Notes under the pieces: model-generated
Told to the model about the DNA's origin: nothing
The model's database searches: none
Seen by the model: the letters and a program-made list of their open reading frames with translations, nothing else
Shown: positions 1 to 64,000 of the stretch, piece by piece
Position numbering within the stretch: position 1 is the stretch's first letter
Layout of the letters: the number at the start of each line of letters is the position of its first letter
NCBI RefSeq assembly: GCF_963675165.1
Contig: NC_087379.1
Location: 3,538,201-3,602,200, forward strand
DNA: 64,000 nt
Source of the DNA: Halichondria panicea
Lineage: Eukaryota > Porifera > Demospongiae > Suberitida > Halichondriidae
Direction: 5' to 3'
Position numbers and translations under genes: made by a program

Positions 1-939
1 TTCTTCTATCAAACATCTGCACTGATACTATAATTATACCTCACCCTTTTCTGATATGCCTTTTTTTGTGCATTCTTTTTGTTGACTTGAACTTTTTCGT
101 ACGTGCTGGTTTATTGTCATTGCATAGTAACGATAAATTCATAAATTGCTTCGTTTGTTAACTTTATACTTACTTTTGGTACTTGTTCTGGTTATCTGAA
201 AACTGGCCTTTGATTTCTCGATATATAAAGTCTGACTGTTGTGAGCACTGGAACATCTGTGAAGATAATTTGATGTATTGTAAATCACTAGCCTGTACTT
301 ACAACTCAGCAGCAATGAACTTGCAGTCATCACTAGCAATATTGATTGATACACTGTAAAAACTGTGGTGGGATATACCCACTGTAATTGGTGGGACAGC
401 TTCGTCTCCGTAGGTACGCCAAATTATGCGTGTAAAACACACCATTATTTTGAGTGGGAACAACACACCCAGCTTAGTGTGGATAATCAGTGGGCACATC
501 ACACCTTATTGATTGGGCCTGCGCACACCAATTCAATAATTATCATGCACCACCCCTTACTTATCCGAGAAATATAATCCGCATGAAATCTGAACAAAAA
601 AATACTAATCAATATTCTGTAAAGAGGCAAGGAAATGCTTAACAGATGGGGGACACTTAGATGATCCACAAAACATGTGCTCAAGAAAAGAGAAACTTGA
701 ATATTGAAAGTATAAAAGGCACTGACATGTGAGCACATGCACGGAAGACACTTCACAAATGATAGATTTGTCGACAACCAAAAATGCTCCCTGTGAGTAA
801 CATATATGGAGGCTTCTGTCCTTTCTTCACAGCTTTTGTGAGAAAAACACAACGTAAATATCAGCTACCAATAGCTGCATTACAGTGCACACACACAAAC
901 TACCATACACTTCATCTACTATACGAACCTGGTTAAAAG
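1..939. other. Non-coding stretch, nothing recognised
   Basis: AT-rich DNA with short open frames on both strands that overlap one another and show no recognisable motif. I see no repeat pair or inverted repeat strong enough to name. Treated as intergenic. Confidence 0.4.
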
Positions 940-949
940 TAATCACCCT

Positions 950-2450
950 GTTGTAGTCTCTTGACATCAGGTAGGAGATGGAATACGATGGCAAGAGCTG
1001 TCAGTGATTCCCCCTCCCCAATTCTGTAGCGAGAGGATTACATGATTGTATAATAATTATTTAAGAAGTTCCTCGTACACAACGGATACGGTGGCTCGAC
1101 TGGCTGACTCCAATGCTGCCTGCTTGATGATGCATGGGGCCCATTTTCCGTTCCACTCACTTTCTATTTTCGATATTAGAAATCCGTTCTAATCAACTAT
1201 TTGGGAATTAAAGTGCATGTAAAACATACTAGCTAGAAATTCCTTTACCTGTGCGGAGTCTTGCAAAAAAGGATATTTCTTTATATTTCTTTATACTGCT
1301 TTGACCATCACTATTGTCCTCGAGCATCGGTGTTCTACCAGCCATTTCGACTGGACTTACTCCACTCTGCCTGGAGACACCGGTTGTGCCTTTTAAAAGA
1401 AGTATCATCTTCACCTTCTGGTACATCGGGTATTGAAAATGTACCCTTCTCTCTTTTCTTCCGTAACTCCTTGAACCTGTCATTTAAGGTCTTAACAATT
1501 CCACCCTGTATGCAGTATTAAAACTTAACATATGACGCCTCAGTAGCAAGAAATGGGTACTTCGTCACTATCTGCCTGCCAACATTAGCCTTTTCATCAT
1601 GATCTGGGTATTTTTTGTATTGAAACATTGCGGCAGCAATGGATGAAAAGAAGGATTTGTTAGCGGAAGTAGTCATTAAGTTTTTTGGTAATGGAAAGGG
1701 TTCAGGCAACCGTTCATCGTCACTGTCATTGACTAGGTTTGTCTCTTTCTTGACTTCTTCTTTCTTGACTTTTTTCTCGACTAAATCAGACCCACCCTGA
1801 TCAGATTCATCAGAGGTATCATTCTCATAAAAAAAGCTTTTGAACCAAACTGTCATTAAGTGAGTATAGCTGCATGGGGGATAATTTATAAAAAGAAATG
1901 TCACTTACTGTCAACACTTACATTTTGTAGAGTGCGATTGAGGAAGGGTAGGAAGGGCTTGATTGGCATGCCAGAAACGATTCATCAGGTGGTCCACACA
2001 CGTCACCTAGCTACAAGGAAAGACAATTGATGTAATTACTGATAAGTAACAGAATACCACAACAGAATACCACAACGAACCTCATTAGTGTCTTCTGTGT
2101 CTTCTGTTGAACACCTTGAAGTGTCAGTCAGCAAAGGAGATACCACAACGTCCTTGTCGGTATCATCTTCGAGATCTATGTATTCCTCCCACTCTGCGTC
2201 AAAGCGCTGGAATGTGACAGCAATTCTTACATTGTGTGTGTAGTTTTAAAGCACTCCAAAAACTTTCTCTTTAGGAACTCGATGTCTTCTCCTGTTTTCT
2301 CAGGAAGAACAACAGGCTTATTTCTATGAAATGAGAACTCGTCTAGGGTAGCTTCAGTATAGTTTAGGAGATAGCTATAGATGACTTGAGAGCATGGATA
2401 AATTACATGTGGCACACCATGTGATCCATCAAATAACTCCACCCACCCAC
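950..2450 (-). CDS. Multi-exon gene fragment, uncharacterised animal family
   Basis: Read on the minus strand, exon-like blocks lie at about 2442-2227, 2204-2091, 1850-1518, 1500-1229 and perhaps 1180-1080 and 1030-960. The 2204-2091 block follows a TTCCAG acceptor and is acidic (DAEWEEYIDLEDDTD). The 1850-1518 block has an acidic/lysine-rich linker, then FPLPKN, SFFSSIAAAMFQYKKYP and IVTKYPFL. The next block continues GGIVKTLNDRFKELRKKR and, in a shifted frame, CLQAEWSKSSRN. From memory this order matches a family repeated many times in sponge and cnidarian gene sets, often beside SAM-like modules; function unknown. A 9-bp duplication at about 2092-2109 adds one in-frame EDT. Frame changes inside 1229-1500 suggest a decayed or mis-assembled copy. 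Identification is from recall only. Confidence 0.45.
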
Positions 2451-2625
2451 TGCTATTTATTTAGAATAACGAACAGTATAGTGTCTCCTAGTAGTACAGT
2501 TTAACTGCTCAGCTCCTATTAGTTGCACTATCTTCTCCAACACTGAAAGGTGTGCTTCGACATATCGGATCAGTACATTCGTTTGAGCCTAACTTTCACA
2601 TAGAAGACGAAGAAGAAATGGTCAA

Positions 2626-4570
2626 TTGGGTGATGACTCTGACTCTCCAGCAGTTATCAATTTAAAGCGCAGCTCGGCACTGTTTCTGCTGAAGACGAAG
2701 GAAGTAAACAGAGTTACTCAGTCAGCCCTAAATCACATCGTAGAAGGCGTAACAGAACTGTTTCATTCCTTTGCTGGAAGCCCTGAAGTAAGACCCTTTG
2801 AAGGATTGGAGACCCCTTTCTTGCAAGAAAAATTTTTCAGAGAAGAGTTCAATTTATTAACATTATTCTTAGCTTCTTAGCTGTTACCACATCTTTTGTA
2901 ACTCAGAATCCAATTGAACGAAGACTTCAATTGAACGAAGACTTGGCCAAAAACGCAAAAAAGTTAAAGTGAGCTGGCTCTGTACTGGATTCCCTTCGAT
3001 GCATGCTTATTATCGAAGCCCATTATCGAAGCCCAACATTTTGGAAGAGGTGAGGAAGTTTTCTCACCTCTTCAATGTACATAATATACACAAGATGAAT
3101 GATGGCCAACTGGGTGATTATTGTGATGGGGATGCCTGTCTAGCTCATCCGTTATTCTCAACTGATTTAGAAGCTTTACAAATCCTGTCTTCTTTGATCC
3201 ATTGGAAGTTGCGAATCCACTGGGCTCATAATTATACAAAGAAACACAAAATTGGTGAGTATTCTTTCACTGTATAGATACTTTGGCGAACATATCTCCT
3301 CACTGTCGATCCTCTTTGGATATGATTCAACTTTTGGGCGTAGTGAAGTCTGTTGATGTCGCCGCATAATTATGGTGTCGATGAAATTGTGAAGCCAATT
3401 CATGATGGATGTTGCTAAACTAGATTCAGTAGGTGCTTGTATATTGCAACTACCGCATTAAATTCATATAGCATTAAATTCATATAGGATGAAGGGGTGG
3501 ACTTCATTATCGGGGACCATACCTACAACTTTCGAGGATCCCTCCCAGCTGATAACCAATATATTGGTGGTTACAAGGCACTTAATAGAGCTACAAGGAA
3601 ATGTCGGCAATGTAGGCAATGTATGGCAGTGAAGGACGATATGCGACCAAGGTGCGTAACTATACTTGTGAAACAGTGTATTTGTACATTATGCTACTTT
3701 ACTTCCGTTTTTAGCTACAAATTTCAAAGCACGTTCTCGTGTGACACATCAAGAGCACTGTGCTATGCTCGAAAGTGAATGCCCCGAACATGTCGCAACT
3801 ACTTATGGCGATTCAATCCTGAATACATCACTGAATACATCACGTTACTGAAGGGCTACCTCCGGATTGCATGCATGACATTCTTGCATGACATTCTTGA
3901 GGGAACGCTGCAGTTCGAAATCAAGGAACTGCTCAGGTCATTGATTGCTGAAAAACATATCAGTTTGGAAGATGAACTCTTCGCGTATGATCCCTGCAAG
4001 CCCAGTCCTATTTCACTCTCTGAGACAGTCTACTGTTGTTCAGTGTGAAAATTTTGTGTGGCAGCATCTCAGATGTGGTGCCTGGCCCGGTTGCTGCCAC
4101 AGTGACTCTATTCCAGAAGGTGAATGTCATTGGAAGAATTTTTTGCGGCTGTTGAAGATTGTTGATTTGGCCTGTATACTGCTGCCTACCTCACATACCT
4201 CATTGAAGACTATCTGCTAACATTTAAGGAGCTCTTTGCAACATCATACCTAAGCAGCATTACATGGTCCACATTCCCCAATGGTCAGTATGTTTTGTGC
4301 TTCATTGTACATGATCATGTAGGTGTGGGCCGATGACAAGATATTGGTGCATGCGGTTTGAGGCAACCACTTCAAGGATATTTTTGGATCCCCAAATCAA
4401 TAGCATTAAGGCATCAGGGTTAGTCCTGTTATACCAATGCTAGTATTGTAGGAAACGGAAATGCGTTCAGCACTGGCCCAGGTAAAGTGTGTGCATTAAT
4501 TAGAACAACTTTACATTAATGTTTTATACCCTTCTTGCTTCTTGCTGTAGTGAAATCAGTTGAAGTTGAC
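2626..4570 (+). CDS. Transposase-like gene, exons with introns and frame breaks
   Basis: Plus-strand exon blocks: 2626-2860 (FLLKTKEVNRVTQSALNHIV), 2905-2960 (basic, ending QKRKKVK), 2985-3270 (PNILEEVRKFSHLF, then DYCDGDACLAHPLF), 3490-3651 (FRGSL, YIGGYKAL, RKCRQC, donor GTGCGT), 3715-4040 (THQEHCAMLESECPEHV, then MHDILEG, LQFEIKELLR), 4060-4285 (AAYLTYLIEDYLLTFKELF) and 4320-4430 (YWCMRFEATTS). The order, with a CxxC pair before an MHD(I/V)LEG motif and a later WCMRFE motif, is that of a large uncharacterised transposase-like family common in fish and invertebrate genomes (recall, not searched). The N-terminal zinc finger was not found. Four adjacent duplications fall in it: 2911-2944 (17 bp), 3009-3034 (13 bp), 3606-3623 (9 bp, in frame) and 3874-3899 (13 bp). 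The 13-bp ones break the frame in otherwise family-like sequence. Confidence 0.6.
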
Positions 4571-4994
4571 GAACTGCCATAATTATGCTTTACAGTTAAC
4601 AGTTTTGTCTTGCTGTGCCAGCTATTCAGTAAGTGTCAAAGTTACATATTTATATTAAGCCATCCTATTATTTTTGCAGAACCTCCTGGATCAAAATAAC
4701 GTGTCGTCGTCGTCTCCATTGTAGAATCTACCTGTATGCCAGTGTTTGGAAAAATCTTATCCATAGTTTTTTCAGAAGTCACAAAGTGCCACTTTGTTGC
4801 TCGAAACTGACTCGAAACTGACTCTTTTAATCCCCACTTTAATGCTTATGAAGCCAACTCCAATAACTATTTGTTGTCAAACAGACTTAATTGATCATCA
4901 TGTTTTGGCCATGTATCAGGTTTCTAATTTTCATTTGGTACCACTGAAGTATTCTTTACCTGGGTGTATTCTTTACCTGGGTGTTAATTTCATT

Positions 4995-6446
4995 GAAGCA
5001 TAATTTTGTGCTGCAATTCTACACTTCAAGGTAAGTAGTTTAGAGCAGTTTAGAGCAGAATTGAACCAATTGTATTTAGTTGTCAAAGCCTGGTGTAATT
5101 TTTACCAACTACAACCAAAAATTGGAAATTTTGTTTTGATGCTGCCAAAATGGAAATGTCAGTGCATTTGCTTTCCTCTGCATTTGCTTTCCTCACCATA
5201 TTTTTGTGAGTGCATGTATCTATGATAATAATTAAAAGGAGAGTCGTCCCATGTAACCACCAAACTACATCCGATTAGTTTTGTTTATTTCAATATTTAA
5301 CTAGACTCTACTCCGTAACAAAGTAATAAACATTACGAAATGTCAGTGATCGCATTATACACAGGCCCTCCCCTCAATGTCTGAATCAGCCACCCAAGGC
5401 AAAGGTGACGATTTTATAGGTGTGTACTATACTAATTCATGTACTATACTAATTCACAAACTTCCTCACTGCAGTGGCCTTGTATATGAACTACAACAAC
5501 AGGTGAACAATAATATTTGGTGGAACTTGCTAAGTTTAGAGAGGTAAACGCAGCTGGAAGAGTCGTCGACGTTGATGGAATTTGTGACATTTTAAAGGAC
5601 CCTATAACAGGAGTGAACACTTAATATAACAATTGCATGTGTACTACACACATTTGTATGTAGTCTCTTCTGACTTTAAGATTCTAACAATAAATAATTT
5701 TTTTCAAAGTTATGTCTCCAGTAAAAAAAGTCAATAGTTAGGTCAAAATAGCACACTTTCTGTTCTCATCATTAATGCAGTGCATGTGTTTTTGTTGAAA
5801 AGTTGGCATATCATAGACCATAGACAGAGTAGATCTCTATATATGCATAGACCAAATATATGCATAGACCAAGTATATAGTTTTCTTCAGCGTCTTGAAA
5901 CTTGATTTAATCGAGCAGTTCTTAGTTTTTGGACAAATTGTTCACCTGTTGTTGTTAACAAGGCCACGCACACAAGGCCACGCACTGCAGTGAGGAACAA
6001 CAAGCAGTGAGGAACAACAAAAATGTGAATCTAAGACTTAAAGTTGAATACTTATAATACAGTATATATAGTATATTAAACTATCACCTTGGGTGGCTGA
6101 AATTTTCATTGAGGGGAGGGCAGTCAACAGCCTGTGTACAATACATTATGATGATCACTGACATTTCGTAATGTTTATTACTTTGTTACGGAGTAGAATC
6201 TAGTTAATACTGAAAAACTAAAAATACATCGGATGTCTCTTTTTAATTATTATCATACTTCACAAAAATATGGTGAGGAACTGACATTTCCATTTTGGCA
6301 GCATCAAAACAAAATTTCCAATTTCTGCTTGTAGTTATAAAAAATACACCAGGCTCTGACAACTAAATACAATTGGTTTAATTCTGCTCTAAATTACTTA
6401 CCTTGAAGTGTAGAATTGCAGCACAAAATTCCTTTATCTATGCTTC
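4995..6446. mobile_element. Foldback element with arms of about 0.5 kb
   Basis: Left arm 4995-5511 and right arm 5938-6446 are reverse complements with moderate divergence, separated by about 425 bp. Shared landmarks include CTGCAATTCTACACTTCAAG at the outer end, AATTTTGTTTTGATGCTGCC mid-arm and CAACAGGTGAACAAT at the inner end. No coding sequence is evident. Short adjacent duplications occur in one arm only: 5038-5057 and about 5170-5200 and 5425-5457 on the left, about 5958-6020 on the right. Most likely a non-autonomous foldback or MITE-like element; a pair of inverted insertions is the alternative. Confidence 0.7.
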
Positions 6447-7277
6447 AATAATAGTTTTGAAATTTAACTTGAAGTGTGCTTTGTTTAGAGTGGAAATATT
6501 GCATGCAAGCGCATAGTTGTGGTGAGAGTTTACGGCTGCTATTGTGCAAAAGGTATTTCAAATTGGCTGCCTGCTTTATTTTAGTTGCTTTGTATGACTC
6601 AAAACATCATTTTGCAGAGATCAAATTTTTTGTGTAGGTTGCTACTTGGAAGTGACTCACTCGTTAAAGAACAGGCTTTTAGTGCGACGATTATGATTTC
6701 AAGCGAAAAGTAGACGGACAAATCAATAGAAGACTTCATATAGAGCAGTTATAAGCTATCTAAATGGTGTTTTAAACCTCCGCATAAGCTGCTTTCATAA
6801 TTGTACAGTATCAGCTGCAGAGAAGTTGTGGGGGGAGTGGCAACTGTCATGTGATTCTGAGTACTTGACCTCGAAAATTACTGCACTTGCGCAGGCGGCA
6901 ATTATTATTATGTGCAGCTTGCAATTGCAAAATACTATTGTTCAGAGCTAAAGATTCAGTTTATTAATAACAAAAACAGAACATTGATAACAATTATATG
7001 GAACAATTTTTCATCTCTTTGCTAGCATGCTCTCCAGCACTGCACACTCTCCTGCAATACTCCTGGTATCCATTGCACAAGCTTGAAGCAGGTACGTAAG
7101 GTGTATGCATAGAATAAAAGAAAGGAAATGTTATGGGTTTACAAGTTTTACGTCTAAAAAATGTAGCAATAAGAGCAGCTTAGTTCGAGACATTTTAATT
7201 GAATGTGAATGTGAACACTTCAGGGTGTAATCTCTCGTAAGTTAACGTAATTTATAATCCTTCTCACACAGAGCGAC
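6447..7277. other. Non-coding stretch
   Basis: No supported gene. The sequence is mildly AT-rich and contains no strong repeat pair within this window that I can see. It separates the foldback element from the transposon gene that begins near 7278. Confidence 0.3.
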
Positions 7278-10110
7278 ATGTTTACGCCAACAATAGCCCT
7301 CAAGTTTAATTGTGGGTATGCAAGAACTGCGGGAGCTACAAAGAGAGGGACACATGAACGTTGTGTGAATGTGGTAGCACGAAGGAGTGAATTCGAAAAA
7401 CAATTTAGTGACATTGCTCTCCCAGATGATTTGTTTATGGTAGACAGCAAAGGGGAAACCCACTTTGACAAATATTGTAAAAAAGGACCTTAAACAGTTT
7501 TTCGAAAAAATGGAACCCAATGCTAAGGGAAGATTACGAGGCACACTTTTCATCCGAAAACTGGAAAAAGCTTTCTGTTACTGAGAAGAATAAACACTCC
7601 GTTTCAAAGTGCACAGAATGTAGCAGACACCACTTACGTCTTCAAGAGGCGTTCCCAGAACAACCTGTCTTTCAGAGTAGAACCCAGTGTCACCATCCCA
7701 ACCTGAAAGGGATGAAGTTTGCATGGTACTAGGAGATTTAAACGAACAGTGGCAAGAAGGACATGGTCATTCATACCAGCAGTGTACTCTCGAGAATGGC
7801 AAATGAGAATGGCAAATTTAACACAAAAAATATCGAAAGTAAAAAAATAACAACGTGACAGAGCCCAAAAAAGAAAAATCGTGCAACATGTTAGCAAGCA
7901 GATGAGTGAAAACATTTGTTTAACGACGCTAGCTGAAGCTGAAGGGATTCAGCATACAAGCATAAACGCTTTGCGATGTCTTTCGAACTACCTCCAACCC
8001 CTAACAAGAAAATTCAGAGAATCACACATGGAGCCATGAGCATTGCTCCAATCGCATCCCACAGGAGAAACCATCAACTGGTCACAATCAGCAAAACAGC
8101 TACAAATTCCTGGAAAAAATGCAGGTCAAGTATTGAAGGAATATGCGATAAAACAAGGTTTTAATGTGCTAGACATGGAGCAAAAGAGGTCACTTCCTCC
8201 CTAGAACTAAAAAAGAGACTTCCAGGGGGTGAGATATCAACCCCATCCTTACCAACACCTGAAATTATAAATGGGAACTGATTGCTAGCGGCAAACTATC
8301 ATTAGGAGAGCCACGCTCACCTCATATATTGTACATAAATCCACTTGACGGAGACGTAAAAAATGAAGAGGTGGACAGAAAGCTATCATTAATTGAAATA
8401 CGGAAACAAGTACATGCGTTTAATGAGTGACCAGCAAATTCAGCAACTTACGATAGAAGAAATCCGTGAGCTTCTATCCCTCGCACACTGCCTTGTCTCA
8501 CCCAGTACAACTCTTTGTGACCTTCAACACCAACTTGCTGCTCTACAGAGGACACGAACATTAGCATTCTGGCACGACCACTCTACTGTGCTCCAACAAG
8601 GTTATATTCTATTTGCTGTGAAAGTAGTGTATGACAGAGGAGTATTCCTTACAGACAACGAATGGCAAAAAAATGGTGGTTTAACAGCAACAAACATACA
8701 GGAAGAAATAGAACAACCTGTAATACACATGACAGCCCCCAGTACATCAGCACTGTCGGATCAGTTGGCTTTGATATCAGACCGACTGGAATGCCTACAA
8801 GAGCTATCGCATCCAATTATGGACGCTCCTATTGGACGCTCCTATTGCTGACCAAATTCTTTTGTGGAGACAAACCAGCCCAGCAGTTCGAGCGCGGGAC
8901 CCAGGCAGGTGGCACTTACAAATGTGGAATTGTGGGTGCAAGGACAGCCTTATGCAATGCCCTCCAAGATCATTGGAATGTCTACAATCACTCATTCTAA
9001 GAGGTAAATACGGTGGACAAGCAGGAAAACTGTTAGTGGCTGAGTTACGAGACGAACTTAAAGCTAGAGGTTTTGTTACAGCAGCAATGAAGAAGCCCGA
9101 AATGCAAGAACAATTAACAGAACTGCTGAAAGGAGCACAACGGGTCCCTTCACTCCTTGTTCTTAATCCAACTCAATCTCTCAGAGACTTAAACTTAATG
9201 GACTATGAGGTGTTAGATTATGAACCATTACAGTGTCCTTTCAGATCTGAAAGGACACGCCAATAATCTACTCCAAGAGGTCCCGGGATTACTGAAACCA
9301 CCACACACCACACAAAGAAACGATCACCCAAATTATTCAATCCACATTGAAATCTACATCTAGTGGTGTGCAATAATCAAAGTATCTAAAGCTTCTAAAA
9401 CTGAAGGATGTACATGATACGATAAAACAGTTATTAGGTACTCTCGTAAAAATCTCACAGCTGTTGTATTTACCTGATTCAGGTCGAAATCCCAAAACTG
9501 TGTTACAGCTTTACAACGTTACTTGGCTTCATCATGAACGAACTCATCTTGAATCCTACTATCTTGAATCCTACTGCACAAGCTAGGGATAGATTATATG
9601 GGACATATCTTCACGATCTCGCTCCCACCCAGTACCATATGGTTTGCCTACGCTCCACGAACGAGAGCTCAAATCAAACACATTAGCCTACGAGCTACGA
9701 ACAGAAAACCAGACAATGTTTTGACTCCTGAGTATGCAAGCCAGGAGTATGCAAGCTAAAGAGGAGACAGGTACTACTAGTACACTGACAAGTCTACGAA
9801 AACAAGCAACAATGGTTACAGAGGTGGCAAACAAAGTACCACCATACAGTGGAACAATCATTTCACAAGACTTTCTAAAGTCACGCATGTCAACGCATCA
9901 GTCTCTACTTACAAAAAGGAGAAGGTGTATGGTGGGAGACTGTTGGCAACAAATACAAACACCACCATTAAAAGTACGTGGGATCGAAGTAAATCAGCTT
10001 GGAATGCAATTTTGAGATGCAATCCTTCCCACTCCATACATTCGACTATTTAAGGATGACCAGTACATTGGTAGAAGATTATTTCCAGCTGCAACTGAAG
10101 ACAGCCAAAC
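7278..10110 (+). CDS. Transposon-type gene, long and frame-broken
   Basis: Blocks in order on the plus strand: 7278-7490 (FNCGYARTAG, KRGTHERCVNVVARR); about 7720-7800 (VLGDLNEQWQEGHG, YQQCTLENG); about 8070-8240 (INWSQSAKQLQI, GKNAGQVLKEYAIKQGF); 8393-8846 (KYMRLMSDQQIQQLTIEEI); 8847-9240 (GKLLVAELRDELKARGF, VLNPTQSLRDLNLMDYEVLD); 9250-9290 (DLKGHANNLLQEVPGLL); 9430-9540 (LLGTLVKISQLLYLPDSGRN, LQLYNVTWLHHER); 9600-9760 (VCLRSTNE, ISLRATNRKPDNVLTPEYAS); 9790-9960 (VPPYSGTIISQDFLKSRM). From memory this matches a repeated uncharacterised family in sponges and corals. The CLRSTNxE block resembles the catalytic-E region of DDE transposases, which is inference. The 13-bp duplication at 8821-8846 splits one open frame; dropping a copy makes 8393-9240 continuous. 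Other breaks look like ordinary decay. Confidence 0.6.
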
Positions 10111-10171
10111 AACAACTGCAACTATCTTTAATAGCACAATACTGAGCTGGACCCACTAATTTGACATGTGA

Positions 10172-10800
10172 GGGGATCTCAAATTGTTGCAATCATGAGA
10201 AACATGAAGATGACTTTGTTCCACCCAAAAAATGGAGAAGAATCCGTGAAGGGATTTCCCCATGCAGACTCTGCGCAGGTTGTCGCATCTTTATTCTTGA
10301 AGAGCTAAGAAATGTCCAGAGCACAGCGTGCAGCAACTGCACTGAATGACCTGCACGCAACCAAAGAAAAGCAAGAACCACAAAAATTGGGGGGATCTCA
10401 AATTGTTGCAATCATGAGAAACATGATGAGTTTGTTCCACCCAAAAAATGGAGAAGAATCCGTGAAGGGATTTCCCCATGCAGACTCTGCGCAGGTTGTC
10501 GCATCTTTATTCTTGAAGAGCTAAGAGATGTCCAGAGCACAGCGTGCAGCAACTGAAGAAAAGCAAGAACCACAAAAATTGGGGGGATCTCAAATTGTTG
10601 CAATCATGAGAAACATGAAGATGAGTTTGTTCCACCCAAAAAATGGAGAAGAATCCGTGAAGGGATTTCCCCATGCAGACTCTGCGCAGGTTGTCGCATC
10701 TTTATTCTTGAAGAGCTAAGAGATGTCCAGAGCACAGCGTGCAGCAACTGCACTGAATGACCTGCATGCAACCAAAGAAAAGCAAGAACCACAAAAATTG
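10172..10800 (+). repeat. Three tandem units of 192-219 bp
   Basis: Units start with GGGGATCTCAAATTG at 10172, 10391 and 10583 and end near 10800 with CAAGAACCACAAAAATTG. The second unit lacks a segment of about 25 bp present in units 1 and 3. Identity is very high. Unit 1 encodes a cysteine-rich stretch in one frame (CRLCAGCRIF and ACSNC, 10161-10349), which may be the degenerate end of the preceding transposon gene. The other frames opened by the tandem copies are probably not genes. Confidence 0.9.
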
Positions 10801-11289
10801 TTCCGGATCCAAAAAAAGATTCATAAAAAGATTCAACCTATTACAATGTATTATCACAGGCAAACACACAACATGCACACACAAGCCAACAATGACTAAT
10901 TGTGACCTAATCCTAGCTGGGGAGCATAACAGTACAACCAACAAGCCTATTATTGAAAATGTCCTTACACAAGTAAACAGTACACTCAGAACATTATTAT
11001 GCAATCAACTTATTATGCAATCAACCTCTGTACATGTGTACAGTGAGTAGTCAGCCTAATCGAGTAATTTTTCTAGAGTTACTAGTTAGTGTAATAAAGT
11101 TCAATAATTATGTTCACACACCTTAGCTGTCTAGGGGTAGGTAAGTCAGTTTAGCTTCATCTGATTTAGAAACTTCATTAATTACAGTAAATCTCACAAA
11201 ACGTGTCTGATCAAATGACCCAAAAAACTCAAGTAGTACAAAAATCATAAGTATATAGTTCAAAGTTCAAAGTTCCTGACACTCCTCCA
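10801..11289. other. Non-coding stretch
   Basis: No recognisable gene. A 16-bp adjacent duplication ends near 11024 (TTATTATGCAATCAAC twice) and AGTTCAAAGTTCAAAGTTC occurs near 11260. Probably spacer between the transposon gene and the retroelement. Confidence 0.3.
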
Positions 11290-11428
11290 GTTGACTGCTG
11301 ACGTAAGAAGTGTAGTTGTAAGAAGTGTAGTTGGTGCAGTCAACTACAGTCATTATCTGTTTGTTCTGAGATCCAAGCTCTCACACGGTCCCGTCCTCTT
11401 GCAGCGGCACGTCGTTGCGGACGCTCGG

Positions 11429-11440
11429 GGGGGGGGGGGT
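11429..11440 (+). repeat. Poly-G tract
   Basis: A run of about ten guanines between CTC and TTCGC. It lies next to the DUF5641 remnant and opens an artefactual plus-strand glycine-rich reading frame. Homopolymer length here may be a sequencing uncertainty. Confidence 0.7.
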
Positions 11441-11509
11441 TCGCTTCTTTCTTCCTCTAGTTCGATTTTGTCATCCTCTTGCTCTTCTTGCGTTAGAGTA
11501 GTTGCACAG

Positions 11510-11880
11510 GTCTTCGAAGGGTGGTTAGTTTTCCAGCCTTGTTAGCCAATTGAAGGATGGCTCCACGGGTTTGACCATCTGCACCAGTTATGAGCTTCTG
11601 AATCTTAGCCATTTTCCAGAATCCGAATCCGGTCTTGATCATACACCATTACAATACACCATTACAACATCACCATTACAACATCACAACATCTCCAACG
11701 GTTGCATCTACAGTAGCGTTGGTTGACCCTCTCTGCCTGTGTGCATCTCTAAGCTCGAGTAAGTACTCCTTGCTCCATCGTCTCCAAAAGTGGTTCAGGA
11801 CACCACTTAGGTGCTTGGCTCTCCTTAGCCGGCCGATCCGTCTCCGTCTCCAATTGAATGCTAGATCGCCTGATTGTATT
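11510..11880 (-). pseudogene. DUF5641 C-terminal domain of BEL/Pao element
   Basis: On the minus strand 11870-11700 encodes LRRAKHLSGVLNHFWRRWSK followed by EYLLELRDAH. Then 11625-11515 encodes WKMAKIQKLITGADGQTRGA and TTLRRPVQLL. Both blocks are characteristic of DUF5641, the domain that follows integrase in BEL/Pao polyproteins. About 75 bp with overlapping ACACCATTACAA duplications (11640-11695) separates the two blocks. The domain is about 0.6 kb further from integrase than expected, because of the insertion at 11867-12506. Confidence 0.75.
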
Positions 11881-12506
11881 TGGGCGTGATCTGGGCGTGG
11901 TTTTTAATACATAAAACAAATTGACTCGTGGTACAACAAAAAATGAGCAGTATACAGCAGGAAATACTTTCCAGAAGACACTTCTTTGGCAGTGGCAACC
12001 AAATCTTTGTCGATTCCTTTATTCTCTATTGTTTAGACTCCTGACCTGGTCAATCATGAGTCTCATGATGAGAGATACAAGGGGAGAGACAATTAACAAG
12101 AACAACACTTTTGTCAACAGGAGGAGCCTTGGTCCTACCTAGCTTGTAGTCCATTAAAAAGGGTAGCAACTGATATAGCAGAGAGACTTGCCATACCCCG
12201 TTGGGAACCAGATAAACACGTCCCTTCCCTCAAACAGGAGCTTGAGAGCCTGGGCCTGTTCTGCTATTTCTGCCATGAGAGTCAGGCCATCTTGCAAGAC
12301 AACGCGTTGCATGCCATAGCTAGCTAGCTATAAATTGAGAACATGACACGGAGCTAAATTACTGTAACTTTTACGGGAGTAAAATGCCTCTACGTACACC
12401 TTTAGTATTACAGAAAAAAAGCAGGAAACAAAATGTAAAGAATCACTGCTTTTGTTTCCGGTTCCTGCCACGCCCAGATACAATATCGGCCTGGGACCGA
12501 GGCTAG
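11867..12506. mobile_element. Nested insertion inside the BEL/Pao element
   Basis: The BEL/Pao reading runs from integrase into a short bridge near 12540 and resumes in DUF5641 at about 11865, so the DNA between is foreign. Its ends are inverted and similar: left CGCCTGATTGTATTTGGGCG (11867-11886), right the reverse complement of a TGTATCTGGGCGTGG-like sequence followed by AGCCTCGGTCCCAGGCCG (12469-12506). The right-end motif recurs at 50.1 kb and 59.15 kb. A plus-strand open stretch at about 12150-12320 has no recognised function. Target duplication not determined. Confidence 0.55.
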
Positions 12507-12599
12507 GCTCTCTTCTGCAGACCACACAGCTCAAACTCTTCGTCTCCCACTTCCTCATAACATGTGAGGTTGTCGGGCAAGTTCAAGAGTCGGCGTCCT

Positions 12600-13435
12600 A
12601 CTAGTAGGTGTGAGGGTGTCAGCGGCTCTTCGACATCATCCGACTCCAGGTAGGACGAGAGTTGATAATCCCTTCAATCTCCACAATCGCAGTGTGCATT
12701 TCGTCAAGTGAGAATCGGGCTCAGCCTACAGTTTTTCTCAGACATCTCTTGGTAGACTTTACCATCCTCTCGAAAACTCCACCCCACCAGGGGGCTCCCT
12801 CGAGATTGAAAACCCACTCAACCCCAAGGTTGGCCAGATAGTCTTAGGCTGCCTTGAAAGTTTTGGCATTGTCAGAGAAAATCCTTTTAGGAAAACCACG
12901 TCTCGCTTTAGTGCTCGAATAAAGTGCTCGAATAAAGGGGTTGACATATCACATACAATCTCGAGATGAATTGCCCGTGTAGTGAACAGACAAATCCAAA
13001 CCTTCTGTTTCCCAACGTACATAGGTCCAGCATAATCAACAGCTGTATAGGAGAACGGTGGGGCCTCATTAACTCGGAAAAAGGGAAGAGGAGGAGCGGG
13101 AGGGGGCTTGATAGACCTTCCTTCGTAACGTCTACAGTTATGGCCTTTACGTTGATAATCCAATACTTGACTCGAACTTCACCAAGTGTCTCCCTCACTC
13201 CATTGTGCTGGACTCTTCGGTGTGCAGCCTGAACCAGAAGTGTCGTAAAGGTATGCTGCTTGGTGAGAAGCACAGGGTGTTTAGTTGAGAATAAGATGTC
13301 AGCATTTTTCAACCTTCCACCACATCGGCCAAATTCCATCGTCATCCAGCCAAGCTGTGTCTTCCAAGTGGTGAATTTAGGGTTTTCTTCAAAGGTGCAC
13401 TGACAGTCACGATCGTTCTGCTTTGGAAAGTACAT
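12600..13435 (-). pseudogene. BEL/Pao integrase with H2C2 region
   Basis: Minus-strand 13435-12908 carries the H2C2-like start (KQHTFTTLLVQAAHRRVQHN). The next frame carries CRRYEG, PPPAPPLPFFRV and the catalytic-core start YTAVDYAGPMYVGKQKVWIC, then AIHLEIVCDMSTP. Further down, in broken frames, lie [20 protein letters not shown] and KRCLRKTVG. The first core aspartate is in VDYAGP. The 13-bp adjacent duplication at 12903-12930 coincides with a frame change. This enzyme would insert the element's DNA copy; this copy is inactive. Confidence 0.85.
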
Positions 13436-13799
13436 CTACGGTAAGTTCAGGGGTGTCAGCTCTCCTAACTTGATGACGTATGCAGTCACGCGAATGAGCT
13501 TGTGGATTGAGCTTTGATTTCAATAACATTGCTGATGCGATGTGGCAGTGGGGTGGCCAGCAGACTATCGCTCAACTTTAGAGGAGGACTTGAGACAGGG
13601 CTCTGGGATATTCTCTATTGAAGGGGTGATACGTGGAGATTCAGGGATCTTGAGCCAATCGGGTCCATACTTCCATACTTGGCTAAGAACCAGCTCTGTC
13701 GGCGTCAACCCTCTTGAGGGAAGGTCGGCAGGGTTCTCTTTCCCAGGACAATGACTCCAGCTTTCTATCTGTGTCAGCCTTCGAACTGTGTCAGCCTTC

Positions 13800-14340
13800 G
13801 AATCTCATCAACCCGATTTTGAACAAAGGGCTTCCAGTCCTTCCCAGTGCCTATGATCCAAAAGAGCGCGACTTGTGAGTCGGTGAAGCATCTTGGTTCT
13901 GCTAATCTCGATCTTCCAGATAGGGTCTCCAGTGACGTTAGAGATCAAGCATACAGCTGACAGCAATTCAGCTGACAGCAATTCCAGCCTTGGTATGGTC
14001 ACAAGTTTCAACGGGGACACTCGAGTCTTCGATACAACAAAGAAAGGGTATGCAAGGCCTTCGTCCTCTTCCACAAGGTACACAACAGCTGCATAAGCAG
14101 TGATTGAGGTGAGGCATCACAGAATCCGAATAATCGATACAATTTCGACTCACTCCTTGGACCTTGGAGGCAGCACCTCGGTAGCGTGATCGTTGGTGCC
14201 CCTCTCAACTGCTCCACCAGTTTCGTCCATTTGCTCAGCAGGTCTCCATCCAATGACTTATTCTTACATAGCTCTTGCATAAGAACTTTGAAGCGTATGG
14301 TGACCGGGTCGTAGATCCTGCCTATCAAGCTAATTAACCA
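13800..14340 (-). pseudogene. BEL/Pao connection and RNase H region
   Basis: Minus-strand frame 14328-14008 reads RIYDPVTIRFKVLMQELCKN, a basic/acidic linker and a segment ending RLFGFCDAS, the typical start of the BEL-type RNase H-like domain. The frame then changes, and 14083-13808 continues FFVVSKTRVSPLKLVTIPRL and further. A 15-bp adjacent duplication at about 13950-13980 lies in this second block. Domain identity rests on the SPVTIRFKVLMQ-like and VSKTRVxPLK motifs known from BEL/Pao polyproteins. Confidence 0.75.
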
Positions 14341-14389
14341 TCCTTTTAGTTGGCTGTACAGGGATACCAGAGTCCGTCACAGCATCAAA

Positions 14390-15204
14390 GCGGAATAACA
14401 GCTGGTCAAGTGAAACGTTCTAATGAACACCAAGAACCTTTTGTTCCTCAGGGTGTTTGTTTGGTCCCGTGGGGAGAGTAGCCTCAACATAGGACTCGTC
14501 TGCCTGGGCCACGTTACATGGGTTAGCTTGCTTACGGGTGGCTTCTTGAACATCAACTAGGGTTTGCAAAGCAGTGGCATTCGTGGTAAACTTCCTGAGG
14601 TTAAAGGAACCATGGCTTAAAATGAACCATGGCTTAAAATTTCCTTCGAACGAGCGTATAGTCGATCAGCCCCACAAACAACATCGTCGACATACATTGA
14701 CTGAGCTAGTGCCCTCACAACTTCAGGATGAGACTCTTCGTACTCTTCAATGTGGTGCTAATAGTAGCATTGAGGAGAAAGGGACTGGCTGATATTAAAG
14801 TGACAACCTCGGGTTCGCTACAAAAAGGGTTTTTAACCCACAAAAACCTTAGTGCTTCACGATCATCAGGGTTCACGGAAATCATTAAGAATGCCTTTTC
14901 AATATCGGCAATAAAGGCAACCGGGTAGCATCGGAACCTAAGCAATATCTCAAGGATCTTCTGATTGAATTTAGGGCCAGTATGCAAACAGTCGTTTAAG
15001 GAGGGGCCACGTTTAAGGAGGGGCCACTTGCCCGGGCACCTTAGTGGTCTCCTTATCCTGTCGAATCACTGCGTGGTAGTGAGTTGTTCTTGGGGCTACT
15101 TCAGAGTCTTTAACTTCTTCGACTATGCCCTGTTCAAGCTGATCTTGGATAATTGAGTGGTATTCTTGCAATACTTTCTGGTTTTGCTGCAGTAAACCGT
15201 TCAA
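14390..15204 (-). pseudogene. BEL/Pao reverse transcriptase, frame-broken
   Basis: Minus-strand blocks: 15204-15013 (IIQDQLEQGIVEEV, then YHAVIRQDKETTK), 14987-14780 (HTGPKFNQKILEILLRFR, VAFIADIEKAFLMISV, LRFLWV) and about 14700-14640 with the catalytic Y-V-D-D followed by GADRLYARSKEIL. The aspartate in the ADIEKAF block and the YVDD pair are the polymerase metal ligands. At least two frame changes separate the blocks, one beside the 17-bp adjacent duplication at about 14993-15028 and one beside the 16-bp duplication at about 14608-14640. The gene is non-functional as assembled. Confidence 0.8.
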
Positions 15205-15524
15205 CCTCCTTCAACTCAAATTGTAGTTATCCGGGAGGTCCTCACGCCATGGAAGAGAAACTTCGTATCTTCCATTCTTTAGCTGTAAGGTACTAGCAAA
15301 TCGGTCACACACAGGGTCACTCAACGGTTGTTCAATCCCAAAGGTTCCCAAAAAGACTTCATGGTATTGTCAAGCTCCTTATTGGTAATGCCTTCCACCC
15401 TCATGGTGTGTGCAGTTACGAGACTTACGGCATGCTCCTTCTGGTCAGCCGCTCCACTCGGTCCACTCCGTCCAGACAGCACCCATCCCAGGGTCATGTT
15501 AACTCCGGTATCTCCTCGCATAGT

Positions 15525-15947
15525 TTATCCAGTGACGAACTCCCAGTAAAAATCTGAGCCAATAAGCAGATCAATGCTCAGGGCTGGCTCTTGGCGGACC
15601 TCCGCGAGTTCCAATCGAGAAAGATGACTTGAGTGGGTTAAGTAGGCCTGTGACATCACTGGGTCACAAATGAGTTGTTGATGGCCACTACGAACTACAA
15701 GATGCACTACTTCACAGTTTTTAGGCCTTCCCTTCTTGGAACCAAAAGCAGCAATAGACAAATATTGTTTATTGTCGACGGGGATAGCAAGGCTGTCCTT
15801 TACCCGCTGGGTCAAGTATGATTTCTGGCTTCCTCCGTCAAATAAAATTCCCACTCTCAGGGTGCGAGAGGGATCTCCTGGACGGAAAACTTCGGCCACT
15901 GCTGTCTGCAGAAGAACTGTCTGGTTGGAGTTAGCATACAGCGACAT
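15525..15947 (-). pseudogene. BEL/Pao aspartic protease (A16/DUF1758-like)
   Basis: An open frame of about 140 codons contains VLLQTAVAEV near its start, then the active-site region LFDGGSQKSYL, and later RPKNCEVVHLVV and LLIGSDFYWEF. The D-G-G-S-Q form of the aspartic protease motif followed by an I-G-x-D motif is typical of the peptidase A16/DUF1758 domain of BEL/Pao polyproteins. It would process the polyprotein. The frame is open across the whole domain, which makes it one of the better preserved pieces, but the downstream RT is in separate broken frames. Confidence 0.8.
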
Positions 15948-16049
15948 GGTTGTTTGGCCACTCGGAACGGCAGTCGAAAAAGCCGGGGCATGGGGATTCA
16001 GCTGATCTGTAGAGGGGTTCGTTACATTTAAGGTCGCGCCGTCACTGGT

Positions 16050-16260
16050 TGAAGGTGATTGCTGACCATTGGGTACTCGTTCAGTCAGTCGATTGCAAAT
16101 GCTGGAGTGATGTCGACCCTTGCAGTTATGGCAGCGGCCTTGAGAACGTCAATCGCGAACGAGATGTCCCTTCCTCAAACATGAAAAGCATCGGCCACTA
16201 CGGCGTAGGATGTACTTCGATTTGGGGCACTATACTGCAGGTGCCGGGCGAATGGAGTTG
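16050..16260 (-). pseudogene. Gag zinc knuckles of BEL/Pao element
   Basis: On the minus strand this stretch encodes RCFSCLRKGHLVRD followed by RCHNCKGRHHSSICNR. The second is a clean C-x2-C-x4-H-x4-C knuckle; the first has a stop or frame problem near its last cysteine. Such paired knuckles sit at the end of Gag, just upstream of the protease, in BEL/Pao elements, and bind nucleic acid. No capsid-like sequence was recognised further upstream, so Gag is truncated or diverged. Confidence 0.65.
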
Positions 16261-17023
16261 ATTGCAGTAACAGCATGGAGTATTCAAACTAGTTGTTCTG
16301 ACACGGGGACCGTCTGTTGGTGAGGCCGTTCAGCTACCGTCTATGCACCGTCTCTGCCACTAGCCACGGTAAGTCAGTGATGCAGGCCCACTTTTCCTGT
16401 GATATACATAGTATACATGATATATATATATGATATATAATATATGACAGGCTCTAGGAAAACCGAACTTTTCTCGCAGATAGTCAAATCTGAAAACCTG
16501 TCGCGAAAATACGCCCACCCTTTTCTGCAACAACTTTTCGAAATAATGCGGAATTAATTTGTGCAAACTCAGCAAAAAATTTTTTTTTTCATATTTCATT
16601 GATAGCAGTTACCATACACCATATCTTTTTTGTGAAGTCTATATATAATATCAGGAGTACATGAATAGGAGAACGTGTTGTTATCTCAATGTGTCATGCC
16701 ACGTCATACTACATGTGTAAAATGGCCACATCTCAAGTGGCCTACAACCACAATCAAAACAGTGTGGTTAATTACATACATTGTGCAAGCACACTTGGTA
16801 AGCTCTTGCACAATATGAAGAAAAGCAAAGAAACATAAACACAGCAATTAAAGCAACTGTGATATTAAAGCAACTGTGATAGAAGTTGCCAAAAGCGTGA
16901 ATAAAATAATCTAGCATTGGTGAGAAAATTAACTAAAGTAGAGAAGCTACCACAACTAGAGATGTACCCTGAGAGAAAACAAGGTTTTTAATAATTATAA
17001 TCTCTAAGAAACAGGATGATGGC
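16261..17023. other. AT-rich spacer with TA microsatellite
   Basis: Contains an impure ATATA tract at about 16410-16450 and a 17-bp adjacent duplication at about 16847-16880 (ATTAAAGCAACTGTGAT twice). No gene recognised. If the BEL/Pao element had a 5' LTR it would lie here, but I could not match it to a partner downstream of 11.3 kb. Confidence 0.35.
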
Positions 17024-17299
17024 TTGGTGAAGCTTGCAGACTGCCTGTGCAATCAATACAAACAATTTTACATAAAGTGTAAAGGCAAAGATGCATACTT
17101 AAATTTTCAAATTCAGTGGTACGATTTCCTACGTTGCATTGCATCTGGGGTAGAAATAAAGCTCTCAAAAGACTCACAAGTAATCGACTCAGACTATGAA
17201 GAAACTCCTACTTTTAGTGCTTGGGCATCCCTTGTTACTGCTGTGTCTCTCAAGGTTGACGTTGTTTTCCTCAGACACACAACTTGCAATATTCCATGA
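17024..17299 (+). CDS. Possible exon of unknown protein
   Basis: A plus-strand open frame of 91 codons starts MVKLADCLCNQYKQF and continues WYDFLRCIASGVEI and ETPTFSAWASLV. Amino-acid use looks protein-like, but I recognise no family. The opposite strand carries no competing motif. It might be an exon or a decayed transposon fragment; no neighbouring exon with matching splice phase was found. Confidence 0.2.
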   Translation: MVKLADCLCNQYKQFYIKCKGKDAYLNFQIQWYDFLRCIASGVEIKLSKDSQVIDSDYEETPTFSAWASLVTAVSLKVDVVFLRHTTCNIP

Positions 17300-17809
17300 C
17301 ATTGCAAGTAAGAGATGGAGCAACTTTAGCAGCTTGTCACACCTCTAGTTTAGTTCTCTCTATACACGGTAACCTGGCACCACACACAATGCTAACTGCT
17401 TTGCATTGCATCAAACATGTTATTCAGCAAAGATTAGTTACGCCAAGTCCGTCTTTTTCTAAGGTCTAGATGATATTAGCTGAGTAGATCTAGATCTATG
17501 CTATTCTCTAAGTCTTGTATATAGTTTCAGCCTAGCCTGCACATGCACTTCACCTGCACATGCACTTCACTCTTGTTGACAATTTCTACATGTAAGTGAG
17601 CCTACCATGCAGCCATACATGGTCATGTGTAGACAAAGTAACCACAGTTTACACGTGTTTGTGACGTAGTGAGATAATAACGATAATAACCAATTTATAT
17701 GGTGTACATAGTAGTTGCTTACTCCTATTCATGTACTCCTGATAATATTATGATACCATTAATAATTATGATAATGCTAACACAATACTCAATGAACCTA
17801 ATATTATAT

Positions 17810-19085
17810 AAAGTTATTGTAGTCAGTCAGTGTCACTTTCATCCTCTGAAAACGGATCAATCTCGTCGACATCATTGCTTTCTGGTTCATCCTCCGACAG
17901 TTCTACTTCTTTAGCATCCACTCACGAGATCGTCTTGTGGACTAGCGTCTCCACTTTCCAGGCAGTCGACACCCAGTTCAAGACATCTTGCCTAGTCGGC
18001 TGTTTGAGGTTTCCTGCCTTTGTGAGCGCTCTATCTCCCTGTCATCCATTCTTGCCAGCTTGCTTTCATCGACTCCTTGAAGGGCTTGTTTATGCACTTG
18101 TCCATTGGTTGTACAATTGATGTGCATCCACCTGGAATTATCAACACATCAGCATTGCAGCGGTCATTAGCTGTCGTAATGTGTACTGCAGATTTGTGTG
18201 GTGAATAACTGTCCAGAATTAAGAGGCGTCGATCATCTTTTCTCTTCACTACTTGCACAAGCCATCGATGGTATTCTTCAGTTGTCATCCAACCATTGGC
18301 AGAGGCCTCAACTGATGGGATACTCAACTTTTTTCGGATTCTTTCTCCCAAAACTCCTTTTCGCTCTTTGAATATAATCACAGCGGGAAGCTTCTCTCCT
18401 GCTGCAGTAGAAGCAAGAGCCACAGTAAAGCCTCTCTTCTCAGCCTTTGTCGTCTTTATGCGAATTGTCTCTCAAATCATTGGTTGGCATGTCAAATCGG
18501 CACATTGTTTGGTCCATATTTATTATTTGGGATGGTTGGATGTCCTTGGCTTTTCTTAACCTTATAATTGACACCCGAAAGTCATGAATTTGTTCAGCAA
18601 AATCAGCAGGCACCTTCTGAGAGCTGTTGGTTCCACACCTGATTCCAACAGAGTGTCGTCGCTTCCAGTTAAGCAGCCAGCCTGGACTTGCTTTAAAATT
18701 TTGAAGGGCAAGTCCTTCGGCAATTCTGATGGCTTTCCTCGATAAATCGAGGTTTGTGACCACTCTTCCTTGCGCTCTTTCTTCCTCCAAATATTGGAAC
18801 AGGTTTAGCTCCAAATCAGTTGAAAGCGGCCTTCTTCCACCACCTATCTTGCGACGCTTGCCTTGGAACCGACACAGTTGGACTTGAGGTCTTTGTACTT
18901 CTGGTCCCATTCCCGAACACATTTTCTATCGATTTTAAATTCTCTTGCTGTCTTGGATAAGTTGTGGTCAAGTTGTGGTCATTCTTTCGCAGCCAATCGC
19001 CAATCGACAACCATGACTTTGAATTCGACAGCCAAGGAGTTTGTCGAGTTGGTACAATGCATCTTTCCAAGAAAATCACCTTCTT
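17810..19085 (-). pseudogene. pogo/Tigger-like DDE transposase, frame-broken
   Basis: Read right to left. The N-terminal DNA-binding region, about 19080-18890, contains SNSKSWLSIGDWLRKND and, in another frame, LSKTAREFKIDRKCVREWDQ. Block 18850-18480 has KIGGGRRPLSTDLELNLFQY, PGWLLNWKRRHSVGIRCG and the first catalytic aspartate in INMDQT. Block 18460-18031 has KRGFTVALAST, KLPAVIIFKERKG, the second aspartate in LLILDSYSPHK and the third in IVQPMDKCINKPFK. An acidic tail follows at 18000-17820. This is the complete architecture of a pogo-superfamily DDE_1 (DDD) transposase, which moves TA-flanked elements. An 11-bp adjacent duplication (18959-18980) shifts the frame inside the helix-turn-helix region, and another break lies near 18465. 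No terminal repeats were found next to it. Confidence 0.85.
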
Positions 19086-19125
19086 AAATACATCAGATTA
19101 AGCACAAGGATACATGTACTTAGGA

Positions 19126-19330
19126 TCAAATACTGAGGATCAAACTGTAATTAGCCAATGAAATTGATTAATAATTATAATACTGAGGATCAAACTTCAA
19201 TTGGCCAATGAAATCAGGCGCAATACTGAGAATCAAACTTCAATTGGCCAATAAAATCAATGCTTATCAGAGTGAAAATAGGCGCAATACTGGGGATCAA
19301 ACTTACAGGCTAAATTACATTCTTGAAAAT
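19126..19330 (+). repeat. Degenerate tandem repeat, 4-5 units
   Basis: The core AATACTGAGGATCAAACTTC followed by AATTGGCCAATGAAATC recurs at about 19126, 19179, 19221 and 19286 with substitutions and variable spacing (about 42-65 bp), linked by AGGCGC. It looks like a decayed minisatellite and has no coding meaning. Confidence 0.75.
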
Positions 19331-19390
19331 TTAATAGGCGCAATTTACCACAGAATCATTACCCTGCTTCTGCTTCTTCTCATCGGCATC

Positions 19391-19730
19391 ATGGCTACCT
19401 CCTTTAGAATTGAATCCACCATTCGAGGACATCATGTATTCAAGGAGATATGGACACCACACATCAATGAGAACCTCGAAGTTACTGCTGACCATGGAAA
19501 TGTTTTTGATATCCATTCTGTAGCAGCATGGAAAGGTGGACAAGTCGTCGGTCATGTTCCTAGAGAGCTACTTTCTCCACAGAAGGAACAGTAAGATAAC
19601 CTGCAAAATCACCGGGGATCGACATCGTTCCGAGATCCGTGGCCCTGCATCTACATCTGAGGGCAAGCGAAATCACATAGAGAAAAATCACATAGAGAAA
19701 CTCATGACTGTTCTACATGTAGCTAGCAAA
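19391..19730 (+). CDS. HIRAN-like domain fragment
   Basis: From ATG 19391 the protein begins MATSFRIESTIRGHHVFKEI and continues ENLEVTADHGNVFDIHSVAA, then GGQVVGHVPRELLS. The pattern of a small beta domain with GHHVF, a D-x-H/Y-x-V-A-V strand and VGHVPRE is that of HIRAN-like modules, abundant in sponge and other invertebrate genomes as short stand-alone genes. HIRAN domains are known to bind DNA ends in other proteins; the role here is unknown. The frame stops at 19594, but the neighbouring frame continues with ITCKITGDRHRSEIRG up to about 19730, so a frameshift is likely. Adjacent duplications at about 19667-19700 and 19723-19757 follow. Confidence 0.5.
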
Positions 19731-19895
19731 GAGACTGAAGCTAGCAAAGAGACTGAATATAAATAGAGGCTAACTCACTGCGCTAGCACTAACTCTGTCA
19801 CTAACCAGCTTTTCTAAAAGCTACCACTATGCAAAAATTTCACCACAAGTATGACGTCAGTTCTGGACACGTGATAGTAATAGTAGCTGGATGAT

Positions 19896-21313
19896 GGGCG
19901 TATAATCGAGTGAAAATACCCTTGTGCAAGAACTTCGAGGCAAAAGAGGGGATGGGCGTTTATTCAAGATGGGCTTATTTTCGCGAGGGTACGGTACTGT
20001 GTGGAGGTGCCACTATATGGAGGTGCCACTATAATTATAATTATATTGATAACTTAGTCACCTACTAGCCGATACATCAGTCATTACTTTTGTGCATCTA
20101 TAATTATATCTATATAACAATGTCATAATTATTGTGATGAAAATTAGACCATAAATTATTGTATTTCTCATTTCCTCATTTATTTCCTCATTCATCATTT
20201 CCTCATTCACCCCCCCCTGGTGTGTGTGTGTAAAAAAGACGTAAAAAAGACAATGAGCAGTAGGTGTAACCAGTAGGTGTGGCACTGGAAGTTGGGACCA
20301 CACCCAACAAATTTCGCCGCGACAGCGCCGCTAAGGAAACCCTGTCTCAAAAGTCCCCACCTCCTAGCTGTTTCCTCCAGTCAATGGCCACTCAATCAGT
20401 TGGCCCGACTCTACTGTTCACACCGAGTACATTGTACCCGTGGATCGGCTTTTGCATGTTGAGGCTTTTGCATGTTGATGGGCGCTCCCATCAATAGACA
20501 CCCTACTCGCCCAAGCGCTTGACAACACAACGCTACGTCCCCTCATCAACAAGCGCTGTTCGGCGTTAGACTCAAGCAGTACCTCCCCAGCAAACCTGGT
20601 ATGGGTGTTAGCTACTTCCGCAAGGCACGTGTACTTTGACAACTATTTCACCACTCCGGAGGAAAAGGACGGGATCGCATTAAATTGAAGATGAAGTGTA
20701 CTGTATACAACAATAGTAACCCAAAATGTATTGTGGACATAAATACCATTAATTTGGTACTATTACCACGGTTACTATCTGGTTACTATCTTGTTGTGTG
20801 CGACCAAAAAATGAACTAACATTTTAGAACCCAATACTACTTTATACAAAGCAATATTACTACCAAAAGAAAGTGATAGTATTTGATGAGGATTACAGTG
20901 GAGAAGTTACTGCTTAAAGCGGCTGATATAAAGTGGACTAAGCGGTTCCAAAATGTGTCCAGTTTTGTCAAAAAATCCACAATTATCTCTACACAGCTGC
21001 GCAATGTACCAGCAATGTAAAGTGAGTGTGTTGCAAGTAGTCATTTACTTGTAGTATTATTATGTTGGGTAGAGAGAGTCAACAAGTTTGTTCATGTCTA
21101 CTTCGTGATGTCTTGTCTATTCGCTTTCAGAACCGGGTCATGCAGATTACTGGAGAAGTAGTCGTCATCATTATATTAATGTTATCTCTTACACTCGAAC
21201 TCAATCTTGACATTCCGTATTTTGAAATAAAGTAGCCCATCTTGAATAAACGCCCATCCCCTCTTTTGCTTCGAAGTTCTTGCACGAGGGTATTTTCACT
21301 CGATTATAAGCCC
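19896..21313. mobile_element. Element bounded by 80-bp inverted repeats
   Basis: Left arm 19896-19975 and right arm 21234-21313 are reverse complements with few differences. Both carry ATAATCGAGTGAAAATACCC, GCAAGAACTTCGA, CAAAAGAGGGGATGGGCGTT and TATTCAAGATGGGCT. The 1.26-kb interior has no recognised gene; the open frames at 20277-20642 overlap on both strands and match nothing I know. Interior adjacent duplications: about 20004-20035 (16 bp), 20452-20486 (about 16 bp), 20780-20803 (12 bp). Probably a non-autonomous DNA transposon. Confidence 0.65.
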
Positions 21314-22740
21314 ACCCAGAATGAGTAAGTTTTAGGTAAGCCTGAGCAGATATTGGTTTTGAGCAATAGCCAGATTTATCATAATAATTTTTCTTAGCTT
21401 ATAGTTATCTACAGTCTTTCTCTGTAAAATCTGATGCTCTGAATCCAACGCGTTCCACCGAAGCGCTTTGTCTAAGCAGCCGCCATTACCTTACTTTTCC
21501 CAATTTAGCAATCTTTAAGTGGGCGTTTCTCAATACTGCTATTTCAGAACTTTGAGTTTCCAACGCGCATAACTTAGGCATGAAAAGAGGTATATATGAA
21601 AACTAAGCATATCGGCAATTCTTTGCTAAATCTCAACAATTGTAGCCTGCTCCAATATGGCCTTTTTCCCAGATTGGTACAACTATACATTCTCACATTC
21701 TCCTCAAGGCGGTACTCTGTTTCATCAACAGGGTGTGAAATGATGTCAGGCCTGAACTAATTGTCTCTTCGTCAGCAAAAGTACGATTGCCTCTACGAAT
21801 GTCAATATAAAAATATGTTAAGCTCGACATTGTGCACTTAGTATACACTTAGTATACATGTCTTGTTTATTCACAATCTCTTGTTAAATTTCTGCACATC
21901 AGAATTTTTTTCCCTGCATGGTAGAATTTATAATTACCCTCGAAAAAGACTCCAAGATATCAGACAACCGACCAATGACGAGATCAAAAGTAAGGCTGTC
22001 TCATATTAACTGTTCATAAAGGTGCCCTAACTCTCAAGTGTTAGTGTTGTTGAGGTGAGCACTATAATTATTATTATGTGTGTTATTATGTGTAACAGTG
22101 GCTTCAACTGGAACTAACACTATTCGTTCGTGGGTTGTTGTACTTAACACTATTATTCTCGATTATTATTTTGCTGACTGTACCTATTCTACATTATACC
22201 TATTCTATTCTTGCTGAGTGTGCATGATATTTTTTTACTCTCAGAATTCTGATGACCCCTCTGAAAGAATAACGTTGGTGAAACCAACTCATTCTCGTCT
22301 CATCCACAGCAGAAGAAGTGTCTTTCCACATAATGGTGGAACGCGAATCTATCAGTGAAGTTTCAACATAAAATTATTTTAAGATTCATTTGATAGTCAT
22401 TTGATAGCTTCATATTAATTTTGACGTAGTATATCCAATGCAATGGTATGCCACATTTATTCTTTTGCAACATCACATGTTTACAACGTACACCACCAAA
22501 TTTGGTTATTTTTACTGGTTGGGTGATAGCTTTCCTAATATCTTAGCTAGCTCGATCTGCATTGGTCTATAATGGTCTATAATGAGAGACGAGCATCCTT
22601 GATTCGGCACAGTGGTTGATTCGGTACAGTGGTGGTAAATCAGATGCGACAATGCGACGCTCAATTCATGAAAAGCTTCGTCACTCACAGCTTGGTGTAC
22701 TTTGTAAAGTAGGTTGTACTTATAAAGTAGGTGTATACTT
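21314..22740. other. Non-coding stretch with short duplications
   Basis: No gene recognised. Notable only for adjacent duplications at about 21836-21860, 22560-22583 and 22606-22640 (the last about 18 bp with one mismatch). AT-rich, with ATAATTAT octamers. Confidence 0.3.
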
Positions 22741-22826
22741 TATAAGTAGCATGGTTATTTATAAAGTAGAGTGGTTATTTATAAAGTAGCGTGGTTATTT
22801 ATAAAGTAGCGTGGTTATTTATAAAC
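22741..22826 (+). repeat. 20-bp minisatellite, four units
   Basis: Unit ATAAAGTAGCGTGGTTATTT in register at 22741, 22761, 22781 and 22801, with a partial fifth unit after 22820 and a diverged unit before. The last two units are identical; the first two each differ at one or a few bases. Directly followed by GGTACAAAC twice and GCTAAAATAATT twice. Confidence 0.9.
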
Positions 22827-23689
22827 ATTGGTACAAACGGTACAAACGGCACCCCATACATTGCCACTCCAAATGCATTGCTAAAATAATTGCTAAAATA
22901 ATCGACCACATATTTACTGCTATCAACCAACCTATAAAGTGAATTACATGGTAGTGCTAATAGTAGGGTTGGGTCGAAAACAGCAAAAAGGCCCCCTCTG
23001 GATCTCACCCAAGACACAAGACAGTTATTTTGAGTTTATATATCTGTTGCCCATATCATTTGTGACATTTGTGTGAAATATGAACTGAATTGAACATTGT
23101 ATGAAAAAGTTATAAAAACAGCAAAACAACAACTTTTTGTCATTCTTCTCCTCAGGGTCTTCAGTGAGATAATCTAGAGAACTGTAAGTCCACAGCACAA
23201 ACTAGTGACACCGTACTGTTCTAAATCACCTTGGGTAGTGCAGTTTCCTTCGAAGTTAAATTTGCTAGGGTGGAAGCTACGCCCTCTTTAATGAGTGCAG
23301 AGGTGAGGTCGCCATTGTTTACCTACTGAGCATGCTCAGACATAGTAGAAAGCATAGTAGAAAGCCCCTCTTATCGTAGCAACCACTTGAGATCTATAGC
23401 AACAGTAGTGTTTTGCACTGTCGATTCTTACCGCAGCAGTTAATACTCGAAAATTATGTTGAAGCTGCATTCTGAGCCTGCTCTGTCTGAGCTTATGATA
23501 GTAAATTATTGCATGCATAAGACCAAAAAACTTATGAAAATTATCATAACAGACACAAACTGCAACAGTGCAAATAAAAATTCAGTACAGTTGCTAGCTC
23601 TTTTTTATCCGCATAGTAAAGGTGGATTGCCACCTATTGAAGATATTTGATCTAGCTAGCACCATAGATAAATCTATGCTAGTACCTGT
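22827..23689. other. Non-coding stretch
   Basis: Nothing recognised apart from adjacent duplications (about 22840-22858, 22879-22903, 23339-23363). Short overlapping open frames on both strands are not supported. Confidence 0.3.
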
Positions 23690-24430
23690 GAAGAAAAATT
23701 GTAGGTACAAACAAGCGTAAAAAAATGTTTGAAAAATAATGGTGAGAGTAGGGTTGCATGTTGGATGAGCCGCTGGCAATGAACAAGATGGGTAACCCTA
23801 ATAGGAATGCCCATTAGAATAGACACACTACTTAAAATATTGTACGTGGTTTCCCAGGACCACTTATTAACGCATGCATGCAGTGAAAAAAGTTTACAAA
23901 CAAGTGCAAAAAACATTTTGTGAAAAAATGGGGAAGAGTAGGGTTGGAAGAGCATGTGCACTGAAGTAACAAAAAGTTTGAAAACAAGATTAATTGTGGG
24001 TTGGTATAGTCTTGCATGCTCCAACTAGTTGGGGGTGGGGCACGATCTTTAACAGTTGGGTCCAGCACTACTTCGAGTTTTGGGTGGGGGTGGGCAGGGC
24101 TCATATATCTGTAGAGTCTCAAATTTAATATTAATTTTACACCATGCATGTGTTTCGGTGCTGTAAGTGTTTCGGTGCTGTAACAGAAAGAAACGTTAAT
24201 TTGAAAAAGCCTTATTCAAATGCGTCATTATGTAGAAACACATGCAAGTTGATGGTCAAATACGTGATCAAGTGTCTCAAATAAACAAAGAGGTGTAGTG
24301 CTGGACCCAACTGTTAAAGATCGTGCCCCACCCCCATGCAAGACTATACCAACCCACAATTAATCTTGTTTTCGAACTTTTTGTTACTTCAGTGCCATTT
24401 TTTCACAAAATGTTTTTTGCACTTGTTATA
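23690..24430. repeat. Inverted repeat with near-identical arms
   Basis: Left arm 23901-24070 and right arm 24296-24425 are reverse complements. They differ essentially by one substitution and two clean gaps in the right arm (about 28 bp and about 13 bp). The spacer is about 225 bp. A related direct copy of part of the left arm lies at 23700-23757 (ACAAACAAGCGTAAAAAAATG and GAGTAGGGTTG). No coding content. Confidence 0.75.
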
Positions 24431-26289
24431 ATTATGATTGTGCTCAAAACATATATGTTATTATTATAGTATATTTATTATAGTATATATATACCTGTAC
24501 AGATATCGGATGGAGTAGATATCGGATGGAGTTTGACAATGCTGGGCACATACTCTCGGACACCATCAACTTCCAGTAGAATCTAGAACATATCTCGTCT
24601 GATGCAGCTGAATGGATGTGCTTCTTGTAATAGAGGCTACCATTTTCAAACTTAAAGTTCTGCCTGCATTTCTAAAGTTGCCTTTTTTGTTTTGCTGTTA
24701 ATAGTAGGACTTCCATTTCTTGCTGCCTTCTTCAATGACATGACTAACCCTAACCCTGTCAACAACATGCAACTTTGCGGTCTACATTCCAGCTGTCACT
24801 TGCTTCATTGCTACCTACTACTAACCTTGCTCTTCATCGCTCTTACTCTTGCTACTCTCTTACTCTTGCTACTATATACTATATACTTACATTGATGGCA
24901 ACATTGGTGGGAAGAGTAGTAGAATGACCGTGACACCAGCTTGGTCAACCAATGTATATAGAAGGGTATCGTTCCTTAAAAAGGGTCACAAGCAACTCAG
25001 ACAGCTCCACATCCTCTTCATCACACCTCAACTCCGCTACGTGAAGTAGCTCAATTAATTCACAAGTACCATAAGTAGCCTGCTCGAAGTTGCTGCATAT
25101 TAATTCTCGTATACCATTAATTCTAAATCAGACCAAACACTAGAGAAGACGGAAACTTAAGATTGAAGTAATCCATAGAGATCACTGAGTTGTACAGCAG
25201 CTTTAACTTTAAAGACTTACAAAAGACTACATTGCATATGATCACAGGCTCAGGTGGGTATATATTAACTGAGCACAGTGCTGAGGGACATATCAAGGGA
25301 CATATCAAGGGACATCTCAATGTAACCACCTAGGACTTCCCAGAATATCCTAAAATTGTTTATATGCTGCTATCCCTCCCTACCTGTGAGATTCTTTTCA
25401 TATGCTCCTAGTTGGCACCAGTAATGGATAGAATCAAAAACAATATAAGCTTTGACGTTACAATACCGTAAGTACATGTACATGTATAAATCATATCTTG
25501 CTGCAGTAGTAGATAGAAGACACTTTATGAAGCCCATCAATTTATGAAGCCCATCAAGCGCATCATGACCTTTGAACTTTCAGGTAAATTTTTTGAAATA
25601 AAGAGCACCATTATAAAGAGCACCATTGCAAGAAAATTTGGACAGTACACTCTACAGATAACAGTTTACAGTACATAGTACAAACGAAGTAACTTGTAAG
25701 CAAAACTTGTAAGCAAAACATTTTTTCCACACATTTTCCACACATAATTATATTATTATCATCATTAGCAATGGAATATCCTCCTTGGTGTTTGGCGTCG
25801 CACTTGGGTTTGGTTCGTCTTTGCCATCAGAAGACAGGCCAAGGCCATCTCATCAGCGGTGACATCTACAAAAAAAATTTGTTGTGTAATAAGAGTGGGT
25901 TTCAAAAAAGGAAGGGCGGTTCAAACACAGTACTGACATCATAGTACTGACATCATTACTAAATATAAGTTCCATCTCGTATGCCACCTACAGATTGAAT
26001 AAATCAATTTCAGTGAACCACCGGCCAGGCCAGGTCATACGTTATTTCTTCAATACCCTACCCCTATAGTTATGGACACTAATCAGGGGGAGATCTTACA
26101 TATCACTTATCACTTATCACTTACATTTTGCAAGGGATAGTCCGTACATTTGATGAATCTAAAATATCTGCACTGGACCAAAAATTGAATTTCCTGTACT
26201 TCCTGTACTTCTTGAAATACAGGATCAGTGTATGGCATATAGGTGGTCGTTTCCTGCTGATTTCCGACATTTCGTCATGAATTCATAGT
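24431..26289. other. Non-coding stretch, AT-rich
   Basis: No gene recognised. The plus-strand frame 24692-24895 is leucine-rich and could resemble a membrane segment, but it has no supporting motif. Adjacent duplications include about 24505-24537, three copies of AGGGACATATCA-like units at about 25286-25322, 25537-25572, 25604-25629, 25697-25725 and 25939-25967. Confidence 0.3.
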
Positions 26290-26324
26290 AATGGAAATGC
26301 TATGTATAATGCTGCTTTTCGGTA

Positions 26325-26535
26325 CTTGACATGCCACATGGCGTACTGCAGATGGCATGTTGTTCTATATTTCATCTACTTACATGTCACATGGCCTATA
26401 TACATGTACTGTACTACACTGCAGATGGCATGTTGTTCCATATTTAATCTACTTGACATGTCACATGGCCTATACATGTACTGTACTGCAGTGCAGACGC
26501 CTATATTTCATCTACTTTACATACCACATAGCGTA
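26325..26535 (+). repeat. Imperfect tandem repeat, about 75-100-bp units
   Basis: The sequences ACATGCCACATGGCGTA, GCAGATGGCATGTTGTTC and ATATTTCATCTACTT recur in order three times with point changes and indels. The open frames in this block follow from the repeat and are not supported as genes. Confidence 0.7.
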
Positions 26536-26880
26536 TATATAATATATACAGTTGGTGCAGACCAGTTGCAGTTGTTCTATCTATACTTGATGTGTCGTGA
26601 TTGTATGCGGCGCTTGACTCAGCGCTGTCAGGAAGCAAGCGCAAATTTAAATTGTTGAGAAAACATATCATTTATAGTGTAATGTAAAGTGTCAACAATG
26701 AACATAATTAATTATTCCAGGCATGCAGACTTGTGACGTCTCGACCGGTGTGACAATTCAATGAATAGGTTCCATTACAAACTGTAGAAAAGAAACAACT
26801 AAGCACTGTTCACTTACACAATAAACAAAACGAGTCAACGACATAATTATTATTAGGACGCTGCTAGCCATGCAGCTAGA

Positions 26881-27226
26881 CACGGGGACACATAATGCTC
26901 ACTATAACTATAGTACACACACCCACTGCCGAAGTCGACCGGCCAGAGCTGATTTAACTGACACAGGGACCCACAATGCTCACTATAACTATATATTGTA
27001 CACATACACCCACTGCCGAAGTCGACCAGCCAGAGCTGATTTAACTGACACAGGGACCCACAATGCCCACAATGCTCACTATAACTATAGTACACACACC
27101 CACTGCCGAAGTCGACCTGATTTAACTGACACAGGGACCCACAATGCTCACTATAACTATAGTACACATAGTACACATACACCCACTGCCGAAGTCGACC
27201 AGCCAGAGCTGATTTAACTGACTCCA
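26881..27226 (+). repeat. Four tandem units of 81-97 bp
   Basis: Units begin CACAGGGACCCACAATGCTC (CACGGGGAC in unit 1) at 26881, 26962, 27049 and 27130. They share CACTGCCGAAGTCGACC and GAGCTGATTTAACTGAC. The third unit lacks the CAGCCAGAG segment and has a partial duplication of CCACAATGC. The open frames on both strands here are produced by the repeat. Confidence 0.9.
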
Positions 27227-27318
27227 ATAGACGGTCTAAACCAGTCCAAATTAATTGTAAATGCAAAGCAAAGAGGACTAGATAAAAACGAAGTACCATT
27301 ATACACAAGAAACTTTTT

Positions 27319-28539
27319 CTAGATATCTCCGTCGTATACGTCTTGCAGTGTGTCACGAGGAACTTTTCTTAAACGCCAAAGCTCAGTGTCGGTTACGAAT
27401 GAGGATCTAAATTTTGCAAAGAATTTTGAAGACTTAAATAGCAATATGTGACGTTGGGGTATAGTAGCTTCATTCTGACCTGGGGATGATTGGGATATCG
27501 TACGTATAGATGCTTGCATTCCAAACTTCTTTGCATTCTTCAAACTTATACACAGAGTCACATTTTGGCAAACAACATATCTGCAAAATTGTTTTGATTT
27601 TTTTGTTGTAACATGTAGAGAGAAGGTGGAGAGAAGGTGGATGTAGAGAGAAGGTGGTAGACATTTTGCTATGACCGAACATGGGTGTGATATTTTTCCC
27701 AATACCCCAAACAAAACCTTCAATAAGGTTCCAATAGCTGCATCTGAGAGTCCATAAGAACGTCTCATAAATTTCAAAAGAGCTGTTATCCAGGTTACCA
27801 TGACAAGCATATTTTTATCTTGTATGTCATTGCACTGCTCTAAATGGGGAGGCGATATTTCAATGTCATCAACAATTTCCTCTTTAGATTCTTTCCAAAA
27901 CTCAACAACGTCTGCAAAAATTAAACTAGTGATCAACATGAGCACATAATTGCTGTACATACCCGTATAGCGCGACATTTTAATTCGCTACACGAACTAT
28001 TGGAATTATAATGTGAAGGCAAGTATGAGCTTTTAGAGACTATTCCACAAAATATAAAGTGCCTCGAAAATGTTGCGCTGTACGGTAAAATAATACATAA
28101 AGGTAAAATAATACATACCTTCCTCGGTTGAATGTACAGTTTCACTTCCACATTCACTCCCACATTCATCTACAGATCGAATTAGAATGACATAATTTAC
28201 TGTAAGATATAATTATATTAATAGTCTAGCGAAAGTAAAAAAATTCGTAAGCATTAGAAGAACTTGAATCTCCAAAATTAATGATGTAGGAGGATTGTCT
28301 TCATTTGCAGATAGGGTTCCATCAGAATTTATAATACTTTGTCTTCGAAGAGTATCAGATGTAATCCACTGTGCAGAACTAGCGTCATAGTATAATCGCT
28401 TATGAGCCTTAAAAGACACACTTTGACTACAATGTGGACATAATCTACGATCAACACGTAGGATTGGACGCCCAACAACATTTTTCTCTGGCTCCATCCA
28501 AAACCATGTGCTCAACATAATTTCTGAAAGTACAGTCAT
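27319..28539 (-). CDS. Zinc-finger transposase-like gene fragment
   Basis: The upstream block, 28539-28213 minus, has a zinc-finger-like start: RRLCPHCSQSVSFKAHKRLY then YDASSAQWI. A possible intron follows. Block 27978-27319 has DKNMLVMVTWITALLKFMRR, YGLSDAAIGTLLKVLFGVLG and, in a neighbouring frame, CLPKCDSVYKFEEC. It ends with ELWRLRKVPRDTLQDVYDGD. From memory this is the N-terminal half of a large fish/invertebrate transposase-like family (zinc finger, helical region, CxxC, then the E-x-WR...VYDG motif). The C-terminal half is absent. Overlapping GAGAGAAGGTGG duplications at about 27620-27660 cause the frame change before the CxxC. It is divergently arranged with the gene at 28538, and the two overlap by two bases if both ATGs are used. 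Confidence 0.5.
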
Positions 28540-30110
28540 GGCTACAAAATCTCTTGCAGATAGGGATTATGAGGCATCACTTTCAGGTGGGAAGATGAAG
28601 TAACTGTTGCTACAATAATATTAACTAAGTCTCTTTGATACCAGATGCAGATGCTGACTTATCATCAGGTGACGAAGGTCTCACAGAGCTACTTGTAGCC
28701 ACTAAAAAGAGGAGGCTCAATGGAAAAAAACTTGGTGTGAGCCGGACAAACTGGAGTGGTACAGGAGCACATGTGAATTTATGTGCCACCATAATTTAAG
28801 CGCCACGGTAGCATCAGCATATATTTTTAGGTCCTAAAAGGAGTTACTTGTTTTCTTGGAATTATTTTTCTGCCGCTTATTGTTTGCAGCTAGCATGAGC
28901 GTCTATACTAGCACCATATTATTTTCTGGCGCTGTAATTACATCAATTACTGAAGGCCTCTTTTTAACTGTTTTTACGTAACCACAACCCCCCCTCCATA
29001 GCTCCCCTCCATAGCTCCTGAAGTAACACCCACCTCAACTCCACCTCAACTCCCAATTCAAGGACCACCCGAAATGTCTCTCAGGGTGAGTTTGTGCCAT
29101 TACCAATTATTTGGACGTTGCACAAACAATTGGTAACCTGGATCATCTGCAAACACGCCTCGAACGCATCACAGCCACACAAAGAAATCTTGCAAGTTGC
29201 ATTATTCTTACTATCCCATCATTATAATGTACACTTAATCATCACAGCAAATCGTTCCCGTGATTCTAAGGTTCTTAAGAGGTGCATAATAATTATGTTA
29301 CTCACGTTAACCAGCAGAAAGTGAGTACTCCTGTATCAAGTGATGCTGCAGCAAAGAGAAAAATACCGTCCGTTGTTAGAGTAAGGGATGATTTCTACTC
29401 GTTAAGCTTCCGTTATAATTGTTCTTTTCCTAACAGTCTGAAACGCGGAAAACTTACAAGATGCTAGTGGATGATTGTGAAAGCTTCGAAGGATTTTGTA
29501 TTGGACATGAGTGAGTTACATATGCTTAAACTTGTTGCATTTGCATCCTGCAGATTCACCTGGCGTAGCGAACAGAATCAAGCTGCGCTTCTTACTGAAG
29601 TTCAAGCAATAAATAATGGGCCTGTGACATTCAAGGTAAATAAATTCGCTAGATTTGACTACCGTTATTTATCATCCTCGCCTATATACATACTACAAAA
29701 CTTTGTGCCAGGAAAATTCCTTGTCTGTAAGGGGCAAGTCTGACGGGCGGAAAACAACACGGAGGAGATGTGAGAGGAGTAGACGTGTAAGTAGCGAATC
29801 ATAGAATCCATGATGACACTAATTTGAGTAGATATTCTTTTTACAGAAACTCCAAGAACGCTTGAGTACATTTCACAAAAAGAAATGGTCTAGTGTTTTG
29901 GTGATGGAGTTCATTTCAAGTGGTGATGATGAAAAGAACCACGTAGAGTTGCCTTGGCGAGCCTCCCTGGTGAATTGCAGATCTAGACAGCGAACATCTT
30001 TCTACAAAGTCTGCCCAGGCAAAACAGCAAACGAAGGACCGTGCAGTGGTATCTTCTCGGCCACCGCCAGACCGTACAGGGTTACCTGCCTGGGCTTTAG
30101 TGTAACTACT
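28538..30110 (+). CDS. Spliced gene with clean exon phases, unknown function
   Basis: Proposed exons: 28538-28586 (ATG, MATKSLADRDYEASLS), 28645-about 28735 (acidic start, then KKRRLNGKK), about 28980-29085 (proline-rich, ends PPEMSLR), 29318-29380, 29437-29510, 29554-29635, 29712-29786, and 29847 to about 30110. Each internal exon from 29318 on is flanked by AG and GTRAG-like donors, and the phases (0,0,2,0,0) join without a stop. The product is hydrophilic: proline-rich part, KTYKMLVDDCESFEGF, FTWRSEQNQAALLTEV, a basic stretch and a C-terminal MEFISSGDDEKN followed by LPWRASLV. That tail resembles proteins with an MSSEESGEE...LPWR end that I recall from sponge gene sets. Function unknown. 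Exon 1's donor (GTGGGA) is weak and the third exon contains short duplications, so the 5' part is less certain. Confidence 0.65.
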
Positions 30111-30217
30111 GAACATCAAACTGAACATGTTTCTGCAATCATTTTTTTGTCGTTCCATTATAAATTTTATGTGATTATAAATCATATATAATTCGTGGGG
30201 ATGAAACGTGAAACAAC

Positions 30218-30427
30218 AAACATGATATTGTTTTAGAGATTTCATGTGCATGAAGGTGAATCAACTAATAGAATTTCTGCTGCAAGAAACATGATATTGT
30301 TTTAGAGATTTCATGTGCATGAAAGGTGAATCAACTGATAGAATTTCTGCTGCAAGAAACATGATATTGTTTTGGAGATTTCATGTGCATGAAAGTTGAA
30401 TCAACTGATAGAATTTCTGCCGCATTA
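30218..30427 (+). repeat. Three tandem units of 69-70 bp
   Basis: Units start AAACATGATATTGTTTTAGA at 30218, 30287 and 30357 and end GAATTTCTGCTGCAAG. Divergence between units is a few bases. It lies just past the end of the spliced gene's recognisable coding sequence. Confidence 0.9.
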
Positions 30428-30959
30428 AACACGGTATTATGTAGATGTTTCCTGTACATGGGATTTAGCCCTATCTTGTACCTGTCACACAGCATGAAAT
30501 TCTATGTTTCTATGTGTCATCCACATTTCCATTATAAAACCCACAGAATGAAATGTCATTTTTGGTCCAGAAATGTTTTGGACATGAGAGGTTTTATTAT
30601 ATCCGACTTCGGTGTGGGGTTTCTTAATTCTTCCTTTAAGCGTTCAACATTGCCTGCTAAGTCACCACATATAGATGGAGTAAGTCTCCTCCGTTTTGTT
30701 TTTTTTTGTGCTGGTTGGTGTTCCAGGGGGCTGACGATTTAAGTTTTGGCATCGAATGTATATGAATGATTGCCAAGAATCCTAGGAGGAAGCATTAGTG
30801 TATTGCGTAACACAATTATTATAATTGGGTAAACTTACATATGAAATGCATATTTGCTACAATCTCACAATCCCTCATACATGATGGCCTGCTAACATGG
30901 TAGATAATACTAATTCTCGAGAAACCCTGGCAAAACAAACACCCTAAAGGATAGCCCCC
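30428..30959. other. No recognised gene
   Basis: A plus-strand frame running to 30742 (SHSMKFYVSMCHPHFHYKT, NVLDMRGFIISDFGVGF) looks weakly protein-like but matches no family I know. The remainder is AT-rich spacer before the retroelement. Confidence 0.25.
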
Positions 30960-32800
30960 CCATCCAAACTGCATCCTTCCTTCGCCACCACAAGAAGTAC
31001 ACCCGGTTGTCTTTGACCCCTTCGCTCAGCTGCACTTCACACCTCTGGCCTGGACGCATACCAATGGCGTACCTCTTTCAAGAGACGAACTCTGTCACCA
31101 ACTTGCGAGAAGACTCTGCACCTCCTATGTAGCCCCCCCCCCTGATTGCCCCTTTCCTGACTCGACAAAAACCCTGGGGTTCGCACAGCACGAAGAATAA
31201 TTGCCAAAGCTACTCCTTAATTAAACACGACATCCAAGAATCGTCGCCGCTGTACACGCAGCTAGAAGGTGCCTTGATTCAGATAACAATGAACCCATTC
31301 TCCTAGCAGATGCTACCAACGCATTTAACTCATTGAACTGCAAATTGCCATACGCAGACTCTGGCACCTACAGAGAGCCCACAGATATTTACGTTGATGG
31401 AGACTGCCTACTCTCCCAAGAAGGCACCCACACAAGGTGACCCCGCCATGCCTAACACTAACATCAGGAAAATATCTGACCTACGCGAGTGGTGGGACAC
31501 CTTAACCAAAAAGGCCCAGCCTTTGGATACTACCTAAAGACATGGTTGGTTACATTCCACACCACTACCTTCCACTAGACTGGTCGTCATGGCCGCCATC
31601 ATGGGAAGCTATCAATATCACAGCAAAAGAGCTGGTCCCTATCGTCATCGCAGCAGCTTTGTGGGTAGCCAGTGGACTAAGTCACGGGTACACTTCTTCT
31701 ACGACAACATGGCCGTGGTTGCCGTGCTGAAAACCCTCGCTTACTCATTATGCACCTACATTATGCACCTACTAAGATGTCTCGCTTTTTACGCAGCAGA
31801 GTCCGCCATTTCTAGAAACAATCTGACTGTTATCCCATCTCTCATTCCACAGGCGGCACAACAAATCATCCCACAAGCAATCCTGGAACTCCTGGTCCTT
31901 CAAATCCCGGATTGGGGATCACCAACTTGGACAAACTTACTTTGACAATGGCTCCACTCGAGCTGGAGGAAATACATCCAATTCTGCTCGACAATGAACA
32001 TTTCCCCCCTACCAATTACAGATTTACGCACAGACTCACTTCATCACACATCTCACACATCATCTCTCCCTTTCAGTCCACTGGACGACTATTAGATCGT
32101 ACCTCAGCGCTCTGCGCTTTTTTCAATTACGAGCAGGACTACCAGACCCAAGTTTAACTCCGTCACCAAAAATCCTAAAAGGAGCTCACACCTGACCATA
32201 AGCGCACCACCTGATATCATGCGAAATGTCGATAAAAGCGAAATGTCGATAAAACAATGCTTTGGGCAGCATTCTGCCTTGCCTTCTTTGGATTTATGAG
32301 AACGGGAGAGCTTACTGCATCAACAGCGGGCAACCAAGCCAACCTGCAAGTCAACGACGTCACCGTAGACTCCCATGTAAACCTTCAACTACTGACAATA
32401 CACCTTCGTCACAGTAAAACCGATCAATTTGGCGCAGGCCATTACATCCACCTTGGCCGTACTTCTAGCATAGTTTGCCATGCTAGGTTATTTGTCTCAT
32501 CGGCCAACGCTTGGCACTCAAACTAACCTCTTTATTTTCGAAAATGGCAATCCATTGACAAGACCAAAACTCGTGTCACACCTTCGTCAGGCCATAACCC
32601 TTGACCCAAAAGCATTCTCTGGCCACAGTTTTCGAATTGGTGCAGCATCAACCGCAGCAGCTGTAGGGCTCAACGATTCTACAATCCAGCAGGCAGGGCG
32701 ATGGAAATCAAACACATTCAGAACATACATCCGCAAACAGGCGACGCAGCAACTCTCATCTCATAAAGTCAACCTTAAAAATGCGGTTCCCATTTTGTTT
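30960..32800 (+). mobile_element. Retroelement remnant: RT, RNase H-like, tyrosine recombinase
   Basis: Plus-strand blocks in order. 31280-31440 carries RT motifs ILLADATNAFNSLN and TDIYVDGDCLLSQEGT. At 31470-31550, LREWWDTLTK and FGYYLKTWLVT follow. 31560-31700 is RNase H-like (WEAINITAKELVPIVIAAAL). 31700-31930 carries FYDNMAVVAVLK and MHLLRCLAFYAA. 32257-32800 is a tyrosine recombinase. RT plus RNase H plus tyrosine recombinase is the DIRS/Ngaro plan. However, the ADATNAFNSLN-type RT is one I associate with the other retroelement ending at 62.7-64 kb, so a chimera is possible. Many frame breaks: it is not active. A 13-bp duplication lies at about 31746-31770 and a 17-bp one at 32221-32254. 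Confidence 0.6.
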
Positions 32801-32870
32801 TGTTTCCTTGTATCACTCTCTAGTCATGGTATGAATCTTCTTGTATTATATATTAATAATCATGACCATG
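32257..32870 (+). pseudogene. Tyrosine recombinase of the DIRS-like element
   Basis: Frame 32257-32526 contains AFFGFMRTGELTAST with the first catalytic arginine, then LTIHLRHSKTDQFGAG with a beta-strand lysine. The next frame (32480-32875) has FENGNPLTRPKLVSHLRQAI, GHSFRIGAASTAA with the H-x-x-R pair, QQAGRWKSNTF and the nucleophile region RTYIRKQ. All expected active-site residues (R, K, H, R, W in place of the second H, Y) can be seen, but the protein is split by a frame change at about 32490. It would join a circular intermediate to target DNA. Confidence 0.75.
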
Positions 32871-32875
32871 TTTGA

Positions 32876-33205
32876 GTGAAGAAACGATTCACGTATATAA
32901 ATGTATTAAGCATCAACCTTAATTCCAAGAGTATTAGGTCTTGCGGGATTTAAAACTAGTTTATTCCAACCATTGTGCAGTAATGATCATAACTTGCAGC
33001 ATCTCTCAGATGAAACTTGTCTTCAGTAAACTGCATTTATATAATTTATGTACACAGTCGACACACCATGCTATACGTATGGTAATTATGAATACATGCA
33101 TAGTGTCAGTAATAATTATTACATACATGTAAGCTTTGCCATACAATGTCTACACTTGCTGTGAGCAAAGCCAACTCCAACTTCGAAACTGATGAGCTGC
33201 AAGGG
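32876..33205. other. Non-coding stretch
   Basis: AT-rich DNA between the recombinase and the perfect inverted repeat. Nothing recognised. Confidence 0.3.
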
Positions 33206-33560
33206 TATCTGCAAGGACGTCTATTCTCTCTGTTCCATTGACTGTAAGAGTTATCCCACCCTAAAATTTGGGTAATGATTAGTTGGTACATCAAATGGAT
33301 CAGCACGCTGTCCCTTCAAACATTAATACGACCTTAGCTTGTTAATAAAGGGACGAAGTACTGGTTCAAATCCATACTTTTTGATGTTAGGGCACACGCA
33401 ATTAGTTGAATAGATCGTAAAGTCGACTGGTTGTAGATTTCCAAGAGTATAATAAAACAGACCAGATCCATTTGATGTACCAACTAATCATTACCCAAAT
33501 TTTAGGGTGGGATAACTCTTACAGTCAATGGAACAGAGAGAATAGACGTCCTTGCAGATA
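33206..33560. repeat. Perfect 96-bp inverted repeat with 163-bp spacer
   Basis: Left arm 33206-33301 begins TATCTGCAAGGACGTC and ends CAAATGGATC. Right arm 33465-33560 is its exact reverse complement, with no mismatch that I could find by base-by-base comparison. The spacer 33302-33464 shows no gene. A foldback element this clean would be very young. An inverted template-switch event or an assembly fold-back would look the same. Confidence 0.85.
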
Positions 33561-34002
33561 TCTTTAATCCATCCAGAAGGTCAATAGCAGCATACAATAG
33601 TACTCACTACAAGTTGAAGATAATATTTTGTTTCAGTTAGAATATCATGAAATGGGTTCTTTATTGCAAATTTCACCGACTCGCGATATTTATATAGCTT
33701 GCACTGTTTGCTCAACTGTGTGAGATATCATAGCTTGTACTTGATTTATCGCAAAGTTTACGGCTGTCTGAGGGACATGGTGTTGCTCCTTTCAATAGGA
33801 AGATTTCTGTGACTGTCGTAGCGGGTGTAGCCTCAGTTTCCATCAACTCTGTTGAGCTCAAGTCACTAGTTTCACTAGTCACTGTTAATAGATTCATAGA
33901 TTCATCATGATCACTATCCATGCCGATGCCTGGGTCCCCTGAATTCAATGTTGTAACCGAGTTAATATCTCTTCCTCTATGGGTCCTTGACAACATTAAC
34001 GA

Positions 34003-34212
34003 GTACCGTATAATTTTCGTGGGGCAAAGTTTTCGTGGTTGGAGGTCCACGAATATTTTACCCACGAATGATTGCCTGCCTACCTTAAAAGTGCTACCTT
34101 TAAGTGCAAGCTCCAACCAACAACTACGAAAATATTACCCACGAAATGTCTCAATATTGCTGAACCACACCACGAATATTTTGTCCCCCGAAAATTACCC
34201 GCTATACGGTAC
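34003..34212. mobile_element. MITE of about 210 bp
   Basis: Ends are GTACCGTATA (34003-34012) and TATACGGTAC (34203-34212). The homology extends inward imperfectly as TAATTTTCGTGGGG versus TAATTTTCGGGGGACAAA. The interior repeats the motif CACGAATATTTT and its complement several times. No coding capacity. The target-site duplication is unclear because the ends are themselves palindromic. Confidence 0.65.
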
Positions 34213-34566
34213 TTTGTAAACTTGAAGTTTCATTAGAATGACAATTAAAGGAGTACTGAGCTATAAACCTACAGTAGCGGCATAGCCATTATTCAATTAT
34301 AGATCTATCATCATAATGGGCTATTATTTGTTTTCTAAATAGAGAACAGCAAATCACATCACGTTGCAATGCCACGTGTAAGCAGTCCTGTCTTTTGTGT
34401 TTGCGATCGTGTAGATAGTTTATTACTGGTGGCAGCTCTCAGCCAGAGATCTGGTAAGCATTATTTTAGGCGTAAATTGGTCTCTGGAGCTCTGTGTAGA
34501 TCTGGTGAGCATTATTTGAGGCACTTTCAAAAGTATTGGGGTGGTCTATGGGTAAAATATTGCAGA

Positions 34567-34850
34567 TCTGGTGACACTCTGTTCTGAAGTGTTAGGTACA
34601 GTGACGCGTGAAGCATTTGAGATTAAAGACGTTTTGGAAGTAGGTAGATGGCTGCAACAAAAAGGTTTCTCAGATGTTATAGACTCATTTGAGGGTGAGT
34701 TTGATTTTCCTTTTTTTGCTTGTGTTAACTCTATTTTTTACAGACCAAGATTTACAGACCAAGAAATGGATGGACAGGCAATCTCAGCTTCTCAAGCTGG
34801 GACAGAGATGTCCTACCCAAGTACGGGAAAAGAATAAAGGTGCTCTAAAA
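34567..34850 (+). CDS. SAM-like domain exons, damaged
   Basis: Exon 34567-34694 follows a TTGCAG acceptor, reads LVTLCSEVLGTV, then DVLEVGRWLQQKGF and SDVIDSFE, and ends at the donor GTGAGT. A 45-70-bp intron follows. The next exon reads QEMDGQAIS, then in a shifted frame WDRDVLPKYGKRIKVL. The string VGRWLQQxGFxxxxxSF...EMDGxAxL...L..YGxRIKVL is a SAM-type helical bundle, usually a protein-interaction domain. The acceptor of the second exon is duplicated as a 14-bp unit (34737-34764), giving two possible AG sites. Upstream, 34374-34560 contains three partial repeats of AGATCTGGTGAGCATTATTT. Partial, no clear gene ends. Confidence 0.45.
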
Positions 34851-36109
34851 GCGGGTTTTTATGGAAGTGGTGAGAATTTGTGGTTGTTTGCATATTTGCT
34901 CTCGGGATTTTTTATACAGCATTCATTAATTATGTAGTCGTAGAATACCTATAATTTTTTTACAAATTGTTGGGAGGTTCACCAAGTTGCTCTCAGTTTT
35001 CACACTGGTTCTGAAGTTAGATATACACAAGTGAGATGTTATTTTGTCGTCATGTGTTTTAAACTGTCTGTTTTGTTTAGGGTAAGTACAACCACATATT
35101 CTAATCTGCAATTTATAAATGGTTTCTTCCAACAGGACTTCAAAGAGTTTGGTCACTCTTGTTAATATTTGGTGTTCTCCCAGATCCTTTTTCCTTTTTC
35201 CTTCCATCTCCCTTCCATCTCAAAAAAGTTTGATGACGCTGATGAAGCAGACAGAAAATACATTGTTTGGGTCCACACGGTCTATTGTCAGCGAGTGCTG
35301 CTCCACATTTTCCACATTTTCCGACGAACGACGTGCGTACTTAGATACTACCGGTGCACGCAACCTTCTTTGGATCGTTCTCCCTTCAAGCAATAGGTTG
35401 CAATAGGTCGTTTAGGTTTCCTTCCCTCAATCTTCTTGTCAGGCACGGTGGCTGCCTTCAGGGCCACTGATTCTAGAGCAGCGTAGAGATTAGACAGCTC
35501 ATCAACGAATTCTTTCCCGGCCTCTAGAATGACACAGAAATCTGTTGCACTATGAACGCCCCATGAAAACACGGGAGTTGGGGAGGGGCTTGGCTAATCG
35601 GCGACTTGTTCACTATGCTGGTGGCTGATTAGGTTGGTTTGCCGTTGGGTTTTCAGGTTGACTCTTGACTCGGAGGTGTAGTTGATTCTGGGACGATAGA
35701 GAAGAAGCACTTGGGTTCGAACAGTTACCAAGCTTGCTTGGCAGACAGTTAGCACAGGGTCTTTACACAGACGCACCCTCTACACGAGCCAACAGGGCAT
35801 CTCTCAAGTCTTTCTCTCAAGTCTTTAGTGGACAAAAGTAAATAAAATAATAATACTAATGAAATAAAAGTCAAAAGTCTTCAGTCACAAACAGTCACAA
35901 GTAGTCTCAGCCACACTCGGTAAGTCTACATAAAAAGTAAAAAGTAAAAAAAATAAAAAGTAAAAAAACAAATTATAACAGATCCTCAGCAGTCACAAGT
36001 CACACCAGTCCCAGTCACAGTCAAGTCAATATCACACTCTTCACGAGTAGTCAGCCTATGCAATTACTGTACTCGTACTTAATTTGTGGTAATCTCCACA
36101 TATTTGCAG
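34851..36109. other. No recognised gene; low-complexity end
   Basis: Minus frame 35572-35348 (LEAGKEFVDELSNLYAALES, KAATVPDKKIEGRKPKR) is protein-like and might be a transposon scrap, but I cannot name it. At 35925-35980 there are AAAAAGTAAAA runs, and 35880-36040 is rich in CAGTCACAAGTAGTC-type motifs. Confidence 0.3.
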
Positions 36110-36360
36110 TCAACAGAAGCCATACCGAGTCCGATCACCATAGGTCAAAAATTTTGTGTGAAAACAAATATCAATCTCAAAAGTGAACATACATTATAAT
36201 AAACAATTAATTCTATGGTATAGGTACAACAATGACAGTGAATGAGGTATCCTGGATAGCAGATGGTGGTGGTTCTTTGAAGAGTATTACCAGACCGACA
36301 CAAGTAGGACACAAGTAGCACAGAACCTGACAAACACCAGCGAACAAGCGAGGGGTCCGA
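36110..36360 (-). repeat. Dispersed repeat, copy 1 (inverted partner at 41.1 kb)
   Basis: On the minus strand this segment begins GCTGGTGTTTGTCAGGTTCT then GTGCTACTTGTGT and ends CCTATGGTGATCGGACTCGG then TATGGCTTCT. The same end sequences occur in the same order on the plus strand at 41128-41400, while the middle parts differ. This suggests two copies of one short element with conserved termini. Confidence 0.6.
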
Positions 36361-36639
36361 CACTTTGGATCTGAAAATTTATCAAAGATAGCGGGATTTA
36401 CCCAGATTTAGCAAGATTTGGATTTGCAGAGATTTACTCAAGATTTAGTGCTGTAAATATAGCTAACTTGTAGTATAGTCTATACAAGGTTTACATAGCA
36501 AGTATAATAGACAACATACAGTCAAGCACAACATACAGTCAAGCATATAATCACTATAACATTATTTTCATAAAAAACATCTATAATATTATACATACTT
36601 CGTACATACTTCTTCAGTGCACGATGCATCGTTTGCAAC

Positions 36640-37300
36640 TCGTGTTCACTTCAAGGCATTTTCTGTGAAACTAACCCCCCAAGTGGGCAACTTGTCCCAT
36701 CACAAGCTATCATTTTGGTTCCATCATCTGGACAGCATCTTTGAAGCCCCTCTCTTCCTCCTCTCAGGTCCCACTGGAAATGGTTCATCTTCAATGCAAT
36801 GAAAATGGTTTCTCATAGAAGGTTGTAGGTTGTAAAGGTTGTATGAGTGTGGCATAGGCTAACCCACAATCTGATCCCCCCCACTGCTTTGGCATTTGTG
36901 GAACACACAGTCTAATGAAATGTTCACTTGATTTCAGCAACTTTGCAAGTAGAATCTTGGTGGTCAAACTAATCTCTGTATGAGAGTACAATAAGTCATA
37001 GGAAGACGTCCGTGTCTTGCAGTTGTCCCAATGAGTGGCCCAATGATTTCTATTAATGTGTACAACTTGGAGAGAATCTGGAGGTAGAGGTGTTAGTGTA
37101 CTTCGTAGCTCTCCATATTGAGGGAATTTGCTATGAATTAGTTTTTGTGCACAGTTCAAGTGGTGCCACTTTTTACTGCTTAGGAGTACATCCTTGTACA
37201 GATGAAATTGCTCAATTTTTTTCCAAATGCTTGTACCAGCTGCTGGATATCGTTATCTGGTTACTGCTGATGAATGATGAATGATTCACTCTCAGCTTTA
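36640..37300 (-). CDS. Ulp1/C48-type cysteine protease with PHD-like C-terminus
   Basis: Minus strand. About 37220-37160 reads a degenerate DVLLSSKKWHHL start. 37159-36791 is one open frame: NCAQKLIHSKFPQYGELRST, VVHINRNHWATHWDN (catalytic histidine), SYDLLYSHTEI (aspartate), then VPQMPKQWGGSDCGLAYATL with the oxyanion glutamine and the nucleophilic cysteine. It continues past a small overlap into 36790-36640: GTKMIACDG, TSCPLGGLVSQ, which resembles a PHD finger start. C48 proteases with this QxxGSDCG motif process ubiquitin-like proteins in cells. Copies ending in a PHD-like finger are common as transposon-associated genes in invertebrates (recall), and that is the more likely identity here. 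The N-terminal half is missing. Confidence 0.65.
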
Positions 37301-37446
37301 AAATGCGTTCATGTGAGTTACTCTCCCCGATAGTATGGCTTACTACATTCCAAAGTAAGGTAGGATCAGCTACGGACTGTTTAATATGCCTTTGAAAGGG
37401 TGTGTGGATTATGAAACATTATGAATAACATTATGAAACAGTTTAA

Positions 37447-38181
37447 CCCTTTAACCGTCGGATTCTTAATTAACAGTGAAGTGAAATGGAATTCTGCAAT
37501 AAAATGCCTAGCAACCATATACCAATAGAATGCCCATACAACAAGGAATAAAATGGTGCAACATGTGTTGCCATAACAACCACGGTCACCTGTTTTTATC
37601 ATTTTAAATGCTCAGCCAGCGCTTGATTTTCACAATCATATGAATGTAGATATTATCAATTTGAAGTACAATACGTACATGTATTACTATATCGGTGAAC
37701 GATCTATGAAATTTACAAGCTCACATAAAGACTGTTCATTACTGCTAATTCTATTTTATATTCTAGCTATACTATACTACTTGCCAGAGTCACACAGTGA
37801 GCCCTCTCCTGGTCTTTCACCGTCCTGGTCTAGCGTCTAGGTCCATGTCATGCATGTCCTCAGTCCCAGACAGTTCATCAGCGTCTGGCATAAAGCTGGT
37901 AGCCTTTGGTAGGTATCCTACTATCCACTGTCATCACCATAGGAGACATCGCCATTGCTGTCCTCAAGCTGTTCAAGCACATCGGCACAAGTAAACAACC
38001 TAGCCATAGCTAGATGCTAATGAAATTTTAACATATAGCAACGTGGCTTGGAACTAAATTGCACGTGATTCTACAGCTCTTCCTGCTACTTCCTAAGTAT
38101 CGCAGAATTAGAATTTCGCAAAAAAGTCACTATTGCGGGTCACTATTGCGGGCCACGATCGTGGCCGTGGTGGTTAAAGGG
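37447..38181. mobile_element. piggyBac-type deletion derivative, TTAA-flanked
   Basis: Terminal inverted repeats CCCTTTAACC (37447-37456) and GGTTAAAGGG (38172-38181) are bounded by TTAA at 37443-37446 and 38182-38185, the hallmark target site of piggyBac elements. The 735-bp body keeps the start of a transposase on the minus strand (38007 to about 37795) and then only AT-rich sequence. It can be read as a transposase gene that lost its catalytic part by internal deletion, leaving a non-autonomous copy. A 14-bp adjacent duplication lies at about 38131-38159. Confidence 0.8.
37795..38007 (-). pseudogene. piggyBac transposase N-terminus only
   Basis: From ATG at 38007 on the minus strand: MARLFTCADVLEQLEDSNGD, then stops. 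The neighbouring frame continues YLPKATSFMPDADELSGTED and an acidic tail. An acidic N-terminus with a short VLEQLED helix is common in piggyBac transposases. The catalytic DDD domain is absent, so no function is possible. It lies entirely inside the TTAA-flanked element. Confidence 0.6.
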
Positions 38182-38929
38182 TTAAGAAACCACGAGCAGA
38201 GAACACCCATCCCTTTAGCAAGAGACAAATTGATACACATATCACTCTTCCAATGGACCTTCTTCCGTTTCAAACACACACAAATCTCCTACACTCACCA
38301 CGTCTGTGGTAGTGTGTTTGATAAAAGAAGAATAAGGCTGCTTGTTTAGGCTGTCTGATGTTCACCTTCTTGAAAAAGCCAAACTACCAAACTGCTGTTG
38401 TTTTTCTAATAAATACGGACTTCACCTTGATACTGCTGGAGTAGCAGCATAAGTATGTTTCTTGGGTCTTTAAAGGTACCAAGCAATGAATCAGCTGTTG
38501 ACACTTTTATCAGTCTTGGGAGGGACTGCTGTATATGGTTTAGTTTACATTCTAACTCCCACATTGGCTTTTGCTGCAACCCTCATTGTTTTCTCTGACG
38601 CTATCTTGACCTTTGACCTCAACATACTGCATTGTATACTAACATGACTGTGATACTAACATGACTGTGACTAACAACCACCTTCCGCAACCTGTTCCAC
38701 GGTATCTGGACGTCAGCCTTGAGAGAGCCTACGCTAATAATGTCTTCTGGAGTTGGTCATGGTCAGCTATCCTCTGTTGACCTGATGTCTGAAGATCGTT
38801 GCACATCTGAAGCACCTCATCACCAGCGCTCACTATCTTTCTGACGGACTGGAGCTCGCTACTTCGCCGTCGCAGAGTTGATGAGCTAGCTTTTCCACTG
38901 GGGACTCGTGGGGAGCTATGTGGCTATAA

Positions 38930-39562
38930 TTATAAACAATTATTTTGCGTGTAAATAATTATTATGCTCACCTGTCCCCCTGTTGGAATATGTAGCTCTG
39001 CAAGCTGCGAGCTATCAGCTTTGCCTGTAGCTTTCCCGATCGGCTGAGCAAATCGGTAGCATACTTGTTTATAATTAGCACATTTGCAATTATTCTTTAT
39101 GTGCTCTCTGTGGTTCTTGAGGTGACCCGTTGCATACAGAGATTGCATGTCACTTCCATACTGCCCAAAGCTCTCAATGTGATAACAGTACCAGGGGTAA
39201 TCGTGCTGTAGTGATGTGAGGAGAAGCAGCATGGGCAGGAAACACACCTCAGCCACTGACACAAGCAACCACACACAAGACTGTTGCACGTCGATTGGAG
39301 CTGTATTCTGTGCCGTTTTTTGGGGCTTTCTTACGACAGGGATAGCAGTATGTGGATGGGTTTCAATCCCAAATATCTCCTGCAGGTCTGTCTGGCTCTT
39401 CTTCGATGAGTATTGCTGCAGCCTTCCAGTTTTCTTCAGCTTTCCAAGTGGCCCTCCACACACTCGACACAGCTTTGACAGAGCTAAAATATGCTGTTCA
39501 CAATGGTCACCTTCACCTACAATGTTCGTACTATTAAGTGTATGTTTTATAGCTACTAGCAA
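38930..39562 (-). CDS. Cysteine-rich transposon-like protein fragment
   Basis: A 210-codon minus-strand frame. Its first third is protein-like: EQHILALSKLCRVCGGPLGK, then SKKSQTDLQEIFGIETH. The CRVCG motif after a short helix, followed by a LxxxFGI segment, resembles the zinc-binding N-terminus of a repeated invertebrate family (recall), which in some respects recalls RAG1-like zinc regions. That comparison is weak. A second cysteine pair expected further on is not clear. The rest contains a hydrophobic patch (CVWLLVSVAEVCFLPMLLLL) and later CANYKQVCYRF, which may be intronic or degenerate sequence. The opposite strand is open too but has no motif. Confidence 0.35.
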   Translation of the reverse strand: MLVAIKHTLNSTNIVGEGDHCEQHILALSKLCRVCGGPLGKLKKTGRLQQYSSKKSQTDLQEIFGIETHPHTAIPVVRKPQKTAQNTAPIDVQQSCVWLLVSVAEVCFLPMLLLLTSLQHDYPWYCYHIESFGQYGSDMQSLYATGHLKNHREHIKNNCKCANYKQVCYRFAQPIGKATGKADSSQLAELHIPTGGQVSIIIIYTQNNCL

Positions 39563-39786
39563 TTAACTTGTGTCTACTCACCAGTTGCAGCTATATCTGT
39601 AGAGTAACACTTCCTCTTTCAAATGGAACCTTCCAAACACCAAAGAACCTTTCATGCAATCAAGGTGGAGCTCACAAGAAAGCTACTCTATCATTGTGGT
39701 GATGATAGTGCAACCACAAAATGGATGCGCAAAACCCAGCTGTTCATGAACATGCTGTACCATTACGCAGATAATTAATTAGATGT

Positions 39787-39904
39787 AGCTGTAAGTGTGA
39801 ACCAGATGTGAGTTAGAAAGAGATTACAGTTTATACTCAACGCATAGCTGTAAGTGTGAACCAGATGTGAGTTAGAAAGAAATTACAGTTTATACTCAAC
39901 GCAT
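39787..39904 (+). repeat. 59-bp tandem duplication
   Basis: AGCTGTAAGTGTGAACCAGA and onward through ACTCAACGCAT occurs at 39787-39845 and again at 39846-39904. One substitution separates the copies (AGAGATT versus AGAAATT). Confidence 0.95.
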
Positions 39905-40349
39905 GCTAGCAGTGTGTTAGGTAACCATGGTTAGAAGTATGGCATGCAAACAGCAAATGATGTTTGTAAAACACACCCATTATTTTATTGCAGTTTAGTG
40001 TGTTCCATGTGTTCCAATTTAACACTAAGTGGCATGTTTGAAACAGCGGTGCCATAGGCTCGTCTTGCTTTAACATGGTCATTACTAGTTCTTCATCATT
40101 TGCTATTGCATTCTCTACCCAATCATCAATAATCTTGATATTTGCATACAATGGATTGTTTGCTTTTAACATCTCAGAGCATTACTTAATCTTTCTGGAT
40201 AGTTGCGCTTCAACTTCAATGGTACTAGCTCACACTCAGAGGGCAGTTGAGAGGGCAGTATTTCTTCAGACACCGAAAGCCGCGGTTATGATTTCATACA
40301 TAGTACCGCCCACCGCGGAACCAAAATCTAATTATCAGCTCCTAGCAAA
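39905..40349. other. No recognised gene
   Basis: Minus frame 40172-39906 and plus frame 40075-40362 overlap and neither shows a motif. A GAGGGCAGTT duplication lies near 40240. Confidence 0.25.
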
Positions 40350-41110
40350 GAAAGATGCGTAGCTAAGAAGCAGTAGCAGTTTTCTGCAGGCAACTTTGTT
40401 GCAAACTAGTCTAGAATAGCTACTCTGCCAGGATCTCTAAGTTTCGAACGGAGGCCCCAGCGAAGGATCATTTCATAGCGATCAAGCCTTTTGAGCTGAT
40501 TATTTTAATATGCTTGTCCACCTACCTAGATAGCCTCTGAGTGAAATATACTAGCTTCGTGAGTTTAGAGCCTGTTTTTAGAGTGTAGTCTACAACGTTT
40601 GATATTCAAGCATTCAACATTCTTAGCAAAGTAGTCTACAGTAGTTACTGTGTCAGGATCTCCTGGTTTCCAAGTCAACCAGCCAAGGGCCAGAGCAAGG
40701 GATCACTTCAGAGGTAAGCTTTGTGTGCGTAGCATTATGTAGCTAGTATAAGCCTTCATAAGCCTCTGAGCTGATTTAATATGCTTATGCACTTGTGTGT
40801 AAAGTATACTTGTGTAGAGCGAGTGTAGTGTACGGTGTTTGATATTCAATTTATTAATTTTGTTTCAGTGTGGCAAAAAAAGGAGCCTATACACATAATT
40901 ATGTCTAAGGTTGCATGGTTCTTTTTTGTCACCCTTGTATGAGATGTACTGTATGACTGTTCTCAGTATACTTCTTTAGGTTTGTTGGCTTGTGAGTTAG
41001 TGCTGTGTTACTTACAATTCAATTATAATTATGTAGCTGAATGTTATTATTCAATTTAGTGTGTGTATTGATTGATTGCATGATAATCTTTTGATCTTTT
41101 AGGCACCACT
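40350..41110 (+). repeat. Dispersed repeat, copy A (copy B at 57.5-58.26 kb)
   Basis: Shares, in the same order and orientation as 57500-58260, the strings CAGTAGCAGTTTTCTGCAGG, TCAACCAGCCAAGGCCAG, GGAGCCTATACA followed by TAATTATGTCTAAGGTTGCA, and GAGTTAGTGCTGTG. The copies differ by indels. Non-coding; probably an old interspersed element. Confidence 0.7.
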
Positions 41111-41127
41111 TTAAAATTCAATTCTTT

Positions 41128-41400
41128 ATGGCTGGCTTGTTGGCTGGTGTTTGTCAGGTTCTGTGCTACTTGTGTGTAAGAACCATTGATTCTAGAGGTG
41201 ATCTGCTTGGTACTCTTTCTTCCTCAATACTCTTTCTTCCTCATGCAGGTCTGTGAAACAATCATCACTGCCATGGTACCACCACCATCTTATGGGTCTG
41301 AGAAGTCCTATTAATATTGAATTTATATAAATACAAATTTCACTTTAAGCAAAATAATTTGCTAACCTATGGTGATCGGATTCGGTATGGCTTCTCGAGA
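41128..41400 (+). repeat. Dispersed repeat, copy 2 (partner at 36.1 kb)
   Basis: Plus-strand copy of the element described at 36110-36360: starts GCTGGTGTTTGTCAGGTTCT and ends CCTATGGTGATCGGATTCGG then TATGGCTTCT. It contains a 16-bp adjacent duplication at about 41212-41243 (ACTCTTTCTTCCTCA) that the other copy lacks. Confidence 0.6.
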
Positions 41401-42299
41401 GAAGCCTTGCAAAGATGTGAAGCTCAGGAAGCTGGAGTAGAGTAATGTGCGGTTGACGCAAATATGCGTCTAACAGCTTATGGGTGCTCACAATGAAAAA
41501 TCAACCTCACACAAACCAAAAATTGACTCTACCTACACCACATGACCACATACCTGACTAACACTGTGCAAAAAGTTTTTGTTTTGGGTGTCTAGTTTTC
41601 GAGAAAATAATTATTGTAACTTTCCAAAATAGCTTTCTTTTAATTAGAAATATGGGAATTACGTAATAATTATTATGTCATTAAATTTTGAATTTGGGCT
41701 GTTTTCAGCACTGGAGTGTTTTCAGCACTGGAGGCCCTACAGACAAGCAGGAAGGACCAGATTGTGCAGTGAAGCTTACTGCTCCATTGAGTTGCCTAAT
41801 TGAGTTGCCTAATCCAGCAAGTGAGTGTATGATTTGTCTGCTGAAGTGGAACTTGGTAGTCTATCAAATTATCAACTCTGCCCAGATCAAAAGCAAACTC
41901 GTTAAGCCTTGATATTTGGGTGAATTGATATTTGGGTGAAGTAGTAAGTGTATCCCTACCTTACATTTGGGTATGTGAGGATCATCTACACCATTTGCCA
42001 TCTATTTTTTTTTGTATAGATAATAATTATTGACAGCCCAGCCCGCCTCAGTTAATTCTGAAGAACAGCCGATTTTATGGGTAAGTTTGCACTGTGGTGT
42101 GACATGAGTGCCCATGCATGAAACTAGTACAACTGTGATGGAGGCGTATATCGCATGTATATAATTATGCTATAATTATGGTGTTAGATATTTTTTTTAT
42201 ATTATAATGTGTACATATTATAGCAGGACTTTAATAATATTGTCTCTGTTGTAATATTGTCTCTGTTGGCATAGCTACCGAGTGCTACCCTACGTATGG

Positions 42300-45030
42300 T
42301 GAACTCATAGATCTTTTGGAAAGATGCCGCTTCCTTGCAAAAGGCATTTCATGAACAATATCCCGTATCCAGAGCTGACCGATTCTATCACACCGTTAAT
42401 AGAATTGCAGCACCCTGAATTGCAGCACCCTGTAAATCAGAGAAAGTGTCTTGTAACTTTATTGAAGAGTACAGATTGAGAATATGGAAGCCCCGGATCC
42501 GAAACGGTAAACTGATTATAACATTAGTATAAAATTATACGGCAGTATTATGCATATATATTTTTTTACCCACCATTATTTCCTCAAACTCTAAAGTAGT
42601 GTGGTCTAACTGAAGAACTTTTGATTGAATTAATCGGAAGTCAAGAAATATTATGGCAAATACCAAGTACATGCTCAACAAGTACATTTTATTCCCAACT
42701 TCATAAATATACTCGCCGATGTTCAGTAAAAGTTGAATATACTCAAAGATAGATCAGTGAAAGAAAATTTCGACCTGACAATGCCTATAGGTTTGTCGAT
42801 CGGTTTGTCGATCGCTTGGTATGTAAATCTGTGCCTAATGTATCCATCCTGTAATACACCATCATCCTGAAGAGCAATATTCAACCTACAATCAAGACTA
42901 GTTAAAAAAAAAGATATCACCGTACATAAATTGCAAGAAGCAGTAGGCACCACAGCAATAAAGTTGGAGAAATCTACTCAAAAAACTCAACTAACGTCAG
43001 GTACAGAAATTACAAAAAGTATTAGATTCTGTATTGTTAGATTTTGTTGCTTTAGAAGAAAAATTACAAACCGAAAATGAAAGTCTGAAGTCAGCGATTG
43101 TAGCTGTAAAGAAGGAACTGCAAACAGAAAAAGATAGTATTTTTGTTGAGACTAAAAGTGGATCAATAAGAAAACTATATTATACTCTGCTAGCAAATCA
43201 AGTCCCTGCTGCCCTGCCGCAAGAATCAGAGATATTGTATCAACAGTTTGAGAGTGTTTTTTCCTGGACTGTGATATCTCAAGCGTCAAGTTACCAAAGC
43301 ACACGTATTGTGTCAACAAATCAAACGTGCAAAGCAGCCATTCCATTTGAATTCTGATGGTACAAATTGCAATGGTTTAGCTATTAACGGACTTGTTCTC
43401 TCAATCAATGAAGTTTCTGATGGAAGTGCTGAAACCATACTTGAAGACATTGGGAAAGAACTTGCCACGGGAAACAGCTCATCAATTAAATTTATCTAAC
43501 GCAGATTCCATTAATTGGACTCTATTTGCTTCTTCAAGTTCTGATAGTGCTTCAACGCAAAAAAAATTAATGGACTCCCAAATGATCGCAGAGAAATCGA
43601 TGAAGAAAAGTACGGACCATTTGAAAACAGTGGAATTGAAATAATTAAGAATTTTTGTGCGATGCACCTTGGTGTAAATCTAAGGAAAGGAAAGCCTTCA
43701 TAAAAACTGTTTCACCATTAGATACAGAAAGTTCGCATCAATATGCTGCAGTGGATAGCTTTGTACACGCATTTGCCAAAGAATTCGGAGCTCATGGCAC
43801 ACCAGAATATTATGGTGCTGGAGGTGTTAAGTTTCCAGATTATCTCGACATCCGTTGTAAAGATTCTGAAGACCAGTACTATATAAGGAATGCAAAAAAA
43901 TATGCTTACAAAGACAAGTCGGAAGCCCGCTAATGCCAGCAAGGCAGCTATTGAGTTTCTCCAATTCATTGGCATCAGCAAAACCAAATTGGAAAAAGAG
44001 TTGTTTGTACAATTGCAAGACCCAACCATACTAGCTTTGTTGAAAGCTGATGCGTTGTTCGTTTATGCTACCACAAGAATTAAACAAATCTGCATACGAA
44101 ATGGGTCAACACTACCTTGAACTAAAAATGTACCTTGAAGAAGTTGAGAAATACCCAGAAGTGACACAAGATAAAAACCATCGTGTTTTCCCTTCAGAAC
44201 AACGTTTATATCATGAATTGACTGCAAGTACCAGACCGCCAACCAACCCTGTTTGAGAAAGATGGCTTTGATGACATCGTTCTTCATCGGGTGCTACTGC
44301 CATGAAGGAGAAGTTAGTTTTGTATGCCAGTAGTCAACTCCCTGGTGGGGACCCTGATCCAGACGTTAAAAGTGTACTGTCAAACATTAAGCCAACTAAT
44401 GATCTATGCGAATCGATCCTTGGACTCAATGACTATCTAACTCCAAACATGAAACAACTCACGAGAAGCACTATGGTTACTGTGAAAAAAAACAAGACAA
44501 TGAAGTGGCTACAAATCTTACCAGAGGCTGAGCAGGACAATCTCACTCTGTTTGCGATGCCTATGGCGTATAAAGAAGAGCAAAGTAAACTGGAAAACAA
44601 ACGACAGGAGCTAATGATTCCAGCAAAAAGGTAGAGAGTTACTCGAAAAAGAAAGCAGCAGAGAAGAGGGAGGCATTGTCTAAAATGTAACTGTGGAAGA
44701 ATTGGAGCAATTATTTGTTGATATTGACAACTCTGAAGGCAGTGCTGCTAGTAAGAGTAATAAAAAACTAGCTGTTCTTATTACAGCCGTTGTCTGAACT
44801 AATTAAAGAGGTTAATTAAAGAGGTCAAAGAAATTATTGCTGCTAACCCTACTACTGATTGTCACAATGAAAATGACACCTATACATATGGATCCATTTT
44901 CACTAGTAGGAAGAGACGTGCTTCATAGATTTGTTGATGAGTCTACCAGTAGTAGTGGCTCAGAACAATGGTATGAAGGATTTATTCTTAGCTACTATAA
45001 AACTACACGAGATCGCTTATGTTGAAAAGA
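42300..45030 (+). CDS. Multi-ORF gene, candidate DDE-type transposase
   Basis: Plus-strand blocks: about 42310-42500 (KDAASLQKAFHEQYPVSRAD, SCNFIEEYRLRIWK); 43034-43260 (coiled-coil-like, EEKLQTENESLKSAIVAVKK, then LANQVPAALPQESE); 43330-43640 (KQPFHLNSDGTNCNGLAING, INWTLFASSSSDSASTQKK); about 43640-43880 (NFCAMHLGVNLRK, VDSFVHAFAKEFGAHGTPEY); 43910-44256 (ASKAAIEFLQFIGISKTKLE, LLKADALF, MGQHYLELKMYLEEVEKYPE); 44302-44634 (MKEKLVLYASSQLPGG, PTNDLCESILGLNDYLT). From memory this is a repeated uncharacterised invertebrate family. The ND-x-CE-S-x-x-G-x-x-D block resembles the catalytic-glutamate region of DDE transposases (inference). Frames change at least five times. Confidence 0.5.
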
Positions 45031-45175
45031 ACACTTTAATTTTAACTTAATAGATGACCTGGTAGCTGGGGATTTAAAATTTAATGATTAAGCCATGCAT
45101 GCATGCATACTTTTTTGTCTGACTCACTAATTATTGCAACATTAAAATTATTGGACACTTCAACAGCTGTAATAA

Positions 45176-45878
45176 CTCTGCGCAGTTAAGGCCTGGGTCA
45201 GGCACTGATAAGATTAATTTTATTCGTTGCCAACATTTTATGTAGATCATGTAGATCGTGTAGTGTTAATGAGATTCATAATGTTTATTAATGTTATTCA
45301 TTGCATGTGACGTCACACGGTCAATGTATTTGCTTAGCTAGCTGCTAGAACTATTATAGATTATCTTTGGCAACAAATACGGCGGACTTAAACAAGGTAA
45401 GAGTAGCTGTTTAGGCCCTCAAAAGATAGAGTATGTTGTTATGATTATGTTTCCTTGATGGGAAGTAAAAATGTCCAAAACTTTCTTAGCTATGCTAGCT
45501 TCTTTAGCTCTGATAGCCACCCTAGAGGTAGGCTATTTTGTGTATCTCAAGAATACAATAACTCCTACTCTTCCCATCAAGGATACTAGTACCTAGCTAT
45601 GAGATGTTCATCTAGCCTTGTTTTTGAAGCTTGATCTTGGCATCTTCAACGCCGTATTTGCACTTCTCTTTCTGAAAGTGGCATGACGTCATCACCATTT
45701 ACGGGACTAATTAGCATAATTGAATTAAGCTAATCAGTTTTTTGGAAAAAGAAAACAATGAGCTTCATTTTGGATCATTATGATGCAGCATACACTGTAT
45801 ATTGCAAATAATACAGCAGTATGAACATAGTGTAAATTTTGGTATTGAAATCTGGACCCGGGCCTTAAGTGCGCAGAG
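45176..45878. mobile_element. MITE with 24-bp terminal inverted repeats
   Basis: Left end CTCTGCGCAGTTAAGGCCTG (45176-45195, homology to 45199). Right end is the reverse complement with two mismatches (45855-45878). Inner inverted matches include TCCTTGATGGGAAG near 45455 with CTTCCCATCAAGGA near 45570, and AAATACGGCG near 45377 with CGCCGTATTT near 45650. No gene inside. Confidence 0.65.
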
Positions 45879-46029
45879 AAGCAGAGAAGGTGGTACATGT
45901 TCAAAGTTCATATATAACTCAAAATAAATAGTCGCATTTACAGTCATGTAGACTTAATTGATACTTAATTGATACTATACACAAGAAAAATGCTGAAAAG
46001 GTGGCTGTGGTTATCCAAGACAAGGAAAC

Positions 46030-46904
46030 ACTTTTCAGTAGATGAAGACTGAGCACTTATCCAAGCTCATCCACACACAAAGCACTGTTGTGGCGAAAGC
46101 CTTTCACATGCAATATGGTTACGTTGATGGTTTGCATACACCCACACAGAGCTGTCTTCACCACCGATCAGATTATAATCTTCAATGCTATCAACACCAA
46201 CAAAGTAGGTGTGATGAACGTGACCAACATAACTCTCTATGCATACTGTTTGATTTACATCCCACAACTTGGCTGTACTATCAAGTTACATCGACAAAAC
46301 TTCAGTCTCGCTAACAAATAATTATCACTGTTCTTGAATGACCTTTTACTTCCAAATATCTTTTACTTCCAAATGTGGAGTGTCAAGTGTCGTATACAAA
46401 ATACTTGTTCCAAAAGCAATTTGAATTTGATTCAGGTTAAAAGGATTGCCACAAACATTCGTGCATGGTTACGACAGAATGACTAGACTATGAGGTAGAG
46501 ACAAATCGTATAACCTTACAGTTCCGTCCTTACTAGAAGAACGGTACCTATCACTGTGTTCAAGGTAAGATCTCTGTAAACATGCGGTTTGAGTATCATA
46601 AAGCACCACACAGGTCTCCAAACAGTACACCTGGATCTGGTGAGCCTTGCAGGCTCAAACGAACAATAGCTGGGTGACCATGCTGTGAAACGATTTGAGT
46701 TTTTCTTGATTCTGCAGAACTAACAGGGTCAGGCAACAACCACAAGACACTGTCGCCAACTATCCCAAGTATGTTAAATTCATCACAGTATTCAAATCCT
46801 CTAGTAATATGAAGAGACGACATATGGATGCTGTGTGCAAGTCTCATCGTCGACATACCTGTAGATATCAATAATATAATACAGACTAGAAAACAAAGTT
46901 GCAC
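46030..46904 (-). CDS. WD40-repeat gene fragment, COP1-like in places
   Basis: Minus strand. 46904-46600 contains SSLHITRGFEYCDEFNILGI followed by VGDS. About 46610-46480, in another frame, reads LYDTQTACLQRSYLEHSDR, then SSSKDGTVRLYDLSLPHSLV, a clear WD40 blade. 46267-46150 reads WDVNQTVCIESYVGHVHHTY then FVGVDSIEDYNLIGGEDSSV, another blade ending, similar in layout to the last blades of the ubiquitin ligase COP1 (GH...FVGL...Y...G...). COP1 similarity is from recall and weak. A 16-bp adjacent duplication at about 46342-46373 and other frame shifts separate the blades. Either a partial host gene interrupted by repeats or a captured fragment. Confidence 0.5.
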
Positions 46905-47515
46905 AGCTCATGGACTCAACGATTTTAATTAACTTATGCAAATGCAACCAACTTTAGGGCATTCTATCTCACTTGGTGAAATTGCTGATGTAGCATAATT
47001 TACGTGTGGGTGCATTATACAAGAAGTTGTATCTTCCACATATAAGACAGTTAGATGATCCTCACATACCCAAATGTAAGGTAGGGATACACTTACTACT
47101 TCACCCAAATATCAAGGCTTAACAAGTTTGCTTTTCATCTGGGCTAGTGGTCTAATCTTCTAGACAGAGTTGATAGTTTGATAGACTACCAAGTTCCACT
47201 TCAGCAGACAAATCATACACTCACTTGGAGCAGTGAAGCTTACTGCACAATCTGGTCCTTCCTGCTTGTCTGTAGGGCCTCCAGTGCTGAAAACAGCGCT
47301 CAATTCCCAAATTAAAAATTTAATTACATAATTATTACCATATTTCTAATTAAAAGAAAGCTATTTTGGAAAGTTTCAATAATTATTTTCTCGAAAACTA
47401 GACGCCCAAAACAAAAACTGCTGCACAGTCTTAGTCAGGTATGTGGTCTTTGAATGTAGGTAGAGTAAATTTTTGGTTTGTGTGAGGTTGATTTTTCATT
47501 GTGAGCACCCTAGTT

Positions 47516-48240
47516 AACAGCTATTTGGTTAACAGCTGGTCCATGAATACAGTTTTGCTTTCCAGTTGGCAATGCTACCATCTTCATAAACGGGACACGC
47601 TCTAGTGCATTCAAACATTTTAACTCGTCAGGCTCATTGTCCTAGTTCTATACCATTAGCTTTCGCTTGAACAGGTAGTACACCTCTACTAATGGAGGTT
47701 TTACACTAATGGAGGTTTTACAAACATATACTTGGAAGGAATGCCTGTATAACATCCTGTGGCAGCTAGTACACTTTGCCATAAACTCGTCAATAACAAC
47801 ATCAATTGGTTTAGTACGCGTTCTACGGTCAACAATATCTTGATCACAGCCTCTGACTCAACAGATCTTGCTTTACTCGATTTGCTTATCCTTAGATTTA
47901 CGTAAAATACTCTCAGGCTCTATTGATTTATTAGTTTGTGTAGCTACCTGATTTTCTTTTGCAGGAAGACATTCTCACAAAACCACAATGTTGTTTACTT
48001 GTGGTTACTACTATACTAGCGCACGCAATGAAATTAAATACTACAATTTATTTTTAACTTAGCTTTGCTGCTGACCTGTGATTGCTACGAGTATGATTGC
48101 TACGAGTAGCTCTTTTGCAGTGTTCTACAGTAGAACACTGCATGCGTGCACACCTTTGCTATATCTAGCCTACACTAGCCTAGTGACTAGCCTCGGCTAG
48201 TTGAGTAGTAGATACTCTAGCTAAGTATAATTGTAACTAA
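47516..48240. other. Weakly coding-like minus-strand stretch
   Basis: Minus frames at about 47980-47540 read RTRTKPIDVVIDEFMAKCTS, CHRMLYRHSFQVYVC and ECTRACPVYEDGSIANWKAK. The cysteine spacing might belong to a zinc-binding protein, but I cannot assign a family. A 16-bp adjacent duplication at about 47692-47724 interrupts it. The rest is AT-rich. Confidence 0.25.
48117..48141. repeat. 25-bp perfect palindrome
   Basis: GCAGTGTTCTAC, a single A, then GTAGAACACTGC. It would form a 12-bp stem with a one-base centre. It follows directly after a 14-15-bp adjacent duplication (GATTGCTACGAGTA). No terminator or RNA gene context is evident. Confidence 0.8.
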
Positions 48241-48270
48241 GGTCAATGGACCCCATGGACCCCAAAGGTC

Positions 48271-48513
48271 GGGTTTCAACCCTATATCAGGATTTGTCTT
48301 GCTGAATTATGTAACACGCTGATAAGCAGCTATGAATAATCATTTTATTCTATGAATATTATTGTTCTGAAGTGGGTGTTAACCAATTTTATCTTGCTTG
48401 AGGTTGCGCAACCGGACGTGACACAGACATGCTGCAATCTGATTGCAATCTGATTGGGCTGCAAAACTATATAGCAACTATATAAGACAAATCCTGACAT
48501 AGGCTTGAAACCC
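48271..48513. mobile_element. Small MITE with 30-bp inverted ends
   Basis: Left GGGTTTCAACCCTATATCAG then GATTTGTCTT (48271-48300). Right arm 48484-48513 is the reverse complement with two mismatches. Non-coding interior of about 180 bp containing a CAATCTGATTG duplication near 48435-48460. Confidence 0.65.
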
Positions 48514-48889
48514 TACCTCCCGTCAGGGACGGTCGGGCTCCGCCCAACTATTTTATATCCAGTTAGTTTAGGATAGGTGAGATACTGATAGAGATACTGA
48601 TTACTGCCTACCTAATTGATTTGTTCACAACAATAATTAGCACAATTGTCATGGCATGTTAACTTGTAAATGTTCTTGATAGTTTGATGTTCTCAGTAGT
48701 TTGATGTACAATCTCCTACAAAAAGACAATAGTAACAAAAAGACAATAGTACAAAGTTGATATGTAAAAATAATGTTTTCAACATAATTATTACATTTAG
48801 CCTGCCTGCCTTAGATACGCTCTGAGCAATGAATTAAACACAACAAGTGTCCATGTTTCTGAGGTTTTTTTTGTTGACTTTGCAATTAC

Positions 48890-49406
48890 AAACTCACCTC
48901 CTCCTGCTATTGCCAATTCTGCTACTGAAAACTCAACCACCCCCTCCGATGCAAACTCTACGGTAAATTACACACCCACTCTTTCCTGCAATTGACAACT
49001 CACCCCCTCCTGCTATTGCCAACTCCCATCCTCCCTCACGATACTGCTATTGCCAACTCACCCACTTCTGCTACTGAAAACTCAACAATCCTCCATCATG
49101 ATACTGCAACCTCACTGGTATTGCCAACTCATGCCAACTCACTCACTTATTGTTTGTGCTGTGCTACAAAACTTCATTGAGTTGCCACCCGTTGTGCGAA
49201 CAATGTCCGATGGAAATCCTCTACTTATCGATCTTACTTGCAACAATGTAGATGATGGCGCTGGGTGGGGACGACGTGGCACAGCTGCTCAGATTGGTGC
49301 TCATTCTGATGTCACTGCACCAACACTACAGTGTACACGTACCATTGAGGTCCATCAAGAGTCCTTAACTTATCAAAAAGTCAACCATTGGATTGAACTC
49401 TGCTGA
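48890..49406 (+). CDS. Low-complexity Ser/Thr/Pro/Asn-rich coding-like stretch
   Basis: Repeats of CCTGCTATTGCCAACTC and CTGCTACTGAAAACTCAAC give peptide repeats like PAIANS and ATENST at 48895-49130. The frame then continues VVRTMSDGNPLLIDLTCNNV up to a stop at 49406. It may be an exon of a secreted or transmembrane protein with a mucin-like linker; no signal peptide or domain was found. Frame changes occur in the repeated part. Confidence 0.25.
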
Positions 49407-49730
49407 CCTTATGTTCTATAAATTAAAGGAAAGAAAATTATATTATGCATATTCAACAACAGAAGGGGGCCAGCGATTTTGGGCTGTTTGCTATTGCCAC
49501 AGCATCAAAAGCAATATCTAAGGACGTTGCCGTAGACATATGAATATCATTATGGGAGCGCGAGCATTAAGTCGGGAACAAAAGCCGCTCCCACACTGTG
49601 GGAGGATGAACTGGGGGGGGGGTACAGTACAGATGCAGAGCAATCAACCACACGAACCTTACAGCCACCTAGTCTTCTTTCAAAGGCCGGTGAAGGAGGC
49701 TACTGTCATTACCCTACTGAAGATCGACTG

Positions 49731-50160
49731 CTTGCGCGCGCCAAATTATTGGATTTTTTTCCCGTGGATACATCAGATCCTAAAAGTCGAGCTAGCTAGC
49801 TAGAGACAGAGCTGTGTAGGTTTGTTGTGCTGCTGCTATATTTTCTTCTGATAGCAGTAGTATAGGAGCCAAAGGTAGGGTGTCTTATCAGCCGTCACTC
49901 CTTTCAGACGATCGTCATCCACACTGTTGCAGGCTGTGAGTCTTTTGTTAATCTTTTGTTAACATAGCAGGCTAAGGGTAGCTATCAAAGAATGCAACCT
50001 TCAATCGAACTTTCTATCTACTTCCTTCAATCTACTTCCTTCAATCCACTTCCTTTCGTTGTGATGTCATAGATGTACCAGGAGCGCATGCGCAAGCAGT
50101 TGATACCAGGCCCACTTCCCTAGTGGGAAGTGCGGCCTGGGATCGAGGCTACTGACATAG
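49731..50160 (+). repeat. Dispersed repeat, copy 1 (partner at 58.8 kb)
   Basis: Shares with 58790-59177, in order, GCGCCAAATTATTGGAT, AGCTAGAGACAGAGCTGTGT, AACATAGCAGGCTA, ACCTTCAATCGAACTTTCTA, CATGCGCA and the terminal CCAGGCCCACTTCCCTA...GTGCGGCCTGGGATCGAGGC. The terminus contains a short hairpin (CCCACTTCCC/GGGAAGTG) and resembles the right end of the insertion in the BEL/Pao element. Confidence 0.75.
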
Positions 50161-51515
50161 ACCCATCACTGTGGTCATCACTTTAGTTTGAATTTGTGGC
50201 CCCCAACACTTGGGTGACACACTAACCAGTTGATTATGCATGCGGTAACACAAAAAATGCGTTGTTGCAAATCACCAGAGGGCAGTAGCGATACCGAGGG
50301 CTACAACCACTGCTATGAATGACCACTGCTATGAATATCTTTATGTGCTGGGGGTGTACAGCATATCAAAGCAGTATGGTGCTATGAATATCAGTATACA
50401 GCCTAATTAACCACATGAGAACACATGATATTACTAAACACATGATATTAACACATGATATTACTATCGATATCATTATTGGGGGGATACAGTACAGTAC
50501 AGCAGTTCACTAATTCACAAGAGTGCTTTGAATATCATTAGGGTACGGGTACAGTACAGCAGAGGAAAAGCACAATAGAACTATGAACACATAATATTGC
50601 TATGAGAGGACTCGTTTAAGGTCTCGTTTAAGGTACTATTTCCTAGTCGTTAAAAATGCATTCCAATGACGACAGCCATAAAGAGACAAGCATAAAACTA
50701 AGTTGGCACCTAAATGCATGCACTCTAAAACTAAAAACAATAATAATTATGGTTGAAATTGGTATAGCTAGCCTGATTTTAGGAAGTGTATTTGATACCA
50801 AATTATCAACCTACACAGTCTTGATATTTATGCACAAGTTCATAATCCGTACCTCCTCTGGTCAGGCATAAGAGTGTGAACATCAAGCAGAGGAAAAGGC
50901 TCGTCGAGCTATGAATTCAGTGTTATGAATAAAGAACTATGAATCGCGACCGTAGAGTGTACATCAATGCTAGGTAATGACTGTACACCGTAATGACTGT
51001 ACAATCGTAATGACTGTACAATGACACAAACCAGTGGCAGATCCATGAGCACCCCCCGGCCTTAATCACTGATACAGTTACATGCCACACCCAGTTTATA
51101 TGATGATCCATGCAGGAAACAGATGATCTTTTTTTTGATTTTAGCTCCCCCTTGTCAAGCCTGCCCTGCCAAAACAGTCATCACTGCTCAAGCTGAGGTC
51201 GTTCGGTCATCACTTTAGTGTGGTCAGCCAGAACTTAGCTTGATTTGATCGCACGAAAACTTGGCTGGGCAGCGGGATCAATGGTTGTGCACACACACAC
51301 CTTCAGTTTGATAGAATTCAAGTTTATCAATCAGAATCGGACAAAAAGTAAAGACATGTGATAACATAACCTTCAAAAAGATGAATGACTGAGAGTACTT
51401 TTCCAACACTCCTTCTCAGTCTCGAAATTTTTTCAAACTGACCAAAGGACAGTAAACACAGTAAGTTTGACGTCCATGATTTTTGGCTAAACAAAATTAA
51501 TGGCTGACTGATTAT
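50161..51515. other. Non-coding, degenerate short repeats
   Basis: The motifs GTACAGTACAGCAG, GCTATGAATATCATTA and ACACATGATATTA recur irregularly at 50320-50960, giving a decayed repeat block. Adjacent duplications at about 50314-50345, 50612-50634 and 50985-51020. No gene recognised. Confidence 0.4.
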
Positions 51516-51519
51516 CTTC

Positions 51520-51640
51520 AAGTTCTTTTCTCCCGCTGTATCCTCATGAATCCATATCCTGAGGTGGATTTCCGATCTCCAACATCCCCTGTCCAGTCAG
51601 CTTGACTTCCCCCGCTGGCCCGCTGGATTATTAGCGCATG
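51520..51640 (-). pseudogene. Ty1/copia RNase H scrap
   Basis: On the minus strand the frame contains GGSQADWTGDVGDRKSTSGY followed by GF. The string ADWAGD..DRKSTSGY is the start of the RNase H domain of Ty1/copia-group polyproteins, including the metal-binding aspartates. Only about 35 codons remain and no other copia domain was found nearby. Confidence 0.6.
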
Positions 51641-52239
51641 CGCTTTGGGGTCAATAGCAGAGCTTATATTCGAGAATGCGCCTATAAAGCAGTCATTTAG
51701 AGCCCCACCCGTGCTGACTCGCAAGCTGGCTAGCAAGCCCTACTATATCATACTATTATGTTACAGTTCATTTACATCATTGAAATTCATAATTATTATA
51801 AAAACATTCATATTGACCAGGAACTGCACTAGCACTGTAGCTAACTAGCTCATAGATAAACCTGCAGTTGAGCATGTGCTGATACGCTTATAGTCAAGTA
51901 ATCCAGTTTCTACGGTATGCTTGATATGATTGCAAACGGGTGTTCACAGACGGTGAGTTTCGCTTCAGGACGTCAGCCATGGTTGGCTGCTTTTCGAATA
52001 TTCAGCCATTGCGTGCCACTGTTTATTGGCAACAATCTGTTGAAACGGTAACGCCATTTACCATCTTATCTCTCAGCAGGGTCTATCGCTATCACTTCCA
52101 TTTCTGCTTCCGACCGCTTCCGTGTGGAGTCGTCAGAAAGCTGCTGTCACACTGAGCAAGTGTGCAGTAGTCATTGGCCTTCGAGAGTTCGAGCTGCTTT
52201 GACAAGGCGAATCTAGGATCCATTCCACAGACAATGCGT

Positions 52240-52395
52240 GTTGCACCACCAGCCCCCCTTCGTCTTCAGTTCGTTTTCAGCCGCCCCCATTGTTTTCTTC
52301 CTGCCATGAGGCATGCTTTGCAAACTCGTCACACTCTCCTTTAAAATGACCTGGTTTTTGGCATCTGGTTTTTTCTTGTAGGTGTGGGCAATCAA
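52240..52395 (-). pseudogene. Possible zinc-knuckle fragment
   Basis: One minus-strand frame reads TRCQKPGHFKGECDEF, which fits C-x4-H-x4-C of a retroviral-type knuckle, but the first cysteine of C-x2-C is not present. It might be a Gag remnant related to the copia scrap 0.6 kb away. Weak. Confidence 0.25.
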
Positions 52396-54065
52396 ACCTT
52401 CCTCACTCGATCAAGAATTTTTCTTCTTCGTTACTAACATTGTAACTCTCTGGCAAACTTGCTAGAATATACACAACACGATCTTCTTTCTTAAACGAGC
52501 ATGTTGGCTTTATAAGGCGCGGTTAATGACTTCCGCCTGTTGCGGTACAAAAGGCCCATGCCCTGGGCAGACCTTTGACCCCAGCTCCAACATTCAAATA
52601 TCAGTAAACAACTCTCGTTTCTTTTCCCGCTTCATAGCCCGTTCAAACGATATGAACGGCTTTTTATGTTTTTTTTACACAAGTTTTTACACAAGCAAAC
52701 AAAACACATAGCACATAATGGCTGAACAAGCATACCACAGAAGGCCATTACATAAAATGTACATCTATAGGTACGGTACAGCCAGCATCTTCCAGTGCAC
52801 TTTCTGGAGGAGTTCCAGAAGTTGCTTGCGCTGTTCCCTGACCTCACTCTTGCCATCCGAAGGTAACACTGGAAAGTATTCTAGTTCAATAATTATCACG
52901 TGATATGGATGACGATCACTTATTTTTTGCACAGGAGCAAGGACGGTTGGGGTCCTTCGAGGCCTAAGAAAGGTAAATGTCACTAACCTGTACATATGAA
53001 TAAAATGAGTGGTACTTTCCTTAGGTCCCGGAGGGTATGATCCTCCGGTCTTGAACGGAGAGGGTCCCTGTCACAAGGAATATGGTGAAGCGCTTCAAAC
53101 TATACCGCAAGTATTGGACGGATTATAAAGTGACCAAAACCAGTGCACATGACAAGGGGATGCCTGACTGAGTAAGTTTTGCCCACTTTACAGTGCTTTT
53201 CCAGGAGCGATTTCCGAATCCAGATGGACACAGACTTCCAGTCTTCTACTTCTTTTATTGTTTAATTATGTAAAATGTAAATGATTGGCTAGTCAAAATG
53301 TGCACGGATACGTACTTACTTTATATGTCTTCATAAAGCAACTGGTTGCTACAAACTCAATAAAATATAATTATAATTATGTTGCTGCTTCTCCCAGCAC
53401 TCTCCTACGATCCGCGGTCTTCTCATGTCCTGAACCAGTCGTTCACTTGTACACTCTCTACGTACATTCTCGTTCTGAAGTAAACAAATGAATGTACAGT
53501 CACACATACATTATTAGCCAGCATAACGTACCCAGTCCATAATAGCAAGGTTCATTCTCATGTTGAACCCCGAAGCGTTTTGAGATGTATGTGAGCAGCT
53601 GGTGATTGAAAGACTTCTGGAAAGACAACATCATAGGAATAATTAGAAAAAAACCTCACTTGACAATATGATTCGGCATTCTTGTCAATTGCAAGAGGAT
53701 CCTCTACAGGGTGATGCTTTGTTACAATCTGAGTGCTCCTGAGTGCTCGTTCGTACAGAGTACGGACAACTTGTTATCATACACACTCACCTGATAATGT
53801 TTAACAATATTCAGAATGTTCTTTCTGCTGACGACATTAGAACTTTCGTCCTTTTACCTATCGACGAATATTTTTACGTTTGTCAGATAACCACGTCTGC
53901 CTTTTTGGTCCCAATTGCTACTTTCTTATTCTACATTCTTAGTGCCTGAAAATACACGGACACGGTACACAACGGTAGAAGGAAGTTAATTAGCTTTTCC
54001 AGCAGTCTGGGGGACGGAAGTGCACGCCCACTTTACTATAAACTGTGCATGAAAATGATCATTTT
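52396..54065. other. No recognised gene
   Basis: The plus-strand sequence around 53020-53160 (GPEGYDPPVLNGEGP in one frame) looks weakly coding but matches nothing I know. Remaining open frames overlap on both strands. Confidence 0.25.
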
Positions 54066-54350
54066 AGTTGCAACTGTACTGCCATGTGCTTGATCTATTT
54101 ATGCAAGACTGCATGCAAAATTGAAGTTTAGCTATTGAATGATGCACGAGCAAGCGCAGGAGCTACAGCCCACAGAAAACAAGCAGTAAGCAGCCTATAC
54201 CTTAGCTTACTGCATACTGTAGCTTTGTTCACTGAAGGTTGGATTTACTGCTTGTTTTCTGTGGGCTGTAGCTCCTCTCCTGAGTGCATCACTCGTGCAT
54301 CCTTGCATAAATAGATAAGCACATGGCAGTACAGAATGCAGTTGCAACTG
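54066..54350. repeat. Foldback element with 57-bp loop
   Basis: Left arm 54066-54189 and right arm 54245-54350 are reverse complements with indels. They share AGTTGCAACTG, CATGTGCTT, ATCTATTTATGCAAG, GAGCTACAGCCCACAGAAAA and CAAGCAGTAA. Non-coding; a small palindromic MITE is likely. Confidence 0.75.
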
Positions 54351-54539
54351 AAGTTCATGCACATTTGATAGCAAATTGTTTTGAGGAAAATGGAGCTGTC
54401 ACGGTGACTTTGTCCTTCTGGAGTATCTCGTATTCTGTGCAAGCTGCGCTGTGCTCTCGTAGAATTATAATAGTAGGGTAAGGGTATAATGAATTTACAT
54501 TAAAATTTGCATTTGCAATACTCACGGTCTATTGTAATT

Positions 54540-54830
54540 TTTACCTGAGTGCCTCAGGAAACCCAATACTCAGAGGCGAGCGGTCCCACATGCGTATATG
54601 TCCAGATCTTCAAGGATGATGTGATCAAAGTAGACATGATGGTGTAGATTCTTCAAAGAATTTGTCAGATCTCGTTATCCCTTGTTTCTCAGGTGTGCGT
54701 TCCCTCCCAGTACCCAGTATATACTTGCATGCAGTATACCCTTGCATGTTGTAAAAATACCCGTTTTGACTGTCTGCTAGTACCCACACCTTGATTCCTC
54801 TCTTCACAGGTTTGGTACTGCTTCAGTGAG
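54540..54830 (-). pseudogene. piggyBac transposase remnant
   Basis: Minus frame 54807-54625 starts KRGIKVWVLADSQNGYFYNM, the conserved core segment of piggyBac transposases that contains a catalytic aspartate (KVWVLAD). After a frame change it continues DLTNSLKNLHHHVYFDHI, then DIYACGTAR and GFPEAL, matching the following VYFDN...YACGT.R.NR.GFP region with a short deletion. About 90 codons survive. The N-terminal and cysteine-rich C-terminal parts are absent. Confidence 0.75.
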
Positions 54831-57499
54831 CTCGTCAACCTGCAGAACAGCGCTCGGTGATCATGTTGACGAGGGGACGTACCTTACCTATGCGATCGCT
54901 ACCGGGTGTGCCAGGAGTTGGGAGAGTGGTGTTATTAATAGGACACACTCTAGGTCATCTTTAATTATTGTTCAACACTTGCACATGCATGGCCTCCTTT
55001 AGAATGATAAATTCTGTCTCTGAGTTGGGCAATGTTCGTTCTGAGATAGTGCTCGGTTTGGCTTGTATAACCTTTTGTAGTTTTTTCTTCAATGAAGTTA
55101 ATTGGTGAGATTCCAATGATGCTGGACACCGGACATCATTACTAACGGTGGTTAATAGACTCTGAGCATCAGGTGTTGAACCAGGAGCTGAACCTAACAG
55201 CTCCTAAGCGGTGATTCATATCTGTACGTGATTCATATCTGTACCTTGAGCGCTGTACCTTGAGCCTTGTGATTGACCTTCCATGTTTTGACGGAGAGGC
55301 CCCCTTCTTTTCCACTTTTGTCTTAGTCGTTGCTTGACACTGAGCTTCTTTTTTTATCATTATGGTTCTAGTCTGTGTGTAGTGTGTACTGTACAGCGCC
55401 TGGCTTCAACCAACCATAGATAAAACAGATAAAAACGCTTCAACAAAAGATGTTTCTATTTAAATATCACCATAATTAAACGCCCACCACTCGTGGTAAA
55501 GCTCATGAGCTCATGTTGCCTAGCGCCTATATGGATATGAGATAAGTTTAATGTGTGTAATGTGTGTAATGTGTGTCTGCATGTCTGTAGCGTATCCTCT
55601 GTTGTCAGTTACACTTCGTCACTGGGGTGGGGTGTGTTGTGTATGCCAGTTGTCAGTTACACTGGCCTTGGTCAGTGTGTGTGTGTATTTGTGGATCAGT
55701 ACGCACAATGTGTGTACAGAATACAAATGTACATTATTTTTATAATTTGGTTGTACAAATCTTGTGCTCAACTGGACCTGCAAGATAAGTTTAGTGCTGT
55801 AAGGTGTCCTCTGTTGCGAGTGGCCTTGGCCGGTCGACTTGTGACTAGGTCCGCTACTAAAGCTTCGTTGTGCTTCGTTGTCTAATAAAAGCAGAACTTG
55901 CACATATAACTGAACCAAGAACGATGGAACAGGGTCACTGAAGTAGAAAGCAGAAATCTGTAGATATAATATATCAGGACACGGTCATTAAAGTAGAAAG
56001 CTTGAATTATAGCTTGATACCTGGAGCTCTGAGACTTCAGGCTGTGACCCACAGTGTTCTCAAATGTTTCCAGTCTGTGATAACAACATCACCATATGCA
56101 CTGCATTATATTTCTGGTTTCTTTATAATAATAATCACCAGCCGAGGGTCTATATTTCATGGCCAGTAACGCCGTAATTTGGTTGTAGCGTGTAATGCCA
56201 GGATCCTTTCTTGCAAGTGTGTGTGTGTGATTCTTTCTGGCGATTTGATTGATCTGTGGATCTATCAAAAATCCATGAAGTTGTTCCATCGGCCTTCAGG
56301 CTTCAGGCTCTATATTTTCTAGCTTGAGGTAGCTAGCTATGATCCCAGTCACTGTCCTCTCACTCAACAAGGCCATAAGCATCGATATTCTCACTGTCTA
56401 GAGGTTGTACTACGAAGATCTTGAAACATTATCAAATGGTCACGAAGCGTACCTAGATACCACGTTGAAAGAGCAGCTCAATGTGCATGTGCTGGTACCT
56501 ACAGCGCTCCAACACAGCGTGCACACATTTTTGAAAATGACCACTAGAGTGGCCGTCATATGACGCCACAGTCATTAACTACACGAGCTTGTCATAAACT
56601 TCAGGCACCTAGTCGTCGATAAACGTAACAATGTATTTATTTCCACCTATATTTCCGTCATCGGCCTACAATCTCAAGTTTTTTCGATCTGATTTCTCTT
56701 CTCCCACTGGTTTAAACGGGTATCTTTTCATTTTTCCAGCAATACACCGTTCGCAGAATGACGATTTAGGTAAGTTCATACCGGTCGCTAGTTCACTGTT
56801 CGCTTTGACAGATTTTTTCTGTCCAAGTCGAAGTTGTCAAGCGAAGTGACCACCTAGTGCCGCCAATTGGTCTCTTCAGATGCTTCTCAATGCTGGTGCT
56901 CAATGCTGGTGCTTCTCAAGGCTGGAATATTTTCCAAGAAAATATTTTGTTTGCCAACGTATCGTATTTCGTTCAAAATGGCCGCTCAGAGCGCTCAGAG
57001 CAAAGGTTAAAACGCCTTCAGCGAGCGTTTCTGATCCATCTACCACTGACCAAAGCTAGCTCTTGGCTAGCTTCATTTGAAACTTCGTTTCTTCAGCTAC
57101 TCAGCACTGGACAACAGACACTGACAAAAAAACACATGGACAATACATATACACAAAAAATAGAATATCAACTACCTGATTAATTAATTATCTACTTCAC
57201 AAGCTGGAAAGGATTGTAAACCTGTGTGTAGGTGAAGAAAACATTTCCCGGGAAAAGGGATACGAGAACTTCTGCAGATCCTGATTGAACCATGTCACCG
57301 TGAGAACAATGAGGACACTAAGTTTACTTAGTGTCTCTGTGCCCTGTCTCTGTGCCCTCATACATATTATTTGTGCGTAGCTAATTGGTGGGGGTGGTCA
57401 GTTACTAGGTTACAAGTCATTTCAATGTATGGTTCATGATATATGAATTTTTAAAGATTTTATTCTTGTTTTAAGGGAAAGGGTTTCATATTACTTTCA
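54831..57499. other. Long stretch without recognised gene
   Basis: Contains a GTGTGTAAT microsatellite near 55551-55580 and overlapping frames on both strands at 55551-55918, none with a motif. Minus frame 55360-55169 is basic (KTKVEKKGASPSKHGRSITR) and unassigned. Plus frame 56857-57183 is unassigned and contains a 15-bp adjacent duplication near 56886-56915. Confidence 0.3.
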
Positions 57500-58260
57500 T
57501 TATCAGCCAAAGCAGTAGCAGTTTTCTGCAGGCAACTTACTACTGCCAGTCAACCAGCCAAAGCCCCAAGTACCCTTGCTGATTTCCCACCTACCTATAG
57601 CCTGTGTAGTTTGATATTTTCGCATTCGCCTCGCAAAGAAAGATGCATAACTTGGAAAAAGTGACAGTTTTCTTTATTCAACTTCGTAGCAAAGTAGTCG
57701 TTACTGTGTCAGTGGTTTCCAACGGAAAAGTCAACCAGCCAAGGCCAGTGCGATGGATCTGTTTTTAGGGTGTTCTTAGCTGAAAATACGCTTACCTACG
57801 TAGCTTGTAAAGTGTACTGGCAGCGTTTAAAATTATACGCAATGTAAAGTGTAAAATAAATGTTATCAGTGCTCTGCCAAAAGTTATACGGTTACAATTG
57901 AATTATGCTCACTGTACAGAGTATAATAATATTCTGACCTTTTCAGGGGAACTTGTGTAACAGGGGAACTTGTGTAAGGACATTTTCTTCCCAACATAGG
58001 ATTAGGTCACAATTATTTTGTCCTTAGTTGGCTTGTGTGTGTATTCTGTGCCCAAAGTTAAATCTTTTTATGAACTCTATAATTATGTGCCTGAGTGCCA
58101 TTGCTTTGCTTGTGGGAGCCGTGGGAGCCTATACATAATTATGTCTAAGGTTGCATGATTCATAATTATTTGGCACCACTTGTGTATGGCATACTTTGAG
58201 TTAGTGCTGTGTGCTGTGCATTGTCGTAATTCAATTATAAACTATTTATAATTGTGAGAC
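57500..58260 (+). repeat. Dispersed repeat, copy B (copy A at 40.35 kb)
   Basis: Same orientation and order of shared strings as 40350-41110 (CAGTAGCAGTTTTCTGCAGG through GAGTTAGTGCTGTG). It carries its own adjacent duplication at about 57950-57977 (AGGGGAACTTGTGTAA). Confidence 0.7.
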
Positions 58261-58387
58261 CACTATACTAACCACTATACTAACACAATATCATCTATTG
58301 CCAGCTGCTTTCGGTGGATGAATACGTTTGTTGGCCCATTGCCACTCCTATGAATCATAGTGCTCCCATAGTGTAGAACTTTTATCG

Positions 58388-58680
58388 TCAGTTGTCTACG
58401 TCATTGTCGGTTCGGGGGTTCTTGTTATTCTGAAGAAACTTTCTTCGTTCGTACATTCTTCGTTCGTACAATGCGAAAGCAAACATTAGTTTGTCTCTGC
58501 CACTGGTTTGTACGCAATGAGTCTGATGTGTTCTCGCATTTCTGAGCGGCGACAGGAATGGCGACAGTACAATCTGAACATTGTAGTTTGGCAATATCTT
58601 TAGCGTTTGTGACATTCGCTTGTTCGCTTCGCCATACTGCTGTGCCCCCTTTCCATGAGATGTACCGAAAAAATTTCACT
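58388..58680 (-). CDS. Possible zinc-ribbon fragment
   Basis: Minus frame 58679-58425 reads KDIAKLQCSDCTVAIPVAAQ then KCENTS. A C-x2-C followed by AIPVAxxxC resembles the first half of a zinc ribbon found near the end of some transposon proteins (recall). The second half is frame-shifted. A GAATGGCGACAG/GAGCGGCGACAGG near-duplication lies in the middle. Confidence 0.25.
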
Positions 58681-58789
58681 TGATCTTTAGTTCATGCAGA
58701 TGAGTCCATCACTAAAGATGTTGAGGGTTGTCTGAACCAAATCGCCGATCCATGCATATGCAGCCAGTGGGCTGCTCTTTGCCTATCGA

Positions 58790-59177
58790 CTACTTGCGCA
58801 TGCGCCAAATTATTGGATATTTTACCGTACTATAATACTGAATACAGAGTAGCTAGCTAGAGACAGAGCTGTGTAGCTGCTATTTTCTTCTGATAGAATC
58901 AGTAGCAGTAGTATAGTAGACTTTCACATGGCACCTCCTTTCAGACTCTTTTTAACATAGCAGGCTAGTAGGAATGGGCTAGAAACCTTCAATCGAACTT
59001 TCTATCTACTTCCTTCAATCCACTTCCCTTCATTGTTATGTCATAGTTTTACTAAGAATATAATATACGATGTTATCCAAAGCCCCCAGATACCGGGGCG
59101 CATGCGCAGGCAGTCGATACCAGGCCCACTTCCCTAAGTGAAGTGGGAAGTGCGGCCTGGGATCGAGGCTACTACTA
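58790..59177 (+). repeat. Dispersed repeat, copy 2 (partner at 49.7 kb)
   Basis: Second copy of the element at 49731-50160, same orientation, ending GTGCGGCCTGGGATCGAGGC. It includes about 60 bp before the terminus that the other copy lacks. Confidence 0.75.
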
Positions 59178-60305
59178 ACCATCGCATTTTGATTTCAGCG
59201 ATGCTACTTGTCTGCGTTTAACGTAGGCGTCCTCCACTGTCCCCAAGACTTCAACTTTTTCGACTCGGTCATTACTTTGCCATTGGTGATATCGAACTGT
59301 CCTATCGAACTGTCCTCAATATAATTGACTGCTCAGGCAATCTTAGCTTGAGGATCACAGGTAACTTGAGCAATGAAATCTAAGAGGCGGACATTCTCAT
59401 GATAAGACATGATAAGACATACAGTGATATACATACATGATACACATACATGATGACGAATATAGAGTTTAACACTGATTGGTCTCAACTCACAAAAATT
59501 GGTCACCAATTTTGATGTCGGGATGTCAATGACAATAGCATGATGAATTCATCCATCCGTGTGGTTGACACTCCAAATTTCACTACATGGCCTGGTAAAC
59601 GCATGCGCCAGAATTACCGTAAATTGTAGTATATTTATCAGTAGTTGTAAAACATTGATATCTATAATGATTTCATAAACAGTCCAAGTTGTAATGGCTC
59701 TCGTTGGAAAACACAAGCAGCTGGAGTGCCTGTGTTTATGTGGGTACCGCAGCTCTCCCTTTCTAGTGCACTTTTCAAAGTGTTGGTGTAGCTGTTTGAT
59801 CTGGAAGGAGTATTGGTCACAGAGTAAGTACGTGGTATCTCCGAGGAACTTGTCGCCTGGTCGCCTGAGTACTGTACTATCCACATTTATTTTTTACCCA
59901 CAGGTTTAACTAATTTCTTGTGAGATTGACTTGTTGCCTGGAGTGTGTGTATCCCGATCCTGATCCTGGATTAGCTGTCTCTGTCTACAGAGAGGTAGCC
60001 TCGTTTTTCTACGGTAAATAATAAATTAAGCAGTAAATACCAGGCTCACGTCGATCGAGGCTGTGACAAATTAAGGTTACGGTCTAGTGTTTTGCCCACG
60101 CAGTTTAGAGTCACTCATGAATACTACAACAATTGTGTATTCCTCGCACCTTGTAGCACTACAGCAAACTGGGGTACACGTGGCCTACACAGTATATACA
60201 GACAGAGTTCTTTTTTGCTTCCATAGCTAGGTGTGAGAGCTACCACAGTTACCACAGTCTATATATAGAGGATGAAAATCATTGAGTGACGTACAGGTAA
60301 GCAAG
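59178..60305. other. No recognised gene
   Basis: Open frames at 59549-59909 overlap on both strands without motifs. A short AGGCTC...GATCGAGGCT motif near 60040 echoes the dispersed repeat terminus. Confidence 0.3.
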
Positions 60306-60307
60306 TA

Positions 60308-60581
60308 CAGTAGAACCTCGATTATCCGGCTTGGCAGTTTTCTTGTTATCACTGGTCCCTCAAATGCGCATGCGCATTGCAGCTGTTATTGCAGCTGTTA
60401 CCATGGAGACATGCCTGCTTATCGTCGCAGACAACCATGTGGCACTGCTATTTATCAATAAAGTGGGTGGATCAAGGCGTGGTTTATCTATTCAATTATC
60501 CGGCATATTCACTTATCCGGCCTGCTTCTGGATCCGGTCTGCTTCTGGAACCAAGGTGTCCGGATAATCGAGGTTCTACTG
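60308..60581. mobile_element. pogo/Tigger-type MITE with TA target duplication
   Basis: The left end CAGTAGAACCTCGATTATCC (60308-60327) and the right end are perfect 22-bp inverted repeats (right 60560-60581). TA flanks both ends (60306-60307, 60582-60583). The interior of 230 bp repeats the motif TTATCCGG and contains a CAGCTGTTATTG duplication; it has no transposase. CAGTAGAACCTCG-type ends with TA duplication are characteristic of Tigger/pogo families. It could be mobilised by an enzyme such as the one decayed at 17.8-19.1 kb, but ends matching that gene were not seen. Confidence 0.9.
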
Positions 60582-60595
60582 TACCATAATTATAT

Positions 60596-61294
60596 TTATG
60601 TCCTTGATGATCTAGTATTTGTTACTGTCCAGAGTGGGATGTAGGTAGAGATGGCACCTATTCCTAATCTAGGACTAGGACAAGCAAGCTCAGGCAGTAG
60701 AGCATCTTGATAAAAAGCGTTCAGTCTGTTGGTAAATTCCATCTGTCCTGACAACAAAATCGCACTACTCGTTGTTCGTACAATATAGCTGGCACTGGAT
60801 TTGATAATAGTAGTCGTGTTGCTGATATGTTTGTTCTTTTTCAGGTGAACCACTGTGACAGGCCTCAGACAACGTCATACTTCTCTTAGTGAAAGGGTTT
60901 TTTATTTCAAGTATCCCTTTTGTTTGGTCACTGGGATCTTGGACTATACCGTTGCCGCTAACCATGGGTTGTCAAGAGAAACGGAAAGACCACAGTCTAT
61001 TTGTGTGCACTTAGTTCTTTACTGGTGAGCAGTGTCCGTGCTCCATCTCCATTCCATATCTGGTAGCGTTATTCCCACGAAACGTATTATAGATTTACTT
61101 TGTTTGCTCATTTTCAGTATCACCTTTGATGCTGTTAGCCGCTTCTTTCTTTCTTTTCGCCATCTATCGTTTCCAGCTTGTTCTTTCGTTGTGTTTTCTA
61201 TTTCTATTGCCTCTTCTTTAGAAATCTTTAGAAACAGCAACATTAACATTAGCTTCGTAATGTAGCTTCGTAATGCAACAGGAGGTGATTGCAA
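60596..61294 (-). CDS. YqaJ-type exonuclease domain protein, frame-broken
   Basis: Minus strand. 61270-61080 reads ISKEEAIEIENTTKEQAGND, then WRKERKKRLTASKV. 60965-60770 reads GIVQDPSDQTKGILEIKNPF, SLSEAC-like TLSEACHSG and DYYYQIQCQLYCTNN, then 60780-60640 VRTTSSAILLSG. This order (E-x-x-T-x-x-Q...W...R..RLTAS, D...GxLExKxP, YYxQxQxQL) is that of the YqaJ viral-recombinase-type nuclease family, with the acidic and lysine residues of ExK visible. In animals such genes are usually transposon-associated. A 10-bp near-duplication at about 61214-61234 lies near the start; the aspartate region reads SGNG in place of the usual SPDG. Confidence 0.65.
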
Positions 61295-62009
61295 TTTATA
61301 TTACTATTTCAGATTACTATTTCAGATCACAAAAAGTCTGATGTTAATGTTAAGGTTACGGTAAACCGTTTGCTCATTAATTATAGATCCAGCTAGAATG
61401 AGCTAGAAGTCCAGCTGAAATGCAGTTGCAGTCTACTGTAGCTGAACTATATGCAGGGTAGAGATGTTAAAAAAAAGGGCTACTGAAAGCTCACAAGACG
61501 TCTGTCATCACAAGACGTCTGTCAGCCATTTTAACTCCTGGTAAGAGTATTTTTGGAAGCATAAAATGACTACTGGTTTGTGTTACATAATTATATAGAA
61601 GATTGGTTTAAGGTTCAAGAAAAAGAGTTAACATGTACCAAAGCTTCGCAAGAATACAGAACCCCATACATCTTGGAAAAGTAATAGCGATGTCACATGT
61701 TGACACGAATGGCAGTCTGTCTTGGTATTAGTAAATCATTAGTAAATCGAATCATTGGCTACTGGAATCTTAGACGACCCAGTTAAGAATTGCAGAATGT
61801 GAGGGAGGGTGACATCATTTCGATCTGTAGGACAATAATTATAATATCAAGTTTGGCATGATGGCTACATGACATTGTGTTATTTTCCTATTTCCTATTT
61901 TTCTATACATACACATGGCATGCCACCACTATAATTATATCTGGTGCTAACCTTTGCATTCAGTCGGACCATGAGTATACACGGACCATGAGTATACACT
62001 TCTTTGTGC
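61295..62009. other. Non-coding stretch
   Basis: No gene recognised. Adjacent duplications at about 61484-61513 (TCACAAGACGTCTGTCA) and near 61733-61750 and 61965-61997. Confidence 0.3.
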
Positions 62010-62600
62010 GGCCATTGTCAGAGTACACTAGATAGTCAGGCGTCACATCAAAACTACTCGATGAAGCATGTAGACCCCAAATGCTGTCGCGGTACATTGT
62101 AATCAAACCATTCATTTCCAAAGTGTCGACAATACCCTTCTTGAGTATGGAATAAATCGTTATGTAGCCAAACAGCAGTTGGTCTTTGTCTTTGAGGGTT
62201 ACTTGACAGGTTGGTTTTGCATAACCGCTAGTAAATAATCATTGGTTCTGAAAACTTGCTGTAGCTGAGCAAACCTGAAATTAAAACATAGCGTCCCAGT
62301 ACTTGCCTGTTTGAGACAACGTAGACTCTGCCAAACACAATGAAGTCGGCAACAGCCTTTTTCCAACAAGGTAGAATTTGTTGTCTGCCAGTGCTTGTAC
62401 ATTCATCAACACTAACTCGAATGAGCTTTTTGACACAGAAAGAATGCTTAGAGACATGAAGTGCTTAGAGACATGAATGTCGTATGTTTATCCTTTGATA
62501 TCCTTCCTCATCAACATCATACAGAACTCGTTTCTGGTGCTGTAGCAAGATATGTTTTACCTCAAATGCTACGAGGAGCTGTAAGTAAGAAAATTGAGCA
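62010..62600 (-). CDS. Unassigned coding-like segment
   Basis: Minus frame about 62240-62010, open for some 75 codons, reads KDKDQLLFGYITIYSILKKG, then TLEMNGLITMYRDSIWGLHA and FDVTPDYLVYSDNGRTKK. Just upstream, about 62390-62290, NKFYLVGKRLLPTSLCLAES and TGKYWDAM appear in another frame. Further up, 62590-62480 reads LQLLVAFEVKHILLQHQKRV. Composition is clearly protein-like, but I do not recognise the family. A 16-bp adjacent duplication at about 62447-62478 sits between the last two parts. It may be one gene, read leftwards, broken by indels. Confidence 0.35.
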
Positions 62601-62741
62601 TGTGACGCATACTTTTTTTTTTTTTTGGGAGTAAACAACACCTTTATGGTGGAAGCAAGTAAATAATAGTATAATAAAAAATAATAAAACAAAGAACAGT
62701 GTATGTAAAATAGTGTGTACATGAGGTGAACAGTTAGTTTG

Positions 62742-64000
62742 TTAGTTTTGCTGCAAGCTGGCCTCTGCTATAACCAGGTCCACAGGTGACATCTTCATAG
62801 CGTGGCCTCTTGATGAACGAGCGCCACGTATGCATTGAATGGCGGACCTGAGCAGGCTGAAAGAGAGGGAGCATCTCAGCCAGTACAGGGTGGTGCTGTA
62901 GGGTTGGTCCCATTTCTCTGCTAGCAGGGAGGCCAGTCGTTTGTAGAAGTTTGTAGCTTGTTTTGAAAGGCTGCCAGTCGCAGACATCACAATGGGGACG
63001 AAAGTAGCATGCTCCACTTCTCTCACCCTTTGTCCGTATGCACGGATCTTTTCCCTCTCGTGCTTTCTGAAGCATTGGTCTAGGGTTGTGTTGCGATTTG
63101 AGGGAGCAAAAGGGTTGAAGACTCTGACGTCCATCAGGGTTCTCTCGCGTCTGCCTCCCCAGAGACCACTGGCAGCAACATCAAGCCTAGCACCTATGGT
63201 GGTATTTGCGCTTCTCCCGGACATGGTCTCTGTGGTGATCTCCTGAAGCTCTGGTTCAATTTGCACATCATTGCATACTTCAGTTAAGAGTCTCGCTGTT
63301 AAATCTCTTATTTCATTGTGACGCAGGGAAGGAAACCCACCGCGTGGGCAAGAAAGTATATGATCCACAACAAACGCAGCGCCACAGGCACAGTGTGTGG
63401 GGGTCTTGATGGGTGTCCAGCCGTAGCGTAGGGCCATGGGCCATGGCATCAACGGCACCCTTGTGGAGACAGAAGCCATGTTTCTTGATTGGCAGAGAAG
63501 TCAGCCAGCTCGAGGCACCTGATTGGCTTGCGAGGTCCATAGCTTTAGAGAGCTCAGGGGTTACTTCCTCTTGTAGGGTGGATGCAGCTTGCGTCATGTG
63601 CTCCCTTCGGTCACGCTGGATCTCGCGTTTGGCAGTTATCTGGTCCGCAAAGCCAGGTGGGTTCACTACCCCTTAGGTTTATCAGAGGGGTGGTGATCTT
63701 GATGGAAGCATTGAATTCGTCCTCTGAGCGGGAGGAGGCGTCTGGTATTCCTAATCCACCTAGCCTTGCGGGTAGTGCCAGCAATTTTCTCATAGAGTCG
63801 TTTGGTGGTGGATGACCCGTGATGAATGGTAAAAATTCAGAGCGGATAGTGTCCTCTAGACGCATACTTTTTACACCTCTCATTTTTTGACAGATCGACA
63901 GATCGATGTCTGGCAAGTCACTGAGGTCACTGAGGTCACTGTCACTCTCTGAATCCATCTTCGTCAAGCCCCACATACGTAGCTCACAATAAGATTATCT
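62742..64000 (-). mobile_element. Retroelement polyprotein C-terminus, restriction-like endonuclease type
   Basis: Minus strand, cut by the window's right end. 63976-63690 holds an acidic repeat (SDLSDLSDL) and LLALPARLGGLGIPDAS. 63660-63445 holds TAKREIQRDRREHMTQAAST and SWLTSLPIKKHGFCLHKGAV. 63430-62742 is a single open frame: LRYGWTPIKTPTHCACGAAF, DHILSCPRGGFPSLRHNEIR, ARLDVAASGLWGGRRERTLM then DVRVFNP, and SFSLLRSAIQCIRGARSS. The CxC...H...C cluster followed by a D...DVRV core suggests a zinc-anchored restriction-like endonuclease following an RT, as in R2-like elements (inference). The upstream RT is outside the window. A 7-bp duplication at 63431-63444 causes the frame change within the conserved region; a second break lies near 63670. 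Confidence 0.7.

Follow-up and report, generated by a model that had tools for sequence, protein, structure and literature searches.

Short adjacent duplications in the window

The stretch of DNA analyzed here (the window, 64 kb at C3:3538201-3602200, near mid-chromosome) belongs to the sponge Halichondria panicea and contains 115 pairs of exact, directly adjoining copies whose unit measures 9-17 bp, compared with about 0.5 expected from order-4 Markov control sequence (234 kb, scaled to 64 kb). Removal of low-complexity and multi-copy cases left 112 of these pairs. The original prediction of many 7-18 bp units repeated once was therefore borne out more strongly than it had been stated, and its nine examples were all present, with maximal matches differing from the ends given there by at most 2 bases. 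Scans of the window against Rfam (gathering threshold) and for tRNAs gave no match. The features discussed below are as follows; all duplications are exact pairs, "cited" marks examples of the original prediction, and strand is given only where assigned.

1..64000, the window, part of a larger zone with a high density of exact adjacent 9-17 bp pairs
2911..2944, 17-bp duplication, cited
3009..3035, 13-bp duplication, cited
3872..3899, 13-bp duplication, cited
4949..4984, 17-bp duplication
5002..6634, repeat family B, many short deletions besides six duplications of 9-17 bp (copy comparison)
5423..5456, 17-bp duplication
5839..5872, 17-bp duplication
5987..6020, 17-bp duplication, only one unit in L035 (copy alignment)
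8820..8847, 13-bp duplication, cited
12720..15229, minus strand, retrotransposon-like remnants with a relative, L025, on C8, five 9-17 bp duplications (copy comparison)
13769..13802, 17-bp duplication, only one unit in L025 (copy alignment)
14607..14640, 17-bp duplication, only one unit in L025 (copy alignment)
14993..15027, 17-bp duplication
16847..16881, 17-bp duplication
17536..17570, 17-bp duplication
18959..18981, 11-bp duplication, cited
24150..24183, 17-bp duplication
24840..24873, 17-bp duplication
25524..25557, 17-bp duplication
32221..32254, 17-bp duplication, cited
34737..34764, 14-bp duplication, cited
36511..36545, 17-bp duplication
37421..38186, copy of repeat family A (reference: intact copy L046 on C1)
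38636..38670, 17-bp duplication
41700..41733, 17-bp duplication, cited
41909..41940, 16-bp duplication, cited
42235..42268, 17-bp duplication
45176..45879, young repeat, 97-98% identical to at least 39 copies elsewhere (copy comparison)
47688..47722, 17-bp duplication
48718..48751, 17-bp duplication
50989..51022, 17-bp duplication
55211..55244, 17-bp duplication
57944..57977, 17-bp duplication
61491..61524, 17-bp duplication
61965..61999, 17-bp duplication
62613..63861, young repeat without any 9-17 bp pair, best copies elsewhere 97-98% (copy comparison)

Counted as maximal exact matches with a primitive unit, adjacent pairs numbered 89, 58, 24 and 12 at 5, 6, 7 and 8 bp (Markov expectation per 64 kb: about 60, 18, 5 and 1.7), then 17, 8, 15, 9 and 20 at 9, 10, 11, 12 and 13 bp, and 6, 8, 7 and 25 at 14, 15, 16 and 17 bp. 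Beyond this, one pair had an 18-bp unit and one a 20-bp unit, the latter being part of a minisatellite, and no exact adjacent pair with a unit of 21-200 bp was found in the window. Both the near-absence of longer units apart from minisatellites and the sharp upper size limit had been correctly anticipated: the ceiling lies at 17 bp, with 25 pairs at 17 bp against one at 18 bp in the window and 35 against one over the hot loci pooled. Pairs of the 17-bp class with 0, 1, 2 and 3 mismatches numbered 25, 5, 3 and 1, as expected of ageing duplications.

At the junctions, 22 of 35 17-bp pairs showed no run-on beyond the unit, close to the roughly 55% expected from random placement, and 17 of 21 pairs in the 13-bp class ran on by 1-3 bases (4 of 21 by none). 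No candidate cut-site motif could be sustained at the edges of the duplications. In the 17-bp class, the 23 units without run-on favored a purine at unit position 8 combined with a pyrimidine at position 10 (0.76, family-wise p 0.008); this was dropped, as the 13 units with run-on gave only 0.53. The primase start rule (purine first, pyrimidine last) did not hold in this class either, as about half of the units began with a purine and about a third ended with a pyrimidine; in this rule fill-in begins opposite a pyrimidine, and its application to natural units was derived in this analysis.

Regional distribution and repeat copies

The density of 9-17 bp pairs on C3 was 1.75/kb in the window, 1.7 at +30 kb and 1.6 at +130 kb, and 0.4/kb at -30 kb and 0 at -130 kb, so that the dense zone extends at least 130 kb rightward and fades leftward somewhere between 0 and 130 kb. 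At C8:3.65-3.80 Mb the density was 1.3 pairs/kb. Among 17 control stretches, one at 1.0 Mb on each of C1-C17, only 28 such pairs were detected in 170 kb (0.16/kb), about 11 times fewer per kb than in the window; the duplications are thus dependent on place, contrary to the indifference to context originally suggested. The 13-bp class was nearly absent outside the window (1 of 51 pairs, compared with 20 of 114 inside, p 0.004), and this scarcity, together with its run-on, sets it apart from the 17-bp class and counts against the break-joining reading developed below. Among 40 scored of 1,539 candidates, low-identity family A copies fell in one interval per chromosome on 11 chromosomes, mostly central and on C6 near one end, and the dense zones may be pericentromeric.

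A foreign origin of the segment was rejected, since its repeat families are also present on other chromosomes, at 2-4% substitutions. Twenty-one duplications could be aligned to a second copy of the repeat in which they lie, and none of the copies aligned to these 21 carried the exact pair. In 8 of the 21 the other copy clearly had a single unit, which makes the single-unit state ancestral and the duplication derived there; the others gave no clear state. The only 9-bp pair in the young repeat at 45176..45879 seems to be part of the element itself. Compared with L046, the family A copy had gained 2.3% substitutions and lost 198 of 927 reference bases, and two repeat copies in the window had lost 15-21% of their length with only 2-3% substitutions gained.

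Short deletions and indel rate

The dense zones also carry short deletions, with peaks at 9 and 16-18 bp and few at 11-14 bp: 55 unique deletions measured 7-10 bp, 5 measured 11-14 bp (none of them 13-14 bp) and 22 measured 15-18 bp. Periods of 9 (R 0.55) and of 10-10.5 (R 0.58-0.59) fitted these sizes about equally. L022 and L033 have short deletions and no 9-17 bp pairs; duplications and deletions are thus not found together at every locus.

Two other sources of such paired gains and losses were considered. Cut-and-paste elements make target-site duplications, which leave adjacent exact copies as well as 9-bp losses, and the sponge changes resemble such excision footprints in both respects; however, unit lengths spread over 7-17 bp with no one fixed length, the deletions form at least two size classes and the edges carry no motif, which makes this origin very unlikely. 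The eukaryotic primase lays down an RNA primer of roughly 9 nt, and deletions near 9 and 18 bp could accordingly recall replication slippage or faulty primer handling on the lagging strand. This explanation is quite unlikely, given that microhomology is not enriched at the 17-bp pairs, that a period of 10-10.5 does as well as one of 9, and that the regional limit is left without a reason.

The number of indels of at least 5 bp per substitution was 658/892 (0.74) in hot-hot pairs, 184/358 (0.51) in hot-cold pairs and 49/272 (0.18) in cold-cold pairs, in small samples whose pairs share sequences and in which seven family A copies were picked partly for low identity. In the polarized set the corresponding figures were 139/257 vs 11/74 (p 3e-5). 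It could be argued that the mutation process is uniform and that the zones simply keep older DNA, the arms being young or under selection. The gaps in cold-cold pairs do have the same sizes (24 of 7-10 bp, 2 of 11-14 bp and 7 of 15-20 bp), suggesting that part of the process acts genome-wide at a lower rate, and 17-bp pairs also occur in the controls (3 in 170 kb). At comparable substitution levels (0.3-6%), however, the indel/substitution ratio was about four times higher in hot pairs (again in small samples with shared sequences), and a uniform process appears unlikely.

These observations also bear on the reading first preferred for the window, in which overlapping ends of neighboring assembly pieces were joined without being collapsed. 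The sharp size limit and the mostly exact copies would suit such an artefact, which should be independent of chromosomal place and of other types of mutation. Instead, within one assembly the density on C3 drops from 1.75/kb to 0 in a span of about 200 kb and the controls have few pairs, size-structured deletions accompany the duplications, 17-bp pairs with 1-3 mismatches occur, the excess of indels follows hot copies and not cold ones, and the window is without any N; an assembly error is thus extremely unlikely.

Proposed staggered-break repair and comparison with known systems

Exact derived duplications with a 17-bp ceiling, companion deletions of defined sizes, confinement to regions of C3 and C8, and an elevated ratio of indels to substitutions are all observed features of these zones. 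Staggered breaks as the cause and end joining as the repair fit them best, and we put the probability that the duplications are real, inherited in H. panicea and produced in this way in particular chromosome zones at roughly 0.6. Against this reading stand the behavior of the 13-bp class, the lack of a sustained cut-site motif, the loci with deletions alone and the occurrence of the same deletion sizes in cold copies. The original interpretation is not supported in its assembly part, and its alternative, fill-in of staggered breaks, fits best of the readings. Double-strand breaks with short staggered ends would arise often in certain zones and be mended by end joining; filling in both overhangs before joining would leave the overhang sequence twice (up to 17 bp), and trimming the ends instead would remove sequence, giving deletions of about 9 and 18 bp. 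The ruler might be a limitation of cuts to one helix face, with a stagger of 10n-3 (7 and 17), or the length, about 9 nt, of an RNA primer of primase size that is lost as the ends are filled in. More tentatively, central zones might be worn by ruler-bound break-and-join that inserts at most 17 bp or takes sequence away in steps of 9-10 bp, a regional indel hypermutation renewing (peri)centromeric DNA, by which inserted transposons would lose 15-21% of their length at 2-3% substitutions.

No description of such a zone of short duplications was found in searches of open-licence papers. Mouse mutants provide one comparison: in the part of that report used here (PMC12918824), the microdeletions left by SPO11 double cuts have their main size peaks near 30 and 60 bp and minor classes near 13 and 21 bp. 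Germline end joining with size classes tied to helical turns would be common to both; however, the sponge deletions peak at about 9 bp and at 16-18 bp, include none of 13-14 bp and do not show the classes near 30 and 60 bp. Short tandem duplications that arose naturally in the rice and human genomes (Vaughn and Bennetzen 2014; Messer and Arndt 2007, as cited in PMC5730883) were ascribed to close nicks on opposite strands in the germline, similar to the reading favored here, whereas regional concentration and a length ruler are not named in that cited account.

A further parallel is found in systems with engineered nicks, in which small tandem duplications arise by end joining at staggered breaks, including fill-in by CST/Pol alpha-primase (PMC8355091, PMC5730883). 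In the portions of these reports drawn on here, the duplications are likewise exact adjacent copies of unique sequence with little microhomology (in the sponge, in the 17-bp class and not in the 13-bp class) and deletions are the alternative outcome. The purine/pyrimidine edges of primase starts of the CST/Pol alpha-primase type are not seen in the sponge 17-bp class, and sizes in those systems follow the nick distance set by the experimenter, whereas the sponge duplications are natural and concentrated in zones, with a 17-bp ceiling and stepped deletions. If this reading is true, H. panicea, an early-branching animal, would hold a natural, heritable record of staggered-break repair whose lengths are defined sharply enough for enzyme geometry to be tested, with a mutation signature tied to particular chromosome zones; clean adjacent duplications in chromosome-level assemblies would not necessarily be errors, and ruler-bound wear of central zones would represent a new form of regional indel hypermutation.

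Short exact duplications in the window

The 64,000 bases of the window, which contain no N, hold 115 exact adjacent pairs (a unit immediately repeated once) with primitive units of 9-17 bp, compared with about 0.5 expected in an order-4 Markov sequence. Dense short adjacent duplications with a sharp upper size limit, as proposed in the original prediction, are thereby borne out and extended, and all nine examples quoted in it are present. There were 25 pairs of 17 bp and one of 18 bp, where the spectrum stops sharply; the sole 20-bp pair is part of a minisatellite, and no exact adjacent pair with a unit of 21-200 bp was found in the window. When six other hot loci (from zones dense in 9-17 bp pairs) were included, the drop from 17 to 18 bp was from 35 pairs to 1. 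Pairs of 5 and 6 bp in the window numbered 89 and 58, against about 60 and about 18 by chance. At the six loci (L021, L023, L025, L026, L028, and L034; 33 kb), units of 12 and 14 bp outnumber those of 13 bp, with one 13-bp pair there and 20 in the window.

The window also contains five minisatellites (units of about 59-195 bp, 2-4 copies each) and remains of transposons:

10172-10800, minisatellite, unit about 195 bp
26345-26497, minisatellite, unit about 73 bp
26901-27222, minisatellite, unit about 87 bp
30214-30438, minisatellite, unit about 70 bp
39786-39904, minisatellite, unit about 59 bp
15528-16148 (-), transposon remains with DUF1758, which we take to be BEL/Pao-like
18034-18925 (-), transposon remains with DDE_1 and HTH_Tnp_Tc5 domains, presumably pogo-like
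32474-32872 (+), transposon remains, Phage_integrase match under its cut-off

A frame at 62745-63500 (-) has no named domain in the precomputed list; of 2,906 candidate relatives 2,281 pass at E <= 0.001, and some of the 120 matches listed are named as Halichondria panicea proteins. The repeat family B (window 5002-6634; copies on C8, C10, C1, and C3) gives matches on both strands, so that long inverted parts belong to the element.

For 21 window pairs (units of at least 8 bp), alignment to a further copy of the repeat in question was possible. A single unit is clear in the other copy for eight of them (5037, 5163, 5958, 5987, 13769, 14607, 38126, and 60376), the remaining 13 sit in gapped alignments and are less decisive, and none of the aligned repeat copies has an exact 9-17 bp pair at the corresponding place. 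Judged by these alignments, the duplicated state is derived. With regard to age, 17-bp pairs with 0, 1, 2, and 3 mismatches number 25, 5, 3, and 1 in the window, i.e., 25/34 are exact, and steady formation since 2.5% divergence predicts 67%. In two young inserts, whose best copies elsewhere reach 97-98%, a total of 1.95 kb contains a single 9-17 bp pair, which seems to be the element's own because the listed copies are nearly equal in length; six stretches of older repeats in the window have between 1 and 6 pairs each. Since 3.4 pairs are expected in the young inserts at window density, with a chance of about 3% for none and about 15% for at most one, this scarcity is weak evidence on age.

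Regional density and chromosomal place

The assembly comprises 131.5 Mb in 39 contigs, with the chromosomes C1-C17 spanning 5.7-18.1 Mb; the window occupies C3:3538201-3602200.

Density of 9-17 bp pairs, low-complexity and multi-copy cases removed (offsets are from the window on C3)
Window: 112 pairs / 64 kb (1.75/kb)
C3 +30 kb: 17 pairs / 10 kb
C3 +130 kb: 16 pairs / 10 kb
C3 -30 kb: 4 pairs / 10 kb
C3 -130 kb: 0 pairs / 10 kb
C8 3.65-3.80 Mb: 15 pairs / 11.7 kb
C9: 2 pairs / 3.5 kb
C12: 1 pair / 1.5 kb
C14: 0 pairs / 1.5 kb
Seven family A copies, central or subcentral: 4 pairs / 5.8 kb
Four repeat copies elsewhere: 0 pairs / 5.6 kb
Three loci on C4 and C1: 0 pairs / 9.3 kb
17 control stretches at 1.0 Mb: 28 pairs / 170 kb (0.16/kb; 17-bp units 3/28)

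The same count gave one pair with a unit of 18-40 bp for the window, two for C3 +130 kb, and six for the controls. Density differs by place, and the duplication process is therefore regional, without being exclusive to the zones. The supposed indifference to context fails with respect to place (1.75/kb in the window versus 0.16/kb in controls).

About two dozen main matches of the repeat family A (window copy 37421-38186) with identity of at most 77% are spread over 11 chromosomes, each of which has them within a single interval, usually close to its middle (C6 near one end; C2 spread over 1.2 Mb). This placing is based on 40 scored of 1,539 candidates and, for several chromosomes, on one such copy only. 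The zones are suggested, rather than shown, to be pericentromeres, in which suppressed homologous repair would route breaks to end joining.

Companion deletions

Compared to L046, a C1 copy of family A picked as reference for its intact look, the window copy has 198/927 reference bases deleted, and nine copies other than L046 itself show 2.3-3.9% substitutions and 7-16 indels of at least 5 bp apiece, the majority of family A indel events being found in one copy only. The window copy of family B has about 267 of about 1,800 bases deleted. Unique deletion events of all sizes in both families numbered 130, of which 29 were below 7 bp; the others include 7 bp (13), 8 bp (12), 9 bp (25), 10 bp (5), 11 bp (2), 12 bp (3), 13-14 bp (zero), 15 bp (2), 16 bp (4), 17 bp (6), 18 bp (10), 19 bp (3), 20 bp (3), 21 bp (2), 25-28 bp (jointly 7), and one each at 30, 37, 40, and 67 bp. 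Of the humps in this distribution, the second reaches significance (22 at 15-18 bp versus 5 at 11-14 bp, p = 0.0008) and the third does not (7 at 25-28 bp versus 2 at 21-24 bp, p = 0.09). Pooled deletions with clean flanks, including two unpolarised comparisons, gave 35 at 9 bp and 0 at 13-14 bp. Microhomology of 0, 1, and 2 bases was found in 23, 21, and 16 deletions versus 37, 19, and 7 expected from random placement, an excess of 1-2 bases.

Among alignable locus pairs with 0.3-6% substitutions, indels of at least 5 bp per substitution amounted to 658/892 for hot-hot (47 pairs), 184/358 for hot-cold (18 pairs), 49/272 for cold-cold (16 pairs), and 33/77 in six pairs involving loci put in neither class; sequences recur among these locus pairs, which are not independent of one another, low identity and position had partly guided the choice of seven family A copies, and the hot class takes in L033 and L038, both poor in duplication pairs. 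The window against cold loci gave 94/165 (eight comparisons summed), and a smaller polarised set gave 139/257 versus 11/74 (p = 3e-5). L022 (C3:3398201-3408200, the -130 kb locus, classed cold) has several 7-10 bp gaps and zero 9-17 bp duplications, and L033 (C9:3013301-3015300) has many deletions, including short ones of 7-10 bp, and zero 9-17 bp pairs, so that deletions may extend further than duplications. As cold-cold gap sizes match those of hot loci at a low rate, the indel signature may exist throughout the genome and be stronger in the zones.

Proposed break ends and a possible length ruler

It had been proposed that overlapping ends of assembly pieces were joined uncollapsed; as far as sequence alone tells, this artefact is unsupported, since density is regional and deletions accompany the duplications. 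The alternative, fill-in of staggered breaks, is best supported, given exact copies and a 17-bp class without extra microhomology. Filling in of both overhangs followed by joining would leave an exact adjacent copy without extra microhomology, and trimming of the ends would leave a deletion. Run-on, i.e., a match continuing past the unit (junction microhomology), is at chance level in the 17-bp class versus 1-3 bases in 17/21 of the 13-bp class (window and six other hot loci), which could reflect ends of two types.

If cutting were confined to a single helix face, staggers of 10n-3 (7, 17) would be favoured in one polarity and of 10n+3 (13) in the opposite one, but the near absence of the 13-bp class at other hot loci (1/51 versus 20/114 in the window, p = 0.004) counts against such a ruler. 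For deletion sizes, period 9 fits about as well as 10-10.5, and the primase primer of 9 nt would suit them; the purine/pyrimidine edges predicted for primase starts were not found in 17-bp units. The 17-bp units without run-on (n = 23) show a weak symmetric bias, purine at 8 and pyrimidine at 10, not seen again in 13 other 17-bp units.

In mouse cells, such duplications are reported to arise at 3'-overhang breaks and to need Ku80 and CST with Pol alpha-primase, and those of Pol theta to be larger and microhomology-rich (PMC8355091, PMC5730883). What is new here, if it holds, is the 17-bp ceiling, the regional limit, and the stepped deletions.
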